64,000 bases of DNA. Source: Gemmatimonadota bacterium (GTDB lineage Bacteria; Gemmatimonadota; Gemmatimonadetes; Gemmatimonadales; GWC2-71-9). Both the position numbers and the translations under genes were made by a program. Within the stretch, counting starts at the first letter, position 1. Every line of letters begins with the position of its first letter. Under the pieces are notes generated by a model, which saw only the letters and a program-made list of their open reading frames with translations, searched no databases and was not told the origin of the DNA. The stretch is taken from the NCBI GenBank assembly GCA_003169895.1, contig PNAE01000007.1, positions 1,202,160 through 1,266,159 of the forward strand, in the 5' to 3' direction. Below are positions 1 to 64,000 of this stretch, piece by piece.

Positions 1-1079
1 ATGATGCCGATGCCGCCGACGATGAGCGAGATCGAGGCGATCGCGCCGAGGACCACGTTGAAGATCGTGCGCGTGCGCTGCTCCTGTTTCAGGAGCAGCT
101 CGGGAATCGCCACCTCGAAATCCACGACAGAATTGTGCCTTCGCACCAGCATCCGCTGGGTGACCTCGGCGACGCCCGGAACGAATCGCGCTTCCGACAC
201 GCGCACGATGATGCGGTCGAGCTGGTTCATGTTGCGCTGCTCGGCCTGAACGTCGGGGTCGACGACCGGCTGGTCAGGGCCGTTGCCCATCGCCATCTTG
301 GATGCCGCCTCGATCTCCGCCTGAGTGACCAGCGCGCGGTTGCGGTATCGCAGCAGCAGCGTGGACACCGGGATGTAGACATCCATGTTGGCATCACGGA
401 TGCCGAGGCGCTGGGCGGTCTCCCCCGTCACCTTGCGGTCCTCGAGCACGCCGACCACCGTCAGCCAGTTGTTCCCCACCTTGATCGTTTTGCCAATCGG
501 GTCCTCGGTCGTGAAAAAGCGCGAGCTCACGCCGTGACCGATGATGGCAACCGCCCGCCCGTAGCGCATCTGCTCGGGTACGAACGGATGGCCCTCCGCG
601 AGACCGAGATTCATCAACCGGAAATAGCTGGTGTCGACGCCGACCAGCTTGCCTGACCGGTGCCTTCCCTCCCGGGTGACCGTGGTGTTCAGCACTACCT
701 CGGCGCTGGTGGTCTCGACGTCGGGAACGACCGTCCGGATGGCCTCGGCGTCGGCGTAGCTGAGCCCGGGCGTGAACTTCTTCGTGGTCTTCTTGCCGTT
801 GTTGTTGTCCTTGACCTGGCCTTCTTTCTGCTCGACCACCGGCGTCACGATGACGTTGTTCGATCCGAGCAGTCGCATCTGCTCGAGAATCTCCTGTTCC
901 GCCCCGCGGCCGATTGCCAGCATCGCAATCACGGATGCCACGCCGAAGAGAATGCCGAGCGACGTGAGGCCGGCGCGAAGCTTGTTGTGCGCCACCGCTT
1001 CCAGCGCCGTGCGCATGGAAAACGCGATGTGGCCGGCAAACTTCGCGCGGAATCGCGCGAAGCCATCGTCGAGCGCCAC
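1..1079 (-). CDS. MacB-like ABC transporter permease (3' part outside window)
   Basis: Reading leftwards from a GTG at 1079, the frame stays open to the window edge (about 359 codons). Near residues 22-60 it reads MRTALEAVAHNKLRAGLTSL and then a membrane segment, the usual start of a MacB/FtsX-type permease. A long periplasmic (MacB_PCD-like) region follows, with GVDTSYFRLMN and IGKTIKVG. The last visible residues begin the next membrane helix. The start lies 6 bases after the stop of the upstream adaptor gene, so the two form one operon. An in-frame ATG at 1016 is an alternative start. The family exports peptides, macrolides or lipoproteins with a partner ATPase, which is not visible here; substrate unknown. 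Confidence 0.88.
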   Translation of the reverse strand, partial: MALDDGFARFRAKFAGHIAFSMRTALEAVAHNKLRAGLTSLGILFGVASVIAMLAIGRGAEQEILEQMRLLGSNNVIVTPVVEQKEGQVKDNNNGKKTTKKFTPGLSYADAEAIRTVVPDVETTSAEVVLNTTVTREGRHRSGKLVGVDTSYFRLMNLGLAEGHPFVPEQMRYGRAVAIIGHGVSSRFFTTEDPIGKTIKVGNNWLTVVGVLEDRKVTGETAQRLGIRDANMDVYIPVSTLLLRYRNRALVTQAEIEAASKMAMGNGPDQPVVDPDVQAEQRNMNQLDRIIVRVSEARFVPGVAEVTQRMLVRRHNSVVDFEVAIPELLLKQEQRTRTIFNVVLGAIASISLIVGGIGI

Positions 1080-1085
1080 TCCGGC

Positions 1086-2480
1086 TCAGCCTTTCCGGGC
1101 CGGAGTGGCCGCCGGCGCCGCACCGGGCGGGCGGGCCTTGGCCTGGGTATCGACCTTGACGGGAACCTTCTGCTGGCTGACGCTGGTGTCTCCACCCGGA
1201 GCGCTCACCGGCACCTTCGATCCGGGGAGCCGGACGAGCGGCAATTTGTCGTGGTCCTTCGGCGCCGAGAGCAACACCCGGTCGTCCTGCCGGAGTCCGT
1301 TGGTGACGATGACCTCGTCGTCATTCGCGGCGCCGGTCTCGACCTCCTGCTTGGATACGCTTCCGCCGACGCGGCGATAGACGAACGGGACGCCCTGCTC
1401 GTTCATCACGGCCTCGAGCGGGATGTGGAGCGCATTCTTCACGGTGAGCGTCTGGATCGCATTGCCCGTTGTCATGCCTGGGCGCAGCGTGGTGTCCGGA
1501 TGGTCAACGTTGATTCTGACTTCAAACACCTTGGCGTCGGAGTTCGGCCGTTGTTCGCCGGCGTTCGCCACTTCGGTGACGACCCCGATCAGCTTCTTCG
1601 TCGGATCGGCATCCAGGGTGATTGCGACGGGCTCGCCTACCGCGAGTTTCCGGACGTCGATCTCGTTGACGTAGGTCACCGATTCGAGTTTCGACAGATC
1701 GGGGAGCGTCGCGATGGTCGGGTCCCACGCGCCGACCTGCGAGCCAGCGACCCTTTTCTTCCCGTCCCAATCCTTCATGTAGATCAACATGCCGGGCGCC
1801 GGTGCCTTGATGCTGTATCCGTCCATCACCTGCTTGACGATGTCGAGCTTGTTCTTCTGGCGGGTCAGGTCGGTGCCGACTTCACGCATCTTGGCGATCG
1901 CCTGGTCGGTCTTGGTGTTGAGGTCGAGCGAGTCCTGGCGCAGCGCGCGCAGCGCCTTTTCGTAGGCGATTTCGGCCTGGCGCTTGACGCTCGGCGCCTC
2001 GAACTGCGACTGGTCGCGGGCGAGCTTCTGCTCCTCCAGGGTCAGCGCGGCAGTGCGCATGTCGTCGCGCGCCTTCGAGAGGTTGAGGGTCGAGTCGAGC
2101 GATGCCGACTGGTACACCGCATCGGCCTTCTGCAGCGCGAGGTCAACGTCGGTCAGCTTCGCGGCGATGGTCGAGCGGTCGAGTTCGGCGACCACGTCGC
2201 CTGCCTTGACGATCGAGCCTTCGGGAATGATCGACTGGATCTTCATCTGGTACTGATCGGCCTGCTGGGCGTTCGCCGGGCCGGTGATCTTCACGAATTT
2301 GGGGGCGCTCAACTCACCGGTGTTGGTGACGGTCACGACGAAATCGCCATGTTTTACGCGCGCCGCGACGGCGTCGTCGGCCGGGGCCTTGGTCCGCGCC
2401 ATCAGCCAGGCCGCAGGCGTTCCAATCAGGAGCACGGCCGCGATGACGAGGAATCGGCGAGAATGGAGGAAGCGTTTCAT
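1086..2480 (-). CDS. HlyD/RND-type periplasmic adaptor subunit
   Basis: A 464-residue protein with an N-terminal membrane anchor (about residues 9-28). A barrel-sandwich/lipoyl half follows around residues 80-100 (IIPEGSIVKAGDVVAELD), then a long coiled-coil hairpin with many K, E and Q residues (about 105-225), then a beta-barrel region and a C-terminal Ala/Pro-rich tail. This is the MacA/HlyD architecture: it bridges an inner-membrane transporter to an outer-membrane channel. It is followed after 6 bases by the MacB-like permease, which supports a tripartite efflux pump. Start: ATG giving MKRFLHSRRFL. The outer-membrane partner is not in the window. Confidence 0.9.
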   Translation of the reverse strand: MKRFLHSRRFLVIAAVLLIGTPAAWLMARTKAPADDAVAARVKHGDFVVTVTNTGELSAPKFVKITGPANAQQADQYQMKIQSIIPEGSIVKAGDVVAELDRSTIAAKLTDVDLALQKADAVYQSASLDSTLNLSKARDDMRTAALTLEEQKLARDQSQFEAPSVKRQAEIAYEKALRALRQDSLDLNTKTDQAIAKMREVGTDLTRQKNKLDIVKQVMDGYSIKAPAPGMLIYMKDWDGKKRVAGSQVGAWDPTIATLPDLSKLESVTYVNEIDVRKLAVGEPVAITLDADPTKKLIGVVTEVANAGEQRPNSDAKVFEVRINVDHPDTTLRPGMTTGNAIQTLTVKNALHIPLEAVMNEQGVPFVYRRVGGSVSKQEVETGAANDDEVIVTNGLRQDDRVLLSAPKDHDKLPLVRLPGSKVPVSAPGGDTSVSQQKVPVKVDTQAKARPPGAAPAATPARKG

Positions 2481-2672
2481 GGCACTGTCTCCAAGCGGTA
2501 GGAGAACATCACGGCAGTCGGGCCGTGCGGCGTCCGCTGGTCATAGGACACTTCGCAGGGGCCGATCGTTGCACCCGGGGGCTGGCACGGATGCAGTGCC
2601 GTACGCGGTCGCCGGAGGGGAGTTTCCCTGGGCAGCCGGGAAAGGTAGCGTGGAGGACCGGTTTGCCGGCGC

Positions 2673-2695
2673 CGGGCATGACAACGTCATGCCCG
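2673..2695 (-). terminator. 10-bp hairpin downstream of the cytochrome c gene
   Basis: CGGGCATGAC and GTCATGCCCG form a perfect 10-bp stem around an AAC loop, 28 bases past the stop of the cytochrome c gene. No run of T follows, so a terminator role is inferred from position and stem only. Confidence 0.45.
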
Positions 2696-2723
2696 ATGCA
2701 CCGGCAGTGCCAGCGTCATTCCA

Positions 2724-3410
2724 TCATGGCAAGTGTTCGTTGGCGGTCGGGAACGGACGCACCGGATAAGGGCCGATCAACTGCTCGGTATACGCGCTGG
2801 CCCAGAAGTCGGGCGGTCCGTCGCTCTCGGCGACCTTGTTGCTGAACGGCGCCAGGCCTCGCTTCAGGTACGCGGCGATCGCCAGGAGCTCCTGATCCGG
2901 CATATGTCGCCAAGTGGTCCATGGCATCGGGGGGGCGAGATAGTGCGGTGTCGCGGGGAAGTTGCCCTGACCCGGCGTGGTCGATGTGATGTCGACATCG
3001 GGGGTGTCTTCCGGCCGCAGTCCGTACCGGAGGGCGTTGAAGATCTGCCGCTCGGTAAACCGGCCCAGGCCGGTGGCATTGTCCGGGGTGAGGTTTCGCG
3101 GGCGCGTGGTGAAGCACGGTTTGCCGTCGGGATGTGCAACGGAGCAGGCACCAATCTGGAACTCCTGCACCGGACTCATTACCCCGGCGAGCCAACCCTT
3201 CGCCCCCGGATCGGCGCCGCCACCATGGCACCCGCCGCAGTCGTGGAGGATGACGATCTGTCGGCCAAGCAGCACCTGCTCCTTCGATCCCGCCACTACC
3301 TGCGTGTCGGCACCGCTCGTGGCAGCGGGTTTCACACCAGTACAGGCAGCGAGCACGAGGATGGGAATAATCCATCCGACCTTCCGGGACGATCTGCTGC
3401 ACATTCGCAT
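2724..3410 (-). CDS. c-type cytochrome lipoprotein
   Basis: 228 residues. The N-terminus has a hydrophobic stretch ending in LVLAAC, a convincing lipobox, so the mature protein is probably lipid-anchored in the periplasm. A single heme-binding CGGCH motif (DCGGCHGGGADPG) sits near residue 60. Met residues later in the chain (for example PPMPWTTWRHMPDQE) are candidate axial ligands. It lies 16 bases downstream of a multicopper oxidase on the same strand, so it likely passes electrons to or from that enzyme; the pairing is inference. ATG start; no second heme motif seen. Confidence 0.87.
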   Translation of the reverse strand: MRMCSRSSRKVGWIIPILVLAACTGVKPAATSGADTQVVAGSKEQVLLGRQIVILHDCGGCHGGGADPGAKGWLAGVMSPVQEFQIGACSVAHPDGKPCFTTRPRNLTPDNATGLGRFTERQIFNALRYGLRPEDTPDVDITSTTPGQGNFPATPHYLAPPMPWTTWRHMPDQELLAIAAYLKRGLAPFSNKVAESDGPPDFWASAYTEQLIGPYPVRPFPTANEHLP

Positions 3411-3426
3411 TGCGTTTCCCTCCGAT

Positions 3427-4857
3427 TTAGTTGATTTGGAGAATCCCCATCATGCCGTGATCCTCATGGTCGAGGATGTGGCAGTGGAACATCCACTTGC
3501 CCGGGTGCGCGTCGAAGTGAACGACAAATCGCACGGACTCGTGTTTCGGTACATTCACCGTGTCCTTCCAGTGCCGGTCACGCACCGGCACGCCATTCCG
3601 GTCGAGCAGCTGAAACCGGAAACCATGCAGATGGAATGGATGATCCATTCCCACCACGTTCTCGATACTCCAGATTTCGGTCGCGCCAAGCTTCACGTTC
3701 ACATCAACGCGACCCATATCCATCACGCGGCCGTTGATGAGACCCTGCGACAGGACGATCACCCGATGTACGGTGGCCTTGGTTGTATCGAGCACTGGAA
3801 TCATACGCAAGGTCCGCGGAAGCGTCACGGGAATCGTCGGCGGCTGGCCCGTATAGCTCAGCGCAAGGAGGTTGCGCGGGTGATTCCAGTCGTCGGGACG
3901 GGTTTGCGGCATGTACCGATCATATGGCAGTGTTTGCAGCGTCGTCGCGCTTCCCGGGGCCCCGGCGCCTCGCACGACCAGCTCCACGCGCTCGCTGTTC
4001 GAGAGCATGACTTCGTTCGCTTCGGTCGGGTGCTCGAACAGACCACCGTCGCTCCCCACCTGGAGAAAGGTCTGCCCCGGAATTGCCAGGCGGTACACCC
4101 GCGCCGCGCTGGCGTTGATCACTCGCCACCGCTGTACCTCCCCGCTCCGGATCCTGATCTTCGGCATGACCTGGCCGTTCACCAGCATCACGTTGCCCTC
4201 GCGTCCGTTCTCCTCGTCGACGATCGCGGCAGTGGAGCGCGGGGCGGGGATGTCGATCGAGCCGTCACGACGGAAGCGGTTGTCCGAGAGAATCAGCAGC
4301 TTTTCGGGAAGCGGCGGAAGCGGATCGTGCGCGGGTCGAATGATGAAAGCACCGTACAGACCCTTCGCGACCTGATAGCCGGTGCGCACGTCGGGATGCG
4401 GATGATACCAGTAGGTACCGGCCGCGCCGAAGTCAATCGTAAAGACGTAGTCCTTCACGCCGCCGGGAGGGACGGGATGCAGGGGACTCCCGTCCATGTC
4501 CGCGGGAATGTGCAGCCCGTGCCAATGGATGGTCGTCGTTTCGGGGAGGTTGTTCCTGAAGTGGACGATGACCTTGTCGCCCTCGTGAGCTTCGATCGTC
4601 GGTCCGGGGACCATTCCGTTGTAGGCATAGGCGTCGGTGACCCGGCCTGGTGAGAGCGCCAGGCGCGCCGGTGCCGCCGTGAGGAAGACTTCGACGGTCC
4701 TGGGCGTCGAGGACCGATTGACGAGGACCGGCGGTTCCCTGAGCGTATCTGCCGCCACGGAGACGGGGTGGAGCGGGCTTTCGTTGCGGGGAGCGGGGAC
4801 GGCCCCCGTCGATGTCGACCAGGCGAAGGCAAACAGCAGAGCCAGCCAGCGAATCAT
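3427..4857 (-). CDS. multicopper oxidase (laccase-like)
   Basis: 476 residues with an N-terminal signal peptide (MIRWLALLFAFAWSTSTGAVP). All four copper-binding signatures are visible: HWHGLHIP, YWYHPHPD, HPFHLHG and HCHILDHEDHGMM. The last contains the type-1 Cys, His and axial Met, so the enzyme should be active. The family oxidises metals, phenols or other donors in the periplasm and reduces O2 to water; some members act on Cu(I) or Mn(II). Substrate cannot be told from the sequence. It forms a two-gene operon with the cytochrome c lipoprotein downstream. The plus-strand flavin-reductase-like gene diverges from it across a gap of about 260 bases. Confidence 0.93.
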   Translation of the reverse strand: MIRWLALLFAFAWSTSTGAVPAPRNESPLHPVSVAADTLREPPVLVNRSSTPRTVEVFLTAAPARLALSPGRVTDAYAYNGMVPGPTIEAHEGDKVIVHFRNNLPETTTIHWHGLHIPADMDGSPLHPVPPGGVKDYVFTIDFGAAGTYWYHPHPDVRTGYQVAKGLYGAFIIRPAHDPLPPLPEKLLILSDNRFRRDGSIDIPAPRSTAAIVDEENGREGNVMLVNGQVMPKIRIRSGEVQRWRVINASAARVYRLAIPGQTFLQVGSDGGLFEHPTEANEVMLSNSERVELVVRGAGAPGSATTLQTLPYDRYMPQTRPDDWNHPRNLLALSYTGQPPTIPVTLPRTLRMIPVLDTTKATVHRVIVLSQGLINGRVMDMGRVDVNVKLGATEIWSIENVVGMDHPFHLHGFRFQLLDRNGVPVRDRHWKDTVNVPKHESVRFVVHFDAHPGKWMFHCHILDHEDHGMMGILQIN

Positions 4858-5121
4858 TCAGCGCCTCGTCGGGGAAGGGCAGATCGTCCGCCCGCCAACG
4901 ACTTCGTCCACGGTACCAGGGCCCGGTCCCTGTCGGTAACCGTTCGCGCTGTGAGATGTTTGGCCAGGAGATGCGCAACAATCTCTAACATGCGATGGGC
5001 TCCTCGCTGACGACGACTGCTGGCAGGTATTGAAATCGTAACGCTCGGCCCCGGCAGGGGCGGCCCGGCTACGGCTGTCAAAGGTACGAATGAAAGGGCG
5101 GAGCGGCTAGCCCGGCGGCGA

Positions 5122-5739
5122 GTGCGCCTGCCGTCGGCCAAGAAGGGTGGACAATCGTGCACGGAAGTGAACATTGGATGTTCACTTTGGAAGGGGGACT
5201 CCACGCGGAAGACAATCCTGTCGCTTGCCAAGGTCTATCGCCTGCTCGAACCGGGGCCAGTTGTCCTGCTTACGACCGCGACGCGGCGACAAGCCAACGT
5301 CATGCCCATGTCGTGGCACATGATGATCGACTTCGAACCACCGCTTGTCGGCTGCGTGGTCAGCAACCGGAACTACAGCTTCCAGGCGCTCAAGGCGACC
5401 AAGGAGTGCGTGATCAACATCCCCACCGTCGATCTTGCCGCCACCGTCGTCCGTTGCGGAAATACCTCGGGCCGCGACCTGGACAAGTTCCAGGCGTTCG
5501 GGCTCACGGCGGTCAAGGCGTCGCGCGTCGGGGCTCCGATGATCGAGGAATGTTTCGCCAGCCTCGAGTGCCGAGTCGTCGACGCGCGCCTGGTTACGCG
5601 GTACAATCTCTTCATTCTGCAGGTCATCCGGGCCTGGTGTGATCGCTCGGTCAAGCTTCCGAAAACCATTCACCATCTCGGCTTCGGGACGTTCATGGTG
5701 GCGGGGAGGCGAATCACTCTCCCCTCCAGGATGCGTTAA
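5122..5739 (+). CDS. flavin reductase-like (FMN-binding split-barrel) protein
   Basis: About 190-205 residues. The core starts at YRLLEPGPVVLLTT and continues with NVMPMSWHMMIDFEPPLVGC, SNRNYSFQAL and KECVINIP, all typical of the flavin_reduct family that binds FMN or heme in a split barrel. The family includes NAD(P)H:flavin oxidoreductases and proteins of unknown substrate. The start is uncertain: a GTG at 5122 is listed, but a GTG at 5167 would remove an N-terminus that does not look conserved. No cysteine-rich motif or membrane segment. Single gene; its closest partner on the same strand is the methyltransferase about 190 bases on. Confidence 0.82.
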   Translation: MRLPSAKKGGQSCTEVNIGCSLWKGDSTRKTILSLAKVYRLLEPGPVVLLTTATRRQANVMPMSWHMMIDFEPPLVGCVVSNRNYSFQALKATKECVINIPTVDLAATVVRCGNTSGRDLDKFQAFGLTAVKASRVGAPMIEECFASLECRVVDARLVTRYNLFILQVIRAWCDRSVKLPKTIHHLGFGTFMVAGRRITLPSRMR

Positions 5740-5933
5740 GGCTCGCCTCAGAACCCCATCGTGTCGTCCGCCGATGGCCCGTATGTCGGGGTGAGCGAGA
5801 TATCTTGGTGCATGACCCTGACGGCCATACCACGAAGTACGAGTGGTGTTGGATTTGGAGATACGAGGTGGCGGTACGTTCGGCCGGGCGGTGTGATCGC
5901 CCGAATCACGCGGTTCCCTGGAGGGCGAGTTCT

Positions 5934-6443
5934 ATGACGGCTGAGTCAACGACATCTCCGGCGCCGGAAGGGCCCCCGCGTGAAGTCTCCGCCGGGACCG
6001 CCGGGGTGGTCGCGCCGCCGCCGCTCATCTATGCCATCCCGCTGGTCGCGGGACTGCTCCTTAATCACTGGCATCCGGTCCGCGTTCTCCCTGTCGGAGC
6101 GGCGGCCCCTGTCGGCATCGCATGCGTGCTCCTGGGGTTGGTGGGTCTTCCGGCGATTCTCGCCTTCCGTCGGGCGCAAACCAGCCCCATGCCATGGCGT
6201 CCGACGACCGCATTGGTGACCACGGGTCCGTATCGCTTCACCCGAAACCCGATGTATGTGAGCTTCACGCTGTTTTATGCGGGCGTCGGCTTCTGGGCCA
6301 ACGCGCTGTGGCCCTTCGTGCTGTTTCCCGTGGTGATCGTGGTGATGCAGATCGGGGTCATCGCCCGCGAAGAAGCGTATCTCGAGCGCGTCTTCGGGGA
6401 AGAGTATCGCGCATACCGGCGACGCGTCCGGCGCTGGCTCTGA
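5934..6443 (+). CDS. isoprenylcysteine carboxyl methyltransferase-family membrane protein
   Basis: 169 residues from an ATG at 5934 preceded by GGAGGGCG, which decides the start over upstream frames. Three to four membrane helices are visible (LIYAIPLVAGLLL; VGIACVLLGLVGLPAIL; VSFTLFYAGVGFW; LFPVVIVVMQIGVI). The conserved C-terminal signature GPYRFTRNPMYVSF followed by REEAYLERVFGEEYRAYRRRVRRWL is that of the ICMT/PEMT-like family, which transfers methyl groups from S-adenosylmethionine to membrane substrates. In bacteria the substrate is usually unknown. Confidence 0.88.
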   Translation: MTAESTTSPAPEGPPREVSAGTAGVVAPPPLIYAIPLVAGLLLNHWHPVRVLPVGAAAPVGIACVLLGLVGLPAILAFRRAQTSPMPWRPTTALVTTGPYRFTRNPMYVSFTLFYAGVGFWANALWPFVLFPVVIVVMQIGVIAREEAYLERVFGEEYRAYRRRVRRWL

Positions 6444-6605
6444 CGCGAGGTTGAGTGGCGACGCTCACTGGGCAACCGTTCGGGCTCTCGCAATCACCAG
6501 CAGGTCGCACCCAGGCTTCCGAACGGGCGTGGAGCCCATACGTGGAGCGGGCTGCCAGCTTAGCCAGAGTCCACGATTCACCACAGATCAGAGATACAAG
6601 ACAGC

Positions 6606-9053
6606 TCAGTGCGCCGCGGGAGGCGCGAGCGCCTGCTGCATGGCGAGGCGCACGAAGACGCGCGACTCATGCGCCATGGCGGCGCGCAGTTGTGCCTTCC
6701 CCGCTTCACCGCCCGTTCGGGCCAGCACGCGCACCGCCGCGGCCGCAAAGAGCGGGTCGTAGTCCCCGATCAGGCGCAGCGCCAGGGTGCTCGAGCGGAC
6801 GCTGTCACCGGTGGCGGCGAGCGAGTTGAGCGCGGTGATGCGGAGGTTCCGGTCTTCCGTCGTGGCCGTCATCAGTTCGAGCGCGTCCTCGGCGCGTGTA
6901 TCCCGGATATGGCCCAGCAACGAGGCGGCGTTCGCCCGCATATTGAAGGACTGTCCGCTTCGGCTCGCTGCGACCAGCACGTCAAGGGCCTCCCGGCCCT
7001 TCGCCCGACCGATGATGTCCAGCGCGTACGCACGCACGCCATCGCTTGGGTCCGTCGGATACATCGCGGTCGCGGCCGCGAGGCCGGCGGCGGCATCAAG
7101 GCGGGTGAGCGTCACCAAGGCCTGGGAGCGCACGCCGGGTTCCGGATCGCGGAGCGCTGCCTGCACCACCGAGCGTGACGCGGCGTTCGAGTCCCGCGCC
7201 ATCATGCGTACTGCGGTCTCGCGCAGCCACTCGGTGTGCTCGTTCAGCGCGATGAACCGTCGCGCGTCGGCTGCGGCGGAATCGCCGCTGTTCGCCAACT
7301 GGGACATCGCCCAATGCCGGCCCCGGACATCCAGGTCATGCTTGGCCATGTCGGCCAGTTCGGCCGGGCTGAGGTCGCCCTTGACGGTGCCGAGGAGCCA
7401 GCCGCCCTCATCGAAGCGGAACGACAGCGGCTCCGATGGCAGGGCAATCGCGAAAGTGTCGGTCTGGTGCGTGACCACGACCTGCTGGCGGATCACCGAG
7501 TCGCGGGTGATCACGCGGATGGTGGTCGGAAAGCGGAACACCGGATGCAGCGAGTCGATGGGTTGGGTCTGGGTCACCACCACGTGCAGCGTCTTGATCC
7601 CGGCCGCCCAATGTCGCGTGAACTGCACGCGAGGATAGCCGATGCCGTAGGCCCACTGGTCGAAGAACCAGTCCAGGTCGCAGTTGCAGGTCTTCTCCAT
7701 CGCCACGGCGTAATCCGCCGTGGTGACCGGCCGGTAGGCGTTGTCGGTCAGGAAGCGCTTCATGCCGGCCCAGAACGTCGCATCGCCGAGCAGGCGGCGC
7801 AGCTGGTGGGCGAGCTGGGCACCCTTGGGATACACATGGCCCGAGAAGAAGAGCGCGATGGGGTCGGTACCCTGGTAGTTGCCCCACACCAGCGACCGCA
7901 CCTCGTTCTGGTCGGCCTGCATAGCCGCTTGCTGCTGGTTGTACCAGTTCTGCTCCGCGTCGTCCCAGCCGCGGGTCTTCTCGTCCTGCACCGACTCCAT
8001 GTACGAGGTGATGCCTTCATTCAACCAGATGTCGGCCCAGTCCGCGGTGGTCGTGAGGTCGCCGAACCACTGGTGTGCCAGTTCGTGCGCATTGAGCCCC
8101 CGGCCGCTGCCGCCTGGTTCACTCGCCGCGCCGTGCAGTGCGAGGTCCGTCTGGGTCGTGGCGGACACGTTCTCCATGCCGCCGTAGGTGAAGTCGGGGA
8201 TGATGGACTGGTCGTACTTGTCCCAGGCGAAGTTGACGCCCAGCACCTCTGAGTACAGCTCGATCATCGCCGGCGTCTCGCCGAAGGTTCGCCACGCGGC
8301 GTTCACCGTGTCCGCGTAGGTGTAATACTCGACCGGAATGCCGCGCCACTGATCGTGGAGAATGGTGAACGGCCCGGCCACCACCGAGTAGAGGTAGGTG
8401 GACGCGGGCTTGTCCTGCGACCAATGCCAGACGTTCTGACTTCCGCCAGTGACCGGGGTCACCGACACCAGGCGGCCGTTCGAGAGCACCGTCATGCCGG
8501 TGTCCACGGTGACCAGGAATTCCCACGTGGCCTTGTCGTTCGGGGCGTCGTATGTCGGCACCCAGGCGCGCGTCTCGGTCGCCTCACCCTGGCTCCAGAT
8601 CACGTTGCGCCGCGGCACGATATAGAGCCCGCGCTCGGGCACGCCGTGGTATTGCAAGGTGAATTCCACCGTGTCGCCAACCGCGGCGCGGCGCGCGAGG
8701 CGGACCGTCACGCGCGCCGTGTCCTGTGTGAATCGCAGCCCGCGGCCGCGCGCGTCGGTCGCACGATCGATCGTGAGGTTCTCGGCATTGAGCCGGATCG
8801 TGTCGGTCGGGGCGAGCGTGATCGCGACCTTCGTGGTCACCACGCCCATGATCGCGCGGTGCGGCACGTCGAAGCGCAGCTCGATGCGTTGATGCAGCAG
8901 ATCGAAGCGGCGCGGCTCCTGGGGCCAGCTGCGCGGGGGGGTGTACTGGCCGATCACCCCGGTGGTGCGCTGGGCAACAGCGGGAAGCGCGACGGCGCAA
9001 TGCAGGACGGCGATCCAGCGCAGGACCCGATGACGCACGGTGCACCTCTGCAA
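6606..9053 (-). CDS. M1-family aminopeptidase with C-terminal HEAT-like repeats
   Basis: 815 residues with a signal peptide (cleavage likely after VALPAVAQ). The exopeptidase motif GGMEN is at about residues 292-296. The zinc site is HELAHQWFGD (His323, Glu324, His327), with the third ligand Glu346 in WLNEGITSYME, exactly the HExxH-18-E spacing. After about residue 560 the protein switches to Ala-rich helical repeats (RDPEPGVRSQALVTL and similar), reading as HEAT/PBS-lyase-like repeats. Predicted to be an exported zinc aminopeptidase. It stands alone; the gene to its left is on the other strand. Confidence 0.93.
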   Translation of the reverse strand: MQRCTVRHRVLRWIAVLHCAVALPAVAQRTTGVIGQYTPPRSWPQEPRRFDLLHQRIELRFDVPHRAIMGVVTTKVAITLAPTDTIRLNAENLTIDRATDARGRGLRFTQDTARVTVRLARRAAVGDTVEFTLQYHGVPERGLYIVPRRNVIWSQGEATETRAWVPTYDAPNDKATWEFLVTVDTGMTVLSNGRLVSVTPVTGGSQNVWHWSQDKPASTYLYSVVAGPFTILHDQWRGIPVEYYTYADTVNAAWRTFGETPAMIELYSEVLGVNFAWDKYDQSIIPDFTYGGMENVSATTQTDLALHGAASEPGGSGRGLNAHELAHQWFGDLTTTADWADIWLNEGITSYMESVQDEKTRGWDDAEQNWYNQQQAAMQADQNEVRSLVWGNYQGTDPIALFFSGHVYPKGAQLAHQLRRLLGDATFWAGMKRFLTDNAYRPVTTADYAVAMEKTCNCDLDWFFDQWAYGIGYPRVQFTRHWAAGIKTLHVVVTQTQPIDSLHPVFRFPTTIRVITRDSVIRQQVVVTHQTDTFAIALPSEPLSFRFDEGGWLLGTVKGDLSPAELADMAKHDLDVRGRHWAMSQLANSGDSAAADARRFIALNEHTEWLRETAVRMMARDSNAASRSVVQAALRDPEPGVRSQALVTLTRLDAAAGLAAATAMYPTDPSDGVRAYALDIIGRAKGREALDVLVAASRSGQSFNMRANAASLLGHIRDTRAEDALELMTATTEDRNLRITALNSLAATGDSVRSSTLALRLIGDYDPLFAAAAVRVLARTGGEAGKAQLRAAMAHESRVFVRLAMQQALAPPAAH

Positions 9054-9433
9054 GAGAGTTATGAACGCAATTCAGCACGAGCACGGCGACGGCGTATCTA
9101 CGCGCGGGGGGCCCCGGATGTTTCCCTCAGTCACCCCTTGGCTGAGCCCCCGCTCACTCTCGTATATCCGTAAGGACATTATAAGGACATCGGGCGGCGG
9201 GTAGGGTTGGCGACCGGCGATGCCGGAGCGATACTCGCCGGTCGCACTATTCCCCAACCGGACCGGTACAAGCACGCCAGCTTTCCCGACCATGACGACG
9301 CGATCACGAATTGGATGAAGCATCACGGGTGGATGACGTCCCACCGTAACTGGCACGACCGCCGACGACTCGCGGTCCAGGTGGGTTCGGGTATCTTGCG
9401 GTTGTGGTGAACGGCCGACTGCTCCGGAGGAGT
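9054..9433. other. gene-free stretch with tandem AAGGACAT motif
   Basis: No convincing gene in 380 bases. It holds a direct repeat TAAGGACAT-TA-TAAGGACAT at about 9171-9189. Related AAGGACATT sequences occur near 20150 and 27498, the latter just beyond the decayed copy of the lipoprotein gene whose intact copy starts at 9434. Confidence 0.5.
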
Positions 9434-9847
9434 ATGCGAGCCCGAACTGGTCTCTTGCTGATCGTTTCCTTGGAACTCGCGGTTGGATCTGCTGCGTGCA
9501 CCTCCACGTCGCCGGATCAACCTGGGGTTTGGGGCTCAGATCAGGCCAGCCTGACGATCGCGGATAGCACCGCGACCGTTCACATCCTCGCTTCCGGCGG
9601 CTGTTACGGCTCCTTTGGAGAAGTCGATCAGCGGATCCCGGTGGGGGCGTTCGCTCTCGCCGGTACTTACACGCAGTTGGTTGGAGCATACCCGGGGAAA
9701 GTTCAGTACGCCGCCAAGTACTCCGGTACGATCAGCGGCCAACGGATGTCGCTCACCATCACAGTGCCCGCCCTCCAACGAGCCTTTGGCCCATTTACTC
9801 TTGCCTCCGGGGTGACCGAGGGTTGGCCGGCATGCGCCTACCCGTAA
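9434..9847 (+). CDS. small lipoprotein of unknown function (intact copy)
   Basis: 137 residues from ATG 9434, preceded closely by GGAGG. The N-terminus (MRARTGLLLIVSLELAVGSAAC) is a lipoprotein signal with Cys at about residue 22. The mature part is beta-rich, with a central ASGGCYGSFGEVDQRIPVG, a YTQLVGAYPGK stretch and a C-terminal Cys. I do not recognise the family. A second, frameshifted copy lies at 27008-27420, with high identity extending from the AGTATGCGA at the start codon to about 20 bases past the stop. That makes this one of a mobile or duplicated pair. Confidence 0.72.
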   Translation: MRARTGLLLIVSLELAVGSAACTSTSPDQPGVWGSDQASLTIADSTATVHILASGGCYGSFGEVDQRIPVGAFALAGTYTQLVGAYPGKVQYAAKYSGTISGQRMSLTITVPALQRAFGPFTLASGVTEGWPACAYP

Positions 9848-9925
9848 GTAGCAGCTGTGGCGGAACTCAGCGGTTGACGCCACGATCCGCCGCGATCCGG
9901 CCATCCGGATGCGGGTGAGGCCGCG

Positions 9926-11938
9926 ATGACCTTCAAGCAACCAAGACGACCCGTCGACCCCGGGCAGGCCCGCCCGCCCGCGCGGTTCCGGGCTGTCCGC
10001 AAATCGGTGCTCACCGCCATCGCCTGCGTACTGTTCGTCTTCATCGCCTACGAGATTGTGCAGCGGGTGGTGCTGCAGGAGGTCGGGATGGATCGGATCC
10101 ACGCCTCCCATCTGTTGCATGCCCTGTTTGTCTCGATCAGCGCCGCCGCCCTCGTCGCCTGGCTCGTCCTGCGTGCATCGCCACCGCTGTTCGCGAGTGC
10201 CAGTGCGCCCGACCAGCAGGTGCCCGGTGCGCGGCTCAGCGAGGTAGACCGGGAAGTCCACTACGCGCGCTGGTTCATCCAGATGCGCTGGATCGCCGTC
10301 ATCGTGGCGACCGTACTGGTCTACATCACCGTCAGTGTGGTGGGGCTCCTACCCATGGCAACGTGGCGCCCGCTGCTGGCGACCATTGCAGTGTTGGCTG
10401 GTGTGAACGGCGCGTATGCGCTGTTGCTCCGCCGCCGCCGGGCGGTGCGCCACCTGCTGCGGGCGCAGGCATACGGCGATCTCGTAATCCTTGCCGTACT
10501 GCTGCACTACTCGGGTGGCGTAGAGAATCCTCTCGCTACGCTGATGCTCTTTCACGTGATCATTGCCGGGATCATGCTCACGCGGCGGCAGTGTTATCTG
10601 GTGGCCGCGGCGGGCAGCGCCATGTTTGCGCTGCTCGTTCTTGCCGAGTTTGCTCACTGGGTTCCTCATTACACGCTGGGCGTGTTCCCCCACCCGAACA
10701 ACACCGTGCAGGCCGCGTACATGGTCACCTATGCCTTAGGCGGCGTGGCGGTGCAGACAGCGGTCCTCTTCCTGACCGCACATTTCACGACGACGGTCAC
10801 CGAGCAGCTTCGGCGCGACGAGCGGCAGCTTGAGGTCTACGCCGATCACTTGCTCTCGCAGAGTCAGCTGCTGGAACAGGCGCTGGAAACGACGGGCACA
10901 GGAGTGAGCGTGTGTGACCGCGAGCTGCGCACGACGTGGCGCAATGTGCGGTGGGACGGCTGGTTCGGCGACCGAGCCGGGCGCTGGGGGGCGAATGCAC
11001 CGGGTGAAGCGAGCAGGCTGGCGTCCGAGCAGACGCTCAAGGACGGGCGGGTACGCATCACTGAGGTCGCGCTGACGGACGGCGACCGTGCGACCGGCGG
11101 GCAGATCTTCCAGATCACGACAGCGCCAGTCGTCGACAAGGATGGGGTCAAGACCCATGTCGTGCAACTCGTTCGCGACATTACGGAGGAGAAGCAGATT
11201 CAAGCCCAGATGGTGCGCGCCGAGAAGTTGGCCGCCGTGGGTGAAATCGCCGGCAAGGTTGCCCATGAGGTGAACAACCCGATTGCCATCATCAGTGCGA
11301 AGACCCGGCTACTCCTTTCGGATCCTCGCGCGCAGCTCTCCGACCGGACCGCCGGCGAGCTGATCAAGGTAACGGAGCTGGCGGACCGTGTCGCTCGCAT
11401 CGCCCAGGGGTTGCTGTCCTACTGCCGGTCGGCGCCGGGTCAGGCCACCGCGCTCGACCTCTGCATTCCGATTCGCAAGGCGGTCTCCATCATCGAACCG
11501 GCAGCAGTCAGGTCAGCGGTTCGCGTCGAAGCGTTTCTGTTGGAGCCGCTTCCCTGCGTCCGCGCCAACGCCGGGCAGATGGAGCAGGTCTTCCTCAACC
11601 TGTTCCTGAACGCACTGGACGCCATGCCGGACGGCGGCTGCCTCTCCATCACGGCCGAGTGCGATGTGTCGGCCGAGAACGGGGCGCCATCGGTTGTCGT
11701 GCATGTCGAGGACACGGGGTACGGCATACCGGAAGAAGTCCAGGAGCGGATGTTCGAACCGTTTTTCACGACCAAGCCCGAGGGCAAGGGGACCGGGCTC
11801 GGCCTCTCGATCTGTCTGGGTCTGATGCGCAGCAACGGCGGAGAGATCGCGCTCGACAGTAAGCCCGGCCGCGGCACGCGCGTCCGGCTTCGCATGCCCA
11901 TCCACCAATCGCCGGCCGACGAGGTCGCCCGTGGCTAG
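9926..11938 (+). CDS. membrane sensor histidine kinase (NtrB/RegB-like)
   Basis: 670 residues. The first 270 or so carry about seven membrane helices. Between two of them lies SGGVENPLATLMLFHV (GG at 197-198, NP at 201-202), close to the GGxxNPF quinone-binding motif of RegB/PrrB sensors. A coiled segment and a PAS-like domain follow (about 320-430), then HisKA with the phospho-acceptor in AHEVNNP (His447), then HATPase_c with DTGYGIPEE and GKGTGLGLS. The kinase domain is NtrB-like. Start ATG with GTGAGG upstream. The next gene, an NtrC-type activator, overlaps its end by 8 bases. Quinone or redox sensing is inference from one motif. Confidence 0.92.
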   Translation: MTFKQPRRPVDPGQARPPARFRAVRKSVLTAIACVLFVFIAYEIVQRVVLQEVGMDRIHASHLLHALFVSISAAALVAWLVLRASPPLFASASAPDQQVPGARLSEVDREVHYARWFIQMRWIAVIVATVLVYITVSVVGLLPMATWRPLLATIAVLAGVNGAYALLLRRRRAVRHLLRAQAYGDLVILAVLLHYSGGVENPLATLMLFHVIIAGIMLTRRQCYLVAAAGSAMFALLVLAEFAHWVPHYTLGVFPHPNNTVQAAYMVTYALGGVAVQTAVLFLTAHFTTTVTEQLRRDERQLEVYADHLLSQSQLLEQALETTGTGVSVCDRELRTTWRNVRWDGWFGDRAGRWGANAPGEASRLASEQTLKDGRVRITEVALTDGDRATGGQIFQITTAPVVDKDGVKTHVVQLVRDITEEKQIQAQMVRAEKLAAVGEIAGKVAHEVNNPIAIISAKTRLLLSDPRAQLSDRTAGELIKVTELADRVARIAQGLLSYCRSAPGQATALDLCIPIRKAVSIIEPAAVRSAVRVEAFLLEPLPCVRANAGQMEQVFLNLFLNALDAMPDGGCLSITAECDVSAENGAPSVVVHVEDTGYGIPEEVQERMFEPFFTTKPEGKGTGLGLSICLGLMRSNGGEIALDSKPGRGTRVRLRMPIHQSPADEVARG

Positions 11939-13319
11939 GATGCGAGTACTGGTCGTGGACGACGAGCCGGGGATGCTGGAAGTGTGCCGCGACACCCTGG
12001 GCGAACTTCCATCCGTGGACGTGGAGATCGAGCAGCAGAGCGCGCGCGCGGCCCAACGGCTGGCGACGGAGAGCTGGGACCTGCTGATCTCCGATGTCCG
12101 CATGCCCGGAATCGGCGGCATCGAACTACTCGGGATTGCGCGTCGCCACGACCCGGATCTGCCCGTGCTGATGCTGACCGCGTACCCAGCGGTCGAGACG
12201 GCCGTCGAGAGCATGAAGCTCGGCGCCGCCGATTACATCACCAAACCCTTCCTGCCCGATGATCTGCTCGCAAAGGTGCGCCGGATCCTGGAGCACAAGT
12301 CGCTCCGGGAGGAGAACCAGTTGCTCCGCCGGCACATCGAGCGGCGGTACGCCTTTGGCGACATGATCGGCCGGAGCCCGGGCATGCTCAAGATCTTCGA
12401 CGACATCAAGCAGGTCGCCGCCAGCGACGTGGATGTGCTGATTTTCGGTGAAACGGGAACCGGCAAGGAGCTGGTCGCCCGCTGCGTTCACGACCGCAGC
12501 CGCAGGAGCGGCTCCCGCTTCGTCCCGGTGGACTGCGGCGCCATCCCCGAGGATCTCCTTGAGAGTGAGTTCTTCGGGCACGAGCGCGGGGCGTTCACCG
12601 GCGCGAACTCCCGCAGCCTTGGCCTCCTGGAATTCGCGGCGCATGGCACGCTGTTCCTGGACGAAATCGGCCACCTTCCCTTGAAGCTTCAAGCCAAGCT
12701 GCTCCGCGCCATTCAGGAACGCCGGATCCGTCGCGTCGGCGGGACCGGGGAGTTCGACGTGGACGTGCGCGTCGTGGCCGCGACCTCGCTCGATCTCGAT
12801 GAGGCGGTGCGCCAGCAGCGCTTCCGCGCCGACCTGTTCTACCGCATTAATGTGGCGCGTATCAAGTTGCCCGCGCTGCGGGACCGTCAGGAGGACATCC
12901 CGCTTCTGGCCAGCCACTTCACTGCCCGCTACGCCCACGACATGGGCCGCAGCGGGGTGGAACTCGATGCGGAGGCCGTCGAGGTTCTCTGCCACTATCC
13001 GTGGCCCGGCAACGTGCGCGAGCTCCAGAACGTCGTCAAACGCGTGCTGGCCATGAACCGGACCGAACTGATCCGCGTCGAAGATCTGCCCGACGAGATC
13101 GTGGCGGGCGCGGGGGTGCTCTCCGACCGTGACCAACAGGGCTTCTTCGAGCTACGCGAGCAGCACGTCGCCAGCTTCGAACGGCAGCACTTGATCCAAC
13201 TCCTCCAGAACCATGGTGGTGACGTGTCGGCCGCAACCGCCGAGGCCCGGCTCCCCCGCGGCACGCTCTACCGGCTGCTAAAGAAGCACGATCTCAATCC
13301 CGCGGACTTCCGCAGCTGA
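11931..13319 (+). CDS. sigma-54-dependent response regulator (NtrC family)
   Basis: 462 residues: receiver domain (phospho-acceptor Asp55 in [10 protein letters not shown]), AAA+ sigma-54 interaction domain with Walker A GETGTGKE, an intact GAFTGA loop ([13 protein letters not shown]) and Walker B-type TLFLDEIG, and a C-terminal Fis-type helix-turn-helix ([21 protein letters not shown]). A GTG at 11931 has GAGG six bases upstream and is chosen; ATG 11940 is the alternative. It should activate a sigma-54 promoter when phosphorylated by the adjacent kinase. The best candidate promoter lies about 250 bases downstream of this gene, before the Fe-S/NrfD operon. Confidence 0.95.
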
Positions 13320-13333
13320 TCGTTGTTCCATGC

Positions 13334-13467
13334 ATGTGAATTCGGCCGCGAGCTGTCACGCCGATGTGAAAGCGCCGGCATCCGCCCGCCAGTCCTGATT
13401 TTCAGCGTGATTGCTTGATGCCGCAGGGCCCGCCGCCACCAATTGTCATCCGAATGTGAATCGCCGG
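13334..13467 (+). promoter_or_regulatory. three ATGTGAA-type activator sites upstream of the sigma-54 promoter
   Basis: ATGTGAA occurs at 13334, 13364 and 13454, so the offsets are 30 and 90 bases. The second and third are followed by AGCGCCGGCA and TCGCCGGCA and preceded by TGTCAC or TGTCAT, giving dyads TGTCAC-GCCGAT-GTGAAA and TGTCAT-CCGAAT-GTGAAT. They lie 100-240 bases upstream of the -24/-12 element, where enhancer sites for NtrC-type activators sit. Binding by the adjacent regulator is inference. Confidence 0.6.
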
Positions 13468-13567
13468 CAGGTGGGCGCGATCCCGCCGGCGCGGCAACGC
13501 GACGCAACCTGTTCGGCGCGGCGACGTTAGGCCCCTCGCGCCGGCTTCGCCTCGGCGGTCTCCGTTC

Positions 13568-13583
13568 TGGCATACGGCCTGCT
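13568..13583 (+). promoter_or_regulatory. sigma-54 (-24/-12) promoter
   Basis: TGGCATACGGCCTGCT has GG at 13569-13570 and GC at 13581-13582 with exactly ten bases between, matching the TGGCAY-N7-TGCW consensus. It lies 165 bases upstream of the Fe-S protein gene and directly follows the gene for a sigma-54 activator, which makes a chance match unlikely. Confidence 0.75.
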
Positions 13584-13747
13584 TCTGCTTCCGCCTGTAG
13601 CGCGGACGCTCCCACACATCCCATGACCATTTCCCGGAGGCGAACGATCATGACCCCGACAACGGTGATCAGAAGCGACCGGTCGAGCACGCTGGTCATC
13701 GCCCTGTTGCACGCGCGTGCCGCCTCTGGGAACGGAAAGGTCCTTTC

Positions 13748-14689
13748 ATGAGCATGGGACGCCGGGAGTTCCTCCGGACCGGACTCCTGGCGACAGGCGC
13801 GGCCGCCGGGGGCGTTGCGGTGAAGGAAAGACTGGTCGCCGACCGGGAGGAAGCGGCCGAAAAGAAGATGACGGTCGCGCTGACGCCCGACGGCCAGTTG
13901 GTTGCGGTGCCAGTGGGCGCCCCCGCGCCCCCGCGGCCGCCGACTCCGGCGGAGGTGCGCCGCGGCATACCGGGACGGAAGTGGGTGATGGTGATCGACC
14001 TCGCCAAGTGCGACGGCTGCGGCGAGTGTGTGTCCGCGTGCCGGAAGGCGCACTTCATCCCGACGGACCGCGAATGGATCCGGCTCTACAAGAAGCAGGA
14101 TTCGCCGGAAACCGCGCCGTACTGGTTTCCCAAGCCGTGCTTCCATTGCGACGATCCGCCGTGCACGAAGGTCTGTCCGGTCGGCGCAACGTTCAAGCGT
14201 GAGGACGGTCTCGTCCTGATCGACAACTTGCGGTGCATCGGCTGCCGCTTCTGCATGGCCGCCTGCCCGTTCTCCGCGCGTGTGTTCAACTGGAGTCGGC
14301 CATCGGAGGATCCCACGGAGACCCGGCCGGGCGCCGCCGAGCCCGAGGCGGGCCTGCCACGCCGGGTGGGCACCGTCGAGAAATGCGACTTCTGCCCGGA
14401 CAACCTGCGCCAAGGCAAGATGCCGCACTGCGTCATGTCATGCGACATGGCGGCCATGTATTTCGGCGACGAGAACGAGGATGCGGTGACCGACAGCGCG
14501 GGCGAAACGTTACGCCTCGCGCAGTTGCTGCGTGACCGCGCCGGCTACCGTCATCTCGACGACCTCGGCACCAGCCCGCGGGTGTACTACCTGCCGCCGT
14601 CGAACCGGCGCTTCCCCGCACCCGGCGAGGCCGGCGCCCGTACTGGCAAGGAACCCGCGCCGCCGGGAGAGACTCGTGGCCTGGAGTAA
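13748..14689 (+). CDS. Tat-exported 4x[4Fe-4S] ferredoxin subunit (HybA/DmsB-like)
   Basis: 313 residues. The N-terminus MSMGRREFLRTGLLATGAAAGG is a twin-arginine signal, so the mature protein is periplasmic. Four Cys clusters follow: CDGCGECVSAC (from about residue 88), CFHCDDPPCTKVCP, CIGCRFCMAACP and CDFCPDNLRQGKMPHCVMSC, the pattern of the electron-relay subunits of hydrogenase-2 (HybA), DMSO and polysulfide reductases. It overlaps the NrfD-like membrane gene by 14 bases. No catalytic molybdopterin or NiFe subunit accompanies it in the window, so its electron donor is unknown. Likely driven by the sigma-54 promoter at 13568. Confidence 0.92.
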   Translation: MSMGRREFLRTGLLATGAAAGGVAVKERLVADREEAAEKKMTVALTPDGQLVAVPVGAPAPPRPPTPAEVRRGIPGRKWVMVIDLAKCDGCGECVSACRKAHFIPTDREWIRLYKKQDSPETAPYWFPKPCFHCDDPPCTKVCPVGATFKREDGLVLIDNLRCIGCRFCMAACPFSARVFNWSRPSEDPTETRPGAAEPEAGLPRRVGTVEKCDFCPDNLRQGKMPHCVMSCDMAAMYFGDENEDAVTDSAGETLRLAQLLRDRAGYRHLDDLGTSPRVYYLPPSNRRFPAPGEAGARTGKEPAPPGETRGLE

Positions 14690-16661
14690 CCGGGCTGCGC
14701 CCCAGGCGCTTCCCTACGCCCAGCAGGTCGAACGTGACCTGCTGTTCACGCTCGAGCCGCTAGGTACCCGAGGCCGGACGTGGATCACGGCGCTGCTCGG
14801 TGTCTGCGGCTTCGCCCTGTTCGCCTACATCACCCAGCTGGTCAACGGGCTCCGCGAGACCGGAATGCGCGACTTCGTCTCGTGGGGCGTGTACATGACC
14901 AACTTCATCTTCTTCATCGGCATCAGCCATGCGGGAACGCTGATCTCGGCGATCCTGCGGGTGACGAACGCGGAATGGCGGCGGCCGATCACGCGCATGG
15001 CCGAGGCGATCACCGTCTTCGCACTGATGGTTGGTGCGTCGATGGTGATCATCGACATGGGGCGCCCCGACCGGCTGCTCAACGTGATCCAGTACGGCCG
15101 CTTCCAGTCGCCGATTCTGTGGGACCTCTGTTCGATCACAACCTACCTGACGGGCAGCTTCCTGTATCTATACGTGGCGATGATTCCCGACATGTCGATC
15201 GTCGCGCGCAACGCGCAACAGCGCGGCCGTCCAGCCTGGCTGGTGCGCTTCTACCGGACGCTCTCACTCGGCTACCAGAACACGCCCGCCCAGGAACGGC
15301 GCCTCAACCGCGCGCTCGGCGCGATGGCCGTCATCATCATTCCGGTGGCGGTGTCAGTGCATACAGTCGTTTCCTGGGTCTTCGGCATGACGCTGCGGCC
15401 CGGATGGCACAGCACGATCTTCGGGCCGTACTTCGTGATCGGCGCCATCTTCTCCGGCACCGCCGCGATCATCACCGCCATGCAGCTCTTCCGCAAGGCA
15501 TACCATCTCGAGAAGTACCTGACGCTGGATCACTTCCGCAAGCTCGCGACGCTGCTCCTCGCGCTGACGCTGCTGTACACCTACTTCACGCTGAGCGAAT
15601 ACCTGACCACGTGGTACGGCGGGACCACGGTCGAGGTGCGGCTGCTCACCCTGCTCATGGGCGGATCTCCCTACGGCATGGCCTTCTGGTTCTGGGCGGT
15701 GACCGGCCTGTTTATCCCGCTCGGCCTCCTGCTCATACCGAGCAAGCGGTCGCTCGGAGCGATCATCACCGCGTCCGTCCTGATCAACATCGGCATGTGG
15801 CTCAAGCGCTACCTGATCCTGGTGCCCACGCTCGAGACCCCGTACATCCCGCCGACCGCCGTGCTGCATTACCATCCAACGTGGATCGAGATGGCGATCA
15901 CGGCCGGCGCGTTCGCGGCGTTCATGCTGCTGTTCACGATGTTCTCGCGGGTGTTCCCGATCGTGTCGATCTGGGAGACGGCGGAGGACGCTCCTGAGGC
16001 CGAGAAGATCGCGGTGAAGGCGGCGCCGACCGGCTTTGCGCGACCCGCGTTTGTGCGACTCCGCACGCTGATCGTGGTCGGCAGCGCCGCTGCGCTGGGT
16101 GTCGGCGCCGCGGCTCGCCTCCATGCGCAGCAGACGCCGACGGAACCGGGTGCGCGCGTGGAACTGGTCAAGGAGATCATCGCGGGGGAGGAACGCCTGG
16201 TCGCCACCGTGACCGTGGCGGGTCAACCACTCAAGGGTGCGCGGGTCGCCTTCTCGGTGCAGCGGGCGTTCTCCCCCCTCACGTTGGGGGAAGACACGAC
16301 GCTGGCCGACGGCCGGGCGTCGGTGGCGATCGACTCGACGCTTCCGACGGGTGTCTCCGGCAAGCTGGCGGTCGTGGCGACAATCGTCTCCCCCGACAAG
16401 TTCGCCGACGTGCAGGGCCAGGCCCTGGTCCCGGGCTATCGCATCTACCCGGCTGGCACGCCGGCGCCGGGGGTTCCCCGCGCCCTTTGGTCCTCGCGGC
16501 CGCCGCTGCTGATCGTCGGCACGATCGCGTTCCTGGCAACGATCGTCTGGACCACCTACAGCTTCGTGGTCAGCCAGCTCGTCGCGATCAAGAGGAATGC
16601 ACCCGCGGAGCTCGAGCTGGCGCTGAGAGGCCCGCTCCCACGCAGGGACCGGGCGGGATGA
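14676..16661 (+). CDS. NrfD/PsrC-type membrane quinone subunit with C-terminal Ig-like extension
   Basis: 661 residues from a GTG at 14676, with GGGAGAG just upstream; the longer upstream frame lies inside the Fe-S gene. Residues about 30-440 contain the hydrophobic helices of the NrfD/HybB family, which exchange electrons between quinones and a partner Fe-S subunit. Unusually, the chain goes on: a membrane segment at about 462-480 ([18 protein letters not shown]), a soluble domain at about 490-590 reading like a carboxypeptidase-regulatory/Ig fold ([29 protein letters not shown]), and a final helix at about 609-632. NrfD proteins normally end near 400 residues, so this is a fusion or elaborated form. 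Confidence 0.88.
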
Positions 16662-16755
16662 CGGTGCGACGCCCGCGACAGGACATTCGCGGCGTCACAC
16701 CCACGACGTTGAATCATGTCCTGCCTATGAACCACCAACTGAGGAGACCGTTCTC

Positions 16756-17550
16756 ATGAATGCCACGACCTGGATCGGCGTCGCCATTGTCGTCGCGGTA
16801 ATCGTTGGGCTGGCAGCGCGGATCGTGCGGCAATACGAGGGCGGTGTGGTATTGCGGTTTGGCCGATTCCTCACCGTCCGGCCGCCGGGACTGAACTTCA
16901 TCATTCCGGTCGTCGACCGGATCTATCGTATCGACACGCGTACCGAGACGCTCACCGTTGAGCCGCAAGAAGTCATCACGCGCGACAACGTCACGATCAA
17001 GGTGGATGCGGTGGTGTACTTCGCCGTCACCGACCCGGCGAAGGCGCTGCTGCAGGTGGTGAATTACATGAAGGCGACGTCGCAGATCGCGCTCACGACG
17101 CTGCGCAGCGTGCTCGGCCAGTCGGAGCTTGACGAGTTGCTGGCGCACCGGGAGAAGATCAACCAGCGGTTGCAGATGATCATCGACGAGCATACCGAGC
17201 CATGGGGTGTGAAGGTCTCTGTGGTCGAGGTGAAGGACGTGCAACTCCCGGAAAGCATGCAGCGCTCGATGGCGGCGCAAGCGGAAGCCGAGCGGGAAAA
17301 GCGGGCGAAGATCATCCGGGCCAACGGCGAGTTCCTGGCGGCAGAGAAACTCGGCGAGGCCGCGCGCATCATCCGGAACGAGCCGCCGGCGTTGCAGCTC
17401 CGTTACCTGCAGACGCTCGTGGAGATCTCCGGGGAGCGGTCCACCACCATCATCCCGTTCCCGCTCGACATCATGGACGGGCTGAGGGCAGCGTTCGTTG
17501 CCCCACTGCACCAGGGCGGCGGCGTAGCGCTGCCGCCAGGACGCCCGTAG
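16756..17550 (+). CDS. slipin (stomatin/prohibitin-like, PHB domain) protein
   Basis: 264 residues. One N-terminal membrane segment ([19 protein letters not shown]) is followed by a PHB/SPFH domain: [48 protein letters not shown] coiled-coil stretch ([21 protein letters not shown]) follows, with [16 protein letters not shown] near the end, the slipin signature. Slipins scaffold membrane microdomains and are often coupled to a NfeD protein; none is seen here. It lies between the NrfD-like subunit and a cytochrome c on the same strand, so it may organise that membrane complex (inference). Confidence 0.92.
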
Positions 17551-17594
17551 GCCCCCGGGGCACGACGATGACATTCATTCCGCTGGAGACAACC

Positions 17595-17939
17595 ATGAAA
17601 TTCACCCTGATTGCGCTCGGCGTGCTGGTGATGATCGCCGGTGCTGGCTCCAGCGTCGCCGCGCAAGGGCCTGACGGCAAGACGATCTACGTGGCGAACT
17701 GCCTGAAGTGCCACGGCGCGACCGGCGTACCGCTGAGGGAGACGAAAGAGCAGTTCCCGAAGGTTGCCACGTTCGCCGACGCCAAGTTTGTCGCCGTGCA
17801 CTCGGTCGATTCGATCGTGAAAGTCCTGACGCACGGCAAGGGCGAGGACATGAAATCGTTCAAGCTCAAGCTGTCGCACGAGGAGATGGTGGCAGTCGCC
17901 AACTACGTGAGAGGGTTTGGCTTGAAGGAGCACCCGTAG
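17595..17939 (+). CDS. small monoheme cytochrome c
   Basis: 114 residues from ATG 17595 (GGAGAC upstream); longer frames into the slipin gene are shadows. Signal peptide MKFTLIALGVLVMIAGAGSSVAAQ. Heme motif CLKCH near residue 39, and a probable axial Met in GEDMKSF or HEEMVAV. The size and fold suit a soluble periplasmic electron carrier, here last in the Fe-S/NrfD/slipin series and probably the electron partner of that membrane module. Confidence 0.88.
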   Translation: MKFTLIALGVLVMIAGAGSSVAAQGPDGKTIYVANCLKCHGATGVPLRETKEQFPKVATFADAKFVAVHSVDSIVKVLTHGKGEDMKSFKLKLSHEEMVAVANYVRGFGLKEHP

Positions 17940-17968
17940 CTGGGATTCACGCTCCTGCTGTGGCAACA

Positions 17969-19579
17969 TCAGATGCTGGCCAGTTCGCCGAAATATTCGT
18001 TGTCCTCGGCGTAGCCGCCTTCGCCCTTGTTGATCGACTTGACGTCCTCGACCAACTCGATCGCCTGAATCCACTTGACCATCTTGAACCCGAGTTGGTT
18101 CTCGACGCGCAGCCGCAACGGGGCGCCGTGCAGATGATTCAAGGGCTGGTAATTCATCTCATAGGCGAGCAACGTGAGAGGGTTCAGCGCGTCCTTGAGC
18201 GAAAGGCTGTCATAATACTGGCCGCCCGCGATACCCGTGCTGAACTCGACGCCCTCACTGAACGAATAGAAGACGACCACTTTGGCACTGGATCGGGGCT
18301 GGGCCAACTTGACCAGTTCCGCCAGCGGCAGTCCACCCCACGCGGCAATGCCCGACCAGCCCTGAATACAGTGGTGCAGTGTGATCTGGGTCTTTTTCCC
18401 GAGCGCCAGCAAGTCGTCCAGCGAAAGGTCGACGGGATTCTCCACCAGGCCACGTACCTTGAGCCGGTAGTTCTTGAACCCATCGGCGGCCAGCGCCTTC
18501 CACTCATCGCAGGTCGGCAGGTTGCCGTTGACCCAGAAGAAGGGTGACACGTCTTCGCGGCGGAACTCGGCCTGGGGGGCCGGCCGGTCGAGCAGAGCCC
18601 CCATGATCGGGCTGACGATCGCCTTGGAGGCGTGCTGAACGGCCCGGGGATGCTTCCACGCCGCCCAGTTGGCGAGCGCGTTGAGCAACGCGACCACGCC
18701 GATCCCGAGCAGGCCGACGATCAGGCCGACTGGACTCGGCCCGTCCGTGCCGACCACGATGTGATTCATGTTCCGGACGAATCCGGAGAGCACGACCATG
18801 GTCACATGCATCACGACGAACGCGAGGAAGGCGCACATTACGAGAAAGTGAATCGATCTCCCGATCTGCCGGTTACCGGGGATGACCGGATACCACTTGA
18901 ACCGGTTCGTCAGGGCGGGTGACATCGAGGGACCCGTCAGGATCGCCAACGGCGCCAGAATGAACACCACGGCGAAGTACGCCAGCTGCTGCAGCGCGTT
19001 GTAGTGGTAGAACCCATTTGGCTCCGTTGGAACGTGAAAGGTCGCGTAGTGGACGAACACCGCCCAGGCGTCGGGCACGATCTGCCATGACATCGGCACC
19101 AAACGCTGCCAGTGCCCGGTTCCGAATAGCAGCACGACGAAAGCAACGCCGTTACCCACCCAGAACAGCACACTGAGAAAGTGCCAGTGCCGGGCCATGC
19201 CGACGGTATGCCGATAACCCGGCAGGCCGATCCATGGGGAGAGATGGCGGGAGTCATCCTTGGCTGTCCAAAGTCGGTCCATCGGCACTTCGACCGGTGT
19301 GAGCCGGAGCCATTCGGTGCCGGGTGTGCAATGGACGTTCCCATACAGGCGCGGATGATCCATGAGGATCTGCAGGCCGCTGCGAATGAGCAGGGTCAGG
19401 AACAGGAAATTGATGTAGTGGGTAATGCGGAGCCACGCGGGGAAGCCGGACGGCTCTGCTGCAAGCGCAAGCGCCGGTATGGATGGCAGACCGACGACAC
19501 CCCACTGGATGTACGCCGCGGCGATCAGAAGCAGCAGCGGCGAGACGAGCAGCAGAACGACCTTGCGGCTGATGCGCAT
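17969..19579 (-). CDS. cytochrome b561-like/molybdopterin-binding (sulfite oxidase fold) fusion
   Basis: 536 residues in two halves. Residues about 1-320 are membrane-bound with His-containing helices (WLRITHYINFLFLTLLIRSG, ARHWHFLSVLFW, HFLVMCAFLAFVVMHVTMVVLSG), like a thiosulfate-reductase/cytochrome b561 subunit. Residues about 350-530 match the oxidoreductase molybdopterin-binding domain (LKVRGLVENPVDLSLDDLLAL, LHHCIQGWSGIAAWGG with the molybdenum-ligand Cys, HGAPLRLRVENQLGFKMVKWI). In MsrPQ/YedYZ these are separate proteins; here they are one chain. It converges on the cytochrome c gene with 29 bases between stops. Substrate unknown. Confidence 0.87.
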   Translation of the reverse strand: MRISRKVVLLLVSPLLLLIAAAYIQWGVVGLPSIPALALAAEPSGFPAWLRITHYINFLFLTLLIRSGLQILMDHPRLYGNVHCTPGTEWLRLTPVEVPMDRLWTAKDDSRHLSPWIGLPGYRHTVGMARHWHFLSVLFWVGNGVAFVVLLFGTGHWQRLVPMSWQIVPDAWAVFVHYATFHVPTEPNGFYHYNALQQLAYFAVVFILAPLAILTGPSMSPALTNRFKWYPVIPGNRQIGRSIHFLVMCAFLAFVVMHVTMVVLSGFVRNMNHIVVGTDGPSPVGLIVGLLGIGVVALLNALANWAAWKHPRAVQHASKAIVSPIMGALLDRPAPQAEFRREDVSPFFWVNGNLPTCDEWKALAADGFKNYRLKVRGLVENPVDLSLDDLLALGKKTQITLHHCIQGWSGIAAWGGLPLAELVKLAQPRSSAKVVVFYSFSEGVEFSTGIAGGQYYDSLSLKDALNPLTLLAYEMNYQPLNHLHGAPLRLRVENQLGFKMVKWIQAIELVEDVKSINKGEGGYAEDNEYFGELASI

Positions 19580-20270
19580 GATGCTTCCTCTAGTAGACCG
19601 CGATGGTCAAGGACATCGAGGCGTCTCTCTGGTGGCGATCGTCCTCTCAAACTCCACTTCGGCGCGAAGCCCCTCAAGATCGCGGTGAATCACCGCAACT
19701 GCCAAACATCAGAGAGGACGCTGCAACGCTTGCCGGGGCTTGCGGTCGACGGAATCGGCACACGAAACAGTACACCCTGTTAAGACCGCGCCGCCGGAGG
19801 AGCCAGGAGAAACGGCCCCAGACACTGGAACAAGTCGTGGGGCCGAAGGTTACCAATCAGTGGGCCCGACAGGAGTCGAACCTGCGACCTCTTGCGCCGG
19901 ACGGTGCACCACCCGGACCGCCCTCATACTTTGTGGACGACGAGTGAATTTCCTATCCGCCCGGAGTGCTCCATGCGCCTGCACCGCGCCGGTGGTTCCC
20001 GACCATTGGCGCGTGGCGTTGCCGGGACGTGGCGGGCAGTTCTGGGAAAAGCTGCACATCCTTGCGCCGGTTGATCTACGCTCCGCCGCGGCTCTGGTGG
20101 ACGTGGACTGTCGGGAATGACAAGCCCGCTCGATCAAGCGGAGCGCTCGAAGGACATTGGCCAAGGACATGATGGTAACCGCAACGACCACCAGCGGGAC
20201 ATCCGCGCGCGACGACATGGCGTGCTCCGGAAAGAGTTGTGTTGTGCTTCACCCGACTCCAGTCGTCCGG
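19580..20270. other. gene-poor junction region containing a tRNA scar
   Basis: I see no reliable protein gene here. The stretch holds the half tRNA-Arg at 19861-19901 and a pair of AAGGACAT motifs at about 20150-20170. Frames on both strands in this interval are Arg-rich or antisense to the tRNA piece and lack ribosome binding sites. Confidence 0.5.
19861..19901 (-). other. 3' half of a tRNA-Arg(CCG): attachment-site scar
   Basis: On the minus strand the sequence runs TCCGGCGCAAG, then variable loop AGGTC, then an intact T arm (GCAGG-TTCGACT-CCTGT), then acceptor CGGGCCC and discriminator A. From the anticodon loop onward it matches a normal tRNA-Arg with anticodon CCG. Upstream of the loop no matching anticodon stem, D arm or 5' acceptor exists, so this is not a functional tRNA. 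Tyrosine recombinases commonly leave such 3' tRNA halves at one end of an integrated island. No integrase gene is visible nearby. Confidence 0.65.
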
Positions 20271-20771
20271 TTACGTCCGACGGCCCGAACGTTCAAACAA
20301 CATCGGTGCCGCATCGATCTTGAGCTTGAGGAGGGCAACCAGCGCTCCCAGTCCTTCGGTCAGGTGCCGCGCCTCTCGAGGCGAAAGCGATGCCAGCGCC
20401 GCGATGAGCACCTCCGTCGGCGACGCGGGCGCGCGGGCGAGCAACCGTCGTCCCTTCGGCGTCAGCGACAGTGCTGCACGCCTCCCGTCCGTGGAGGAGC
20501 GCACTTTTTCTACGAGCCCCGCGGCGGTCAGCCGTCCCACGACCGACGAGACCGTGTTCTGACGGGCATGTACCCGTTCGGCAAGCTCATTGACCGACAT
20601 GGGCGCGGCCGTGGTAAACTGACGCAACAGGAAGAGCTGTGCGTTGGTAATGCCGGTGTGCGATTCGATCGATCGTGCCGACCGCGTCAGTGAGCCAATT
20701 AGTCCGCGCAATGCCGTCAGTGCGGCAGCCCGATCATCGGCTCCGCCATGGATCGTTCGCGCTGCACTCAT
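20271..20771 (-). CDS. MarR-family transcriptional regulator
   Basis: About 166 residues. The winged-helix core is clear: ITNAQLFLLRQF, MSVNELAERVHARQNTVSSVVGRL (recognition helix) and GLVEKVRSSTDGRRAALSLTPKGRRLL (wing with the conserved D-R). MarR proteins are dimeric repressors relieved by small ligands. The start is uncertain: ATG 20771 is listed, but 20783 or 20807 are possible. Tandem palindromes lie in the gap to the divergent gene at 20922 and are its likely operator, so it probably controls itself and the small membrane protein plus ClC channel. Confidence 0.9.
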   Translation of the reverse strand: MSAARTIHGGADDRAAALTALRGLIGSLTRSARSIESHTGITNAQLFLLRQFTTAAPMSVNELAERVHARQNTVSSVVGRLTAAGLVEKVRSSTDGRRAALSLTPKGRRLLARAPASPTEVLIAALASLSPREARHLTEGLGALVALLKLKIDAAPMLFERSGRRT

Positions 20772-20840
20772 GCGCCTGTCCATCGGTCGAGCCCCCGGGC
20801 GGACCACGGCGGGATGCCGTCCGCTCCGGCTGGGCGTGGA

Positions 20841-20877
20841 ATACCAACGTCGCTATAGTTATACCAACGTAGGTATA
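20841..20877. promoter_or_regulatory. tandem palindromic operators in the MarR/ClC divergent gap
   Basis: TATACCAACGTAGGTATA (20860-20877) is a perfect TATACC-N6-GGTATA palindrome. Twenty bases upstream, ATACCAACGTCGCTAT (20841-20856) repeats the same core with one mismatch in the right arm. Two sites spaced two helical turns apart, between a MarR gene and a divergent gene, suggest cooperative MarR binding. Confidence 0.65.
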
Positions 20878-20921
20878 TCGGCAAGAGCGGCGGCCAGCGC
20901 GGCGGCCCTGATGGGGGACGG

Positions 20922-21311
20922 ATGGCAACGCGGAAGGTGTGGGTGACCCTGGAAGCCACTGGAGTGGACGTCGTAACCGTCGCGGGGATCCTGCGCGACT
21001 TCACGGCGGTCGACCGGATGAAGCGGGCGGCGCTGGTGATGGGGGGCGCTGTGGTCCTTGCCGGTGCCCTGATTCCGATCCCGATCATTCACCTGCTCGG
21101 CATTCCCCTGGTGCTGCTCGCCGGGATGTTAATGGCAGCGCGGCAGCTCGCCTCGGTCACCCGGCTGCAGCCTCTGCGAATCGCCTGCCCGAAGTGCGGT
21201 GCGGTCAACCGCGTCGGCGGTGGCTTCGGCTATCGCAGCGTGGCCAGTGGACTCGACCGCACCTGCGACTCGTGTCGCCGCAACTTGACGATGCGGATCA
21301 CGGACCGATGA
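20922..21311 (+). CDS. small membrane protein with C-terminal zinc ribbon, unknown function
   Basis: 129 residues. A soluble N-terminus is followed by a hydrophobic hairpin (about residues 38-70: AALVMGGAVVLAGALIPIP, LLGIPLVLLAGMLMAA) and a C-terminal zinc ribbon with CPKCG and CDSCRR. I do not recognise a named family. The start ATG follows GGGGGACGG. Its TGA overlaps the ATG of the ClC channel (ATGA), so the two are translationally coupled, and it faces the MarR gene across the operators. Confidence 0.75.
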   Translation: MATRKVWVTLEATGVDVVTVAGILRDFTAVDRMKRAALVMGGAVVLAGALIPIPIIHLLGIPLVLLAGMLMAARQLASVTRLQPLRIACPKCGAVNRVGGGFGYRSVASGLDRTCDSCRRNLTMRITDR

Positions 21312-22984
21312 CGGCGACTCCGGGTACGTTGCGGCAACCGGCCAACAGGAAGCGCAACAACCAGGATCTCGGCGATTTCACGACGACACTGCGTGTCATC
21401 CCCATCTCCGGGCTTGCCATCGTCATTGGTGCGGTTTGTGCGTATGTCGCCTGGGCGTTGCTCCGCCTGATCGGACTCGTCACCAACCTCGCGTATTTCC
21501 ACCGCTGGAGCTCTGAGCTTGTTTCACCTGCCACGAACAAGCTGGGTGTGTACGCAATCCTTATCCCGATCGTCGGCGGTCTGATCATTGGACTGATGGC
21601 CCGCTTTGGTTCCGAGCGCATTCGCGGCCACGGCATTCCCGAAGCCATCGAAGCGATCCTGATGAATGGCAGTCGCGTCCAGCCTCGTGTCGGGATTCTC
21701 AAGGCGCTGTCCTCCGCCATCTCCATCGGGACCGGTGGTCCGTTCGGAGCGGAGGGGCCGATCATCATGACCGGTGGGTCGTTTGGTTCGGTGATTGCGC
21801 AGTTCTTTCACTTGACAGGTGCCGAACGCAAAACGTTGCTCGTCGCGGGGGCCGCCGCCGGCATGTCCGCGACATTCGCCGCTCCCATCGCCGCGACGCT
21901 GCTCGCGGTCGAGCTCCTCCTGTTTGAATGGAAGCCGCGCAGCTTCATTCCTGTCGCACTCGCAAGCGCTACAGCGGTTGGCGTTCGATATCACATCCTC
22001 GGCCTCGGGCCGCTCTTTCCCGTGCCGCTGCACCCGGCGTCCATCGGCTTTGACGGCTTGCTGAGTTGTGTCCTTGTTGGTGTGCTCGCCGGGGCGCTAT
22101 CCGCGCTGCTCACTGTTGCGGTATATGGCGCCGAGGACCTGTTCCAGCACCTTCCGATCCACTGGATGTGGTGGCCCGCGATTGGCGGCCTCGTCATCGG
22201 CATTGGCGGCCTCATTTTCCCGCAGGCCCTCGGCGTCGGCTACGACACCATCGGCGCGCTCCTGCGCGGTGACGTGCCGCGTAACATCATCATCGGCGTG
22301 CTCCTGGTGAAGTCGATCATCTGGGCCTTCTCGCTGGGCTCCGGAACGTCGGGCGGCGTGCTTGCGCCACTACTCATGATGGGCGGCGCGCTGGGAGGAA
22401 TCGAAGCGAGATTCCTGCCGCATGAAGGCGCCGGGTTCTGGGAGCTCATCAGCCTCGGCGCGATCCTTGGCGGTACGATGCGTTCGCCGTTTACGGGCAT
22501 CATTTTCGCCGTCGAACTGACGCACGATTGGAACGCACTGTTGCCGCTACTTGTTGCCTGTACCGTCGCGCACGGCTTTACCGTTCTGACCCTGAAGCGT
22601 TCGATTCTCACTGAGAAAGTATCCCGGCGCGGCTTCCATCTCAGTCGCGAATACTCTGTCGATCCGCTCGAACTCCTCTTCGTTGATGAGGTGATGAGTA
22701 CCGACGCCCTGACCGGAGGCGTTGCCATCGTCGGCGTTGGACAGCTCGTCAGCTACCGCGACGAAACATTGCGAGCGGCCGTGTACCGCATGGCGGAGAG
22801 CGGCGTCACACGTCTTCCTGTGGTCAATGCCGATCGCCCCGCCGAGGTGGTCGGCATTCTCACGCTGGAAGATCTGTTGCGCGCTCGCGTGCGCCACCTC
22901 GAAGAAGAACGCGACCGTGAGCGCGTCCTGCATGTCGGCCCGCGCTCAGGGCCCGGCCGAGGCTCCACCGATCCAGTTGGGTAA
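21308..22984 (+). CDS. ClC-type chloride channel/transporter with C-terminal CBS domain
   Basis: 558 residues from ATG 21308. The ClC signatures are present: GHGIPEAIEAI, GTGGPFGAEGP (Glu149 at the gating position), GSGTSGGVLAP and GGTMRSPFTGIIFAVELT. About ten or more membrane helices run to residue 440. The cytoplasmic tail (about 455-545) carries a CBS region (VDEVMSTDALTGG, ESGVTRLPVV, VGILTLEDLLRARV). Members are Cl- channels or Cl-/H+ antiporters; the gating Glu is compatible with either. Overlaps the upstream zinc-ribbon gene by 4 bases. Confidence 0.94.
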   Translation: MTATPGTLRQPANRKRNNQDLGDFTTTLRVIPISGLAIVIGAVCAYVAWALLRLIGLVTNLAYFHRWSSELVSPATNKLGVYAILIPIVGGLIIGLMARFGSERIRGHGIPEAIEAILMNGSRVQPRVGILKALSSAISIGTGGPFGAEGPIIMTGGSFGSVIAQFFHLTGAERKTLLVAGAAAGMSATFAAPIAATLLAVELLLFEWKPRSFIPVALASATAVGVRYHILGLGPLFPVPLHPASIGFDGLLSCVLVGVLAGALSALLTVAVYGAEDLFQHLPIHWMWWPAIGGLVIGIGGLIFPQALGVGYDTIGALLRGDVPRNIIIGVLLVKSIIWAFSLGSGTSGGVLAPLLMMGGALGGIEARFLPHEGAGFWELISLGAILGGTMRSPFTGIIFAVELTHDWNALLPLLVACTVAHGFTVLTLKRSILTEKVSRRGFHLSREYSVDPLELLFVDEVMSTDALTGGVAIVGVGQLVSYRDETLRAAVYRMAESGVTRLPVVNADRPAEVVGILTLEDLLRARVRHLEEERDRERVLHVGPRSGPGRGSTDPVG

Positions 22985-23012
22985 AGGGCCGTCGCGCCCC
23001 TGCGCACTCATG

Positions 23013-23387
23013 CTAGTCTGCCGCTGCGGGATCGAGGTGTACCACCGTGAGCAGGAATACCGATCCACTGTCCGAATATGCCGAATGTTCGACTCCGGCC
23101 GCGAAGGCCAGGACATCGCCGGTGGCCAGCGCGTATTCGCCGCCAAGGGCCCGGAAACGCACGTGCCCCTCAAGGACATGAATCGTCACTGGCCCATTGG
23201 TGCGATGACCTGGTAGCTCCCCGTCGGCGGCGAGCGCCATGATCACGACTCGTAGTGCGCCCTCCTTGATCAGGGTGCGCGACGATCGACCAGTTCGCGC
23301 AAGCAGCGCGGGATCGATCGTCAGCTCGTCGCGGTCGAGATGATGTATCAGGACCTCTCCATCCAGTGTGCGATGTAGTGATGACAT
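23013..23387 (-). CDS. cupin-domain protein
   Basis: 124 residues. A single beta-barrel: GPVTIHVLEGHVRFRALGGEYALATGDVLAFAAGVEHSAYS reads as cupin motif 1 to motif 2, with His in PGHRTNG and GVEHS as candidate metal ligands. Proteins like this bind metals or small ligands and often protect against oxidants. Start ATG preceded by GGAGG. Converges with the ClC gene. Confidence 0.8.
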   Translation of the reverse strand: MSSLHRTLDGEVLIHHLDRDELTIDPALLARTGRSSRTLIKEGALRVVIMALAADGELPGHRTNGPVTIHVLEGHVRFRALGGEYALATGDVLAFAAGVEHSAYSDSGSVFLLTVVHLDPAAAD

Positions 23388-23637
23388 GATCGTTGCCTCC
23401 GAGGTGGTTCAATGCGACAACGGCACAGGTCACGGAATCTGCACCCCGGCTGCGCTGAAGGCCATGAGATCGCGATCGACACCGAGCACGTGTGCCACAT
23501 TCGCACTGAGCACGTTTCCTTCTCATGACGATTCTCGACTACCCGCTCTGGCGTCGGACGAACAAGGCCGAGATCATTAGTCGTTCCTTCCGGAGCGCAG
23601 CGCAGCTCTGGCCACATGGACCGTGAGGAGTTCTTAC

Positions 23638-24021
23638 ATGATGACGCCTTCCCCAGCCATGAAATGGCTGGCTATCGCGGCGATCCTTGGAATGGGCTTC
23701 ATCCACGTTGTGGAAGCGCGAGATGCCTTCGGCGATGCGACGTACAAGGGTCTTCTCTTTGTCGGCAATGGGGTCGGTGCACTGGCCGCAGCCATCGGCA
23801 TCTATCGCGATCAGCGGTCGATCGGTTGGATGTTGGGCCTTCTCGTCGCAGCGGGCGCCATCATCGCCTACGTGGCTAGCCGCACCGTTGGTTTGCCAGG
23901 ACTTCCCGCGGAACCGGACGCGTGGCTTGAGCCATTAGGCGTCGCAGCCGTTCTATGTGAGACGCTCTTCGTGATTCTCTTTATCGCGACGCGGAAGGCA
24001 CGTCACGATGCACCGCGATGA
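23638..24021 (+). CDS. four-helix membrane protein, unknown function
   Basis: 127 residues from ATG 23638 with GAGGAG seven bases upstream. Four hydrophobic segments are visible (MKWLAIAAILGMGFIHVVEA, LLFVGNGVGALAAAIGIY, IGWMLGLLVAAGAIIAYVAS, LGVAAVLCETLFVILFIA), with a Glu/Asp-rich loop between the first two. No catalytic motif. It begins a run of small membrane proteins (23.6-26.7 kb). Confidence 0.75.
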   Translation: MMTPSPAMKWLAIAAILGMGFIHVVEARDAFGDATYKGLLFVGNGVGALAAAIGIYRDQRSIGWMLGLLVAAGAIIAYVASRTVGLPGLPAEPDAWLEPLGVAAVLCETLFVILFIATRKARHDAPR

Positions 24022-24161
24022 CGTGCCCGGCCAGCGCACGGGATTACGACCGCTGGGAAAATCGGGCTACCGCCCTGGCGAGGCGATACCTTTCATGCTG
24101 GACTCAGAGATACAAGGCGGCTGCGCAGCGCACGTGGAGTTCATCCCCAAAGGAGTCTCTT

Positions 24162-24317
24162 ATGAAAGTCACCAAGAATCTTGGAATGCTGTTGCTTGCC
24201 ATCTGGCTCATCGCTACCGGGCTAATCCCGCTGCTTCAACTCAGCTTTTCGGGACTGGGGACTGTCATGGCCGTACTCGCCGTTGCTGCTGGTGGTCTGA
24301 TCCTGGTCGGGCGCTAG
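24162..24317 (+). CDS. 51-residue hydrophobic protein of a common small family
   Basis: From ATG 24162 with AAGGAG eight bases upstream. The chain is almost wholly two membrane helices (LGMLLLAIWLIATGLIPLL and GTVMAVLAVAAGGLILVGR) joined by QLSFSGL. Similar peptides of about 50 residues are frequent in environmental bacteria; no function is established. A short dispersed repeat begins about 60 bases after its stop. Confidence 0.72.
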   Translation: MKVTKNLGMLLLAIWLIATGLIPLLQLSFSGLGTVMAVLAVAAGGLILVGR

Positions 24318-24375
24318 CCAACGCAGCCATGTAAACGGAGTCACCGAATGCGCGGAGCCGTCCGGCGGCTCCGGG

Positions 24376-24402
24376 GTGATTCGCGGAGCGTCGAGGCAGG
24401 CG
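24376..24402. repeat. dispersed 27-base repeat, copy 1
   Basis: Core GTGATTCGCGGAGCG followed by TCGAGGCAGGCG. It differs at 2 of 27 positions from the copy at 25046 and at about 6 from that at 26101. All three lie in non-coding gaps within 1.8 kb. Confidence 0.6.
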
Positions 24403-24532
24403 CGATCCTCGCGGGTCATCTGTTCGCACATCCCGATGACGAAGGTTGCGAATTCGTGCTAGCATCAGGGTGGCCGCGCGGCGGGAGGACGGTCTTGACG
24501 TCGCAGCGCGTTAGGCATCATGACGAGGTCCA

Positions 24533-24994
24533 ATGGCAGATACGCGGCCGACCCCAACAGGTCCTCGCCGGGCCATCATGCTTTGTTGGTACGCACTCTT
24601 CGCCCCTGTGCAACTTGAGCGTGCGCACGAAGAAGACAGTCGAGCGCGCAATAACTACAGCGACAAGGCCGATCCCACCCCCAAGTCAACGCTGGTCAGG
24701 AAGGCCTTTTGGTCGTCTCTCGCACTAGTCGTCATATCGGGAGGCGTCGGAGCGATCGTTTCGACCGGCGCTGGGCTCCTCGTTTGTACGACACACGTCG
24801 GCGGGATATGGCTGGAGGTGATCGGGATACTGCTGCTCCTCTGGGCAACGGTTTTCGTCCGCGGGTGGGAGATCCAGACATGGGCAGGCGTAACTCTTGT
24901 CGAGCGAGTCAATCGCTGGTTGTACCTTGGGCTCGCGTGCATCGGAACCGTCGTGCTAGTTGGATCGCTCTTCGTGACTCCGTGTCGCCCATGA
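24533..24994 (+). CDS. membrane protein of unknown function
   Basis: 153 residues from ATG 24533 (GAGG four bases upstream). A charged N-terminus of about 55 residues precedes three membrane helices (FWSSLALVVISGGVGAIVSTG, GIWLEVIGILLLLWATVFVRG, WLYLGLACIGTVVLVGSLFVT). No recognised family. It is bracketed by GTTAGGC (24510-24516) and GCCTAAC (24996-25002), an inverted pair like the outer core sites of integron cassettes. The intervening sites are not convincing enough to call attC. Confidence 0.6.
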   Translation: MADTRPTPTGPRRAIMLCWYALFAPVQLERAHEEDSRARNNYSDKADPTPKSTLVRKAFWSSLALVVISGGVGAIVSTGAGLLVCTTHVGGIWLEVIGILLLLWATVFVRGWEIQTWAGVTLVERVNRWLYLGLACIGTVVLVGSLFVTPCRP

Positions 24995-25045
24995 TGCCTA
25001 ACCCGACTCCATGAACGCGTGGAGCAGCCCGACGCCACCTCCACC

Positions 25046-25072
25046 GTGATTCGCGGAGCGCCGAGGCGGGCG
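25046..25072. repeat. dispersed 27-base repeat, copy 2
   Basis: GTGATTCGCGGAGCG followed by CCGAGGCGGGCG, the closest relative of the copy at 24376. It is followed about 100 bases later by a transposase tail. Confidence 0.6.
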
Positions 25073-25165
25073 TGAGCTTCGAGGGTCGATTTCCGGAGAG
25101 TCCGGTGCCGTGGGTTCGGCTGGATCTGTACGAGCGGTACATCGCGGCCTACGCGATGGATGAGG

Positions 25166-25291
25166 CACCGGGGGATCGAAGCGTGGCGGCAGGACTACAA
25201 TGCCGTCCGGCCGCATGGTTCACCCGAGCACCTGACCCCGAATGAATACGTCGAAATCCGTCAGGGAAAGGCGATCGCTGAAGCCACCTGA
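25166..25291 (+). pseudogene. C-terminal remnant of an IS3-family transposase
   Basis: The frame ending in TGA at 25289-25291 reads GIEAWRQDYNAVRPHGSPEH and LTPNEYVEIRQ, the conserved end of IS3-type (rve-domain) transposases. Nothing upstream in the frame resembles the rest of the enzyme, and no terminal inverted repeats were found. Only about 40 codons survive, so it is inactive. Confidence 0.75.
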
Positions 25292-25458
25292 CGCTACCGA
25301 CGACTATAAGCCAACGAGGCCCCAGGCCACCCGCTCTATCCGCGGTCGAGTCAGTTTCGCTTGCCGTTTATGGCAATTCGGTGCCGAGTTGGTGCGGTCG
25401 GTCGTGGCACCTCCGAATTTTGCCTCGACGTGTCAAAACCCGCGCTTGCTTATCGGTG

Positions 25459-25539
25459 CTACCGGCGCCAACGACGGTAGCCCCAGCCGCCGCCACCGAA
25501 CAAGAACACCAATAAGACTATGATGAGTAAAGTTGACAT
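25459..25539 (-). CDS. 26-residue Gly-rich single-helix peptide
   Basis: On the minus strand an ATG at 25539 follows GGAAGGAGGACC, an excellent ribosome binding site. The 26 codons encode MSTLLIIVLLVFLF, then GGGGWGYRRWRR: one membrane helix, a Gly turn and a basic tail. It resembles the N-terminal half of the DUF3309-type tiny membrane proteins, which are usually 45-55 residues. The strong start signal argues that it is real; an earlier stop may have shortened it. Confidence 0.55.
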   Translation of the reverse strand: MSTLLIIVLLVFLFGGGGWGYRRWRR

Positions 25540-25718
25540 ATATATGGTCCTCCTTCCTTCCGTGTTGCTGCAAGCAGGTGCACCTCTGCATCAGACCACC
25601 ATACCGCCTTCTGTAGCGTCCCATGCGAGCTGGAAATCAGCCATCGGGCTCGCCCGTTGCGATCGTCACCGTGAAATCACTTATGCGACGCGTGTTGTCC
25701 ACCGCGCGCCTTACTATG

Positions 25719-25922
25719 CTACGCGTCGAGATCGCGGTAAAAGTCGTCGACATCCTTCGCCGCCTTGTCGGTGGCGTGGCCATAACGCTCTTGGAGCTTG
25801 CCGACCAGGATGTCCTTCCTGCCGGCAATCTGCTCGAGGTCGTCGTCGGTGAGCTTGCCCCACTTGACGCGCATCTTTCCCTTAATCTGTGTCCAGTCGC
25901 CCTTCATGGTATCCTGATTCAT
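25719..25922 (-). CDS. CsbD-family stress protein
   Basis: 67 residues from ATG 25922 with AGGAG upstream: MNQDTMKGDWTQIKGKMRVK, then WGKLTDDDLEQIAGRKD and LQERYGHATDKAAKDVDDF. This is the CsbD pattern, small hydrophilic four-helix proteins induced by general stress; exact role unknown. A longer frame from 25994 exists but lacks conservation and a ribosome binding site. Confidence 0.9.
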   Translation of the reverse strand: MNQDTMKGDWTQIKGKMRVKWGKLTDDDLEQIAGRKDILVGKLQERYGHATDKAAKDVDDFYRDLDA

Positions 25923-26236
25923 CGTTCGCTCCTGTTCATGGATCGTCTTCGACGCTCGGAAGGGAGACGAGGAACGGCTAGGTAGCGCACACACAGGAAC
26001 TTACGGCTCGCTTCATTCAGTGACATCGCGTACGGTGCAGGGCGGACGTCCCCGAACTCTACTACCTGCAACCGCATCGCTGGGCGGCGGCGGCTCCAGT
26101 GCCATTCGCGGAGCGCCGAGGTGGGTGTGGTCCGCACTGGGCTGTGCAGGCCGCGCACGACCGACTTGTCGGAACCGGATGCGGAGGTCGGTGGGGGTAG
26201 CGCTGCCGGGCGGTTCGCAGTCCATTTCCTGGTTAG
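25923..26236. other. non-coding gap with one repeat copy
   Basis: No convincing gene. It contains the third copy of the 27-base repeat (26101) and the start region of the DUF4112 gene. Confidence 0.45.
26101..26127. repeat. dispersed 27-base repeat, copy 3
   Basis: GCCATTCGCGGAGCG followed by CCGAGGTGGGTG, sharing ATTCGCGGAGCGCCGAGG with the copy at 25046 and diverging at both ends. Upstream CGGCTCC is also shared with the region before copy 1. Confidence 0.55.
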
Positions 26237-26737
26237 GTGGCAGCCACAACCCGCGAGGGTTTTCCAATCGCAAGGGACAATCGGCTCGAGCAGCTCCATC
26301 GCTTCGCCTTTTGGCTGGACGAGGGCATTCGGCTTCCGGGGACCCGCCTGCGGGTAGGGCTGGATCCGATGATCGGCTTGGTGCCTTGCTTCGGCGACGC
26401 GGCCGGAGCAGTCCTGGCCGCTGTGATTTTGGCGGAGGCTGTGCGTCGTGGGGTCTCGCGGTTCACGCTGGGCCGGATCGCCTACAATATTGTGCTCGAT
26501 GCGCTACTCGGTGCGGTACCGCTGGTCGGCGACGCCTTTGATTTCGTGTGGAAAGCGAATCTCCGAAACGTTGCCCTGATCGAACGGCATGTAGCCGTCC
26601 CCGGGAAAGCGCGCAAGGCAGATCGTCTCTTTGTAGTCGTGTTGAGCGGCTCGCTCGTCTTCCTCTGCGGAGCCCTCATGGTCGTCGGCGTAGTTCTCAC
26701 AGCCTGGTTGTTTCGGGCCATAGCGGCACATCGGTAA
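26237..26737 (+). CDS. DUF4112-family membrane protein
   Basis: 166 residues from a GTG. The signature is clear: LDEGIRLPGTRLRVGLDPMI, GLVPCFGDAAGAVLAAVILAEA, NIVLDALLGAVPLVGDAFDFVWKAN. Three to four membrane helices, the last near the C-terminus (VVVLSGSLVFLCGALMVVGVV). Function of the family is not established. Confidence 0.88.
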   Translation: MAATTREGFPIARDNRLEQLHRFAFWLDEGIRLPGTRLRVGLDPMIGLVPCFGDAAGAVLAAVILAEAVRRGVSRFTLGRIAYNIVLDALLGAVPLVGDAFDFVWKANLRNVALIERHVAVPGKARKADRLFVVVLSGSLVFLCGALMVVGVVLTAWLFRAIAAHR

Positions 26738-27007
26738 TGGCACTCCCGAGCCCGGCAGAAGAGGGTCAAGACTCTGGGCACGTCACGTAATGCGACCACA
26801 TGGATTGTCCATCCTTTACGTCGTCGTCGGCCGCCATGCCGTCTACGGAGCTTATGTTCCGGCATCCATTGGTCACTCTTCCGCACTACGTTAAGATGGT
26901 GCCTCCAAGACGAATCCGGAAAGTTTGGCGATGATCTGTCTCCCGGACGTGGAGGGCTACGCCACCTCTCCGCAACAAGGGGTCAACTCCAGCGCCGGTT
27001 AACCAGT

Positions 27008-27420
27008 ATGCGAACCCGAACTCGTCTCTTGCTGATCGTTTCGTTGGAACTCGTGGTTGGATCCACTGCGTGCACGTCCACGTCGCCGGACCAACCTGGG
27101 GTTTGGGGCTCAGATCAGGCCAGCCTGACGATCGCGGATAGCACCGCAACCTTCACATCCTCGCTTCCGGAGGCTGTTACGGCTTCTACGGAGAAGTCGA
27201 TCAGCGGATCCCCGTCGGGGCGTTCGCTCTCCCCGGTACCTACACGCAGTTGATTGGAGCTTACCCGGGAAAGGTTCAGTACGCCGCGCAGTACTCCGGT
27301 ACGATCGCAGGCCACCAGATGTCGCTTACCATCACAGTGCCCGCCCTCTAACGAGCCTTTGGTCCATATACTCTTGCCTCTGGGGTGACCGAGGGATGGC
27401 CGGCGTGTGCGTACCCGTAA
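27008..27420 (+). pseudogene. decayed second copy of the 9434 lipoprotein gene
   Basis: The start (MRTRTRLLLIVSLELVVGST, then AC) and the downstream DNA track the intact gene at 9434-9847 closely. A one-base deletion (ACCGTTCAC in the intact copy, ACCTTCAC here, near 27151) shifts the frame. A CAA-to-TAA change near 27349 adds a stop in the original frame. The copy also lacks the GGAGG found before the intact gene. Homology runs from about 27005 to 27438. Confidence 0.82.
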
Positions 27421-27584
27421 GAAGCAGCTGTGGCGGAATTCGCCGCCGTACTCGCGGAGCTGTGCGGCGAGGGCACGCATGCCGAGTAACGGGGCATAAG
27501 GACATTCGCCAAGGATCTCGACCCTATTGCGCCGTCGCATGTACTACAATGGTCGATGTTCTACGCCCTTGCTCCCCAACCAAG

Positions 27585-27666
27585 TGCGAACGCCGGGACT
27601 TGAACCCGGATGGGTTTCCCCGCAGGCTCCTAAGACCTGTGCGTATACCAATTCCGCCACGTTCGC
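27585..27666 (-). tRNA. tRNA-Leu (anticodon UAG)
   Basis: An 82-base gene. The 5' acceptor GCGAACG pairs with 3' CGTTCGC. The anticodon arm CAGGT-CTTAGGA-GCCTG gives anticodon TAG, and a long variable arm plus T arm CCGGG-TTCAAGT-CCCGG mark a class II tRNA-Leu. CCA is not encoded. Confidence 0.93.
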
Positions 27667-27875
27667 GCGCAGCCGTAAGTTACGGAATCGGCAACGTCCT
27701 GTCATCCGGAGCCGTGGGCCACGAGCCCCGAACGGTAGATTCGGCGAGTCAGCCCGAGGCGCCATGCCGAGTGTCCCGCCCGGGGCTCATGGCTCATGGC
27801 TCATGCCTCATGGCTCAGGCCCACCCTCCCACTATCTTTTCTCCGGACTCGAACCACTTTCCCGGACCTACGATC

Positions 27876-28214
27876 ATGCGCGCACGAATGCTCACAGCCA
27901 CGGCCGCCATCGCCTCGATACTGGTGCTCGCCGCCTGCGGTGACGCTCGACTCGGCAAGCTCAGCCTGGGCATCTCCAAGGATTCCGCTACCGCCATCAT
28001 GGGCGAGCCGCCGCAGAGCGAAAGCGGTTATCTCACGGCAGGGAAGCTCTGGAACGTGGAGTTCTATTCGCGCACAAGCGCCGGCCCCAAGGACTCGATT
28101 CCCTGGGGCAAGATGAGCCCGATCATTCTGATCAACGGCAAGGTCGTCGGCTGGGGCTGGCATTGGTGGCGTGGTGAAGCGGCCAAGCAGCACATCCCGA
28201 TGCCGGAGAAGTGA
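27876..28214 (+). CDS. lipoprotein, SmpA/BamE-like small domain
   Basis: 112 residues from ATG 27876. Lipoprotein signal ending LVLAAC (Cys about residue 20). The mature part begins LGKLSLGISKDSATAIMGEP, the helix pattern seen at the start of SmpA/OmlA-type folds (G-x-T/S-x-x-x-V/I-x-x-x-L/M-G-x-P), followed by a short beta region with many Trp residues (VVGWGWHWWRGE). A specific role cannot be assigned. It converges on the htrA-like gene. Confidence 0.72.
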   Translation: MRARMLTATAAIASILVLAACGDARLGKLSLGISKDSATAIMGEPPQSESGYLTAGKLWNVEFYSRTSAGPKDSIPWGKMSPIILINGKVVGWGWHWWRGEAAKQHIPMPEK

Positions 28215-28236
28215 CTCCGGGTGACACCGCCGCGAC

Positions 28237-29856
28237 TTAGCGCAGGTGGAGCCGCTCGATCCGCGACGTCACCTTGTGATCGCGGCTGCCGCTCACGATA
28301 TCCAACGTGACCACGCCGTGCACCGCGGTGTTGAGTGCATTCTTGAGGTCTTCGTCGGTCCGCACCGGCTTGCCTTCCACCGAGACGATCACGTCCGGCG
28401 GACATTGCGCCGATTCGTCCGCCGGGCAGAAGTACTTCGTTGACGCGGGCGAGCCGTCGATCACGCTGCGCACCAGCAGTCCACGGGTATTCGCCGGCAG
28501 CCCGATTTCACTCGCGGTAGCCGCGGTGAGCGGCTCGGTCACCAGCCCGAGGGCGTTCTTGCTGGTGTTCGCGGTGCTGTTGTCCGGCGCCGCACGCCCC
28601 GGTGCTGCGGCGTCGCCCACCTCGACCGGCTGGCCGACGCTCGCGAGCTTGACCGAGTAGGTGTGTTTGCCGTCCTTGCGCACCACGTCAACCTTGACCA
28701 CGTCGCCCGGACGGCGGAACCCCACGATCTGCTGCAGCTGTGAGGTGTACGTGACCGGCTGGCCATCGATCGCCACGATCACGTCACCAGAGTCGAGCCC
28801 GGCGGCCCTGGCCGGCGAAGACTCGTTCGCGAAGCTGGTCACCAGGACGCCGCCGATGGCGGTGAGGCCGAGATAGTCGGCGTCTTCACGAGTGGCGGTT
28901 TGAACGAGGATGCCGAGACCCGCCCGCTCCACCCGGCCGCGGGACACCAACTGATCCATCACCTTCCGGGCCAGGTCGATCGGCACCGCAAACGCATAGC
29001 CGGTGTAGTAGCCCGTCGTCGACGCGATCGCCGCGTTGATGCCGATCACCTCACCGCGGACGTTCACCAGCGGCCCGCCCGAGTTGCCGCGGTTGATCAC
29101 CGCGTCGGTCTGGATGTAGTCCTGGATCGTCTTGCCACCGTCGTTGTCGCCGAGATCGAGCTGCGAGCGTCCCTTCGCGCTGACGATGCCCTGGGTGACG
29201 GTGAAGGTCAGGTCGCCGCCAAGCGGATTGCCGATGGCCAGCACCCATTCGCCAACGCGGGCCGCGTCGGACGAGCCGAGCGCCGCCGGCGTGAGCCCGT
29301 GGGCATCGATCTTGAGCACGCCGATGTCGGTGTCCTTGTCCGTGCCGACGATCCGCGCGGTGTATTCATGACCATCGAGCAGCCGGACCGTGACCTTGCT
29401 CGAGCCATCGATGACGTGGTTGTTGGTGAGGATGTACCCGTCGCTCGACACGATGAAGCCCGAGCCACTGCTGTGCTCGAGCTGCTGAGGCTCGTTCTGG
29501 CGCTGGCGGCGAGGCTGCGCTTGCCCGTGCGGAATCAGTTGCTGGAAGCCCGGCGGCAACTGACCGAAGATCTGTACGCCCTGGTCGGTGGCGCTGCCGG
29601 GACGTTCTGACTGGATATAGACCACCGAAGGCCGCACGGCTTCGACGATCGCGGCATACGCGTCGCTCAGGTCGGCAAGCGGGCGGGCCGACGGAATCCG
29701 TGGCGCGTCGACCTTGATGATCGGCGTGTGCGCGGCGCGTTCCTGCGCGAACCCTGGCCGCGGGAAATCAAGCAGCCCGGCAAAGAAGAGGCCGAGCACA
29801 AAGGCCAGCGCCACGAGGGCGCCGAATTTGACCCAATTGAGCGAGCGGATCGACAT
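28237..29856 (-). CDS. HtrA/DegP-type serine protease with two PDZ domains
   Basis: 539 residues. One N-terminal membrane/signal segment (FGALVALAFVLGLFFAGLL). The trypsin-like domain shows the triad: His in TNNHVIDG, Asp in DTDIGVLKID and Ser in RGNSGGPLVN. The first PDZ begins near GLGILVQTATRE (about residue 315) and a second near the C-terminus (DVIVSVEGKPVRTDEDLKNAL). A Q/R-rich insert with GQAQPRRQRQNEPQQ lies before the protease domain. Acts in periplasmic protein quality control. It is downstream of dnaK on the same strand, but a large hairpin separates them. Confidence 0.95.
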   Translation of the reverse strand: MSIRSLNWVKFGALVALAFVLGLFFAGLLDFPRPGFAQERAAHTPIIKVDAPRIPSARPLADLSDAYAAIVEAVRPSVVYIQSERPGSATDQGVQIFGQLPPGFQQLIPHGQAQPRRQRQNEPQQLEHSSGSGFIVSSDGYILTNNHVIDGSSKVTVRLLDGHEYTARIVGTDKDTDIGVLKIDAHGLTPAALGSSDAARVGEWVLAIGNPLGGDLTFTVTQGIVSAKGRSQLDLGDNDGGKTIQDYIQTDAVINRGNSGGPLVNVRGEVIGINAAIASTTGYYTGYAFAVPIDLARKVMDQLVSRGRVERAGLGILVQTATREDADYLGLTAIGGVLVTSFANESSPARAAGLDSGDVIVAIDGQPVTYTSQLQQIVGFRRPGDVVKVDVVRKDGKHTYSVKLASVGQPVEVGDAAAPGRAAPDNSTANTSKNALGLVTEPLTAATASEIGLPANTRGLLVRSVIDGSPASTKYFCPADESAQCPPDVIVSVEGKPVRTDEDLKNALNTAVHGVVTLDIVSGSRDHKVTSRIERLHLR

Positions 29857-29973
29857 GGTTTTTTGTTCCGGTGAAACGGGTTCTGATTGTTGTAAGCGGC
29901 GGCGAACCTCTGCCCCGCTGAACTGACTTCAATTATACGTGGATGCCTGGCGAATCGTTCCGGTCGCGCCGGA

Positions 29974-30042
29974 GGTCATCCCGAGCCAGAGGCGAGGGAT
30001 CGGCCCGTTACGACACGATCCCTCGCTTCGCTCGGGATGACC
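29974..30042. repeat. large palindrome (GGTCATCCCGAG type) between dnaK and the htrA-like gene
   Basis: GGTCATCCCGAG, then GGCGAGGGATCG, pairs with CGATCCCTCGC and CTCGGGATGACC across a loop of about 12 bases, giving a long, slightly imperfect hairpin. The GTCATCCCGAGCGAAGCGAGGGATC type of palindrome is dispersed in many bacterial genomes. Here it sits 18 bases past the dnaK stop and could stop transcription from dnaK. Confidence 0.7.
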
Positions 30043-30059
30043 CTCCTGCCGACTGGTTT

Positions 30060-32445
<2,386 letters not shown>

Positions 32446-32449
<4 letters not shown>

Positions 32450-32868
32450 GGTTCTGGGATGCGTCGGCGATCGTGCCGCTGCTCGTTCAGGAGCGGCTAT
32501 CGGCGCGGGCCGACGAGCTACTCGCCGAAGACCACGCGATCGTGACATGGTGGGGTACGATGATCGAGTGCCATTCCGGACTGGCCCGAGTCCACCGGGA
32601 TGGCTATCTCGACGTGAACGGTGCGCAGGCGGCGGCGGCGCGGCTGCGCCGGCTCGCATCGAGCTGGATCGAAGTTCCGGCGGTGGCACCGGTGCGCGAA
32701 CAGGCGGTGCGCTTGCTCCGGATTCATCCGCTGCGCGCGGGTGATGCGGTGCAGCTTGCCGCGGCGATCGTCGCCGCGGAGTTTCGCACCGACGCACTGG
32801 AGTTCGTGACTTTTGATTCGAGGCAGGCGGCGGCAGCCGACCTCGAGGGCTTTCGGGTCACCGGCTGA
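32446..32868 (+). CDS. PIN-domain toxin (VapC family)
   Basis: 140 residues. Acidic PIN residues are in place: Asp in MRFWDASAIVP, Glu in TMIECHSG, Asp in RAGDAVQLAAA and Asp in FVTFDSRQ. These chelate Mg2+ for RNA cleavage. Coupled by 4-base overlap to the Phd-like antitoxin, a common mixed pairing (Phd antitoxin with PIN toxin). Confidence 0.92.
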
Positions 32869-32978
32869 GCGCGGCGAGGCTGGCGAGCATCGTGCGCTCG
32901 AAAGTGGCGTCGGACCGGCTGCAGGATCAGCAGGATCTGGTGGTGCTGCGGGAGATGATGCGGAAGGGCGAGCCGTGA
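32869..32978 (+). pseudogene. C-terminal remnant, possibly of a nucleotidyltransferase-type protein
   Basis: After the toxin stop an open frame reads RLASIVRSKVASDRLQDQQD and then LVVLREMMRKGEP before TGA at 32976. This resembles the tail (R-S-K-x-A-S-x-R-x-x-D-x-x-D-L) of small nucleotidyltransferases often paired with toxins. No start or body remains. The assignment rests on a short motif. Confidence 0.35.
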
Positions 32979-33014
32979 ACTGATCGTCGACAGGCAATCG
33001 GGAAAGCGCGTCCG

Positions 33015-33368
33015 TCATCGCTTCGCAACCTTCGTGTTCGCCGCGCCCAGTCGACGGTCGAGCGTCCAGAGTGGCACTTCTGAAAGCGCCGCCGCTGCCA
33101 GCAAGTGCACATCGATCCATCCCAGGCCCGCTCCTTCCAGATGATGTGCGTTGAGGAAGTGCATCGCCTCGGTGTGGGATAGGGTTGGCACGGCTGGCAG
33201 GCCATCGAGCATGGAGAGGATCTGGCGGCGCGCTCGCATCCTGCCGCACGCCAGCTCGCCGACAACAAACGGATGGGTGACGACCTCGCCGCGCTCAAGC
33301 AACGCGACGAGCGCCGCACTGCTGCGACGAAAATGGTCGACCCATACCGACGTGTCGACGAGGATCAC
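33015..33368 (-). CDS. VapC-type PIN-domain toxin
   Basis: 117 residues from a GTG at 33368: VILVDTSVWVDHFRR (Asp5), VGELACGRM (Glu), GWIDVHLLAAA (Asp) and LWTLDRRL (Asp) give the PIN active site of an RNase toxin. The GTG overlaps the stop of vapB (GTGA), typical of vapBC. Longer frames upstream are inside vapB. Confidence 0.92.
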   Translation of the reverse strand: MILVDTSVWVDHFRRSSAALVALLERGEVVTHPFVVGELACGRMRARRQILSMLDGLPAVPTLSHTEAMHFLNAHHLEGAGLGWIDVHLLAAAALSEVPLWTLDRRLGAANTKVAKR

Positions 33369-33571
33369 GCGACCCTGCGCGGCACACTTCGCCGCCGTGG
33401 CGTGACGCGAAGTTGTGGCTCGGTGCCGCCCAATCGCGCGAGGCGGCGCGCCTGTTCCCGCGCGATCAGCGCTTCGAGTCCGGCGCGGACCAGTGCGGTT
33501 TTTTCGCCGATGCTGGTCAGCCGTTCCGCCTCGGCGAGGAGGTCGTCGTCGATGTTGAGGGTAGTTTTCAT
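33365..33571 (-). CDS. VapB-type ribbon-helix-helix antitoxin
   Basis: 68 residues from ATG 33571: MKTTLNIDDDLLAEAERLTS is a ribbon-helix-helix start, followed by a basic linker and a short C-terminus. Overlaps vapC by 4 bases. The upstream strand carries TACATA-TTGG-TACATA at about 33569-33586, a likely autoregulatory operator. An in-frame ATG at 33580 is possible. Confidence 0.9.
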   Translation of the reverse strand: MKTTLNIDDDLLAEAERLTSIGEKTALVRAGLEALIAREQARRLARLGGTEPQLRVTPRRRSVPRRVA

Positions 33572-33621
33572 ATGTACCAATATGTATGAATCGTACAGAT
33601 AAGAGCAACACAGCGTGGGGG

Positions 33622-33774
33622 GGGCAGGTCCTCGCGCAGCACCTTGATGGCGACCTGGCGCTCGTGCTTGAGGTCTACGGCGAGATACACCGTCGCCATG
33701 CCGCCAGCCCCGAGTTCGCGCTCGATCCGGTAGCGGTCGGCCAAGGCGGCAACCAGGAGCGGGGCAACGGTCAT
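33622..33774 (-). pseudogene. truncated Ser/Thr protein kinase (N-terminal end only)
   Basis: The frame from ATG 33774 reads ALADRYRIERELGAGGMATV and YLAVDLKHERQVAIKVLRED, the Gly-rich loop and catalytic-Lys strand of a PknB-like kinase, nearly identical in pattern to the kinases at 57-64 kb. After about 51 codons similarity stops and the frame ends beside vapB. No catalytic loop remains, so it is a remnant, perhaps cut by arrival of the toxin-antitoxin locus. Confidence 0.8.
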
Positions 33775-33866
33775 GGCACGATCCGGATCAAGTCCACGAT
33801 GTGCGCCGTATATTCATCGACTCAATTCACTAACGATCCCGTGACCCTCAGCGGCGGAGCCGCCCC

Positions 33867-36128
33867 ATGCGTCGAGTTCGCGTCCTGCTTGGCATCGCCT
33901 TCCTGCTGCCACTGGTCACCATCCAGGCCCAGGTTCCCGCAGCAGCCATCGAGATGCTGCGCCGGATTTTCGCCTCACGCGATTTCAGCGGCGACGGCTT
34001 CGGTCCCGCGCGCTGGATCGAGAACGGAACGGCCTACACCGCCGTGGAGCGATCGCCGACCCGGCGCGGCGGCGTCGACATCGTGCGCTATGTCACCGCC
34101 ACCGGAGACCGCGGCGTCTACGTCGCGGCCGAGCAACTGGTGCCACCCGGCGACAGCCAGCCGCTGGCGTTCGACGATTACGCCTGGTCGGCCGACGGCA
34201 AGCAACTGCTGCTGTTCACCAATACCGAGCGCGTGTGGCGCCAGAACACTCGCGGCGACTACTGGGTATTGAATCGATCCACCGGTGCGCTGCGGAAGCT
34301 CGGCGGCCCGGACGCGCCCCCGTCGTCGCTGATGTACGCGAAGTTCTCGCCCCAGGGCGACCGCGTCGCCTACGTCCGCCAAGGCGACATGTACGTCGAA
34401 CGGCTCGCCGACGGCAAGGTCACCCGGCTCACTACCGGCGCCGACTCACTGCACGTGAACGGAATGACCGACTGGGTGTACGAGGAGGAGTTCGATCTCC
34501 GCGACGGCTTCCGGTGGTCGCCAGACGGTGCGAAGATCGCCTACTGGCACTTCGACATGACCGGCGTGCGCACCTTCCTGCTGATCAACGACACCGATTC
34601 GCTCTATCCGTACACGATCCCGATCCAGTATCCCAAGGCTGGCACCGTGAACTCGGCGGTGACGGCCGGGGTGGTGAGCGCCGGCGGGGGGCCCACCACC
34701 TGGCTACGCGTCGGTGGCGATCCGCGGGACGATTACTTGCCGCGCATGCAGTGGACCGGGGCGAGCGAACTGCTGGTGCAGCAGATGAACCGGCTGCAGA
34801 ACACCGATCGCTTGCTGCTCGCCGACGCGACAACCGGCAACACGCACCCTGTCATGGTGGAACAGGACAGCGCATGGATTGACGCGTCCGCGGCTGAGGT
34901 CACCTGGCTCGATCACAACCAGAGATTCCTCTGGCTGAGCGAGCGCGACGGCTGGCGCCACGTCTTCCAGGTGGCCCGCGATGGCCGCACCCGGATCGTC
35001 ACGCCGGGCGCATTCGACGTGCAATCCGTTGTTGCCGTTGATGAAACTGGTGGATGGCTCTACTACACGGCGTCCCCGGACAACGCGACCCAGAACTACC
35101 TGTTTCGCCGCCGGCTCGATGGCACAGGCGCCGCGGAGCGGCTCTCACCGGCGAGCATGCCGGGGACCCATCAATACGACGTCTCACCCGACGCACACTG
35201 GGCGATCCATCGTTATTCGAGCGCCAATACTCCACCGAGCATCGATCTTGTCGCACTTCCATCCCATCAGATTGCGCGGACGTTCGTCACCAATGACACG
35301 CTCAGGTCACGCGTGACCGCGCTGGGGTCGCGCCCGACCGAGTTCTTCAAGGTGGCACTGCACGACGGCGCCACGCTCGACGGGTGGATGATTCGTCCCC
35401 GCGATTTCGACTCCACGCGAACGTATCCGCTACTGATGTATGTCTACGGCGAGCCGGCCGGCCAGACCGTGGTCGATACGTGGAGTGGTGGCACCGGGCT
35501 CTGGTTCCACATGCTCGCCGACCTGGGCTATGTCGTCGCGAGTGTCGACAATCGCGGCACGCCGGCACCCAAGGGACGCGCCTGGCGCAAGGTCGTCTAT
35601 GGCCAGATCGGCGTGCTCTCAAGCGCCGAGCAGGCGGATGCAGTCCGCGTCCTCACTGCCACGCGGCCATATCTCGACGCATCGCGGGTCGCGATCTGGG
35701 GATGGAGCGGCGGCGGGTCGAGCACCCTGCAGGCGATGTTCCGGTATCCCGACGTCTATCAGGTGGGGATGAGTGTTGCACCGGTCCCTGACGAGCGACT
35801 GTATGACACGATCTACCAGGAACGCTACATGGGCCTGCCGACGACGAACGCGGCCGGCTACGACTCGGCATCGGCGATCAATCAGGCGGTGGGGTTGCGT
35901 GGTCATCTGCTCCTGGTGCACGGATCGGGTGATGACAACGTGCACTTTCAGGGATCGCAGCGCATGCTCAACAAGTTGATCGAGCTTGGCAAGTCGGTGG
36001 ACTTCATGGAGTATCCCAACCGGAGTCACTGCATTTGCGAGGGGCGCGGGACGACGCTGCATGTGTACTCGTTGCTGACGCGATACTTGCTGGAGCACCT
36101 GCCGGCGGGGCCGCACAGCCATAATTAG
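33867..36128 (+). CDS. S9-family serine peptidase (dipeptidyl-peptidase IV-like)
   Basis: 753 residues with signal peptide (VLLGIAFLLPLVTIQAQ). The N-terminal part (about 40-490) is a beta-propeller (WSPDGAKIAYWHFD, YLPRMQW). A DPP-IV-type motif VYEEEFDLRDGFRWSPDG contains the Glu pair that binds the substrate N-terminus. The C-terminal alpha/beta hydrolase has nucleophile Ser614 in GWSGGGSS, Asp in HGSGDDNVH and His in NRSHCICEG. Exported peptidase for dipeptides with penultimate Pro or small residues. Confidence 0.94.
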   Translation: MRRVRVLLGIAFLLPLVTIQAQVPAAAIEMLRRIFASRDFSGDGFGPARWIENGTAYTAVERSPTRRGGVDIVRYVTATGDRGVYVAAEQLVPPGDSQPLAFDDYAWSADGKQLLLFTNTERVWRQNTRGDYWVLNRSTGALRKLGGPDAPPSSLMYAKFSPQGDRVAYVRQGDMYVERLADGKVTRLTTGADSLHVNGMTDWVYEEEFDLRDGFRWSPDGAKIAYWHFDMTGVRTFLLINDTDSLYPYTIPIQYPKAGTVNSAVTAGVVSAGGGPTTWLRVGGDPRDDYLPRMQWTGASELLVQQMNRLQNTDRLLLADATTGNTHPVMVEQDSAWIDASAAEVTWLDHNQRFLWLSERDGWRHVFQVARDGRTRIVTPGAFDVQSVVAVDETGGWLYYTASPDNATQNYLFRRRLDGTGAAERLSPASMPGTHQYDVSPDAHWAIHRYSSANTPPSIDLVALPSHQIARTFVTNDTLRSRVTALGSRPTEFFKVALHDGATLDGWMIRPRDFDSTRTYPLLMYVYGEPAGQTVVDTWSGGTGLWFHMLADLGYVVASVDNRGTPAPKGRAWRKVVYGQIGVLSSAEQADAVRVLTATRPYLDASRVAIWGWSGGGSSTLQAMFRYPDVYQVGMSVAPVPDERLYDTIYQERYMGLPTTNAAGYDSASAINQAVGLRGHLLLVHGSGDDNVHFQGSQRMLNKLIELGKSVDFMEYPNRSHCICEGRGTTLHVYSLLTRYLLEHLPAGPHSHN

Positions 36129-36177
36129 CCTGCCGGAGTTTTTCGATACACGGCGATGTCGTTGGGACGAGCTGCGG

Positions 36178-36267
36178 GCGCGCCACCCGTCGGATCCAAT
36201 CCCGCGCGTCGCTGGCGCAGTGTCGCCGAGATGCCAGCGCGCCAACCGTCGGATCCAATTCCGCGCG
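36178..36267. repeat. two 31-base direct repeats, 59 bases apart
   Basis: GCGCGCCACCCGTCGGATCC (36178) and GCGCGCCAACCGTCGGATCC (36237), each followed by AATCCCGCGCG or AATTCCGCGCG: 2 differences in 31. They lie between the S9 peptidase and the fucosidase, in DNA with no gene. Confidence 0.7.
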
Positions 36268-36322
36268 CCCGCGTGTCGCTCGCACCTGCGGCAACTGCGC
36301 CGCAGGCTGACTCGCGGCTCGC

Positions 36323-36343
36323 CGCTGGCACTGCGTGCCAGCG
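36323..36343. terminator. 9-bp hairpin between convergent genes
   Basis: CGCTGGCAC-TGC-GTGCCAGCG is a perfect stem-loop. The S9 gene ends at 36128 and the fucosidase (opposite strand) at 36416, so it could serve both as a terminator. No T tract. Confidence 0.45.
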
Positions 36344-36415
36344 TTCGGGGGCGCGCTCCCTATGGATCCGCCTCTGGCGCCCCGGCATCTCGGCCCATGT
36401 CTCGCCTTGCGTCTG

Positions 36416-37747
36416 CTACGGCCGTGAGCGTCCGGAAGTGGTCAGTACGATCACCCGATCGGGGGCATCGGTGGAATCGATGGGCAACGTCAGTGTGATA
36501 CCGGATGGTGTTTGGGCGAACTCCACTGATCCATTGCTTCCGAGCATTGTGGCTCGTGTCACTGTGGCGCCGATGCTCGGGATGGCGAGTACGCGGTCCC
36601 CCCAGTGCAGGATATGGACGAATACCGTGTCGCCTCGCAGTGTGGTTGCACCCCAGGGTCGTGGCGGAACCGGTCCGCCGCGGGTGTGGTAGATCGACGT
36701 CCCGTAGGTTTTGAGCCACTCGCCCACCGCGCGAAGCCGCTCGGCCGCTTCCGGCTGGATGGTACCATCGGGGCGCGGGCCGATGTTGAGGAGCAGGTTG
36801 GCGTTGCTGCCGGCGGCGCGCACCAGGTACCCGATGATGTCGGGCAGCGACTTCCAGCTATGGTCGGTGATGTTGAACCCCCACGAGTCGTTCATCGTGA
36901 GCGACGTCTCCAGCGGGAGCGCGCCAATCGTGCTGGTGTTGAAGCCCGCAGTGTTTGCGCCCGGTAGGTCCTGCTCGAATGTCTGCACGTCCTCATCGGG
37001 CAGTGGAGCGCGATGATGATTGGGAATAATCAGCGCCGCAGGTTGCAACCGGTGGATCAGGGCATAGGTATCGGCGAGATGCCAATCGGCGTCGGGCTTG
37101 TCCCACATGCCGTCGAACCAGATGCCACCGATCGGTCCGTAGTTCGTCAGTAGCTCGGTGAGCTGGCTGTTCATGAACGCGATGTAGCGGTTCCAGTCGC
37201 CGCTCTCCGGCCGACCTGACGTCTTTCCGGTGCCCCCGCGCGGGAAGTAGTCCGGGTGGTGCCAGTCGAGCTGCGAGTAATAGAAGAAGAGCTTGACGCC
37301 CTGACGCCGGCATTCCTCGGCGAGTTCCTTGAGCGGATCGCGCTTGAAGGGCGTCCAGTCGACGATGTTGTAGCGATTGGCGTGGGTGGCGAACATCGCG
37401 AAGCCATCATGATGGCGCGACGTGATCGTGATGTATCGCACGCCGGCGGCCTTGGCGAGCGCGACCCATTCGTGGGCGTCGAACTTGACCGGATTGAATG
37501 TCGAGGCCAGCCACTCGTATGTCGTGGCGGGTATCGAGCGGTTCTGCATCACCCACTCGCCCTGGCCGAGGAGCGAATAGACGCCCCAATGCACGAACAT
37601 GCCGAATCCGGCGTCGCGGAACCACTCGCGTGCGGCGAGGCGCTCGGCGGGGACCGCACCGGTTTCCTGGGCGGGCAGGGGTGCCAGCCCCAAGTGGATC
37701 AGCGCGGCCAGGGTGCCGGCATGAAGAAGCCTTAATCGCACTTTCAC
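36416..37747 (-). CDS. alpha-L-fucosidase (glycoside hydrolase family 29)
   Basis: About 443 residues from GTG 37747 (or GTG 37741, which has AAGGGG at better spacing); the longer frame upstream is not conserved. Signal peptide VRLRLLHAGTLAALIHLGLA. Family signatures: WFRDAGFGMFVHWGVYSL, TSRHHDGFAMF, KLFFYYSQLDWHHPDY, and GGIWFDGMW with the nucleophile Asp, then NLLLNIGPRPDG. A short C-terminal beta domain follows. Releases L-fucose from glycans in the periplasm or outside. Confidence 0.93.
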   Translation of the reverse strand: MKVRLRLLHAGTLAALIHLGLAPLPAQETGAVPAERLAAREWFRDAGFGMFVHWGVYSLLGQGEWVMQNRSIPATTYEWLASTFNPVKFDAHEWVALAKAAGVRYITITSRHHDGFAMFATHANRYNIVDWTPFKRDPLKELAEECRRQGVKLFFYYSQLDWHHPDYFPRGGTGKTSGRPESGDWNRYIAFMNSQLTELLTNYGPIGGIWFDGMWDKPDADWHLADTYALIHRLQPAALIIPNHHRAPLPDEDVQTFEQDLPGANTAGFNTSTIGALPLETSLTMNDSWGFNITDHSWKSLPDIIGYLVRAAGSNANLLLNIGPRPDGTIQPEAAERLRAVGEWLKTYGTSIYHTRGGPVPPRPWGATTLRGDTVFVHILHWGDRVLAIPSIGATVTRATMLGSNGSVEFAQTPSGITLTLPIDSTDAPDRVIVLTTSGRSRP

Positions 37748-37897
37748 ATCCCCTTGGCAGTATGGACGATAAAGTACCTCCAACGGTCGTGCTGTGGGGG
37801 CGGCCGCTGGGGGGCATTTCGTCGCCGCGGCTCCCCGAAGTTCAGTGGATCGATCCTCTTGCCGTACTGCAAGACGTACGTGCTCAGGAGCCGTTCG

Positions 37898-38110
37898 ATG
37901 TCCGGTCTTCGCCCGTCTCAGGATGTCCGCCCGGTCACGGAGTTCCGGGCGAAAGCATCCGCGTTCCTGAATCAACTGCATCAAACCCGGCGCCCAGTGA
38001 TTCTTACGCAGCACGGCCGGTGTGCGGCCGTGCTCCTCGATGTGGGGGCGTACGAGGAACTGCTGGACGAGTTGTCGCAGCTCCGCGACGCGAACGGTGG
38101 CCAGTCATGA
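37898..38110 (+). CDS. Phd/YefM-like antitoxin without a toxin, first gene of the korAB-rnf operon
   Basis: 70 residues from ATG 37898 with CAGGAG upstream: DVRPVTEFRAKASAFLNQLH, then TRRPVILTQHGRCAAVLLDVGAYEELL, the complete Phd/YefM fold. The usual next gene, a RelE/PIN/Doc toxin, is absent. Instead the TGA overlaps the ATG of korA (ATGA). It may act as an autorepressor for the operon (inference). A start further upstream is not supported. Confidence 0.85.
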   Translation: MSGLRPSQDVRPVTEFRAKASAFLNQLHQTRRPVILTQHGRCAAVLLDVGAYEELLDELSQLRDANGGQS

Positions 38111-39999
38111 CCGATGCAACCGTCTCGCTGGCTGCCCCGATCGACGTACCGGCGGTCGGTTGCACCGAGCACACGATTGAAATTGTGTCCGATGCCGGCG
38201 AGGGCGCGCAGAAGTGCGGCCAGATCTTCGGTGCCGTCTCGGCCAAGATGGGCAACGGAGTCTGGACCGTCGAGATCATTCCGGCAGAGATTCAACCCCC
38301 GCCGCGAGTACCCGACGGCGCCAGCGGATACCGCATCCGCATTGGCGAGGGTCCGATCACCAATTGGGGCGACGCCACGAATCTCGCGGTGGCGTTCAAC
38401 GAGCAGGTGCTGCTGGCGCGGCACCGACTCGGGGCGCTGGCGCCGGACGCGATTCTCCTGATCGAAGACAAGTGGGCCGCGGACGACGACGCCGACGTCC
38501 GCGCGGCGTGGGATGCGGCCATGGTCGAGCTCGCGGCGTGCAACTACCGGATCGTGCCGGTGCCCATGGAAGCGGAATGCCTGGCGGTGGTCGACAATCC
38601 ACGCAAAGGCAAGAACATGTTCGCGCTGGGGATGCTGGCATGGATCTACCAGCGCGACATGGACCGGGTTCGGGATCAGATCGCCTATGCCTTCCGCAAG
38701 AAGAGCGAGACGATCTTCGAGCAGAATATCACGCTGCTCAAGCTCGGGTACGACTGGGCCGCCGACCATCTGGACTTCCGCATCGAGGTTGTGCCGGCGC
38801 CGATCACCGAGGCCCTGGTGGTGATGAACGGCAATGAAGCGCTGGGCCTCGGCGCCATCGCGTCGGGGATGGAATTGTGCGCCATGTACCCCATCACGCC
38901 GGCCACATCGGTGTCGCACTACCTGGGCGAGGTATTCGAGCGGTTCGGCGGCATCGTGCATCAGGCCGAAGACGAAATCGCGGCCGCCGGCGTTGCCATC
39001 GGTGCATCGTACGCCGGCAAGGTGGCGTTCACCATCACCTCGGGGCCCGGCTTTGCGCTCAAGACCGAATTTCTTGGGCTGGCGAGCATGATCGAAGTGC
39101 CGCTGGTGTTGATCGACGTGCAGCGCGGCGGCCCCAGCACCGGATTGCCGACCAAGGTGGAACAGTCGGACCTGCTCGCGGCGCTGTTCGGCCAGCCGGG
39201 TGACGCGCCGCACGTGATCATTGCGCCGGCCACCATTGAAGAGTGCTTCCACGTCATGATCGCGGCGCGCCGCATCGCCGAGACATTCCGCACCGTGGTG
39301 ATGGTGCTGTCGGATGCCAACCTGGCGACCGGCGTCACGCCGTTTCGGCGTCCCGTACCGGACGCCCAATGGCAGGCGGCGCCGCTCGATCTGGCGCCGG
39401 TTCCCAGCGGGCAGCGGGCATACGACTGGAATCCGGTAACCGGCCTGTCGCGCCGCGTGATCCCGGGCCAGGCGGGCGGCATGCACACGGTCACCGGCCT
39501 GTCGCACGACGAGGGCAGCAAGGTGGCCTACAGCTCCGGGGTGCACCAGCGCGGATCGGCCATGCGCAGCCGCAAGTTGGCGGTGCTGCAGAGTCTGCTG
39601 GTCGCGCCGACGGTGTATGGCGACGGCGATGGAGACCTGCTCGTCGTTGGATGGGGAAGCACCAAGGGGGCCATCGAGGAGGCGGTCGATCGGGCGCGCC
39701 AAGCGGGGCATCGCGTCTCGTCGCTTCACCTGCGGTTTCTGTCGCCGCTCGAGCCGGGCCTCAAGCAGATCTTCCGCCGGTTCCAGAAGGTGTTCACCGT
39801 CGAAATCAATTACAGCGACGAGCCCGATGATCCGTTCATCACCGACGAGAATCGGCGCCGCGGTCAACTGAGCCTGCTGCTTCGCAACGCGACACTGGTG
39901 GACGTGGACTGCTGGACGCGAGTACCGGGCGAGCCGCTGCGTCCCGGCGCGATCCTCGACGCGATCCGGGCGCGACTGCCCGGTGGAGGTGCGCCATGA
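38107..39999 (+). CDS. korA: 2-oxoglutarate/2-oxoacid:ferredoxin oxidoreductase, gamma-alpha fused subunit
   Basis: 630 residues from ATG 38107; longer upstream frames are shadows. Residues about 20-190 are the gamma domain (VSDAGEGAQKCGQIFGAV, GPITNWGDATNLAVAFNEQVLL). From about 235 comes the alpha domain: MELCAMYPITPATSVSHYL, HQAEDEIAAAGVAIGASYAG, TSGPGFALKTEFLGLA, QRGGPSTGLPTKVEQSDL. Then domain II (GDLLVVGWGSTKGAIEEAVD). This fused order is that of KorA-type OGOR. It works with the next gene (beta, thiamine diphosphate) to oxidise a 2-oxoacid and reduce ferredoxin. Overlaps both neighbours by 4 bases. Confidence 0.94.
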   Translation: MTDATVSLAAPIDVPAVGCTEHTIEIVSDAGEGAQKCGQIFGAVSAKMGNGVWTVEIIPAEIQPPPRVPDGASGYRIRIGEGPITNWGDATNLAVAFNEQVLLARHRLGALAPDAILLIEDKWAADDDADVRAAWDAAMVELAACNYRIVPVPMEAECLAVVDNPRKGKNMFALGMLAWIYQRDMDRVRDQIAYAFRKKSETIFEQNITLLKLGYDWAADHLDFRIEVVPAPITEALVVMNGNEALGLGAIASGMELCAMYPITPATSVSHYLGEVFERFGGIVHQAEDEIAAAGVAIGASYAGKVAFTITSGPGFALKTEFLGLASMIEVPLVLIDVQRGGPSTGLPTKVEQSDLLAALFGQPGDAPHVIIAPATIEECFHVMIAARRIAETFRTVVMVLSDANLATGVTPFRRPVPDAQWQAAPLDLAPVPSGQRAYDWNPVTGLSRRVIPGQAGGMHTVTGLSHDEGSKVAYSSGVHQRGSAMRSRKLAVLQSLLVAPTVYGDGDGDLLVVGWGSTKGAIEEAVDRARQAGHRVSSLHLRFLSPLEPGLKQIFRRFQKVFTVEINYSDEPDDPFITDENRRRGQLSLLLRNATLVDVDCWTRVPGEPLRPGAILDAIRARLPGGGAP

Positions 40000-40952
40000 C
40001 GGCCGCTTGTGGTCTCCTGCCGGTGCTCGATCAGGAGGAGGACACTCCGTCCTACGAAATGAGTGACTACGAAGGCGCCCGGGCGCGGTGGTGCCCGGGT
40101 TGCGGCGACCATTCGGTCCTCACCGCGGTGCAGCGATTGCTCGCCGCCGAGCAGCTCAAGCCGGAGCAGACCGTGTTCGTATCCGGCATCGGTTGCTCGA
40201 GCCGCTTCCCGCATTACCTCAGCACCTATGGGTTTCACGGGATCCACGGCCGCGCGTTGCCGGTGGCCACCGGGATCCGGTTGCACCGACCGGATCTTCG
40301 CGTGTTCGTCGTCATGGGTGACGGCGACTGTACTTCGATTGGCGCGGGGCACTGGGTTCACGCCATGCGATACAACCTCGACATGGTGGTGATGCTGCTC
40401 GACAACGCTATCTACGGGCTGACCAAGAACCAGACGTCGCCCACGACGCCGCAGGGCTTTCGCAGCAATACCCAGCCGCACGGCAGCTGGTTGCCCGCGC
40501 TCAATCCGCTGTCCGTGGCGCTCGGCGTCACCAACGCGTCGTTCGTCGCGCAGACCGCGGAATGGGTGCCGTCGCACTTGTACGCCACGTTGCGTGCTGC
40601 ATACGCCCACCGCGGCCTCGGCTTCGTGCGAATTCTCCAGCGGTGTCCCATGTACTCCAGCGCGGTGTACCAGGCTGCGGTGCAGGACCCGGCGCGCATC
40701 GGATTGCTGGTTCACGACGATGGCGTGGTTGTGCCCGACCTCGAGAAGGTCTACACCACCCAGGTAGCGCACGATCCGCACGACCTCGACGCGGCGCGCC
40801 GCCTCGCCGGCGTCACCGACCGGATTCATCTGGGCGTGTTGTTCCGCGATCCGTCGCGGCCGCGCTACGAGGAAATCCGGCGAGTAGCGCCGCGCACCGC
40901 CGAGGAGCGCTTGGTAGAGCTCAACCTGGAGCTCGATCGATATGCTGTCTGA
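39996..40952 (+). CDS. korB: 2-oxoglutarate/2-oxoacid:ferredoxin oxidoreductase, beta subunit
   Basis: 318 residues. Thiamine-diphosphate-binding features: RWCPGCGDHSVLTAVQRLL near the N-terminus and MGDGDCTSIGAGHWVHAMRY followed by LDNAIYGLTKNQTSPTT. FVSGIGCSSRFPHYL is typical of KorB. Start overlaps korA (ATGA); its end overlaps the next, unrecognised gene by 11 bases. Substrate preference cannot be fixed from sequence; OGOR is the usual assignment for this two-gene type. Confidence 0.95.
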   Translation: MTAACGLLPVLDQEEDTPSYEMSDYEGARARWCPGCGDHSVLTAVQRLLAAEQLKPEQTVFVSGIGCSSRFPHYLSTYGFHGIHGRALPVATGIRLHRPDLRVFVVMGDGDCTSIGAGHWVHAMRYNLDMVVMLLDNAIYGLTKNQTSPTTPQGFRSNTQPHGSWLPALNPLSVALGVTNASFVAQTAEWVPSHLYATLRAAYAHRGLGFVRILQRCPMYSSAVYQAAVQDPARIGLLVHDDGVVVPDLEKVYTTQVAHDPHDLDAARRLAGVTDRIHLGVLFRDPSRPRYEEIRRVAPRTAEERLVELNLELDRYAV

Positions 40953-41943
40953 TACCCGAAGGTCCCAGGCGCTGGCCGCGCTGGTCAGGCCGATCGCAGA
41001 ATTCCGCACGTTGGTGCGTGACGCACTCACTCAAGGTGAAGCGTTCCTGGCCGCGCAGACCGCTGGCGCCGATGAGCGCACCACGCAGGCGCGCGCCGAG
41101 CTGGGGCGGTTTGCCGACGGGCACATCGATCCAGCTCGATTCGCTGCCCTGTTCCCCGCGGTGCGCCGCGCCGATCCGGCCGCGCTGGCGGTTTTGCGCC
41201 AATCCGTCGACACGCTGCGCGCGCTGATCGACCGGGACACGGAGATGTTCGTGGCTGACGTACCGCCAGGCGGACAACTAGGCGACGTGGTACGGCAAGC
41301 GCTGGCGGAGCTCGGCCGGGCACTTGGCGCCGTGAGCCTGATCGAGCTGGTACGCAGCGAGCGCTACCGCGCCGGGGAGCATGAACGCTTGCTTGCGCCG
41401 GTCGAATTCCCGGCATGGAACAATGCGGCGCGGCAGGTCGCGCCGCCCCTGGTCGTAACGCTCGACGGCGCCGACTTGCACGCCGGCGCGCTGGCTCGGT
41501 TTACCGACGGCCGCGAGAAGATCGTGCTGGTGGTTCGCGGCCCGTGCGCGCCGGCGCCGCTGGTACGCTGCATCACGCCGGGCACGCTGGTGCTGCAGAC
41601 GGCGGACGGACGCGGCCTCGACCGCGTCGCGGCGTTCGACGGTCCCGCGATTGCGGCGATCGTACCCGAGGGCGCGGCCACCTTCCTGCACGATCCCGCC
41701 ACTGGCCGCGAGCCGTGGCAGCGACTGGTCATCTGGCATTCGGGCGAAGTCCCGAAGCGCGCCGTCGGCGGTGTGAGCAGCTGGCAGATGGGCGAAGAGC
41801 TCAAGCTGCTTGCCGACCAGGCCCGCACACCCTTCAGCATCCCCGGCGCAGGTGGCGTATCGTCTCCCGCGACCGGGGCCGGCGACGCTGTCGACCGGAT
41901 CGCGTCCTGGCTGCTCGGCCAGTCCGAACTGCCCAGCCCATGA
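40942..41943 (+). CDS. unrecognised protein encoded inside the korAB-rnf operon
   Basis: 333 residues, soluble, no Cys motif typical of Fe-S proteins and no clear signal or membrane helix. The N-terminal half is helical and charged (about 1-130). From about residue 160 it becomes a beta-rich region: APPLVVTLDGADLHAGALAR, then EKIVLVVRGPCAPAPLVRCI, GTLVLQTADGRGLDRVAAFD and AIAAIVPEGAATFLHDP. The C-terminus is flexible. I cannot name a family. Its start lies within the end of korB and it ends 19 bases before rnfB, so it is translated with the complex and may be an assembly, regulatory or accessory factor. Confidence 0.8.
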   Translation: MLSDTRRSQALAALVRPIAEFRTLVRDALTQGEAFLAAQTAGADERTTQARAELGRFADGHIDPARFAALFPAVRRADPAALAVLRQSVDTLRALIDRDTEMFVADVPPGGQLGDVVRQALAELGRALGAVSLIELVRSERYRAGEHERLLAPVEFPAWNNAARQVAPPLVVTLDGADLHAGALARFTDGREKIVLVVRGPCAPAPLVRCITPGTLVLQTADGRGLDRVAAFDGPAIAAIVPEGAATFLHDPATGREPWQRLVIWHSGEVPKRAVGGVSSWQMGEELKLLADQARTPFSIPGAGGVSSPATGAGDAVDRIASWLLGQSELPSP

Positions 41944-41962
41944 TGCGCTCGCGAGCCGCGCC

Positions 41963-42802
41963 GTGACCTTCCACGCGATCGCCATCCTCGGCGGGATGGG
42001 CCTGATATTCGCCGTGTTCCTCGCGCTGGCCAACCGCAAGCTCTGGGTGTGGGAAGATCCCCGCATCGATATCGTCGCGTCGATGCTGCCCAACGCCAAT
42101 TGTGGCGCGTGCGGTCACCCGGGCTGCCGTGCGTTCGCGGAGGGGACGGTTGCCGGAACGATCTCGCCGGCGGAGTGCACCGTCGCGAGCGATGACGTGC
42201 ACAAGTCGATTGCCGGCTTCCTTGGCGTTGACGCCGGCACGGCGGTGCGGAAACTCGCCCGGTTGATGTGCGCCGGCGGCAACGACGTGGCGATCAACCT
42301 GGCCGAGTATCGTGGCCTGCCAACCTGCGCGGCGGCGGCGGCGGTGGCTGGCGGTGGTAAGGGATGCGCCTGGGGATGCCTGGGACTCGCTGATTGCGAG
42401 CGCGCCTGCGACTTCGGCGCCATCGAGATGAGCGACACCGGGCTCCCGATGGTGGACCCGGCGGCATGCACTGCGTGCGGTGACTGTGTCGAGGCGTGTC
42501 CGAAGGGGCTGTTCACGCTGCTGGCGGCCGATCACCGCCTGCTGGTGCAATGCAAGAACCTGATCGCCGGTGACGACGCACTGGAACAGTGTCGCGTTGC
42601 CTGTACTGCCTGCGGCAAGTGCGTGCTGGATGGCGCCCCCGGACTGATCAGCGTCGCCAGCGGCATCGCCGTGGTCAACTACGAACTCAACGCCCTGGCC
42701 GAGGAGCGCGCGGCGGCGCGTTGCCCGACCGGGGCGATCGTGTGGCTCACCGGGGCGCAGTTCGCGCACCTGCCGGCCCTGGCCGGGAGTGAACGTCAAT
42801 GA
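41963..42802 (+). CDS. rnfB: Rnf complex iron-sulfur subunit RnfB
   Basis: 279 residues from a GTG at 41963. One N-terminal membrane helix (AIAILGGMGLIFAVFLALAN). The Fe-S (4Fe4S/ACII-type) domain NCGACGHPGCRAFAE starts with Cys47. A ferredoxin domain has CTACGDCVEACP from Cys169 and a second cluster CRVACTACGKC. RnfB takes electrons from reduced ferredoxin for the Rnf ion pump. ATGA overlap with the large oxidoreductase gene downstream. Confidence 0.93.
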   Translation: MTFHAIAILGGMGLIFAVFLALANRKLWVWEDPRIDIVASMLPNANCGACGHPGCRAFAEGTVAGTISPAECTVASDDVHKSIAGFLGVDAGTAVRKLARLMCAGGNDVAINLAEYRGLPTCAAAAAVAGGGKGCAWGCLGLADCERACDFGAIEMSDTGLPMVDPAACTACGDCVEACPKGLFTLLAADHRLLVQCKNLIAGDDALEQCRVACTACGKCVLDGAPGLISVASGIAVVNYELNALAEERAAARCPTGAIVWLTGAQFAHLPALAGSERQ

Positions 42803-45800
42803 AACTCTGGACCAGAGGCGCGCGCCGGTCGGCGGCCCTCACTGCACCGCCATTCCCCGGAACGCTGCAGGCACTGGACGGCAGCGGCGCAGTGGTGGCA
42901 ATGGAGACGGCGGCGGGCGAGGCGGCGGGAGCATATCCCATCACCCCGTCGACGCAGATGGGCGAGGGTTGGGCGGCCGCGGTCGCCGAGGGCCGGCGTA
43001 ACGTATTCGGGCGGCGGCTGCTGTTCTTCGAGCCCGAAGGCGAACATGCGGCCGCGGCGGTAACGGCGGGGATGTCGATGTCGGGCCTGCGCTCGACCAA
43101 CTTTTCGAGCGGCCAGGGCATCGCGTACATGCACGAATCGCTGTACGCCGCCGTCGGAAAACGCCTCACGTACGTACTCAACATCGCGGCGCGCGCGATC
43201 ACCAAGCAAGCGCTCAACGTGCACGCCGGGCACGATGACTATCACGCCGTCGACGACACCGGATTCTTTCAGCTGTTCGCCAAGGACGTGCAGGAGGTGG
43301 CCGACCTCACGCTGATCGCGCACCGCATCGCGGAATTGTCCCTCAATCCGGGAATCTGCGCGCAGGACGGCTTCCTCACCAGCCACGTGATCGAGTCGGT
43401 GCGGCTGCCGGAGCCCGAGCTGATCAAGACGTTTCTCGGCGATCCGGCGGACGCCATCGAGTGTCCCACGCCCGCGCAACGATTGGTGTTCGGCGAATCG
43501 CGCCGGCGCATTCCGGAGATGTTCGACCTGGACTATCCGGCCATGCTCGGCGTGGTTCAGAACCAGGACAGCTACGCCCAGGGCGTTGCCGCGCAGCGGC
43601 CGTTCTACTTCGACCACGTGGCGCCGCTGGCCGACCGCGCGTTCGACGAATACGCGGCCCTCACCGGCCGCCACTACGCTCGCGCCAGCGGCTACCAGAT
43701 CCACGACGCCGAGTGGGTCATCGTGGGACAGGGCTCAGTGGTCGCCAATGCCGAGGCGGTGGCGGATCATCTCCGGGCCACGCGTAACCTCAAGGTCGGC
43801 GTGCTCAACTTCACGATGTTCCGACCGTTTCCGGCTGATGTGGTGGTTCGGCTCCTGGCAGGCAAGCGGGGCGTCGTAGTGCTCGAACGCACCGATCAGC
43901 CGCTGGCGGTCGATGCGCCGCTGTTGCGGGAAATTCGCGCCGCCATGCTACAGGGCGTGGAGAACGGGCGCGCGGGCCCGGCGAATGCGGTGCCGCATCG
44001 CGGCTTGCTCGGGCTCGCGCCCGAGCGCGTGCCCGACTTCTTCTCCGGCTGCTTCGGGCTCGGGAGCCGCGACCTGCAACCCGCCGACATCGTTGCCGCG
44101 GTCGACAACATGCTCCCCGGGGGCGCCGGACGGCGCCAGTTCTATCTCGGCGTGGACTTCGTGCGGCCGAACACCCGGGTGCCCAAGCTCCAGATTTGGC
44201 AGGAGCGGTTGATCGACGAGTATCCGCTGTTGTCCGGGCTGTCGCTGCCGGCGTCGACCAGCATCAATCTGCTACCGACCGGGTCCACCGCCGTCCGCAT
44301 TCACTCCGTCGGTGGCTGGGGCGCCATCACGATGGGCAAGAACCTCGCGATGACGGCGTTCGAGCTCTTCGGGATGCACATCAAGGCGAATCCGAAATAC
44401 GGCTCGGAAAAGAAGGGCCAGCCCACGACGTTTTATGCCGTGTTGTCACACGAACCGGTGCGCCTCAACTGCGAACTCAAGCATGTCGACGTGGTGCTGG
44501 CGCCCGATCCCAACGTGTTCCGTCACAGCGATCCGCTGCAGGGACTGGCCGATGGCGGGGTGTTCGTGATCCAGAGCGATCTCGAGCCGAACGCGTTCTG
44601 GCAGACGCTTCCCGCGCCGGCGCGCGCCACCATTCGCGAGCGGAGCATCCGGGTTTACGTGCTCGATGCGTTCGCCATTGCTCGGGAAGAAGCCACCGAC
44701 GCTGAGCTGCGTTTTCGCATGCAGGGCGCGGCATTCCTCGGCGCCTTCTTCCGCACCTCGCCGCTGCTGGAACGCGAGGGCGCCACCGAGGCTCGGCTGT
44801 TCGACGGCATCGCCGGGCAGCTGCAGAAGAAGTTCGGCCATCGGGGAGCCGCGGTGGTGGAGGACAACCTGCGGGTGATCCGGCGGGGCTTTGCCGAGGT
44901 GTGCGAGGTCGCGCCGGGGGCTGAGAGCGGCGTGGCTGTCCCCGGCGATGTTCCGCGCATTCCCGCGGCACTCGACGTGGCGGATGCCGGCGCTGGCGTG
45001 GCCAACCCCGGGCGCTTCTGGGAACAGGTGTGCGCTTTGTGCGCGCTGGGCCAGGATGGCATCGCCGACCCCTTTGCGGCGATCAGCGCGATGCCCGCGG
45101 CCACCGGCGCCGTGCGCGACATGAGCGGCGTTCGCATGGAAGTGCCGCTGTTCCTCGCCGACAAGTGTACCGGGTGCGCGCAGTGCTGGACGCAGTGTCC
45201 CGATGCAGCGATTCCCGGTTTGGTCAACAGTGCCGAGGAGGTGTTGGCAGCGGCCGTCAGCGCGGCGGCGAGCGGCACGGCACTCGACGGATTGCGTCCC
45301 GTGGTCAAGCCGTGGGGCCGCGAAGTTCAGCGCCTGCTCGCGAGAGAGCCGGCCCTGGCGGTGTCGGAAGCGTTCACACGCGGGTATGCGGGTGCCGCCG
45401 ACAAGATGGGCTGGGACGCGGACCGGCGTGCCGCTATCGACGCAACGGCGGGGGTTGTGCAGGCACGGCTGGCTGAATTCCCGCTGGCGCGGACCGCGCC
45501 CTTCTTCGACGTCGTTGAGGCAAAGCAGAAGGGCGGCGGAGGGCTGCTGTCGGTTACGGTCAACCCGGAAGCCTGCAAGGGATGCAACCTGTGCGTCGCG
45601 GTTTGTCCGGACGGCGCCCTGGTCACCGTGAAGCAGGATGACGCGACGCTGGCACGCATGCGCCGCAACTGGGCGCTCTGGCAACGCCTCCCCGATACCG
45701 ACGATCGCTTCGTCAACGTGTCCGACGTGGACGAAGGGATCGGCGTGCTGTCGTCGCTCCTGCTCAAGAAGGGCACCTATCGCTCCATGGTCGGCGGCGA

Positions 45801-47892
45801 CGGTGCGTGCATGGGATGCGGCGAGAAGACCGCAGTGCACCTGGTGGTGTCGGCCATCTACGCCGCGATGCAGCCGCGGGTCAAGCGGCATTTGGCACAC
45901 CTGGGCGAGTTGGTCGCCGCAATCGACGCGCAGGCGCGTGAACTCCTCGCCGCCGATGCCGACCTCGATGTCGCAACCGAGACGCGCGGGCCGTTGGCCC
46001 TGCAGATACCGACGCCCAAGCGCGAGCGACTCGAGGTCCTCAACCGGTCGCTGCACGAATTGCGGGCGCTCAAGTGGCGTTACGAATGCGGCCCGAGCGG
46101 CAAAGGGCGCGCGCCACTGGGAATGGCCAACAGCACCGGCTGCTCGTCGGTGTGGGCCAGCACCTATCCCTACAACCCGTACCCGTTCCCGTGGGTGAAT
46201 CACCTGTTCCAGGACGCGCCGTCGGTGGCCATCGGCCTCTTCGAGGCGCAGATGCGCAAGATGGCCGACAACATCGCCGTCGTGCGTCGCGCGGAGCTGC
46301 TGCAGGGCGGCAGTTACGACGCTGCCGTGCATGAAGCCGAGCTCGGCGGCCTCACCTGGACACAGTTCACCGACGACGAATTCGCACTCTGCCCGCCGAT
46401 CGTCGCCATGGGTGGCGACGGGGCGATGCTCGACATCGGGTTCCAGAACCTGTCGCGCCTGCTGGCGAGCGGGAAGCCGATTCGTGTAGTGGTGCTCGAC
46501 ACGCAGGTGTACTCGAACACGGGTGGTCAGGCGTGCACGTCCGGGTTCACCGGACAGGTGGCCGACATGTCCGCGTATGGCAAGGCCCAGCACGGCAAGA
46601 CGGAAACCCGCAAGGAAGTGTCCCTCATCGCCATCGCGCATCGCGGGGTGTACGTCCATCAGTCGTCGCAAGCCTCGGCATCACACCTGCTGGCCGGCGT
46701 GTTGAAGGGCCTGCGCAAGCGGCGCCCGGTGCTGATCAACATCTACACACCATGTCCGGTGGAGCACGGGCTGGCCGATGACTCGTCACAGCATGCCGCG
46801 CGCCTGGCCCTGGAGAGCCGTGCGTTCCCGTTCCTGACCTATGATCCGGACGCCGGTACGACGTATGCCGACGCGCTCAGCCTGGAAGGGAATCCTGCCA
46901 TCGACGAATTGTGGCCCAGCTACACCCTGCGTTACGTCGACGCGGCTGGTACCGAGCAGACGCTCGAGCTGCCGCTGACCATCGCCGACTGGGCGGCCAC
47001 CGAGGGCCGGTTCAAGCAGCACTTCACCGAGCTGCCGTCCGACGCGTCGAGCGACGAACGGACGCCGTTTCACGAGTATGTCGCGCTGAGTCCGGCGGAG
47101 CGCGAAGGGCGCACGCCCTTCATCCACGCCGTCGCCAAGGATCGCACGCTGCGGCAACTGCGGGTGTCGGCCGAGATCGTCCAGCTGGCGGAGGAACGGC
47201 TGCAGTTCTGGTCACAACTGCGCCAGCTCGCCGGACTCGAAATCGCACCCGCGGTGCGGGACGCCGTATTGAGTGAGGCGGATGCCGAGTTCGAACGGCG
47301 GAGCGGCGCACTGCGTGCGGAGTACGACGTCAAGCTCGCCGAATTGCGGACCAGCTATCCCACCCGCATCGCACGCCGTCTGGCCGAGGGACTGCTCCGT
47401 AACGCCGGTAGTTCGGTCGCGGTCGCCGAGCTTCTGGCGTCGTTGCCGCCAGTTGCGGCCCTTGCGGCGGACTCGAGCGCGCCGACCGGCGCGGCGACCG
47501 TGCCGGCTCGTGAGGCGTTCGCCGGAGCGCCAGCGCCGGTCGTGCCGACTGCTTCAGCAGCGCCGGCTGTACCGGTAGGAGCCGCTGCTGCGTCGTCGGA
47601 AGCGGCGACCGCTACGGCGGTTGCCGAGGCCGACGAGGGGCTGGTGCTGGAGGCCTACATCGACTCGGCGCGCTGCACCACCTGCAACGAGTGCACCAAT
47701 CTCAGCAAGAAGATCTTCGCCTACAACGCCGACAAGCAGGCGTTCGTGAAGGACGCGTCTGCCGGCACGTTCCAGCAACTGGTGCTTGCAGCCGAGCGGT
47801 GCCCGGTGGCGATCATTCATCCGGGCACGCCGCTCAATCCGAAGGAAAAGGATCTGGGCAAGTGGACCAAACGCGCGGCGAAGTTCAACTGA
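42799..47892 (+). CDS. nifJ: pyruvate:ferredoxin (flavodoxin) oxidoreductase-type enzyme, single chain, with extra C-terminal ferredoxin
   Basis: 1697 residues, against about 1170-1230 for usual single-chain PFOR/NifJ. In order: alpha domain with AYPITPSTQMGEGW (about residue 50); domain II; gamma domain from about 500 (GGWGAITMGKNLAMTAFELF); two [4Fe-4S] sites CTGCAQCWTQCP (about 791) and CKGCNLCVAVCP (about 926); thiamine-diphosphate domain with GDGACMGCGEKTAVHLVVSA (about 1000) and GGDGAMLDIGFQNL (about 1205) plus NTGGQACTSG; a helical stretch; an Ala/Pro-rich linker (about 1550-1615); and a final ferredoxin-like domain CTTCNECTN...CPVAIIHPG (about 1625-1680). Should reduce ferredoxin with CoA and a 2-oxoacid. 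Sits between rnfB and rnfC, an unusual place. Confidence 0.9.
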   Translation: MKLWTRGARRSAALTAPPFPGTLQALDGSGAVVAMETAAGEAAGAYPITPSTQMGEGWAAAVAEGRRNVFGRRLLFFEPEGEHAAAAVTAGMSMSGLRSTNFSSGQGIAYMHESLYAAVGKRLTYVLNIAARAITKQALNVHAGHDDYHAVDDTGFFQLFAKDVQEVADLTLIAHRIAELSLNPGICAQDGFLTSHVIESVRLPEPELIKTFLGDPADAIECPTPAQRLVFGESRRRIPEMFDLDYPAMLGVVQNQDSYAQGVAAQRPFYFDHVAPLADRAFDEYAALTGRHYARASGYQIHDAEWVIVGQGSVVANAEAVADHLRATRNLKVGVLNFTMFRPFPADVVVRLLAGKRGVVVLERTDQPLAVDAPLLREIRAAMLQGVENGRAGPANAVPHRGLLGLAPERVPDFFSGCFGLGSRDLQPADIVAAVDNMLPGGAGRRQFYLGVDFVRPNTRVPKLQIWQERLIDEYPLLSGLSLPASTSINLLPTGSTAVRIHSVGGWGAITMGKNLAMTAFELFGMHIKANPKYGSEKKGQPTTFYAVLSHEPVRLNCELKHVDVVLAPDPNVFRHSDPLQGLADGGVFVIQSDLEPNAFWQTLPAPARATIRERSIRVYVLDAFAIAREEATDAELRFRMQGAAFLGAFFRTSPLLEREGATEARLFDGIAGQLQKKFGHRGAAVVEDNLRVIRRGFAEVCEVAPGAESGVAVPGDVPRIPAALDVADAGAGVANPGRFWEQVCALCALGQDGIADPFAAISAMPAATGAVRDMSGVRMEVPLFLADKCTGCAQCWTQCPDAAIPGLVNSAEEVLAAAVSAAASGTALDGLRPVVKPWGREVQRLLAREPALAVSEAFTRGYAGAADKMGWDADRRAAIDATAGVVQARLAEFPLARTAPFFDVVEAKQKGGGGLLSVTVNPEACKGCNLCVAVCPDGALVTVKQDDATLARMRRNWALWQRLPDTDDRFVNVSDVDEGIGVLSSLLLKKGTYRSMVGGDGACMGCGEKTAVHLVVSAIYAAMQPRVKRHLAHLGELVAAIDAQARELLAADADLDVATETRGPLALQIPTPKRERLEVLNRSLHELRALKWRYECGPSGKGRAPLGMANSTGCSSVWASTYPYNPYPFPWVNHLFQDAPSVAIGLFEAQMRKMADNIAVVRRAELLQGGSYDAAVHEAELGGLTWTQFTDDEFALCPPIVAMGGDGAMLDIGFQNLSRLLASGKPIRVVVLDTQVYSNTGGQACTSGFTGQVADMSAYGKAQHGKTETRKEVSLIAIAHRGVYVHQSSQASASHLLAGVLKGLRKRRPVLINIYTPCPVEHGLADDSSQHAARLALESRAFPFLTYDPDAGTTYADALSLEGNPAIDELWPSYTLRYVDAAGTEQTLELPLTIADWAATEGRFKQHFTELPSDASSDERTPFHEYVALSPAEREGRTPFIHAVAKDRTLRQLRVSAEIVQLAEERLQFWSQLRQLAGLEIAPAVRDAVLSEADAEFERRSGALRAEYDVKLAELRTSYPTRIARRLAEGLLRNAGSSVAVAELLASLPPVAALAADSSAPTGAATVPAREAFAGAPAPVVPTASAAPAVPVGAAAASSEAATATAVAEADEGLVLEAYIDSARCTTCNECTNLSKKIFAYNADKQAFVKDASAGTFQQLVLAAERCPVAIIHPGTPLNPKEKDLGKWTKRAAKFN

Positions 47893-47899
47893 GCGGGCG

Positions 47900-49228
47900 A
47901 TGAGTTTCGCAACCGGGTTCCGGCATGGTGTCCATCCGCCGGAGGAAAAGGAGCTGACGAATCGGCTCCCGATCCGACGCATGCCGTATCCGGACGAGAT
48001 CGTGCTGCCGTTACGCCAGCACGCGGGAAACCCGGCCAAGCTGTGCGTGGCCGTGGGCGACCACGTTGAGCGCGGTGATCCGGTAGGAACTGCCGACGGC
48101 TTCATGTCGGTGCCGATTCACGCCTCGGCCGCCGGGACGGTGGCGGGCGTCGAGTGGTGGCCGCACCCTGACGGGTCCATGGCGCTGTCCGTACGCATCA
48201 CCGTGGACAAGTTTGCGCCACACGTCGCCCGGCCACGCACGGTGCCGCATTGGGAAGGGCTGACCACCGACGAGGTGGTGCTTGCCGTGCAGCAGGCCGG
48301 CGTCGTCGGACTGGGGGGTGCGGCGTTCCCCACGCACGTCAAGCTCGCGCCGCCCAAGGATCACGCGGTGCACACGCTGATCATCAACGGCGCCGAATGC
48401 GAGCCGTACCTCACGTCCGACCACCGCACCATGGTCGAATATCCGGTTCGTGTGCTGTTCGGGATCCGGGTGATGATGCGCGCGCTGGGCGTCACCAAGA
48501 GCGTGGTCGGCATTGAGCGCAATAAGCCCGATGCCATCGAGGCAATGCGCGCTGCGGTACCCGCCGACCTCGACGTGACCATCCTGCCGCTCACCGTCAA
48601 GTACCCGCAGGGCGCCGAGAAGATGTTGATCAAGGCGGTGACCGGGGTCGAGGTGCCGTCGGGCAAGCTGCCGGTGACGGTCGGCGTCGTGGTGCAGAAC
48701 GTGGGATCGGTGGCGGCCATCGCCGAGGTGTTCGAGACCGGCCTGCCGCTGGTGGAGCGGATCGTCACGGTGTCGGGGCACGGTCTGCGGCGCCCGGCAA
48801 ACTTGATCGTGCCGGTCGGCACCAAGCTGCGGGATCTGCTGGCGTTCTGCGACGGCGTGACACCCGATGCCGCCGAGGTCGTGATCGGTGGCCCGATGAT
48901 GGGTCAAGCGCAGGCCAACCTGGACGCACCGGTGATCAAGGGGACCACCGGCGTCGTGGTGCTGGCGAAGTACGAGACGCGGCTTGCCAGGTCGTATCCG
49001 TGCATTCACTGCGGGCGGTGTCTCGACGCGTGCCCAGTGTTTCTGAATCCGTCGCTGTTGGGCGATTTCGCGCGGGTTGGGCGCTACCAGGACATGGTGG
49101 AGCAGCACCTTGCCGACTGCATGCTGTGCGGTTCGTGCGCCTACGTGTGTCCATCCAACATTCCCCTCTCGCAACTCTTTCAGGCCAGCAAGGTCGCGTT
49201 GCGCCGGGCGCAAGCGGGGGCCGCATGA
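47900..49228 (+). CDS. rnfC: Rnf complex subunit RnfC (FMN/Fe-S, membrane-peripheral)
   Basis: 442 residues from ATG 47900, seven bases past the upstream stop. GFRHGVHPPEEKELTNRLPI, AAGTVAGVEWWPHPD, GVVGLGGAAFPTHVKL (the Gly-rich NADH/FMN-site region) and LIINGAECEPYLTSDHR are hallmark RnfC sequences. Two [4Fe-4S] sets follow near the C-terminus (CIHCGRCLDACP and CMLCGSCAYVCP). RnfC hands electrons to NAD+. ATGA overlap with rnfD. Confidence 0.96.
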   Translation: MSFATGFRHGVHPPEEKELTNRLPIRRMPYPDEIVLPLRQHAGNPAKLCVAVGDHVERGDPVGTADGFMSVPIHASAAGTVAGVEWWPHPDGSMALSVRITVDKFAPHVARPRTVPHWEGLTTDEVVLAVQQAGVVGLGGAAFPTHVKLAPPKDHAVHTLIINGAECEPYLTSDHRTMVEYPVRVLFGIRVMMRALGVTKSVVGIERNKPDAIEAMRAAVPADLDVTILPLTVKYPQGAEKMLIKAVTGVEVPSGKLPVTVGVVVQNVGSVAAIAEVFETGLPLVERIVTVSGHGLRRPANLIVPVGTKLRDLLAFCDGVTPDAAEVVIGGPMMGQAQANLDAPVIKGTTGVVVLAKYETRLARSYPCIHCGRCLDACPVFLNPSLLGDFARVGRYQDMVEQHLADCMLCGSCAYVCPSNIPLSQLFQASKVALRRAQAGAA

Positions 49229-50229
49229 GCGCTGCGGTTGCGCCGGCGCTGGTAGTCACGGCGTCGCCGCACGTCCGGTCACAGGATTCCACGCCGCGCA
49301 TCATGTGGAACGTGGCGGCGACGCTGGTGCCGATCATCGTGGCGGCCACGTGGTTCTTCGGCGTGAGTTCATTGCTGGTGATCGCCGCGGCAACGGCCGG
49401 CGCGCTGGCCACCGAGCGCGCATTCGGACGGGGCGGCACGCTGGCCGACGGATCGGCGGCGATCACCGGCATGTTGCTGGGCCTCACATTGCCGGCCGGC
49501 CTGTCGTTATGGATGGCGGCGCTGGGCGGTGCCTTCGGCATCGGGTTTGGCAAGGTGGTCTGGGGAGGGCTGGGCCAGAACGTGTTCAATCCGGCGCTAC
49601 TGGGTCGCGCCTTCCTGCAGGCCGCGTTTCCGGTGGCGATCACGACCTGGCCCACGGTGGGCGGACGGTTCTGGACGCTCAAGGGCGATCTGTTCGCGCT
49701 GCCGTTCACCCATCCCCTTCCCGACGCGATCACGTCAGCGACGCCGCTTGGATTGCTCAAGTTCGAAGGGAAGGGCACCGCGATCGAGCAGCTGATCCTC
49801 GGCAATACCAGCGGATCACTCGGCGAGACGGCTGCGCTGGTGATCCTCGCCGGCGGCATCTACCTGGCGTGGCGCGGTTACCTCAACTGGCGCATTCCGG
49901 CTGCGGTGCTACTCACCGTGATCGTGTTCAGCGCGATCGTCCACGCCGTCGATGCTCACCGGCCCGACCCGTTGTTCATGCTGTTCTCGGGCGGCTTGAT
50001 GCTGGGGACCGTCTACATGGCGACCGATCCGGTGACGTCGCCAGTTACCAACCGCGGTCGCTGGGTGTTCGGCGCGGGCGTGGGGGTCCTGGTGGTGGTG
50101 ATCCGCATTTGGGGCGGCCTGCCTGAGGGCGTGATGTACGCCATTCTGTTCATGAATGCGCTGGTACCGTTCATCAACCGTGCGACCCAACCCCGGCTGT
50201 TCGGCACGCGGCTCGGCGGCGCAACATGA
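49225..50229 (+). CDS. rnfD: Rnf complex subunit RnfD (covalent FMN)
   Basis: 334 residues from ATG 49225; longer upstream frames are within rnfC. Multi-helix membrane protein with LADGSAAITGMLLGLTLPAG, GGLGQNVFNPALLGRAFL and DAITSATPL. The last corresponds to the flavinylation motif (S-x-A-T), giving Thr173 as the FMN-bearing residue. C-terminal MATDPVTSPVTNRGRWVFG is also RnfD-typical. FMN attachment needs ApbE, encoded in the same operon. Confidence 0.95.
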   Translation: MSAAVAPALVVTASPHVRSQDSTPRIMWNVAATLVPIIVAATWFFGVSSLLVIAAATAGALATERAFGRGGTLADGSAAITGMLLGLTLPAGLSLWMAALGGAFGIGFGKVVWGGLGQNVFNPALLGRAFLQAAFPVAITTWPTVGGRFWTLKGDLFALPFTHPLPDAITSATPLGLLKFEGKGTAIEQLILGNTSGSLGETAALVILAGGIYLAWRGYLNWRIPAAVLLTVIVFSAIVHAVDAHRPDPLFMLFSGGLMLGTVYMATDPVTSPVTNRGRWVFGAGVGVLVVVIRIWGGLPEGVMYAILFMNALVPFINRATQPRLFGTRLGGAT

Positions 50230-50903
50230 CGGTCGTGCACCAGCACCAACACGGTGCGCCCGTGGCAGTCACGCCGGGCAAGGCCACACCGACCTGGCGG
50301 CTGCTGGTCACGCTGGCAGTGGCGGGCGGGCTGTCGGGGTGGCTGGTGGTGACGGTTTACCAGATCACACGGCCGGCGGTCGAGCGATATGCGGCGCAGC
50401 GGGTCGCGGGCGCGGTGCGCGAGGTGCTCGAACGTCCGGCGCGGTGGGACACGCTCTATCTGGTCAATGGTGCACTGGTGTCCAAGGCTCCGGCCGGCCC
50501 GAACGCGCAAGAACTACCAATCGCGTACGTGGGATACGACGCGACGGGCAAGCGGATCGGTGCGGCGGTCACCGCGGCGGAACCGGGGTTCCAGGAATTG
50601 CTCACGCTGATGATCGGCTTCGATCCGGAGAGCGGCGCGTTGCTGGGATTCAAGGTGCTCGACGAGAAGGAGACGCCCGGGCTGGGCGACAAGATCGAGA
50701 CCGATTCGTCGTTCCGCACCCAATTCGCCGATCGCCTCCCGCCACTTACCGGCGTGAAGGGCCACCCCGGCGGCAATCGCAACGAGGTGCAGACGATCAC
50801 CGGGGCGACCATCTCGTCGCGGGCGGTGATCCGGATCGTCAATCATGCAGTGGCGAAGTGGCGGCCGTTGCTTCAGGCTTACCACGCCGGCGGCGCGCCG
50901 TGA
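50226..50903 (+). CDS. rnfG: Rnf complex subunit RnfG (covalent FMN, periplasmic)
   Basis: 225 residues. One N-terminal membrane helix (LLVTLAVAGGLSGWLVVTVY). FMN-binding domain: LLGFKVLDEKETPGLGDKI and a TITGATISSRAV motif in which Thr195 would carry FMN. It has an ATGA overlap with rnfD and a GTGA overlap with rnfE. Its N-terminal tail is His-rich (HQHQHG), a minor oddity. Confidence 0.95.
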   Translation: MTVVHQHQHGAPVAVTPGKATPTWRLLVTLAVAGGLSGWLVVTVYQITRPAVERYAAQRVAGAVREVLERPARWDTLYLVNGALVSKAPAGPNAQELPIAYVGYDATGKRIGAAVTAAEPGFQELLTLMIGFDPESGALLGFKVLDEKETPGLGDKIETDSSFRTQFADRLPPLTGVKGHPGGNRNEVQTITGATISSRAVIRIVNHAVAKWRPLLQAYHAGGAP

Positions 50904-51583
50904 CCGCCGTGTCAGTCGAAGCGCCGCCCCCGGCGGCTCCGGCGATGGTTCCCGGTGCACCGCCACCGGCCACGGTCATCGCCGACATGTGGCGCGGCAT
51001 CGGCCGCGAAAACCCGGTGCTGGTGCAGTTCCTCGGCATGTGTCCCACGATGGCGGTCACCAACACCCTGGCCAACGGGATCGCGATGGGCGCCGCCACG
51101 ACATTCGTGCTGGTGGGCTCCGGGCTGTTTGTGTCGCTGTTCCGCAAGTACATCGCGCACGAGGTCCGGATCACGTCGTACATCCTGATCATCGCGACGT
51201 TCGTCACGTTGGCCGACATGATTCTCGCGGCGACGTTCCCGGCGATCAGCAAGGCGCTCGGCCCGTTCATGCCATTGATCGTGGCGAACTGCCTGCTCCT
51301 CGGGCGCGCCGAAGCCTTCGCCGCCAAGGTGGCGGTGCATCGCGCGGTCGCCGACGGGCTGGGCATGGGGCTCGGCTTCACGCTGTCACTGTCCCTGCTC
51401 AGCGCACTGCGCGAAACCCTTGGCCATGGCAGCCTGCTGGGTCACCCGTTGTTCGGGCCGCGGTTCGAGCCATGGGTCTTCATGGTGATGCCGCCCGGCG
51501 GGTTCTTCGCGCTGGGCGTGGCGCTGCTCGCACTGGCATGGATCGTTGAGCTGCGGCGGCGGCGGGTACGGGCGGTCGCATGA
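50900..51583 (+). CDS. rnfE: Rnf complex subunit RnfE (membrane)
   Basis: 227 residues from GTG 50900 (GTGA overlap with rnfG); much longer upstream frames are shadows. An Ala/Pro-rich N-terminal extension of about 25 residues precedes GIGRENPVLVQFLGMCPTMA, the conserved RnfE entry with its Cys, and six membrane helices. Pairs with RnfA in the Fe-S-containing ion/electron path of the complex. Confidence 0.93.
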   Translation: MTAVSVEAPPPAAPAMVPGAPPPATVIADMWRGIGRENPVLVQFLGMCPTMAVTNTLANGIAMGAATTFVLVGSGLFVSLFRKYIAHEVRITSYILIIATFVTLADMILAATFPAISKALGPFMPLIVANCLLLGRAEAFAAKVAVHRAVADGLGMGLGFTLSLSLLSALRETLGHGSLLGHPLFGPRFEPWVFMVMPPGGFFALGVALLALAWIVELRRRRVRAVA

Positions 51584-52158
51584 GCAACCTGGCATGGATC
51601 TTCGTCTCGACGCTGCTGGTCAACAACTTCACGCTGGTGATGTTCCTCGGTCTCTGTTCGTTCTTCGGCGTCACGGCCAAGATCGAGACCGCGTGGCGCC
51701 TGGGATTGGCCAACACGTTCGTGCTGCTGCTCACTGCCATCTTCGCATGGCTGCTCAACACTTTCGTGCTGGGTGCCGCGCCATACCTGCGCATTGTGGC
51801 GTTCATCGTGGTGATCGCATCGGCGGTGCAGTTTGTCGAGATGGCGGTGCGGAAGTACCTCCCGGTGCTGTTTCGCCAGCTGGGGATCTACCTGCCGCTG
51901 ATTACGACCAACTGCGCGATCCTTGGCCTGGCGCTCTTCCAGACCAGCCGGCACTACACGCTGATCGAGGGTCTGGTGTTCGCGATCGGCGCCGGGCTGG
52001 GTCTCACGCTGGCGCTGTCGTTGATGGCATCCATTCGCGAGCGGATCGAAGTCGCCGACGTGCCGCGGATCGCCCGGCGCATGGGCCTGGTGCTGGTGAT
52101 CGCGTCGTCGCTGTCCATGGCGTTCATGGGATTTGCGGGCATGGGGAGTGCGCCGTGA
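51580..52158 (+). CDS. rnfA: Rnf complex subunit RnfA (membrane)
   Basis: 192 residues, six membrane helices. LLVNNFTLVMFLGLCSFFGV near the start and LITTNCAILGLALF around residue 107 hold the two conserved Cys that coordinate the intramembrane [2Fe-2S] cluster shared with RnfE. ATGA overlap with rnfE; GTGA overlap with the small Cys-rich gene. Confidence 0.95.
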   Translation: MSNLAWIFVSTLLVNNFTLVMFLGLCSFFGVTAKIETAWRLGLANTFVLLLTAIFAWLLNTFVLGAAPYLRIVAFIVVIASAVQFVEMAVRKYLPVLFRQLGIYLPLITTNCAILGLALFQTSRHYTLIEGLVFAIGAGLGLTLALSLMASIRERIEVADVPRIARRMGLVLVIASSLSMAFMGFAGMGSAP

Positions 52159-52304
52159 AACAGACCATCATTGCCGTGGTGCTCGGCGCCGCGCTGTTCG
52201 TGCTGTTCGGCCTGATGCCACATCGTGGGTGTACCGGGCATTGTGCGGGATGCACCGGGTCGTGCGGGCGTCATGAAGAAGACGGAGACCAGCATGTCGA
52301 ATGA
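52155..52304 (+). CDS. 49-residue Cys-rich membrane peptide in the rnf operon
   Basis: GTG 52155 overlaps the rnfA stop (GTGA). The peptide has one N-terminal membrane helix (TIIAVVLGAALFVLFGLM), then RGCTGHCAGCTGSCGRH, four Cys in CxxxCxxCxxxC spacing, then an acidic His-containing tail. It resembles the FeoB-associated Cys-rich small proteins in layout, but I do not recognise it as a known Rnf subunit. Possible roles: metal or Fe-S delivery, or an extra redox centre beside RnfA/E. It is in-frame, coupled and overlapped by apbE, so likely real. Confidence 0.68.
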   Translation: MKQTIIAVVLGAALFVLFGLMPHRGCTGHCAGCTGSCGRHEEDGDQHVE

Positions 52305-53286
52305 TTTCTTCCGGCGTCATCCGACGCGACGGGAGTTCCTCACCGTCGGCTCCGGCATCTTCGTCGCCCTTTCGATGCCGCTGGCGCTGCGGCGGCGGAT
52401 GCCGCTGGTCCGGCGCTCCTTTCCGCTGATGGGAACGATCGCCGAGGTGCAGGTTGCGCATCGGGACGAGCGGTTCGCGGAAGCTGCGATCGATGCGGCC
52501 CTCGTCGAGCTGCAGCGCGTCGAGCGGATGATGACCCGTTTCCGCCCGGACTCCGATATCGGCCGCGCCAATCTTGGCGCCGGACGTGAGGGAATCGCGG
52601 TCTCCGCGGAGACCGCGTTGGTGATCGAGACGGCGTTGCACTGGTCGTCGGTGAGCGACGGCCGCTTCGACCCGGCAATCGGCGCCGCGTCTGAGCTGTG
52701 GGACGTGCTGCACCGCCACGAACCGCCGCCGGAGGAGCGGGTCGATCGGCTCGCCTCGCGTGGCTTCTGGCGGAAGGTGGACATCGCGCAACACGGCGGT
52801 GCGCCGGCGGTGCGCTACGAGGATCGCGACCTGCATCTCGACCTGGGCGCCATCGCCAAGGGCTACGGCGTCGATCGCGCCGTGGCCGTGCTGCGTGCCC
52901 GCGGCGTTGGGCACGCCATCGTCACGGTCGGCGGCGACCTGTATACACTGGGAGAATCGCCCGAAGGTGGCCCCTGGCGCGTGGGAATTCGATCACCGCA
53001 CGACCATAACGCCCTGGCGGCCACTCTCGAAGTCGCCGATCGTGCCGTTGCGACGTCGGGTGACTACGAGCGGTTCTTCCGCTGGCACGGGCAGGTTTAT
53101 CACCACCTGATCGATCCCGCCACCGGGGCGCCGCGACGTACGCCGATGCACAGCGCCACCGTGCTGGGCGCCGACTGCATGAATGCCGACGCGGCGGCAA
53201 CGGCGGTGTTCGGCTTGCCGCACGATGCGGCGCTCCGAGTAGTGCGCCGCAGGATCAGCGGTGCAGAGGTCATTCCGTTGACGTAA
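52294..53286 (+). CDS. apbE: FAD:protein FMN transferase ApbE
   Basis: 330 residues from ATG 52294 with GGAG six bases upstream; ATG 52273 is possible. Twin-arginine-type signal (HPTRREFLTVGSGIFVALSM) sends it to the periplasm. ApbE features: FPLMGTIAEVQVAH, RFRPDSDIGRAN, GRFDPAIGAASELW, LDLGAIAKGYGVDRA, VTVGGDLYTLG and HHLIDPATGAP. It transfers FMN to Thr in RnfD and RnfG, so the operon carries its own maturation enzyme. Confidence 0.95.
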   Translation: MSNDFFRRHPTRREFLTVGSGIFVALSMPLALRRRMPLVRRSFPLMGTIAEVQVAHRDERFAEAAIDAALVELQRVERMMTRFRPDSDIGRANLGAGREGIAVSAETALVIETALHWSSVSDGRFDPAIGAASELWDVLHRHEPPPEERVDRLASRGFWRKVDIAQHGGAPAVRYEDRDLHLDLGAIAKGYGVDRAVAVLRARGVGHAIVTVGGDLYTLGESPEGGPWRVGIRSPHDHNALAATLEVADRAVATSGDYERFFRWHGQVYHHLIDPATGAPRRTPMHSATVLGADCMNADAAATAVFGLPHDAALRVVRRRISGAEVIPLT

Positions 53287-53305
53287 CGAGGAAGAGGGGG
53301 ACGAC

Positions 53306-53659
53306 GTGGAGAGTCATCAGTTGTTTTGCAGCGCCTGCGACCGCGAGGTTCGCGTGTTGATCACGCCGGCGCTGAACGAGCAAGGCCAGGCGGTCCTGCA
53401 CGATTCCGAAGTGGTCTGTCTCGACATCGGGTCGCGATGCACCGGCAACATGTGTCCGCTCGGCGCGGCCGAGCCCAACGCCATGGTGGCGCGCATCATA
53501 CGGAACGGCATTCCACTCGATACGCTGTCGACGGTGCAGTCGCGCTGCCCCGCCTGCGACAACGACGTGGAAATGGTCCTCTACGGCGAGGGTCGTGCGG
53601 CGTGTTCGATCTGTGGCACGGCCGCTCGGTGGGTGGTGGATCACGTCGAGCTGACGTAG
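53306..53659 (+). CDS. zinc-ribbon protein of unknown function
   Basis: 117 residues. Cys pairs CSACDREV at the N-terminus, CTGNMC in the middle, and CPACDNDV with CSICGTAA at the C-terminus suggest two zinc ribbons or metal sites. The segment between (about 25-80) is not recognisable. It is last in the rnf operon, 19 bases after apbE, and a strong palindrome follows, so it may belong functionally to the complex. Confidence 0.75.
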   Translation: MESHQLFCSACDREVRVLITPALNEQGQAVLHDSEVVCLDIGSRCTGNMCPLGAAEPNAMVARIIRNGIPLDTLSTVQSRCPACDNDVEMVLYGEGRAACSICGTAARWVVDHVELT

Positions 53660-53667
53660 GGGCGATG

Positions 53668-53687
53668 GTGCGGCGCGCGCGCCGCAC
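53668..53687. terminator. perfect palindrome at the end of the rnf operon
   Basis: GTGCGGCGCGCGCGCCGCAC is fully self-complementary, 8 bases after the last stop of the operon. It is very stable as an RNA hairpin but has no T tract. Its position makes it the likely operon end. Confidence 0.5.
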
Positions 53688-53900
53688 GCGGGATCGTCGA
53701 ACCAGACCAGCAGCCTGGGCTGCCCGCCCGCGGCTGGCCGGAAAGAATCCTGCGAGTCGACCGGTCCCGCCAGCGTGGCACCATCTTGCCGGTATCAACC
53801 CCGGCGCGTACCTTCGCTCTCAATCCCCCAATAGCTCGGCGTGCCGCGCTCCCGCGATGCAGCGACCGACAACTCGATGAGCCCGCGTGGCGGAGCAGAC

Positions 53901-54458
53901 ATGATCCGGCGAACGCTGCTGCTCGCCTTGCTCGTGCCGCGGCCGGTACTGGCGCAGGCACCGAAGGTTGGGAAGCCAGCATCTGATTTCGCCCTGGCCG
54001 CGCTCGACCGCGGCACCACGAAGGTGCGTCTTTCCCAGCTCAAGGGCCATCCGGTCGTGATTTCGTTCTGGGCCAGTTGGTGTCCGCCCTGCCGAAGGGA
54101 GATGCCCGAGCTCTCCGCCGCGTACACCGCATACCGAAGCGCCGGTCTCGAAGTGCTCGCGGTAAACGAAGAGGCGCTCAAGGTCGACGAGAAGGGCCGT
54201 GCGGTGTACCGGTCGAACCAGGAGCACCGGAAGAGATTGAAGGAGTTCGTGGAAGAGATCGCGATGCCATTCCCGGTGCTGCTCGACGACGCCGAGGGCC
54301 GCGTGTGGTCGCGGTACGGGTCGCCGATCCTACCCGCGATGCTGTTCGTCGATACTGCCGGAATCGTGCGGGCGATGTACTACGAGGGTCTGGTCACTTC
54401 GGATTCACTCGCGAAGGGCCTGCGGGCGATCCTGTCACCCGCAACGTTTCGACCTTGA
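53901..54458 (+). CDS. TlpA-like thioredoxin-fold protein (exported)
   Basis: 185 residues from ATG 53901 with GGAG upstream. Signal peptide IRRTLLLALLVPRPVLAQ. Thioredoxin fold with catalytic WCPPC (FWASWCPPCRREMPEL) and the cis-Pro region PILPAMLFVD. Such proteins reduce cytochrome c heme cysteines or other periplasmic thiols. An insert DEKGRAVYRSNQEHRKRL is unusual. Followed by a second TlpA-like gene. Confidence 0.92.
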   Translation: MIRRTLLLALLVPRPVLAQAPKVGKPASDFALAALDRGTTKVRLSQLKGHPVVISFWASWCPPCRREMPELSAAYTAYRSAGLEVLAVNEEALKVDEKGRAVYRSNQEHRKRLKEFVEEIAMPFPVLLDDAEGRVWSRYGSPILPAMLFVDTAGIVRAMYYEGLVTSDSLAKGLRAILSPATFRP

Positions 54459-54582
54459 AACTCCGGAGTTGCGTGTTACGTCGGACGGCGACAGAAGGTT
54501 GATGTCGTAGGCGCAATCATACGGCGATAGCAGCAACTCGGTCCCCCGCCGAGGGTCAGGAGTCATATGGCAGGGAGCGCTC

Positions 54583-55101
54583 GTGCCCGACTGGATTGTG
54601 CTGCGAAGAATCCTCCTGGCGATCGTCGTGCTGATCGCACCGGCCGCCCATGGCCAGGATGTGAAGGTCGGTCAGCGCGCCCCGGACTTCACGTTGTCGA
54701 TCCTGGATGGTGACTCGGCGCATCTGGCCCAATTTCGCGGGCATCCGGTGGTGCTGAAGTTCTGGGCTTCGTGGTGCCCCACGTGCCGGACCGAGATGCC
54801 CGAACTCGCCGCGGCACAAGCCGCTCATGGCGACGTCGGACTTGAAGTGCTCGCCAGCAACGGCGAAGAAACGCCGGACAAGATGCGAAAGTACCTGGCG
54901 AGGCTGGCGATCGGCGCTGGTTTGATCGTGCTGGTCGATCCCAAGGCACACGTGAGTCAGCGCTATCGCGTCCTTGTGCTGCCCACGACGGTGTTCATCG
55001 ACAGCGCTGGAGTTGTGCAAGTGATTCATCCCGGTGCGATCAGCCCGACGGAATTTGCTGACGGTATCCGGGCGATTCTACCCATCCACAACCAGGAGTA
55101 G
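54583..55101 (+). CDS. second TlpA-like thioredoxin-fold protein
   Basis: 172 residues from GTG 54583 with GGGAG upstream. Signal/anchor LLAIVVLIAPAAHGQ, redox motif WCPTC (FWASWCPTCRTEMPEL) and cis-Pro YRVLVLPTTVFID. A shorter paralogue of the upstream protein. It lies three bases before the outer-membrane-barrel candidate, so the two are probably co-transcribed. Confidence 0.92.
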   Translation: MPDWIVLRRILLAIVVLIAPAAHGQDVKVGQRAPDFTLSILDGDSAHLAQFRGHPVVLKFWASWCPTCRTEMPELAAAQAAHGDVGLEVLASNGEETPDKMRKYLARLAIGAGLIVLVDPKAHVSQRYRVLVLPTTVFIDSAGVVQVIHPGAISPTEFADGIRAILPIHNQE

Positions 55102-55104
55102 AGC

Positions 55105-56166
55105 ATGCACTGCGCTATCAGAACGGAGGCGGCTCGGGCGATGGTCCACGCTGCAGCTGGCGTCGCGTTGATGATCGCCGCGACGCGGGGCGCCTCGGCG
55201 CAGGGCTGCATGCCACTGCACTTCACCACGCCGAGCCTGGGTGGCGAGGGGATCGCCTTCCTGCACCCCGGTCAATGGCAGGTCGGGCTCGCCGTTCGCC
55301 GAGTTGCGACCAACCGCTTTTTTGTGGGCGACGCTGAGAACGAAGTCGCGGCACCCTTCGGTCAGCCGCTCAATCTCAGGCTCAACTCGGTCGATCTGAG
55401 CGTCACCTACGCAGCGACCGAGCGGGCCGCGTTAAGCGTGACGGTGCCGTTCTTCTATGGCACGCAGGAGATCACCAACCTCGACAACGCCCGTCATCAG
55501 GCGTCGAACGGCGGACTGGGCGACGTCACCGCGACAGCCAGTGTGTGGCTTGCCGCACCAACCCGGCATCCGAACGGGAACATCTCGCTGGGGCTCGGCG
55601 TGAAGGCGCCCACCGGCAGCTACCACGCCACGGGGGCCTTTTATGACCCCACGGGAACCGCGTCGCAAGTGCCGCTCACGCCAACCCTGCAACTCGGCGA
55701 CGGTGGCTGGGCGATCCTGGCGCAGGGCCAGGCGTTCCAGCAGCTGGTCGGTCGCGCCTCAGTGTACGCATCCGGCCTGTATTCGGCGAGCACGCGGATG
55801 CACACCGATGCGACGTGGCAGGGACTGATTGTCGCCGTGCCGGACGTGTACTCGGCGCGGGCAGGTCTGGCCTTCGGAATCGCTCCCGACCAGGGGTTCT
55901 CCGTCAGCCTGGGCGGGCGGATCGATGGGACGACCATACGCAACCTGGTCGGCGGGCGAGACGACTCCAAGCGGGACGCCGGCTACTACATGTACGTCGA
56001 GCCGGGGATCGCCTGGGTGAGCGGAATGAATCAGTTCACGCTGAGCGTCCCGGTGCGCGTTCGCGCAGACTATTACACCATGGCGCTCTCCGACGGGACC
56101 CTCCGTACCGGAGCTGGCGGCGTCAACGACTTCATCGTGTACGCCGGATTCTCGCGGCGGTTCTGA
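55105..56166 (+). CDS. outer-membrane beta-barrel protein (transporter-like), unknown substrate
   Basis: 353 residues with a signal peptide (about 1-32, GASAQG). Repeated amphipathic beta-strands (VDLSVTYAATERAALSVTVP, ISLGLGVKAPTG, RASVYASGLYSAS, YMYVEPGIAWVSG) and a C-terminal strand ending FSRRF, with the terminal Phe typical of barrels. The GLGVKAPTG stretch recalls the MetA-pathway/transporter barrels. Two further Cys lie near the mature N-terminus. It follows two TlpA-like genes, suggesting a linked thiol or metal function (inference). Confidence 0.75.
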   Translation: MHCAIRTEAARAMVHAAAGVALMIAATRGASAQGCMPLHFTTPSLGGEGIAFLHPGQWQVGLAVRRVATNRFFVGDAENEVAAPFGQPLNLRLNSVDLSVTYAATERAALSVTVPFFYGTQEITNLDNARHQASNGGLGDVTATASVWLAAPTRHPNGNISLGLGVKAPTGSYHATGAFYDPTGTASQVPLTPTLQLGDGGWAILAQGQAFQQLVGRASVYASGLYSASTRMHTDATWQGLIVAVPDVYSARAGLAFGIAPDQGFSVSLGGRIDGTTIRNLVGGRDDSKRDAGYYMYVEPGIAWVSGMNQFTLSVPVRVRADYYTMALSDGTLRTGAGGVNDFIVYAGFSRRF

Positions 56167-56173
56167 GCCAGCG

Positions 56174-57367
56174 ATGCTGCGGCTCTCGCGGTGGGCGGGC
56201 GGGCACGCATGGTTTGCGATGGTCCCGCTCGCCACCGTGGCAGTGGTACCGCTCACGGCGCAGCAGTCGTACGGTTTCGTGGTGCGGCTCGGTCGCGACA
56301 CGATCGCGATCGAGCGAGTGCAGCGATCGGTGGATCACCTGGCCGGCGACGTGGTCGAGCGCAACCCGGACGTCGTGATTCGTCACTATGACGTTCGATT
56401 GGCCGCTGATGGATCGGTGCGCCGATTTGTCTCTGACTCGAAGCCCGGCAATCCCAGGCCGGGCCAGCTCCCGGCGCAACACGTCGAGATCGATTTCCGC
56501 CCGGACTCCGTGCGGGTGGCGATCACCGCCGGCGGCGAGGTCACGGTGGCTGACTTTGCAACCGGCGGGCAGCTTGCCATGCCGTGGTTTGCCTCGGCGT
56601 ATGGCATGTCGGAACAGCTGCTGCTTGCTGCCCGCGAGCGCACCGGCGACACCATTCCCGTCATCCTGTACCTGCCGACGGGCCACCTTGCAGGCATCGT
56701 GAGGACCTATGTCCGCCGTTATGGTCCGGACTCCGCGTCGATCTCCTATCGGGACGCGCCGATCATGGCGCAGCTGGACTGGCGGGGACAGATCGCGTCG
56801 CTTTCAGGCGACCGCACCACCAACAAGGTACACCTGACTCGGCAGGATCTGCCGCCCGACATCGGGGCGATCGCCGCTCGTTTTGCGGCAGCGGAGAAGG
56901 CAGCCGGCGGCCCGGCGGAGTTGAGCCCGCGAGACACCGCGCGCGGTAGCGTCGGCGGTGCGGTGCTGATGGTGGACTACGGGCGGCCGAGGCTCCGGGG
57001 TCGCACAGCGATCGGCACGCTCGTGCCTCTCGATTCGGTCTGGCGGACCGGCGCGAATGAGGCGACGCAGTTCAGGACGAGCGCACCGATTTCGCTGGCG
57101 GGGATCCGGCTCGAACCCGGCCGGTACACACTCTGGACGAAACTGACGCGAGGCGGTCCGACGTTGATTGTCAATCGTGAGACAGGACAGTGGGGAACCA
57201 AGTACGCGGCGGCGCTGGACGTCGCGAGGGCACCGCTCATGGCCGAGGCTGTGGACGATCCGATCGAGGCGTTCACGATTCGTATCGAGCGGACCGGGAA
57301 CGCAACCGGCAGGCTGGTGATGGAGTGGGATCGGTTCCGGTGGACGGCGGAGATAGTGCTCAAGTAG
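56174..57367 (+). CDS. exported protein with C-terminal DUF2911 domain
   Basis: 397 residues, signal peptide ending VVPLTAQ. Residues about 25-240 are an uncharacterised beta-rich region. The C-terminal 150 are DUF2911: VDYGRPRLRGRTAIG, WRTGANEATQFRTSAPIS and GRYTLWTK, then INR/RETGQWG. Function of the family is unknown. It starts 8 bases after the barrel gene. Confidence 0.85.
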   Translation: MLRLSRWAGGHAWFAMVPLATVAVVPLTAQQSYGFVVRLGRDTIAIERVQRSVDHLAGDVVERNPDVVIRHYDVRLAADGSVRRFVSDSKPGNPRPGQLPAQHVEIDFRPDSVRVAITAGGEVTVADFATGGQLAMPWFASAYGMSEQLLLAARERTGDTIPVILYLPTGHLAGIVRTYVRRYGPDSASISYRDAPIMAQLDWRGQIASLSGDRTTNKVHLTRQDLPPDIGAIAARFAAAEKAAGGPAELSPRDTARGSVGGAVLMVDYGRPRLRGRTAIGTLVPLDSVWRTGANEATQFRTSAPISLAGIRLEPGRYTLWTKLTRGGPTLIVNRETGQWGTKYAAALDVARAPLMAEAVDDPIEAFTIRIERTGNATGRLVMEWDRFRWTAEIVLK

Positions 57368-57389
57368 TCGCCCGTCAGCGCCTGCAAAC

Positions 57390-59308
57390 TCACTTCACGT
57401 TCGCTCGTTTCATCAACGCCAGAAATTCCGGCGTGTCACGATAGTTCGCGAATGCATAGTGCCAGCGCAAGAAGAACAACGCCCAGTTGTGTTCGGCAAC
57501 CGCCCGATTGAGCGCCTCGAACACCTTGTTGGAATCGCGTAGCGCGGCATACACCATCGCGAGCGCGAAGTGGTCGACGTAATTGCCCGGTCCCTGCTTC
57601 GCGATGCTGTCGACGAAGTGCTGCGCCAGCGGTGCCTGTCCGCATGTCGCCCAGTAGTAGGCGACAAGTGCCCGATTGTATTGGGTCGCGGCTAGCGGGG
57701 CCGACCCAAGCACCGATGCGGCGCTATCGCATCGTCCGGTCGCGACGTCGATTTCGAACTGTTCACCGTGCGCGACAATATTTCCGGACTCGGTCTGCAG
57801 CACTTGCGCTACCTCGCTCTCGGCTTCAGGCAACTTGTTGTTAAAGCGAAGGACGGTGGCGAGCCGGACTCGGACAACCGGCGCCGCAGTCGGCGCCAGT
57901 TCCTTTGCGTGACGGACCGATTTCTCTGCGGAGTCAATGTCGTTCATCGCCAGGTAGTACCAGGCGCGATACAGCCATGGTTCGTACTGGGTCGAATCGA
58001 TCCTGATTGCCGCGGTGAAATCGCGCTGCGCATCGGCGAAATCCTGCGCGTGGAAGAGGTGGAACATGCCGCGTGTGGTGTATGCCTCCCATGACGCCGG
58101 GTCGAGCCCGATCGTCTTCTCGCTGGCCGTCTTCGCGTCGGCGAATTCCACCGCCGGATCACGATCCACTGGGCCGAAGAGCGCGCAAAGCGCATGGGTC
58201 TTGGCCAGGCCGCCCCATGCTGCGGCGTAGGTGGAATCCGTCTCCGTCGCCTGGACGAATTTCGCGATCGCCATCTTGCAGTGCGCGGGATCGCGTGACT
58301 TGGCCTGATCCTCCGCCTCTAGGACCAACCGCTTTGCGGCGGAATCCGGTGTCGGCCGCGACGCGGTGTGATGTCCGCTTTGCCACGTTCGCATCGTGAG
58401 CGCGCCGATCACTAGGACGCAGCTGACGCCAATCCCCCACGTGGCGTACCGCATGCTGATGCTGCGCCGGACTCGCGGTGCGGTGTCTCCCACTAATGCC
58501 GACTGCAACGCCCCTGCGGTCGCGAACCGATTCGCCGGGTCCTTCTGTAACGCCGTGAGCACGGCATTCTCGACCTGCACCGGGATCTCCCGGCGCAGCC
58601 GCGACGGCGGCACCGGCTTCTCGGTGATCACCTTGGCGACAATCGCTTGCGCTGACACACCGGTAAATGGCGGCGCGCCGGTCAGCATCTCATACAGCAT
58701 GGCTCCGACGGCGTAGACATCACTGCGGGCATCGAGCTGGCGTTCGCCCAAGGCCTGCTCGGGACTCATGTAGGGCGGGGTGCCCATCGACATCCCGGTT
58801 TCGGTCAGCCGGCTCCCACCGGCGCTCGGCGCCAGAGCGATGCCGAAGTCGGCGACCAGGGCCTGGCCGTCATGCAGCAGGATGTTCTCCGGCTTGATGT
58901 CGCGGTGAATCACTCCCTGGCGGTGCGCATAATCGAGCGCGCTGGCGACTTCTGACGCAATGCGCACGGCATCGACGATCGGCAACCGTTTCTCGCGCGC
59001 GATCCGTTGGCGCAGCGATTCGCCGTCGACGAACGGCATGACGTAGAAGAGCAATCCATCGGCGTCGCCCGAGTCGTGCAGCGGCAGGATATGTGGGTGC
59101 TGCAGGTTGGCGGTGGTCTGGATTTCCTTGAGGAATCGGTCGGCGCCCACCAGGGCGGCGAGATGCGGGTGCAAGACCTTGATCGCGACCTTGCGATTGT
59201 GCTTGAGGTCGTGGGCCAGCCAGACCGTGGCCATCCCGCCGGCACCCAGCTCGCGCTCGATGCGGTAGCGGCCGGCGAGGGCGGCGGCGAGGCGATCCGG
59301 GACCTCAG

Positions 59309-59312
<4 letters not shown>
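57390..59312 (-). CDS. Ser/Thr protein kinase with C-terminal TPR-like domain
   Basis: 640 residues from GTG 59312 (overlapping the upstream kinase stop as GTGA). Kinase domain: RYRIERELGAGGMATVWLAH, catalytic Lys in VAIKVLHPHL, HRDIKPENILL, VADFGIALAPS (DFG) and a typical APE-like MSPEQALGE. One membrane helix at about 290-310 (YATWGIGVSCVLVIGALTM). Then helical repeats (TPR) with DSTYAAAWGGLAKTHAL and YEPWLYRAWYYLAMNDID. Signals envelope or nutrient state; target unknown. Confidence 0.95.
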
Positions 59313-61951
<2,639 letters not shown>

Positions 61952-62254
61952 GCGACTACCGAGGCACCTGCTTGTCGCGCAGGACATGCGCGAAGAGATT
62001 CTGCAGCCCGATCAGGACGGACCGACCCTCGCCGCCGCTCAGCCCGGCATGTGTCATCGCGAATTCCCTCATGCAACCGGATCGGGGTTGGCCGTACCGA
62101 GGAACCATCCTGCCACCGAGTCTATCTGCCACGAGGAAGCAGGCAAGATGCCTCCAATCCCGGGGGCGGTCCTGCCACAGCGAGCTGACATGCCCCCACT
62201 CACCTATCGGCCCGGTGGCACTCAGGCAGACTGGGGTCCTCTCCTACGCCAGGC
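61952..62254. other. gap between two kinase genes, nothing recognised
   Basis: About 300 bases without a convincing gene. It should hold the promoter of the kinase pair to the left; I see no clear -35/-10 or operator. Confidence 0.4.
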
Positions 62255-64000
62255 CTAATTCCCGGACTGCTTCCCAACCTGGCTCACCAGGCGTGCGAAG
62301 CGCGGGTCGCCGCGGAGGTTGTCATACCAAGGGTCGGTCTTGAGGAAAAGCGCGCCACTTTCATGATGGACCCGGGCGCTATCGAGCCACGCAAATGCTG
62401 AATTCTTTTCGTCCAAGCCCAAGTACAGCAGAGCGATCTTGGTCGCGAGAACAAACTCGCCTTTCGCCCGCTGCTTGAGCAGCTCACTAAGCATCCCTTC
62501 TGCCTCGCCGCGATGGTGGCAACGGCCGCTCGCGTAACCAGCGATCGCCCCCTCGTTATTCGGCCACGACCCCTTAATGAAGCTGGCTTCGGCGAGCGCT
62601 GAATCGCAGCCGCCCAGTTGCAGCCAGGCCCGGGCCAGCTCCGCATGGGGCATGACGGCGGTCGAATCCAGCTCCAGCGCCTTGCGGAACCAGCCGATGG
62701 CCTCCTTGTACCGGCGTGCATAATAGAACCCGCTCCCCACCCGGGTGGTGAGGATGACCGAGAGCGGGTCGAGCTCGCGAGCACGCTGGAACTGAACGAT
62801 GGCTTGTGCCGTGTCTCCACGGTTGACGAAATACCATCCGAGGAACAGGTGAGCCGGCGAATACTGCGAGTCGATGGTGACGGCCCGGGTGAGCTGCGCT
62901 TGTGCCGCCGGGAGGTCCCAGTCATGCGTATGAACGATTCCGAGCGACGTGTGGGCCTGAGCCAGCGTGCTGTCGAGCTGGATGGCCCGACGTGCGGCTT
63001 TCTCGGCTTGGGGGAGGCCGTCGGTCGGGCGGATACAGCCGAAGATCGAGAGCACGCTGTACGCGTCGCTCAGACCGGAATAGGCCGAGGCGTACAAGGA
63101 ATCGGCCTCGGTCGCCTGTACGAAGTAGTCGATCCCCTTGCGAATGTCCGGGCAGGTCCGTTTACCGAAGAAGAATAGCCCTCTCAAGTAGAGGTCGTGA
63201 GCAGCTGGATTGGTGGTGCGCCCCGCGCGTGAGACGGCGAGTTGCGCCGGGGTGAGCGTCAATCTGAGATCCGAGGCAATGCTGCGCGCAAGGCTATCCT
63301 CGAGTTTATAGAGGTCGCTTTGCTTGCTGTCATAAGCGTGGTCGAAGAGAACCGCGAGGGTAGGTACGTCTTGCAGCTCGACGCTGAGCCGTACTGTGGT
63401 GTCGGCGCGTCGCAGTGTTCCGGTGAGAATCGCGTCTACTCCAAGCTCGCGTCCGGCGGCGTGAACATCGACATCAGGCTCGGCGAACCGCTTGGCGGAT
63501 GCGTCGATCACGGTGAGGCCCGGTACCTGCCTCATGGCGGCCGTGATCTCGTCCCGAAGTCCATCGCTGAAGCTACTGTTGGCTGAATCGCCGCTCTTGT
63601 TGCTGAAGGGAAACATCGCAACCCTTCGCGGAGCACCGCCGGCTCCTCCGGTGCGATGGATAGCTAGGTATCCACCGATAGCGGCGATGGCCAACAATAC
63701 CGCGGCGACCGCTTCCAACTGCCGCAGGCGCATGCGCCGAAAATCTGTAGGACCGCGCTCCTCCAGCGCCGCCTGTAGCGCACCCGCCGAGGCGAACCGA
63801 TTCGCCGGATCCTTCTGCAGCGCCGTCAGCACGGCATCCTCGACCGGTACGGGGATCTCCCGGCGCAGCCGCGACGGCGGCACCGGTTTCTCGGTGATCA
63901 CCTTTGCCACAATGGCTTGCGCTGAGGGTCCGGTAAATGGCGGCGCGCCCGTGAGCATCTCATAGAGCATGGCACCGACGGCGTAGATGTCACTGCGCGC
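62255..64000 (-). CDS. Ser/Thr protein kinase with TPR-like domain (5' end outside window)
   Basis: At least 581 residues; the reading frame continues past the right edge, so the kinase N-terminus is missing. Visible: the end of the kinase domain (ARSDIYAVGAMLYEMLTGAP, then VIT-EKPVPPSRLRREIPV), almost word-for-word like the kinase at 57.4 kb. A membrane helix follows at about 150-170 (EAVAAVLLAIAAIGGYL), then a region like FlgO/TolB-type peptides (DEITAAMRQVPGLTVIDASA), then TPR repeats. A close paralogue of the kinase at 57390-59312. Confidence 0.93.
   Translation of the reverse strand, partial: ARSDIYAVGAMLYEMLTGAPPFTGPSAQAIVAKVITEKPVPPSRLRREIPVPVEDAVLTALQKDPANRFASAGALQAALEERGPTDFRRMRLRQLEAVAAVLLAIAAIGGYLAIHRTGGAGGAPRRVAMFPFSNKSGDSANSSFSDGLRDEITAAMRQVPGLTVIDASAKRFAEPDVDVHAAGRELGVDAILTGTLRRADTTVRLSVELQDVPTLAVLFDHAYDSKQSDLYKLEDSLARSIASDLRLTLTPAQLAVSRAGRTTNPAAHDLYLRGLFFFGKRTCPDIRKGIDYFVQATEADSLYASAYSGLSDAYSVLSIFGCIRPTDGLPQAEKAARRAIQLDSTLAQAHTSLGIVHTHDWDLPAAQAQLTRAVTIDSQYSPAHLFLGWYFVNRGDTAQAIVQFQRARELDPLSVILTTRVGSGFYYARRYKEAIGWFRKALELDSTAVMPHAELARAWLQLGGCDSALAEASFIKGSWPNNEGAIAGYASGRCHHRGEAEGMLSELLKQRAKGEFVLATKIALLYLGLDEKNSAFAWLDSARVHHESGALFLKTDPWYDNLRGDPRFARLVSQVGKQSGN

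Follow-up and report, generated by a model that had tools for sequence, protein, structure and literature searches.

A conserved gene block joining 2-oxoacid oxidoreductases and Rnf in Gemmatimonadota and other bacteria: a putative redox module

Gene content of the block

The window, a 64,000-nucleotide stretch of the Gemmatimonadota contig PNAE01000007.1 (assembly GCA_003169895.1), carried fourteen genes on the plus strand between positions 37898 and 53659 (Table 1). As claimed by an earlier reading made from the sequence only, they were tightly packed and ran in the order phd-like, korA, korB, a gene that we refer to as korB-adjacent, rnfB, PFOR-type, rnfC, rnfD, rnfG, rnfE, rnfA, a Cys-rich peptide, apbE and a zinc ribbon. 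The distances, which ranged from −32 to +19 bp, were −4 (phd/korA), −4 (korA/korB), −11 (korB/korB-adjacent), +19 (korB-adjacent/rnfB), −4 (rnfB/PFOR) and +7 bp (PFOR/rnfC), followed by −4 bp at each of rnfC/D, D/G, G/E, E/A and A/Cys peptide. Depending on whether apbE starts at the ATG at 52273 or at the one at 52294, its overlap with the Cys peptide was 32 or 11 bp; the zinc ribbon followed apbE at +19 bp.

Table 1. Features of the block, in positions of the window
Feature	Position	Strand	Basis
Phd/YefM-type antitoxin-like gene, 70 aa	37898..38110	+	PF02604 7.7e-13; overlaps korA
korA, fused gamma-alpha subunit of 2-oxoacid:ferredoxin oxidoreductase, 630 aa	38107..39999	+	TIGR03710 519 bits, cut-off 483
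korB, TPP/[4Fe-4S] beta subunit, 318 aa	39996..40952	+	TIGR02177 9.5e-71, 239 bits
korB-adjacent gene, 333 aa, degenerate, TPP-motif-less paralogue of the PFOR-type TPP-domain half	40942..41943	+	profiles, hhalign, fold
rnfB, 279 aa, 20 Cys, GTG start	41963..42802	+	family scans
PFOR-type 2-oxoacid oxidoreductase fused to ferredoxin, 1697 aa	42799..47892	+	POR_N, PFOR_II, POR, 4Fe-4S, TPP, Fer4_13; homologues 6cin/1b0p
Its post-TPP alpha/beta domain, residues about 1340-1480	46816..47238	+	predicted structure
Its 52-residue helix (1484-1535), short helix and low-confidence flexible linker (about 1549-1613)	47248..47637	+	predicted structure
Its C-terminal single-cluster [4Fe-4S] ferredoxin domain (1616-1697)	47644..47889	+	Fer4_13; Foldseek
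rnfC	47900..49228	+	TIGR01945 514 bits, cut-off 246
rnfD, flavin site TSAT at 170	49225..50229	+	TIGR01946 312 bits, cut-off 207
rnfG, flavin site TGAT at 192	50226..50903	+	TIGR01947 101.7 bits, cut-off 102; PF04205
rnfE, Cys 48 and 131	50900..51583	+	NF009070 216 bits, cut-off 184; TIGR01948 200 bits, cut-off 213
rnfA, Cys 26 and 112	51580..52158	+	TIGR01943 216 bits, cut-off 229
Cys-rich one-helix peptide, 49 aa	52155..52304	+	equivalent ORF in relatives
apbE flavin transferase, start 52273 or 52294	52273..53286	+	PF02424 3e-78
Zinc-ribbon-like protein, 117 aa, CxxC pairs	53306..53659	+	DZR_2 only, sub-threshold

Pfam and NCBIfam scans backed the gene names, including that of apbE, whose presence had also been claimed. 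The exceptions were the korB-adjacent protein and the Cys-rich peptide, which had no match in either collection, and the zinc ribbon, with a sub-threshold match. All fourteen genes were present and placed as that reading had them. The phd-like gene did not hold up as a conserved part of the set; L033 was the sole locus besides the window that had it, and it is probably not a core part of the block. The zinc-ribbon gene was kept 3′ of apbE in several Gemmatimonadota loci. A promoter scan gave no signal exceeding chance.

KorA belonged to the OAFO family, with the YPITPAT motif, and its closest solved chain was 6n2n_A. The cluster cysteines (33, 36, 67 and 217) and the TPP motif of KorB (GDG and NxxYGLT) were intact, and its closest solved chains were 5b48_B, 5b46_B and 6n2n_B. 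Its best-scoring family was PorB_KorB (TIGR02177), at 238.6 bits under a cut-off of 261.9, and it is therefore called KorB-type. Archaeal OFORs of the KorAB kind also accept pyruvate. The pair shared the fused gamma-alpha subunit and the beta subunit with four cluster cysteines with known KorAB enzymes (6n2n, StOFOR, HpOorDABC). Unlike these, it was accompanied by a putatively dead paralogue of its partner PFOR and lacked an OorD-type ferredoxin gene.

All six Rnf subunits (A, B, C, D, G and E) were encoded. RnfC and RnfD scored above their TIGR cut-offs and RnfE above that of RsxE; RnfG fell 0.3 bit under, and RnfA and RnfB fell under theirs, with Rnf-type models scoring best. The intramembrane [2Fe-2S] cysteine pairs of RnfA and RnfE and the S/T-x-A-T flavin sites of RnfG and RnfD were intact, and the cysteines of RnfB would accommodate about five [4Fe-4S] clusters. 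The predicted complex would act as a ferredoxin:NAD+ oxidoreductase that transports Na+ or H+. Subunits, cysteine and flavin motifs and the order B-C-D-G-E-A agreed with the Bacteroidetes/Chlorobi arrangement rnfBCDGEA. However, a 5-kb PFOR-type gene here split rnfB from rnfC, and korAB with the korB-adjacent gene stood in front. A canonical Rnf in another class of the same phylum (RnfC 43-44% identity) had no such flanking genes.

Of 47 loci from all groups, nearly all had an ORF with a TM segment and at least 4 Cys after rnfA. Relatives of the window's peptide gave weak PF12669 matches, below the cut-off of that family. The nqr operon of V. cholerae carries apbE and nqrM (PMC12174285), and there, as here, the genes for maturation (apbE and a small Cys-rich membrane peptide) lie after those of the pump. 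We suggest that the peptide is a candidate Rnf [2Fe-2S] maturation factor; no sequence match to NqrM came out of the Pfam and NCBIfam scans, and the two are likened by analogy only.

A ferredoxin-tailed PFOR-type enzyme and a degenerate paralogue

The large oxidoreductase had the domain order of the single-chain PFORs of D. africanus and Moorella (1b0p, 6cin), I-II-gamma-2x[4Fe-4S]-TPP, with POR_N, PFOR_II, POR, two [4Fe-4S] and a TPP domain with GDG...NTGGQ. Against the pyruvate:ferredoxin oxidoreductase equivalog TIGR02176 it scored 408 bits, under half of the NCBIfam cut-off of 911, so that the label chosen in the sequence-only reading, PFOR-type, is apt and PFOR would be too strong. The carboxylate-site residues were kept, Thr31 and Arg114 of D. 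africanus PFOR aligning with Thr49 and Arg132; the equivalent of Arg132 was replaced in 1 of the 11 loci displayed (L047).

Compared with single-chain PFORs, the protein was about 500 aa longer, owing to inserts around the cluster domains, the post-TPP domain, the 52-residue helix, the linker and a ferredoxin I-like domain. Stand-alone relatives (about 40% identity) shared the part up to residue 1480 or so and had neither rnf nor the tail. In fold searches with the post-TPP region the matches were swamped by ferredoxins. The terminal domain superposed on ferredoxin I of D. africanus (1fxr), the organism of the best-studied PFOR, with an rmsd of 0.8 A over 58 columns and a TM of 0.85 (Foldseek). 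Both have the same fold and a single [4Fe-4S] site, whose four cysteines were invariant in 64 sequences, but here the ferredoxin is covalently joined to the enzyme through helix and linker. The pyruvate:NADP+ oxidoreductase of Euglena and Cryptosporidium, in which an NADPH-P450 reductase module is attached to a PFOR, likewise has a fused acceptor that would make free ferredoxin dispensable. Its acceptor is a flavoprotein aimed at NADP+, whereas the acceptor here is a ferredoxin that may be aimed at a membrane ion pump.

The profile of the korB-adjacent protein matched PFOR-type enzymes at about residues 1160-1254, and hhalign aligned the two over 150 columns (P 2e-5), skipping the NTGGQ stretch. 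The predicted fold was confident (pLDDT 90), and its best VIA matches were PFOR TPP domains. These profile, hhalign and fold matches ruled out an orphan gene of unknown fold. Foldseek alone gave no significant match for this protein; the case for paralogy is made by the sequence profiles together with a second comparison by VIA. Full-length paralogues lay 3′ of korB in Bacteroidota and Acidobacteriota. The GDG...N TPP/Mg2+ motif of active TPP subunits was largely lacking in the family: Bacteroidota copies had DKG or DQK and no NTGGQ, and 38 of the 45 short copies had no GDG at all. As judged from profiles and predicted fold, the protein is a degenerate, putatively catalytically dead paralogue of that half of the PFOR-type enzyme which holds the TPP domain.

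The gene followed korB in 53/53 testable loci, was absent beside the seven non-operon korA/korAB loci examined and was met, within the sample, only with Rnf-linked korAB. Thiamine enzymes often include degenerate subunits that serve a structural role, and a TPP-domain fold without the GDG and NTGGQ motifs would suit a pseudo-beta subunit with a regulatory or stabilising effect on KorAB or the PFOR-type enzyme and no part in docking to Rnf. We regard this as rather unlikely, given the restriction to Rnf-linked korAB and the ferredoxin tail retained by the Algoriphagus copy and one Acidobacteriota (Bryobacteraceae) copy, which suggests that the ancestral form transferred electrons.

Distribution of the block

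In 82 of 85 testable loci the next gene after the tailed PFOR-type gene was rnfC, and in 86 of 99 the tailed gene had rnfB just upstream. The sequence-only reading had named homologous genomes lacking this order as evidence against a module, and in its strong form this objection failed. The order was kept in most relatives, and most exceptions were Bacteroidota, isolates included, in which the genes were re-ordered yet still together. Chance or misassembly was ruled out, since dozens of independent assemblies, some of them complete genomes, had the arrangement. Within the class, the tailed gene occurred in 26/26 Rnf-positive and 2/118 Rnf-negative genomes sampled (Fisher p about 1e-26, the genomes not being independent). 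Of the two carriers without a full rnfC, one had a contig edge inside rnfC and the other held an operon remnant from which the tail was also lost. Presence within the class was patchy, and same-genus genomes had no operon.

The block was spread over many bacterial groups, aerobes among them. Most carriers were MAGs, and some phylum labels may reflect binning errors; Marivirga, Algoriphagus and Fulvivirga are cultured. The Hydrogenedentota, KSB1 and Calditrichota loci showed no korAB in the neighbourhood of the PFOR-Rnf set, and korAB is therefore not obligatory. The earlier claim that no standard locus holds both kinds of OFOR fared unevenly. In the open-access literature, where absence is not proof of novelty, we found no account of an rnf operon that contains PFOR or OGOR genes, and reports on Melioribacter and Caldithrix mention plain rnf operons; however, the locus is widespread in public genomes.

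Possible roles of the block

We consider it fairly probable that the block forms one redox module, in which both OFORs feed Rnf through tethered or docked ferredoxin and energy is conserved. The fused ferredoxin tail, the putatively dead paralogue next to korB and the one-helix Cys-rich peptide after rnfA suggest more than gene clustering. The earlier reading gained partial support overall, and its proposed path from 2-oxoacid through ferredoxin to Rnf is well backed by the conserved linkage, the fused ferredoxin and the korAB-specific paralogue. The electron path, the physical docking, the direction, the ion and the substrates are what we infer. KorAB, of 2-oxoglutarate type, and the PFOR-type enzyme, with its pyruvate-binding residues kept, would oxidatively decarboxylate 2-oxoacids to acyl-CoA. 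Electrons of the PFOR-type enzyme would pass to its own C-terminal ferredoxin, which on its long helix and flexible linker could reach RnfB. KorAB, having no such tail, may be served by the paralogue as a docking or adaptor subunit; the shortened form found here probably links KorAB either to Rnf or to the ferredoxin carried by the PFOR-type enzyme. Rnf would pass the electrons to NAD+ and pump ions, conserving the step from about −500 mV to −320 mV that in PDH and OGDH is lost as heat. ApbE would flavinylate RnfG and RnfD, and the Cys-rich peptide probably aids insertion of the RnfA/E [2Fe-2S] cluster.

The host genome also encoded OGDH and several PDH/BCKDH-type E1 genes, and OGDH was present in nearly all relatives, which ruled out the operon as an OGDH replacement. 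The module would thus act in parallel to these enzymes, with a presumed flux of its own. An ordinary fermentative or micro-oxic set that takes over from PDH and OGDH at low oxygen, clustered for co-regulation only and using a free ferredoxin carrier, would fit the presence of these genes, the patchy distribution and the usual oxygen sensitivity of OFORs. It leaves unexplained the fused ferredoxin with its linker, the joint loss of tail and rnf in the remnant and the korAB-specific dead paralogue, and we think it improbable.

A still less probable alternative is the reverse direction, in which Rnf spends the ion gradient to reduce tethered ferredoxin with NADH, and acetyl-CoA and succinyl-CoA are carboxylated to pyruvate and 2-oxoglutarate as an anaplerotic or partial reductive TCA cycle in oxygen-respiring cells. 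The reductive TCA cycle has two carboxylating steps that depend on ferredoxin, catalysed by PFOR and OGOR, and the oxidative step is already covered by OGDH. COX1-type genes were present in all carriers tested, so the gradient could be sustained, and isocitrate lyase was missing from the host genome and most carriers. Azotobacter Rnf1, which serves nitrogenase in this direction, is a precedent (PMC12174285). However, isocitrate lyase exceeded the cut-off in 5/28 carriers and 35/116 other genomes of the class, so that its absence was not clearly enriched and had no clear association with reductive use. The control of the ATP-citrate lyase search was itself silent everywhere. None of the ATP synthase c subunits that could be read had an obvious Na+ (E-S/T) signature.

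The module running oxidatively might go further, as a tentative possibility, and form a single membrane assembly that would serve as an ion-pumping 2-oxoacid:NAD+ oxidoreductase. Pyruvate and 2-oxoglutarate would be oxidised by enzymes docked on Rnf, their electrons passing along the tethered ferredoxin and the dead-enzyme adaptor with no free ferredoxin. Such an assembly would be the pumping counterpart of PDH and OGDH in aerobic or facultative bacteria of several phyla. If both steps pass through Rnf, the TCA cycle would yield more energy, with carbon oxidation tied directly to an ion pump in bacteria that also have terminal-oxidase genes. The block offers a testable case of substrate-level electron channelling by a tethered ferredoxin and by an enzyme half that was duplicated, lost its activity and took on an adaptor role, and the Marivirga, Algoriphagus and Fulvivirga isolates make it amenable to testing now.

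Gene content, junctions and gene order

All fourteen genes of the sequence-only reading were present as it had described them, and family scans upheld its names for korA, korB, rnfB, rnfC, rnfD, rnfG, rnfE, rnfA and apbE. The 5-kb gene was likewise recovered as a PFOR-type enzyme, scoring well under the NCBIfam curated PFOR cut-off. From korA to the zinc-ribbon gene, the junctions ranged from a 32-bp overlap to a 19-bp gap, and at most of them the genes overlap by 4 bp. Cysteine pairs are retained in RnfA and RnfE, and flavin sites in RnfG and RnfD. The genome (3.42 Mb, 13 contigs), placed in Gemmatimonadota by its nearest relatives, had two POR_N-domain genes, both inside the operon. The Phd/YefM-type gene, possibly a regulator, was common only to the window and locus L033.

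The PFOR-type protein was used to query 150 genomes of the phylum and GTDB genomes, and the window proteins were mapped onto the loci. The GTDB set is skewed towards copies with the C-terminal ferredoxin tail because one of the six search patterns sits in it; the 150-genome search is free of this bias. The arrangement around rnfC was kept in relatives, with the tailed PFOR-type gene followed by rnfC in 82 of the 85 loci with enough sequence, and preceded by rnfB in 86 of 99. Ten of the 13 exceptions were from Bacteroidota (several of them Marivirga, Algoriphagus or Fulvivirga), where long enough loci read PFOR-rnfCDGEA...rnfB-korA-korB-partner, the same gene set in a different order. Genes that are re-ordered but still joint argue more strongly for function than a frozen order. 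The other three were two stand-alone relatives and the G038 remnant. The loci spanned Gemmatimonadota, Bacteroidota, Acidobacteriota, Hydrogenedentota, Calditrichota, KSB1, Planctomycetota and Pseudomonadota, though many are MAGs and individual labels may be wrong. The PFOR tree grouped mostly by phylum (10 label changes against a minimum of 8).

Rnf, OGOR and PFOR are individually already known. Searches of the open-access literature turned up Rnf operons lacking 2-oxoacid:ferredoxin oxidoreductase (OFOR) genes and none that contain them. The earlier statement that no standard locus holds both OFOR kinds thus agrees with that literature, but the arrangement recurs in genomes of many phyla. 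No description appears to exist of their conserved combination, of the putative dead paralogue or of the ferredoxin tail on this PFOR-type family.

In nearly all of 47 loci, distant phyla included, rnfA was followed by a small ORF encoding a single hydrophobic stretch and four or more Cys. Its position and make-up recall NqrM, which is required for NQR's intramembrane cluster (PMC12174285), although family scans and relatives gave no sequence match.

Locations of individual features in the window, its genome (G000) and homologous loci
Feature	Location	Remark
Phd/YefM-type antitoxin-like gene	window:37898-38110	orphan, no adjoining toxin gene noticed; 4-bp overlap with korA
Two neighbouring TlpA/thioredoxin-like proteins	window:53841-55101	CPPC/CPTC motifs; immediately downstream of operon
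F-type ATP synthase c subunit genes (two, differing)	G000 C8:1725479-1725658; C8:1078042-1078230	
Operon remnant, G038	L121:9114-13712	internal TGA reported in PFOR-type match
Other sequence between PFOR-type gene and an rnfC	L090:9405-17048	~7.6 kb; rare order break
Second rnf cluster adjoining PFOR-Rnf operon	L050:21454-25148	
Second rnf cluster adjoining PFOR-Rnf operon	L093:1-4863	preceded by end of putative dead-paralogue gene

The partner gene and the ferredoxin tail

The 333-aa product of the partner gene, between korB and rnfB, had no match in family scans. Its profile hit the beginning of the TPP domain in PFOR-type proteins from other loci, and residues 119-269 aligned to 1148-1365 of the PFOR-type enzyme in profile-profile comparison (P 2e-5). 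The predicted fold (pLDDT 90, pTM 0.82) was matched best in VIA by PFOR TPP domains (6cio, Z 8.3, a value of about 8 being weak support taken alone), with oxalate OR and PorB beta subunits next. To judge from sequence, the partner gene is a catalytically dead copy of half the operon's PFOR-type enzyme, the Bacteroidota copies, retrieved by reading past the initial loci, being decisive: the Algoriphagus gene after korB encodes 737 aa and has lost the TPP motif, and 517 residues of its product, those of the ferredoxin tail among them, match the PFOR-type enzyme of the same genome at 29% identity (E 1e-70). Among four full-length or near-full-length copies read, the tail was present in two (Algoriphagus, Bryobacteraceae) and absent from two (Marivirga, another Acidobacteriota). 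The partner followed korB wherever this was tested, in 53 of 53 loci (44 identified by direct match and 9 by the long form), but was not found next to seven korA/korAB loci outside the operon, all from the same phylum and mostly in operon-bearing genomes. It is therefore specific, in this sample, to Rnf-linked korAB, and its product probably serves as an adaptor.

An AlphaFold2 model of PFOR-type residues 1340-1697 (64 sequences, pLDDT 86) showed a compact alpha/beta domain followed by a helix of 52 residues, some 65 residues of low confidence and a confidently predicted ferredoxin domain, whose cluster cysteines are invariant. The sole significant Foldseek match of this region, superposing at 0.8 A across 58 columns, was D. 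africanus ferredoxin I, which also came first in its VIA list. Thr49 and Arg132 aligned to Thr31 and Arg114 of D. africanus PFOR, the residues that bind pyruvate in that enzyme. Electrons would pass from the internal clusters to the mobile ferredoxin domain and on to RnfB.

Co-occurrence with Rnf and metabolic setting

rnfC exceeded the cut-off in 32 of the 150 genomes, six of them from another class with a canonical Rnf cluster; no OFOR genes adjoined the four such clusters fetched. Within the window's class, the tailed PFOR-type gene was found in 26 of 26 Rnf-positive genomes, and the same search detected a PFOR-type gene in 2 of 118 Rnf-negative ones (Fisher p ~1e-26, merely indicative because the genomes are related). 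In G130, an Rnf-negative carrier, a contig edge falls inside rnfC. The PFOR-type gene of the G038 remnant ends at about residue 1525, without the tail, and joins the zinc-ribbon gene directly; the rnf and kor genes are gone. Stand-alone relatives in G054, G078 and G134 (L118-L120; ~1,590-1,640 aa, ~40% identity) had neither rnf neighbours nor a tail. Split relatives in Bacteroidota (L125-L127; genomes G165, G175 and G160), for example ~656 aa plus ~548 aa, perhaps represent the ancestral unfused state.

OGDH was present in the window's genome and nearly all relatives, several PDH/BCKDH-type E1 genes in the window's genome, and COX1-family genes in all 21 carriers tested, which makes the operon a second, parallel route in organisms that possess terminal oxidases. 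If oxidation went by way of ferredoxin and Rnf, energy would be conserved that PDH and OGDH do not conserve. The module possibly runs in the carboxylating direction instead; isocitrate lyase was not found in the window's genome, but its absence had no clear link to operon presence. The two differing c subunit genes suggest two ATP synthases.
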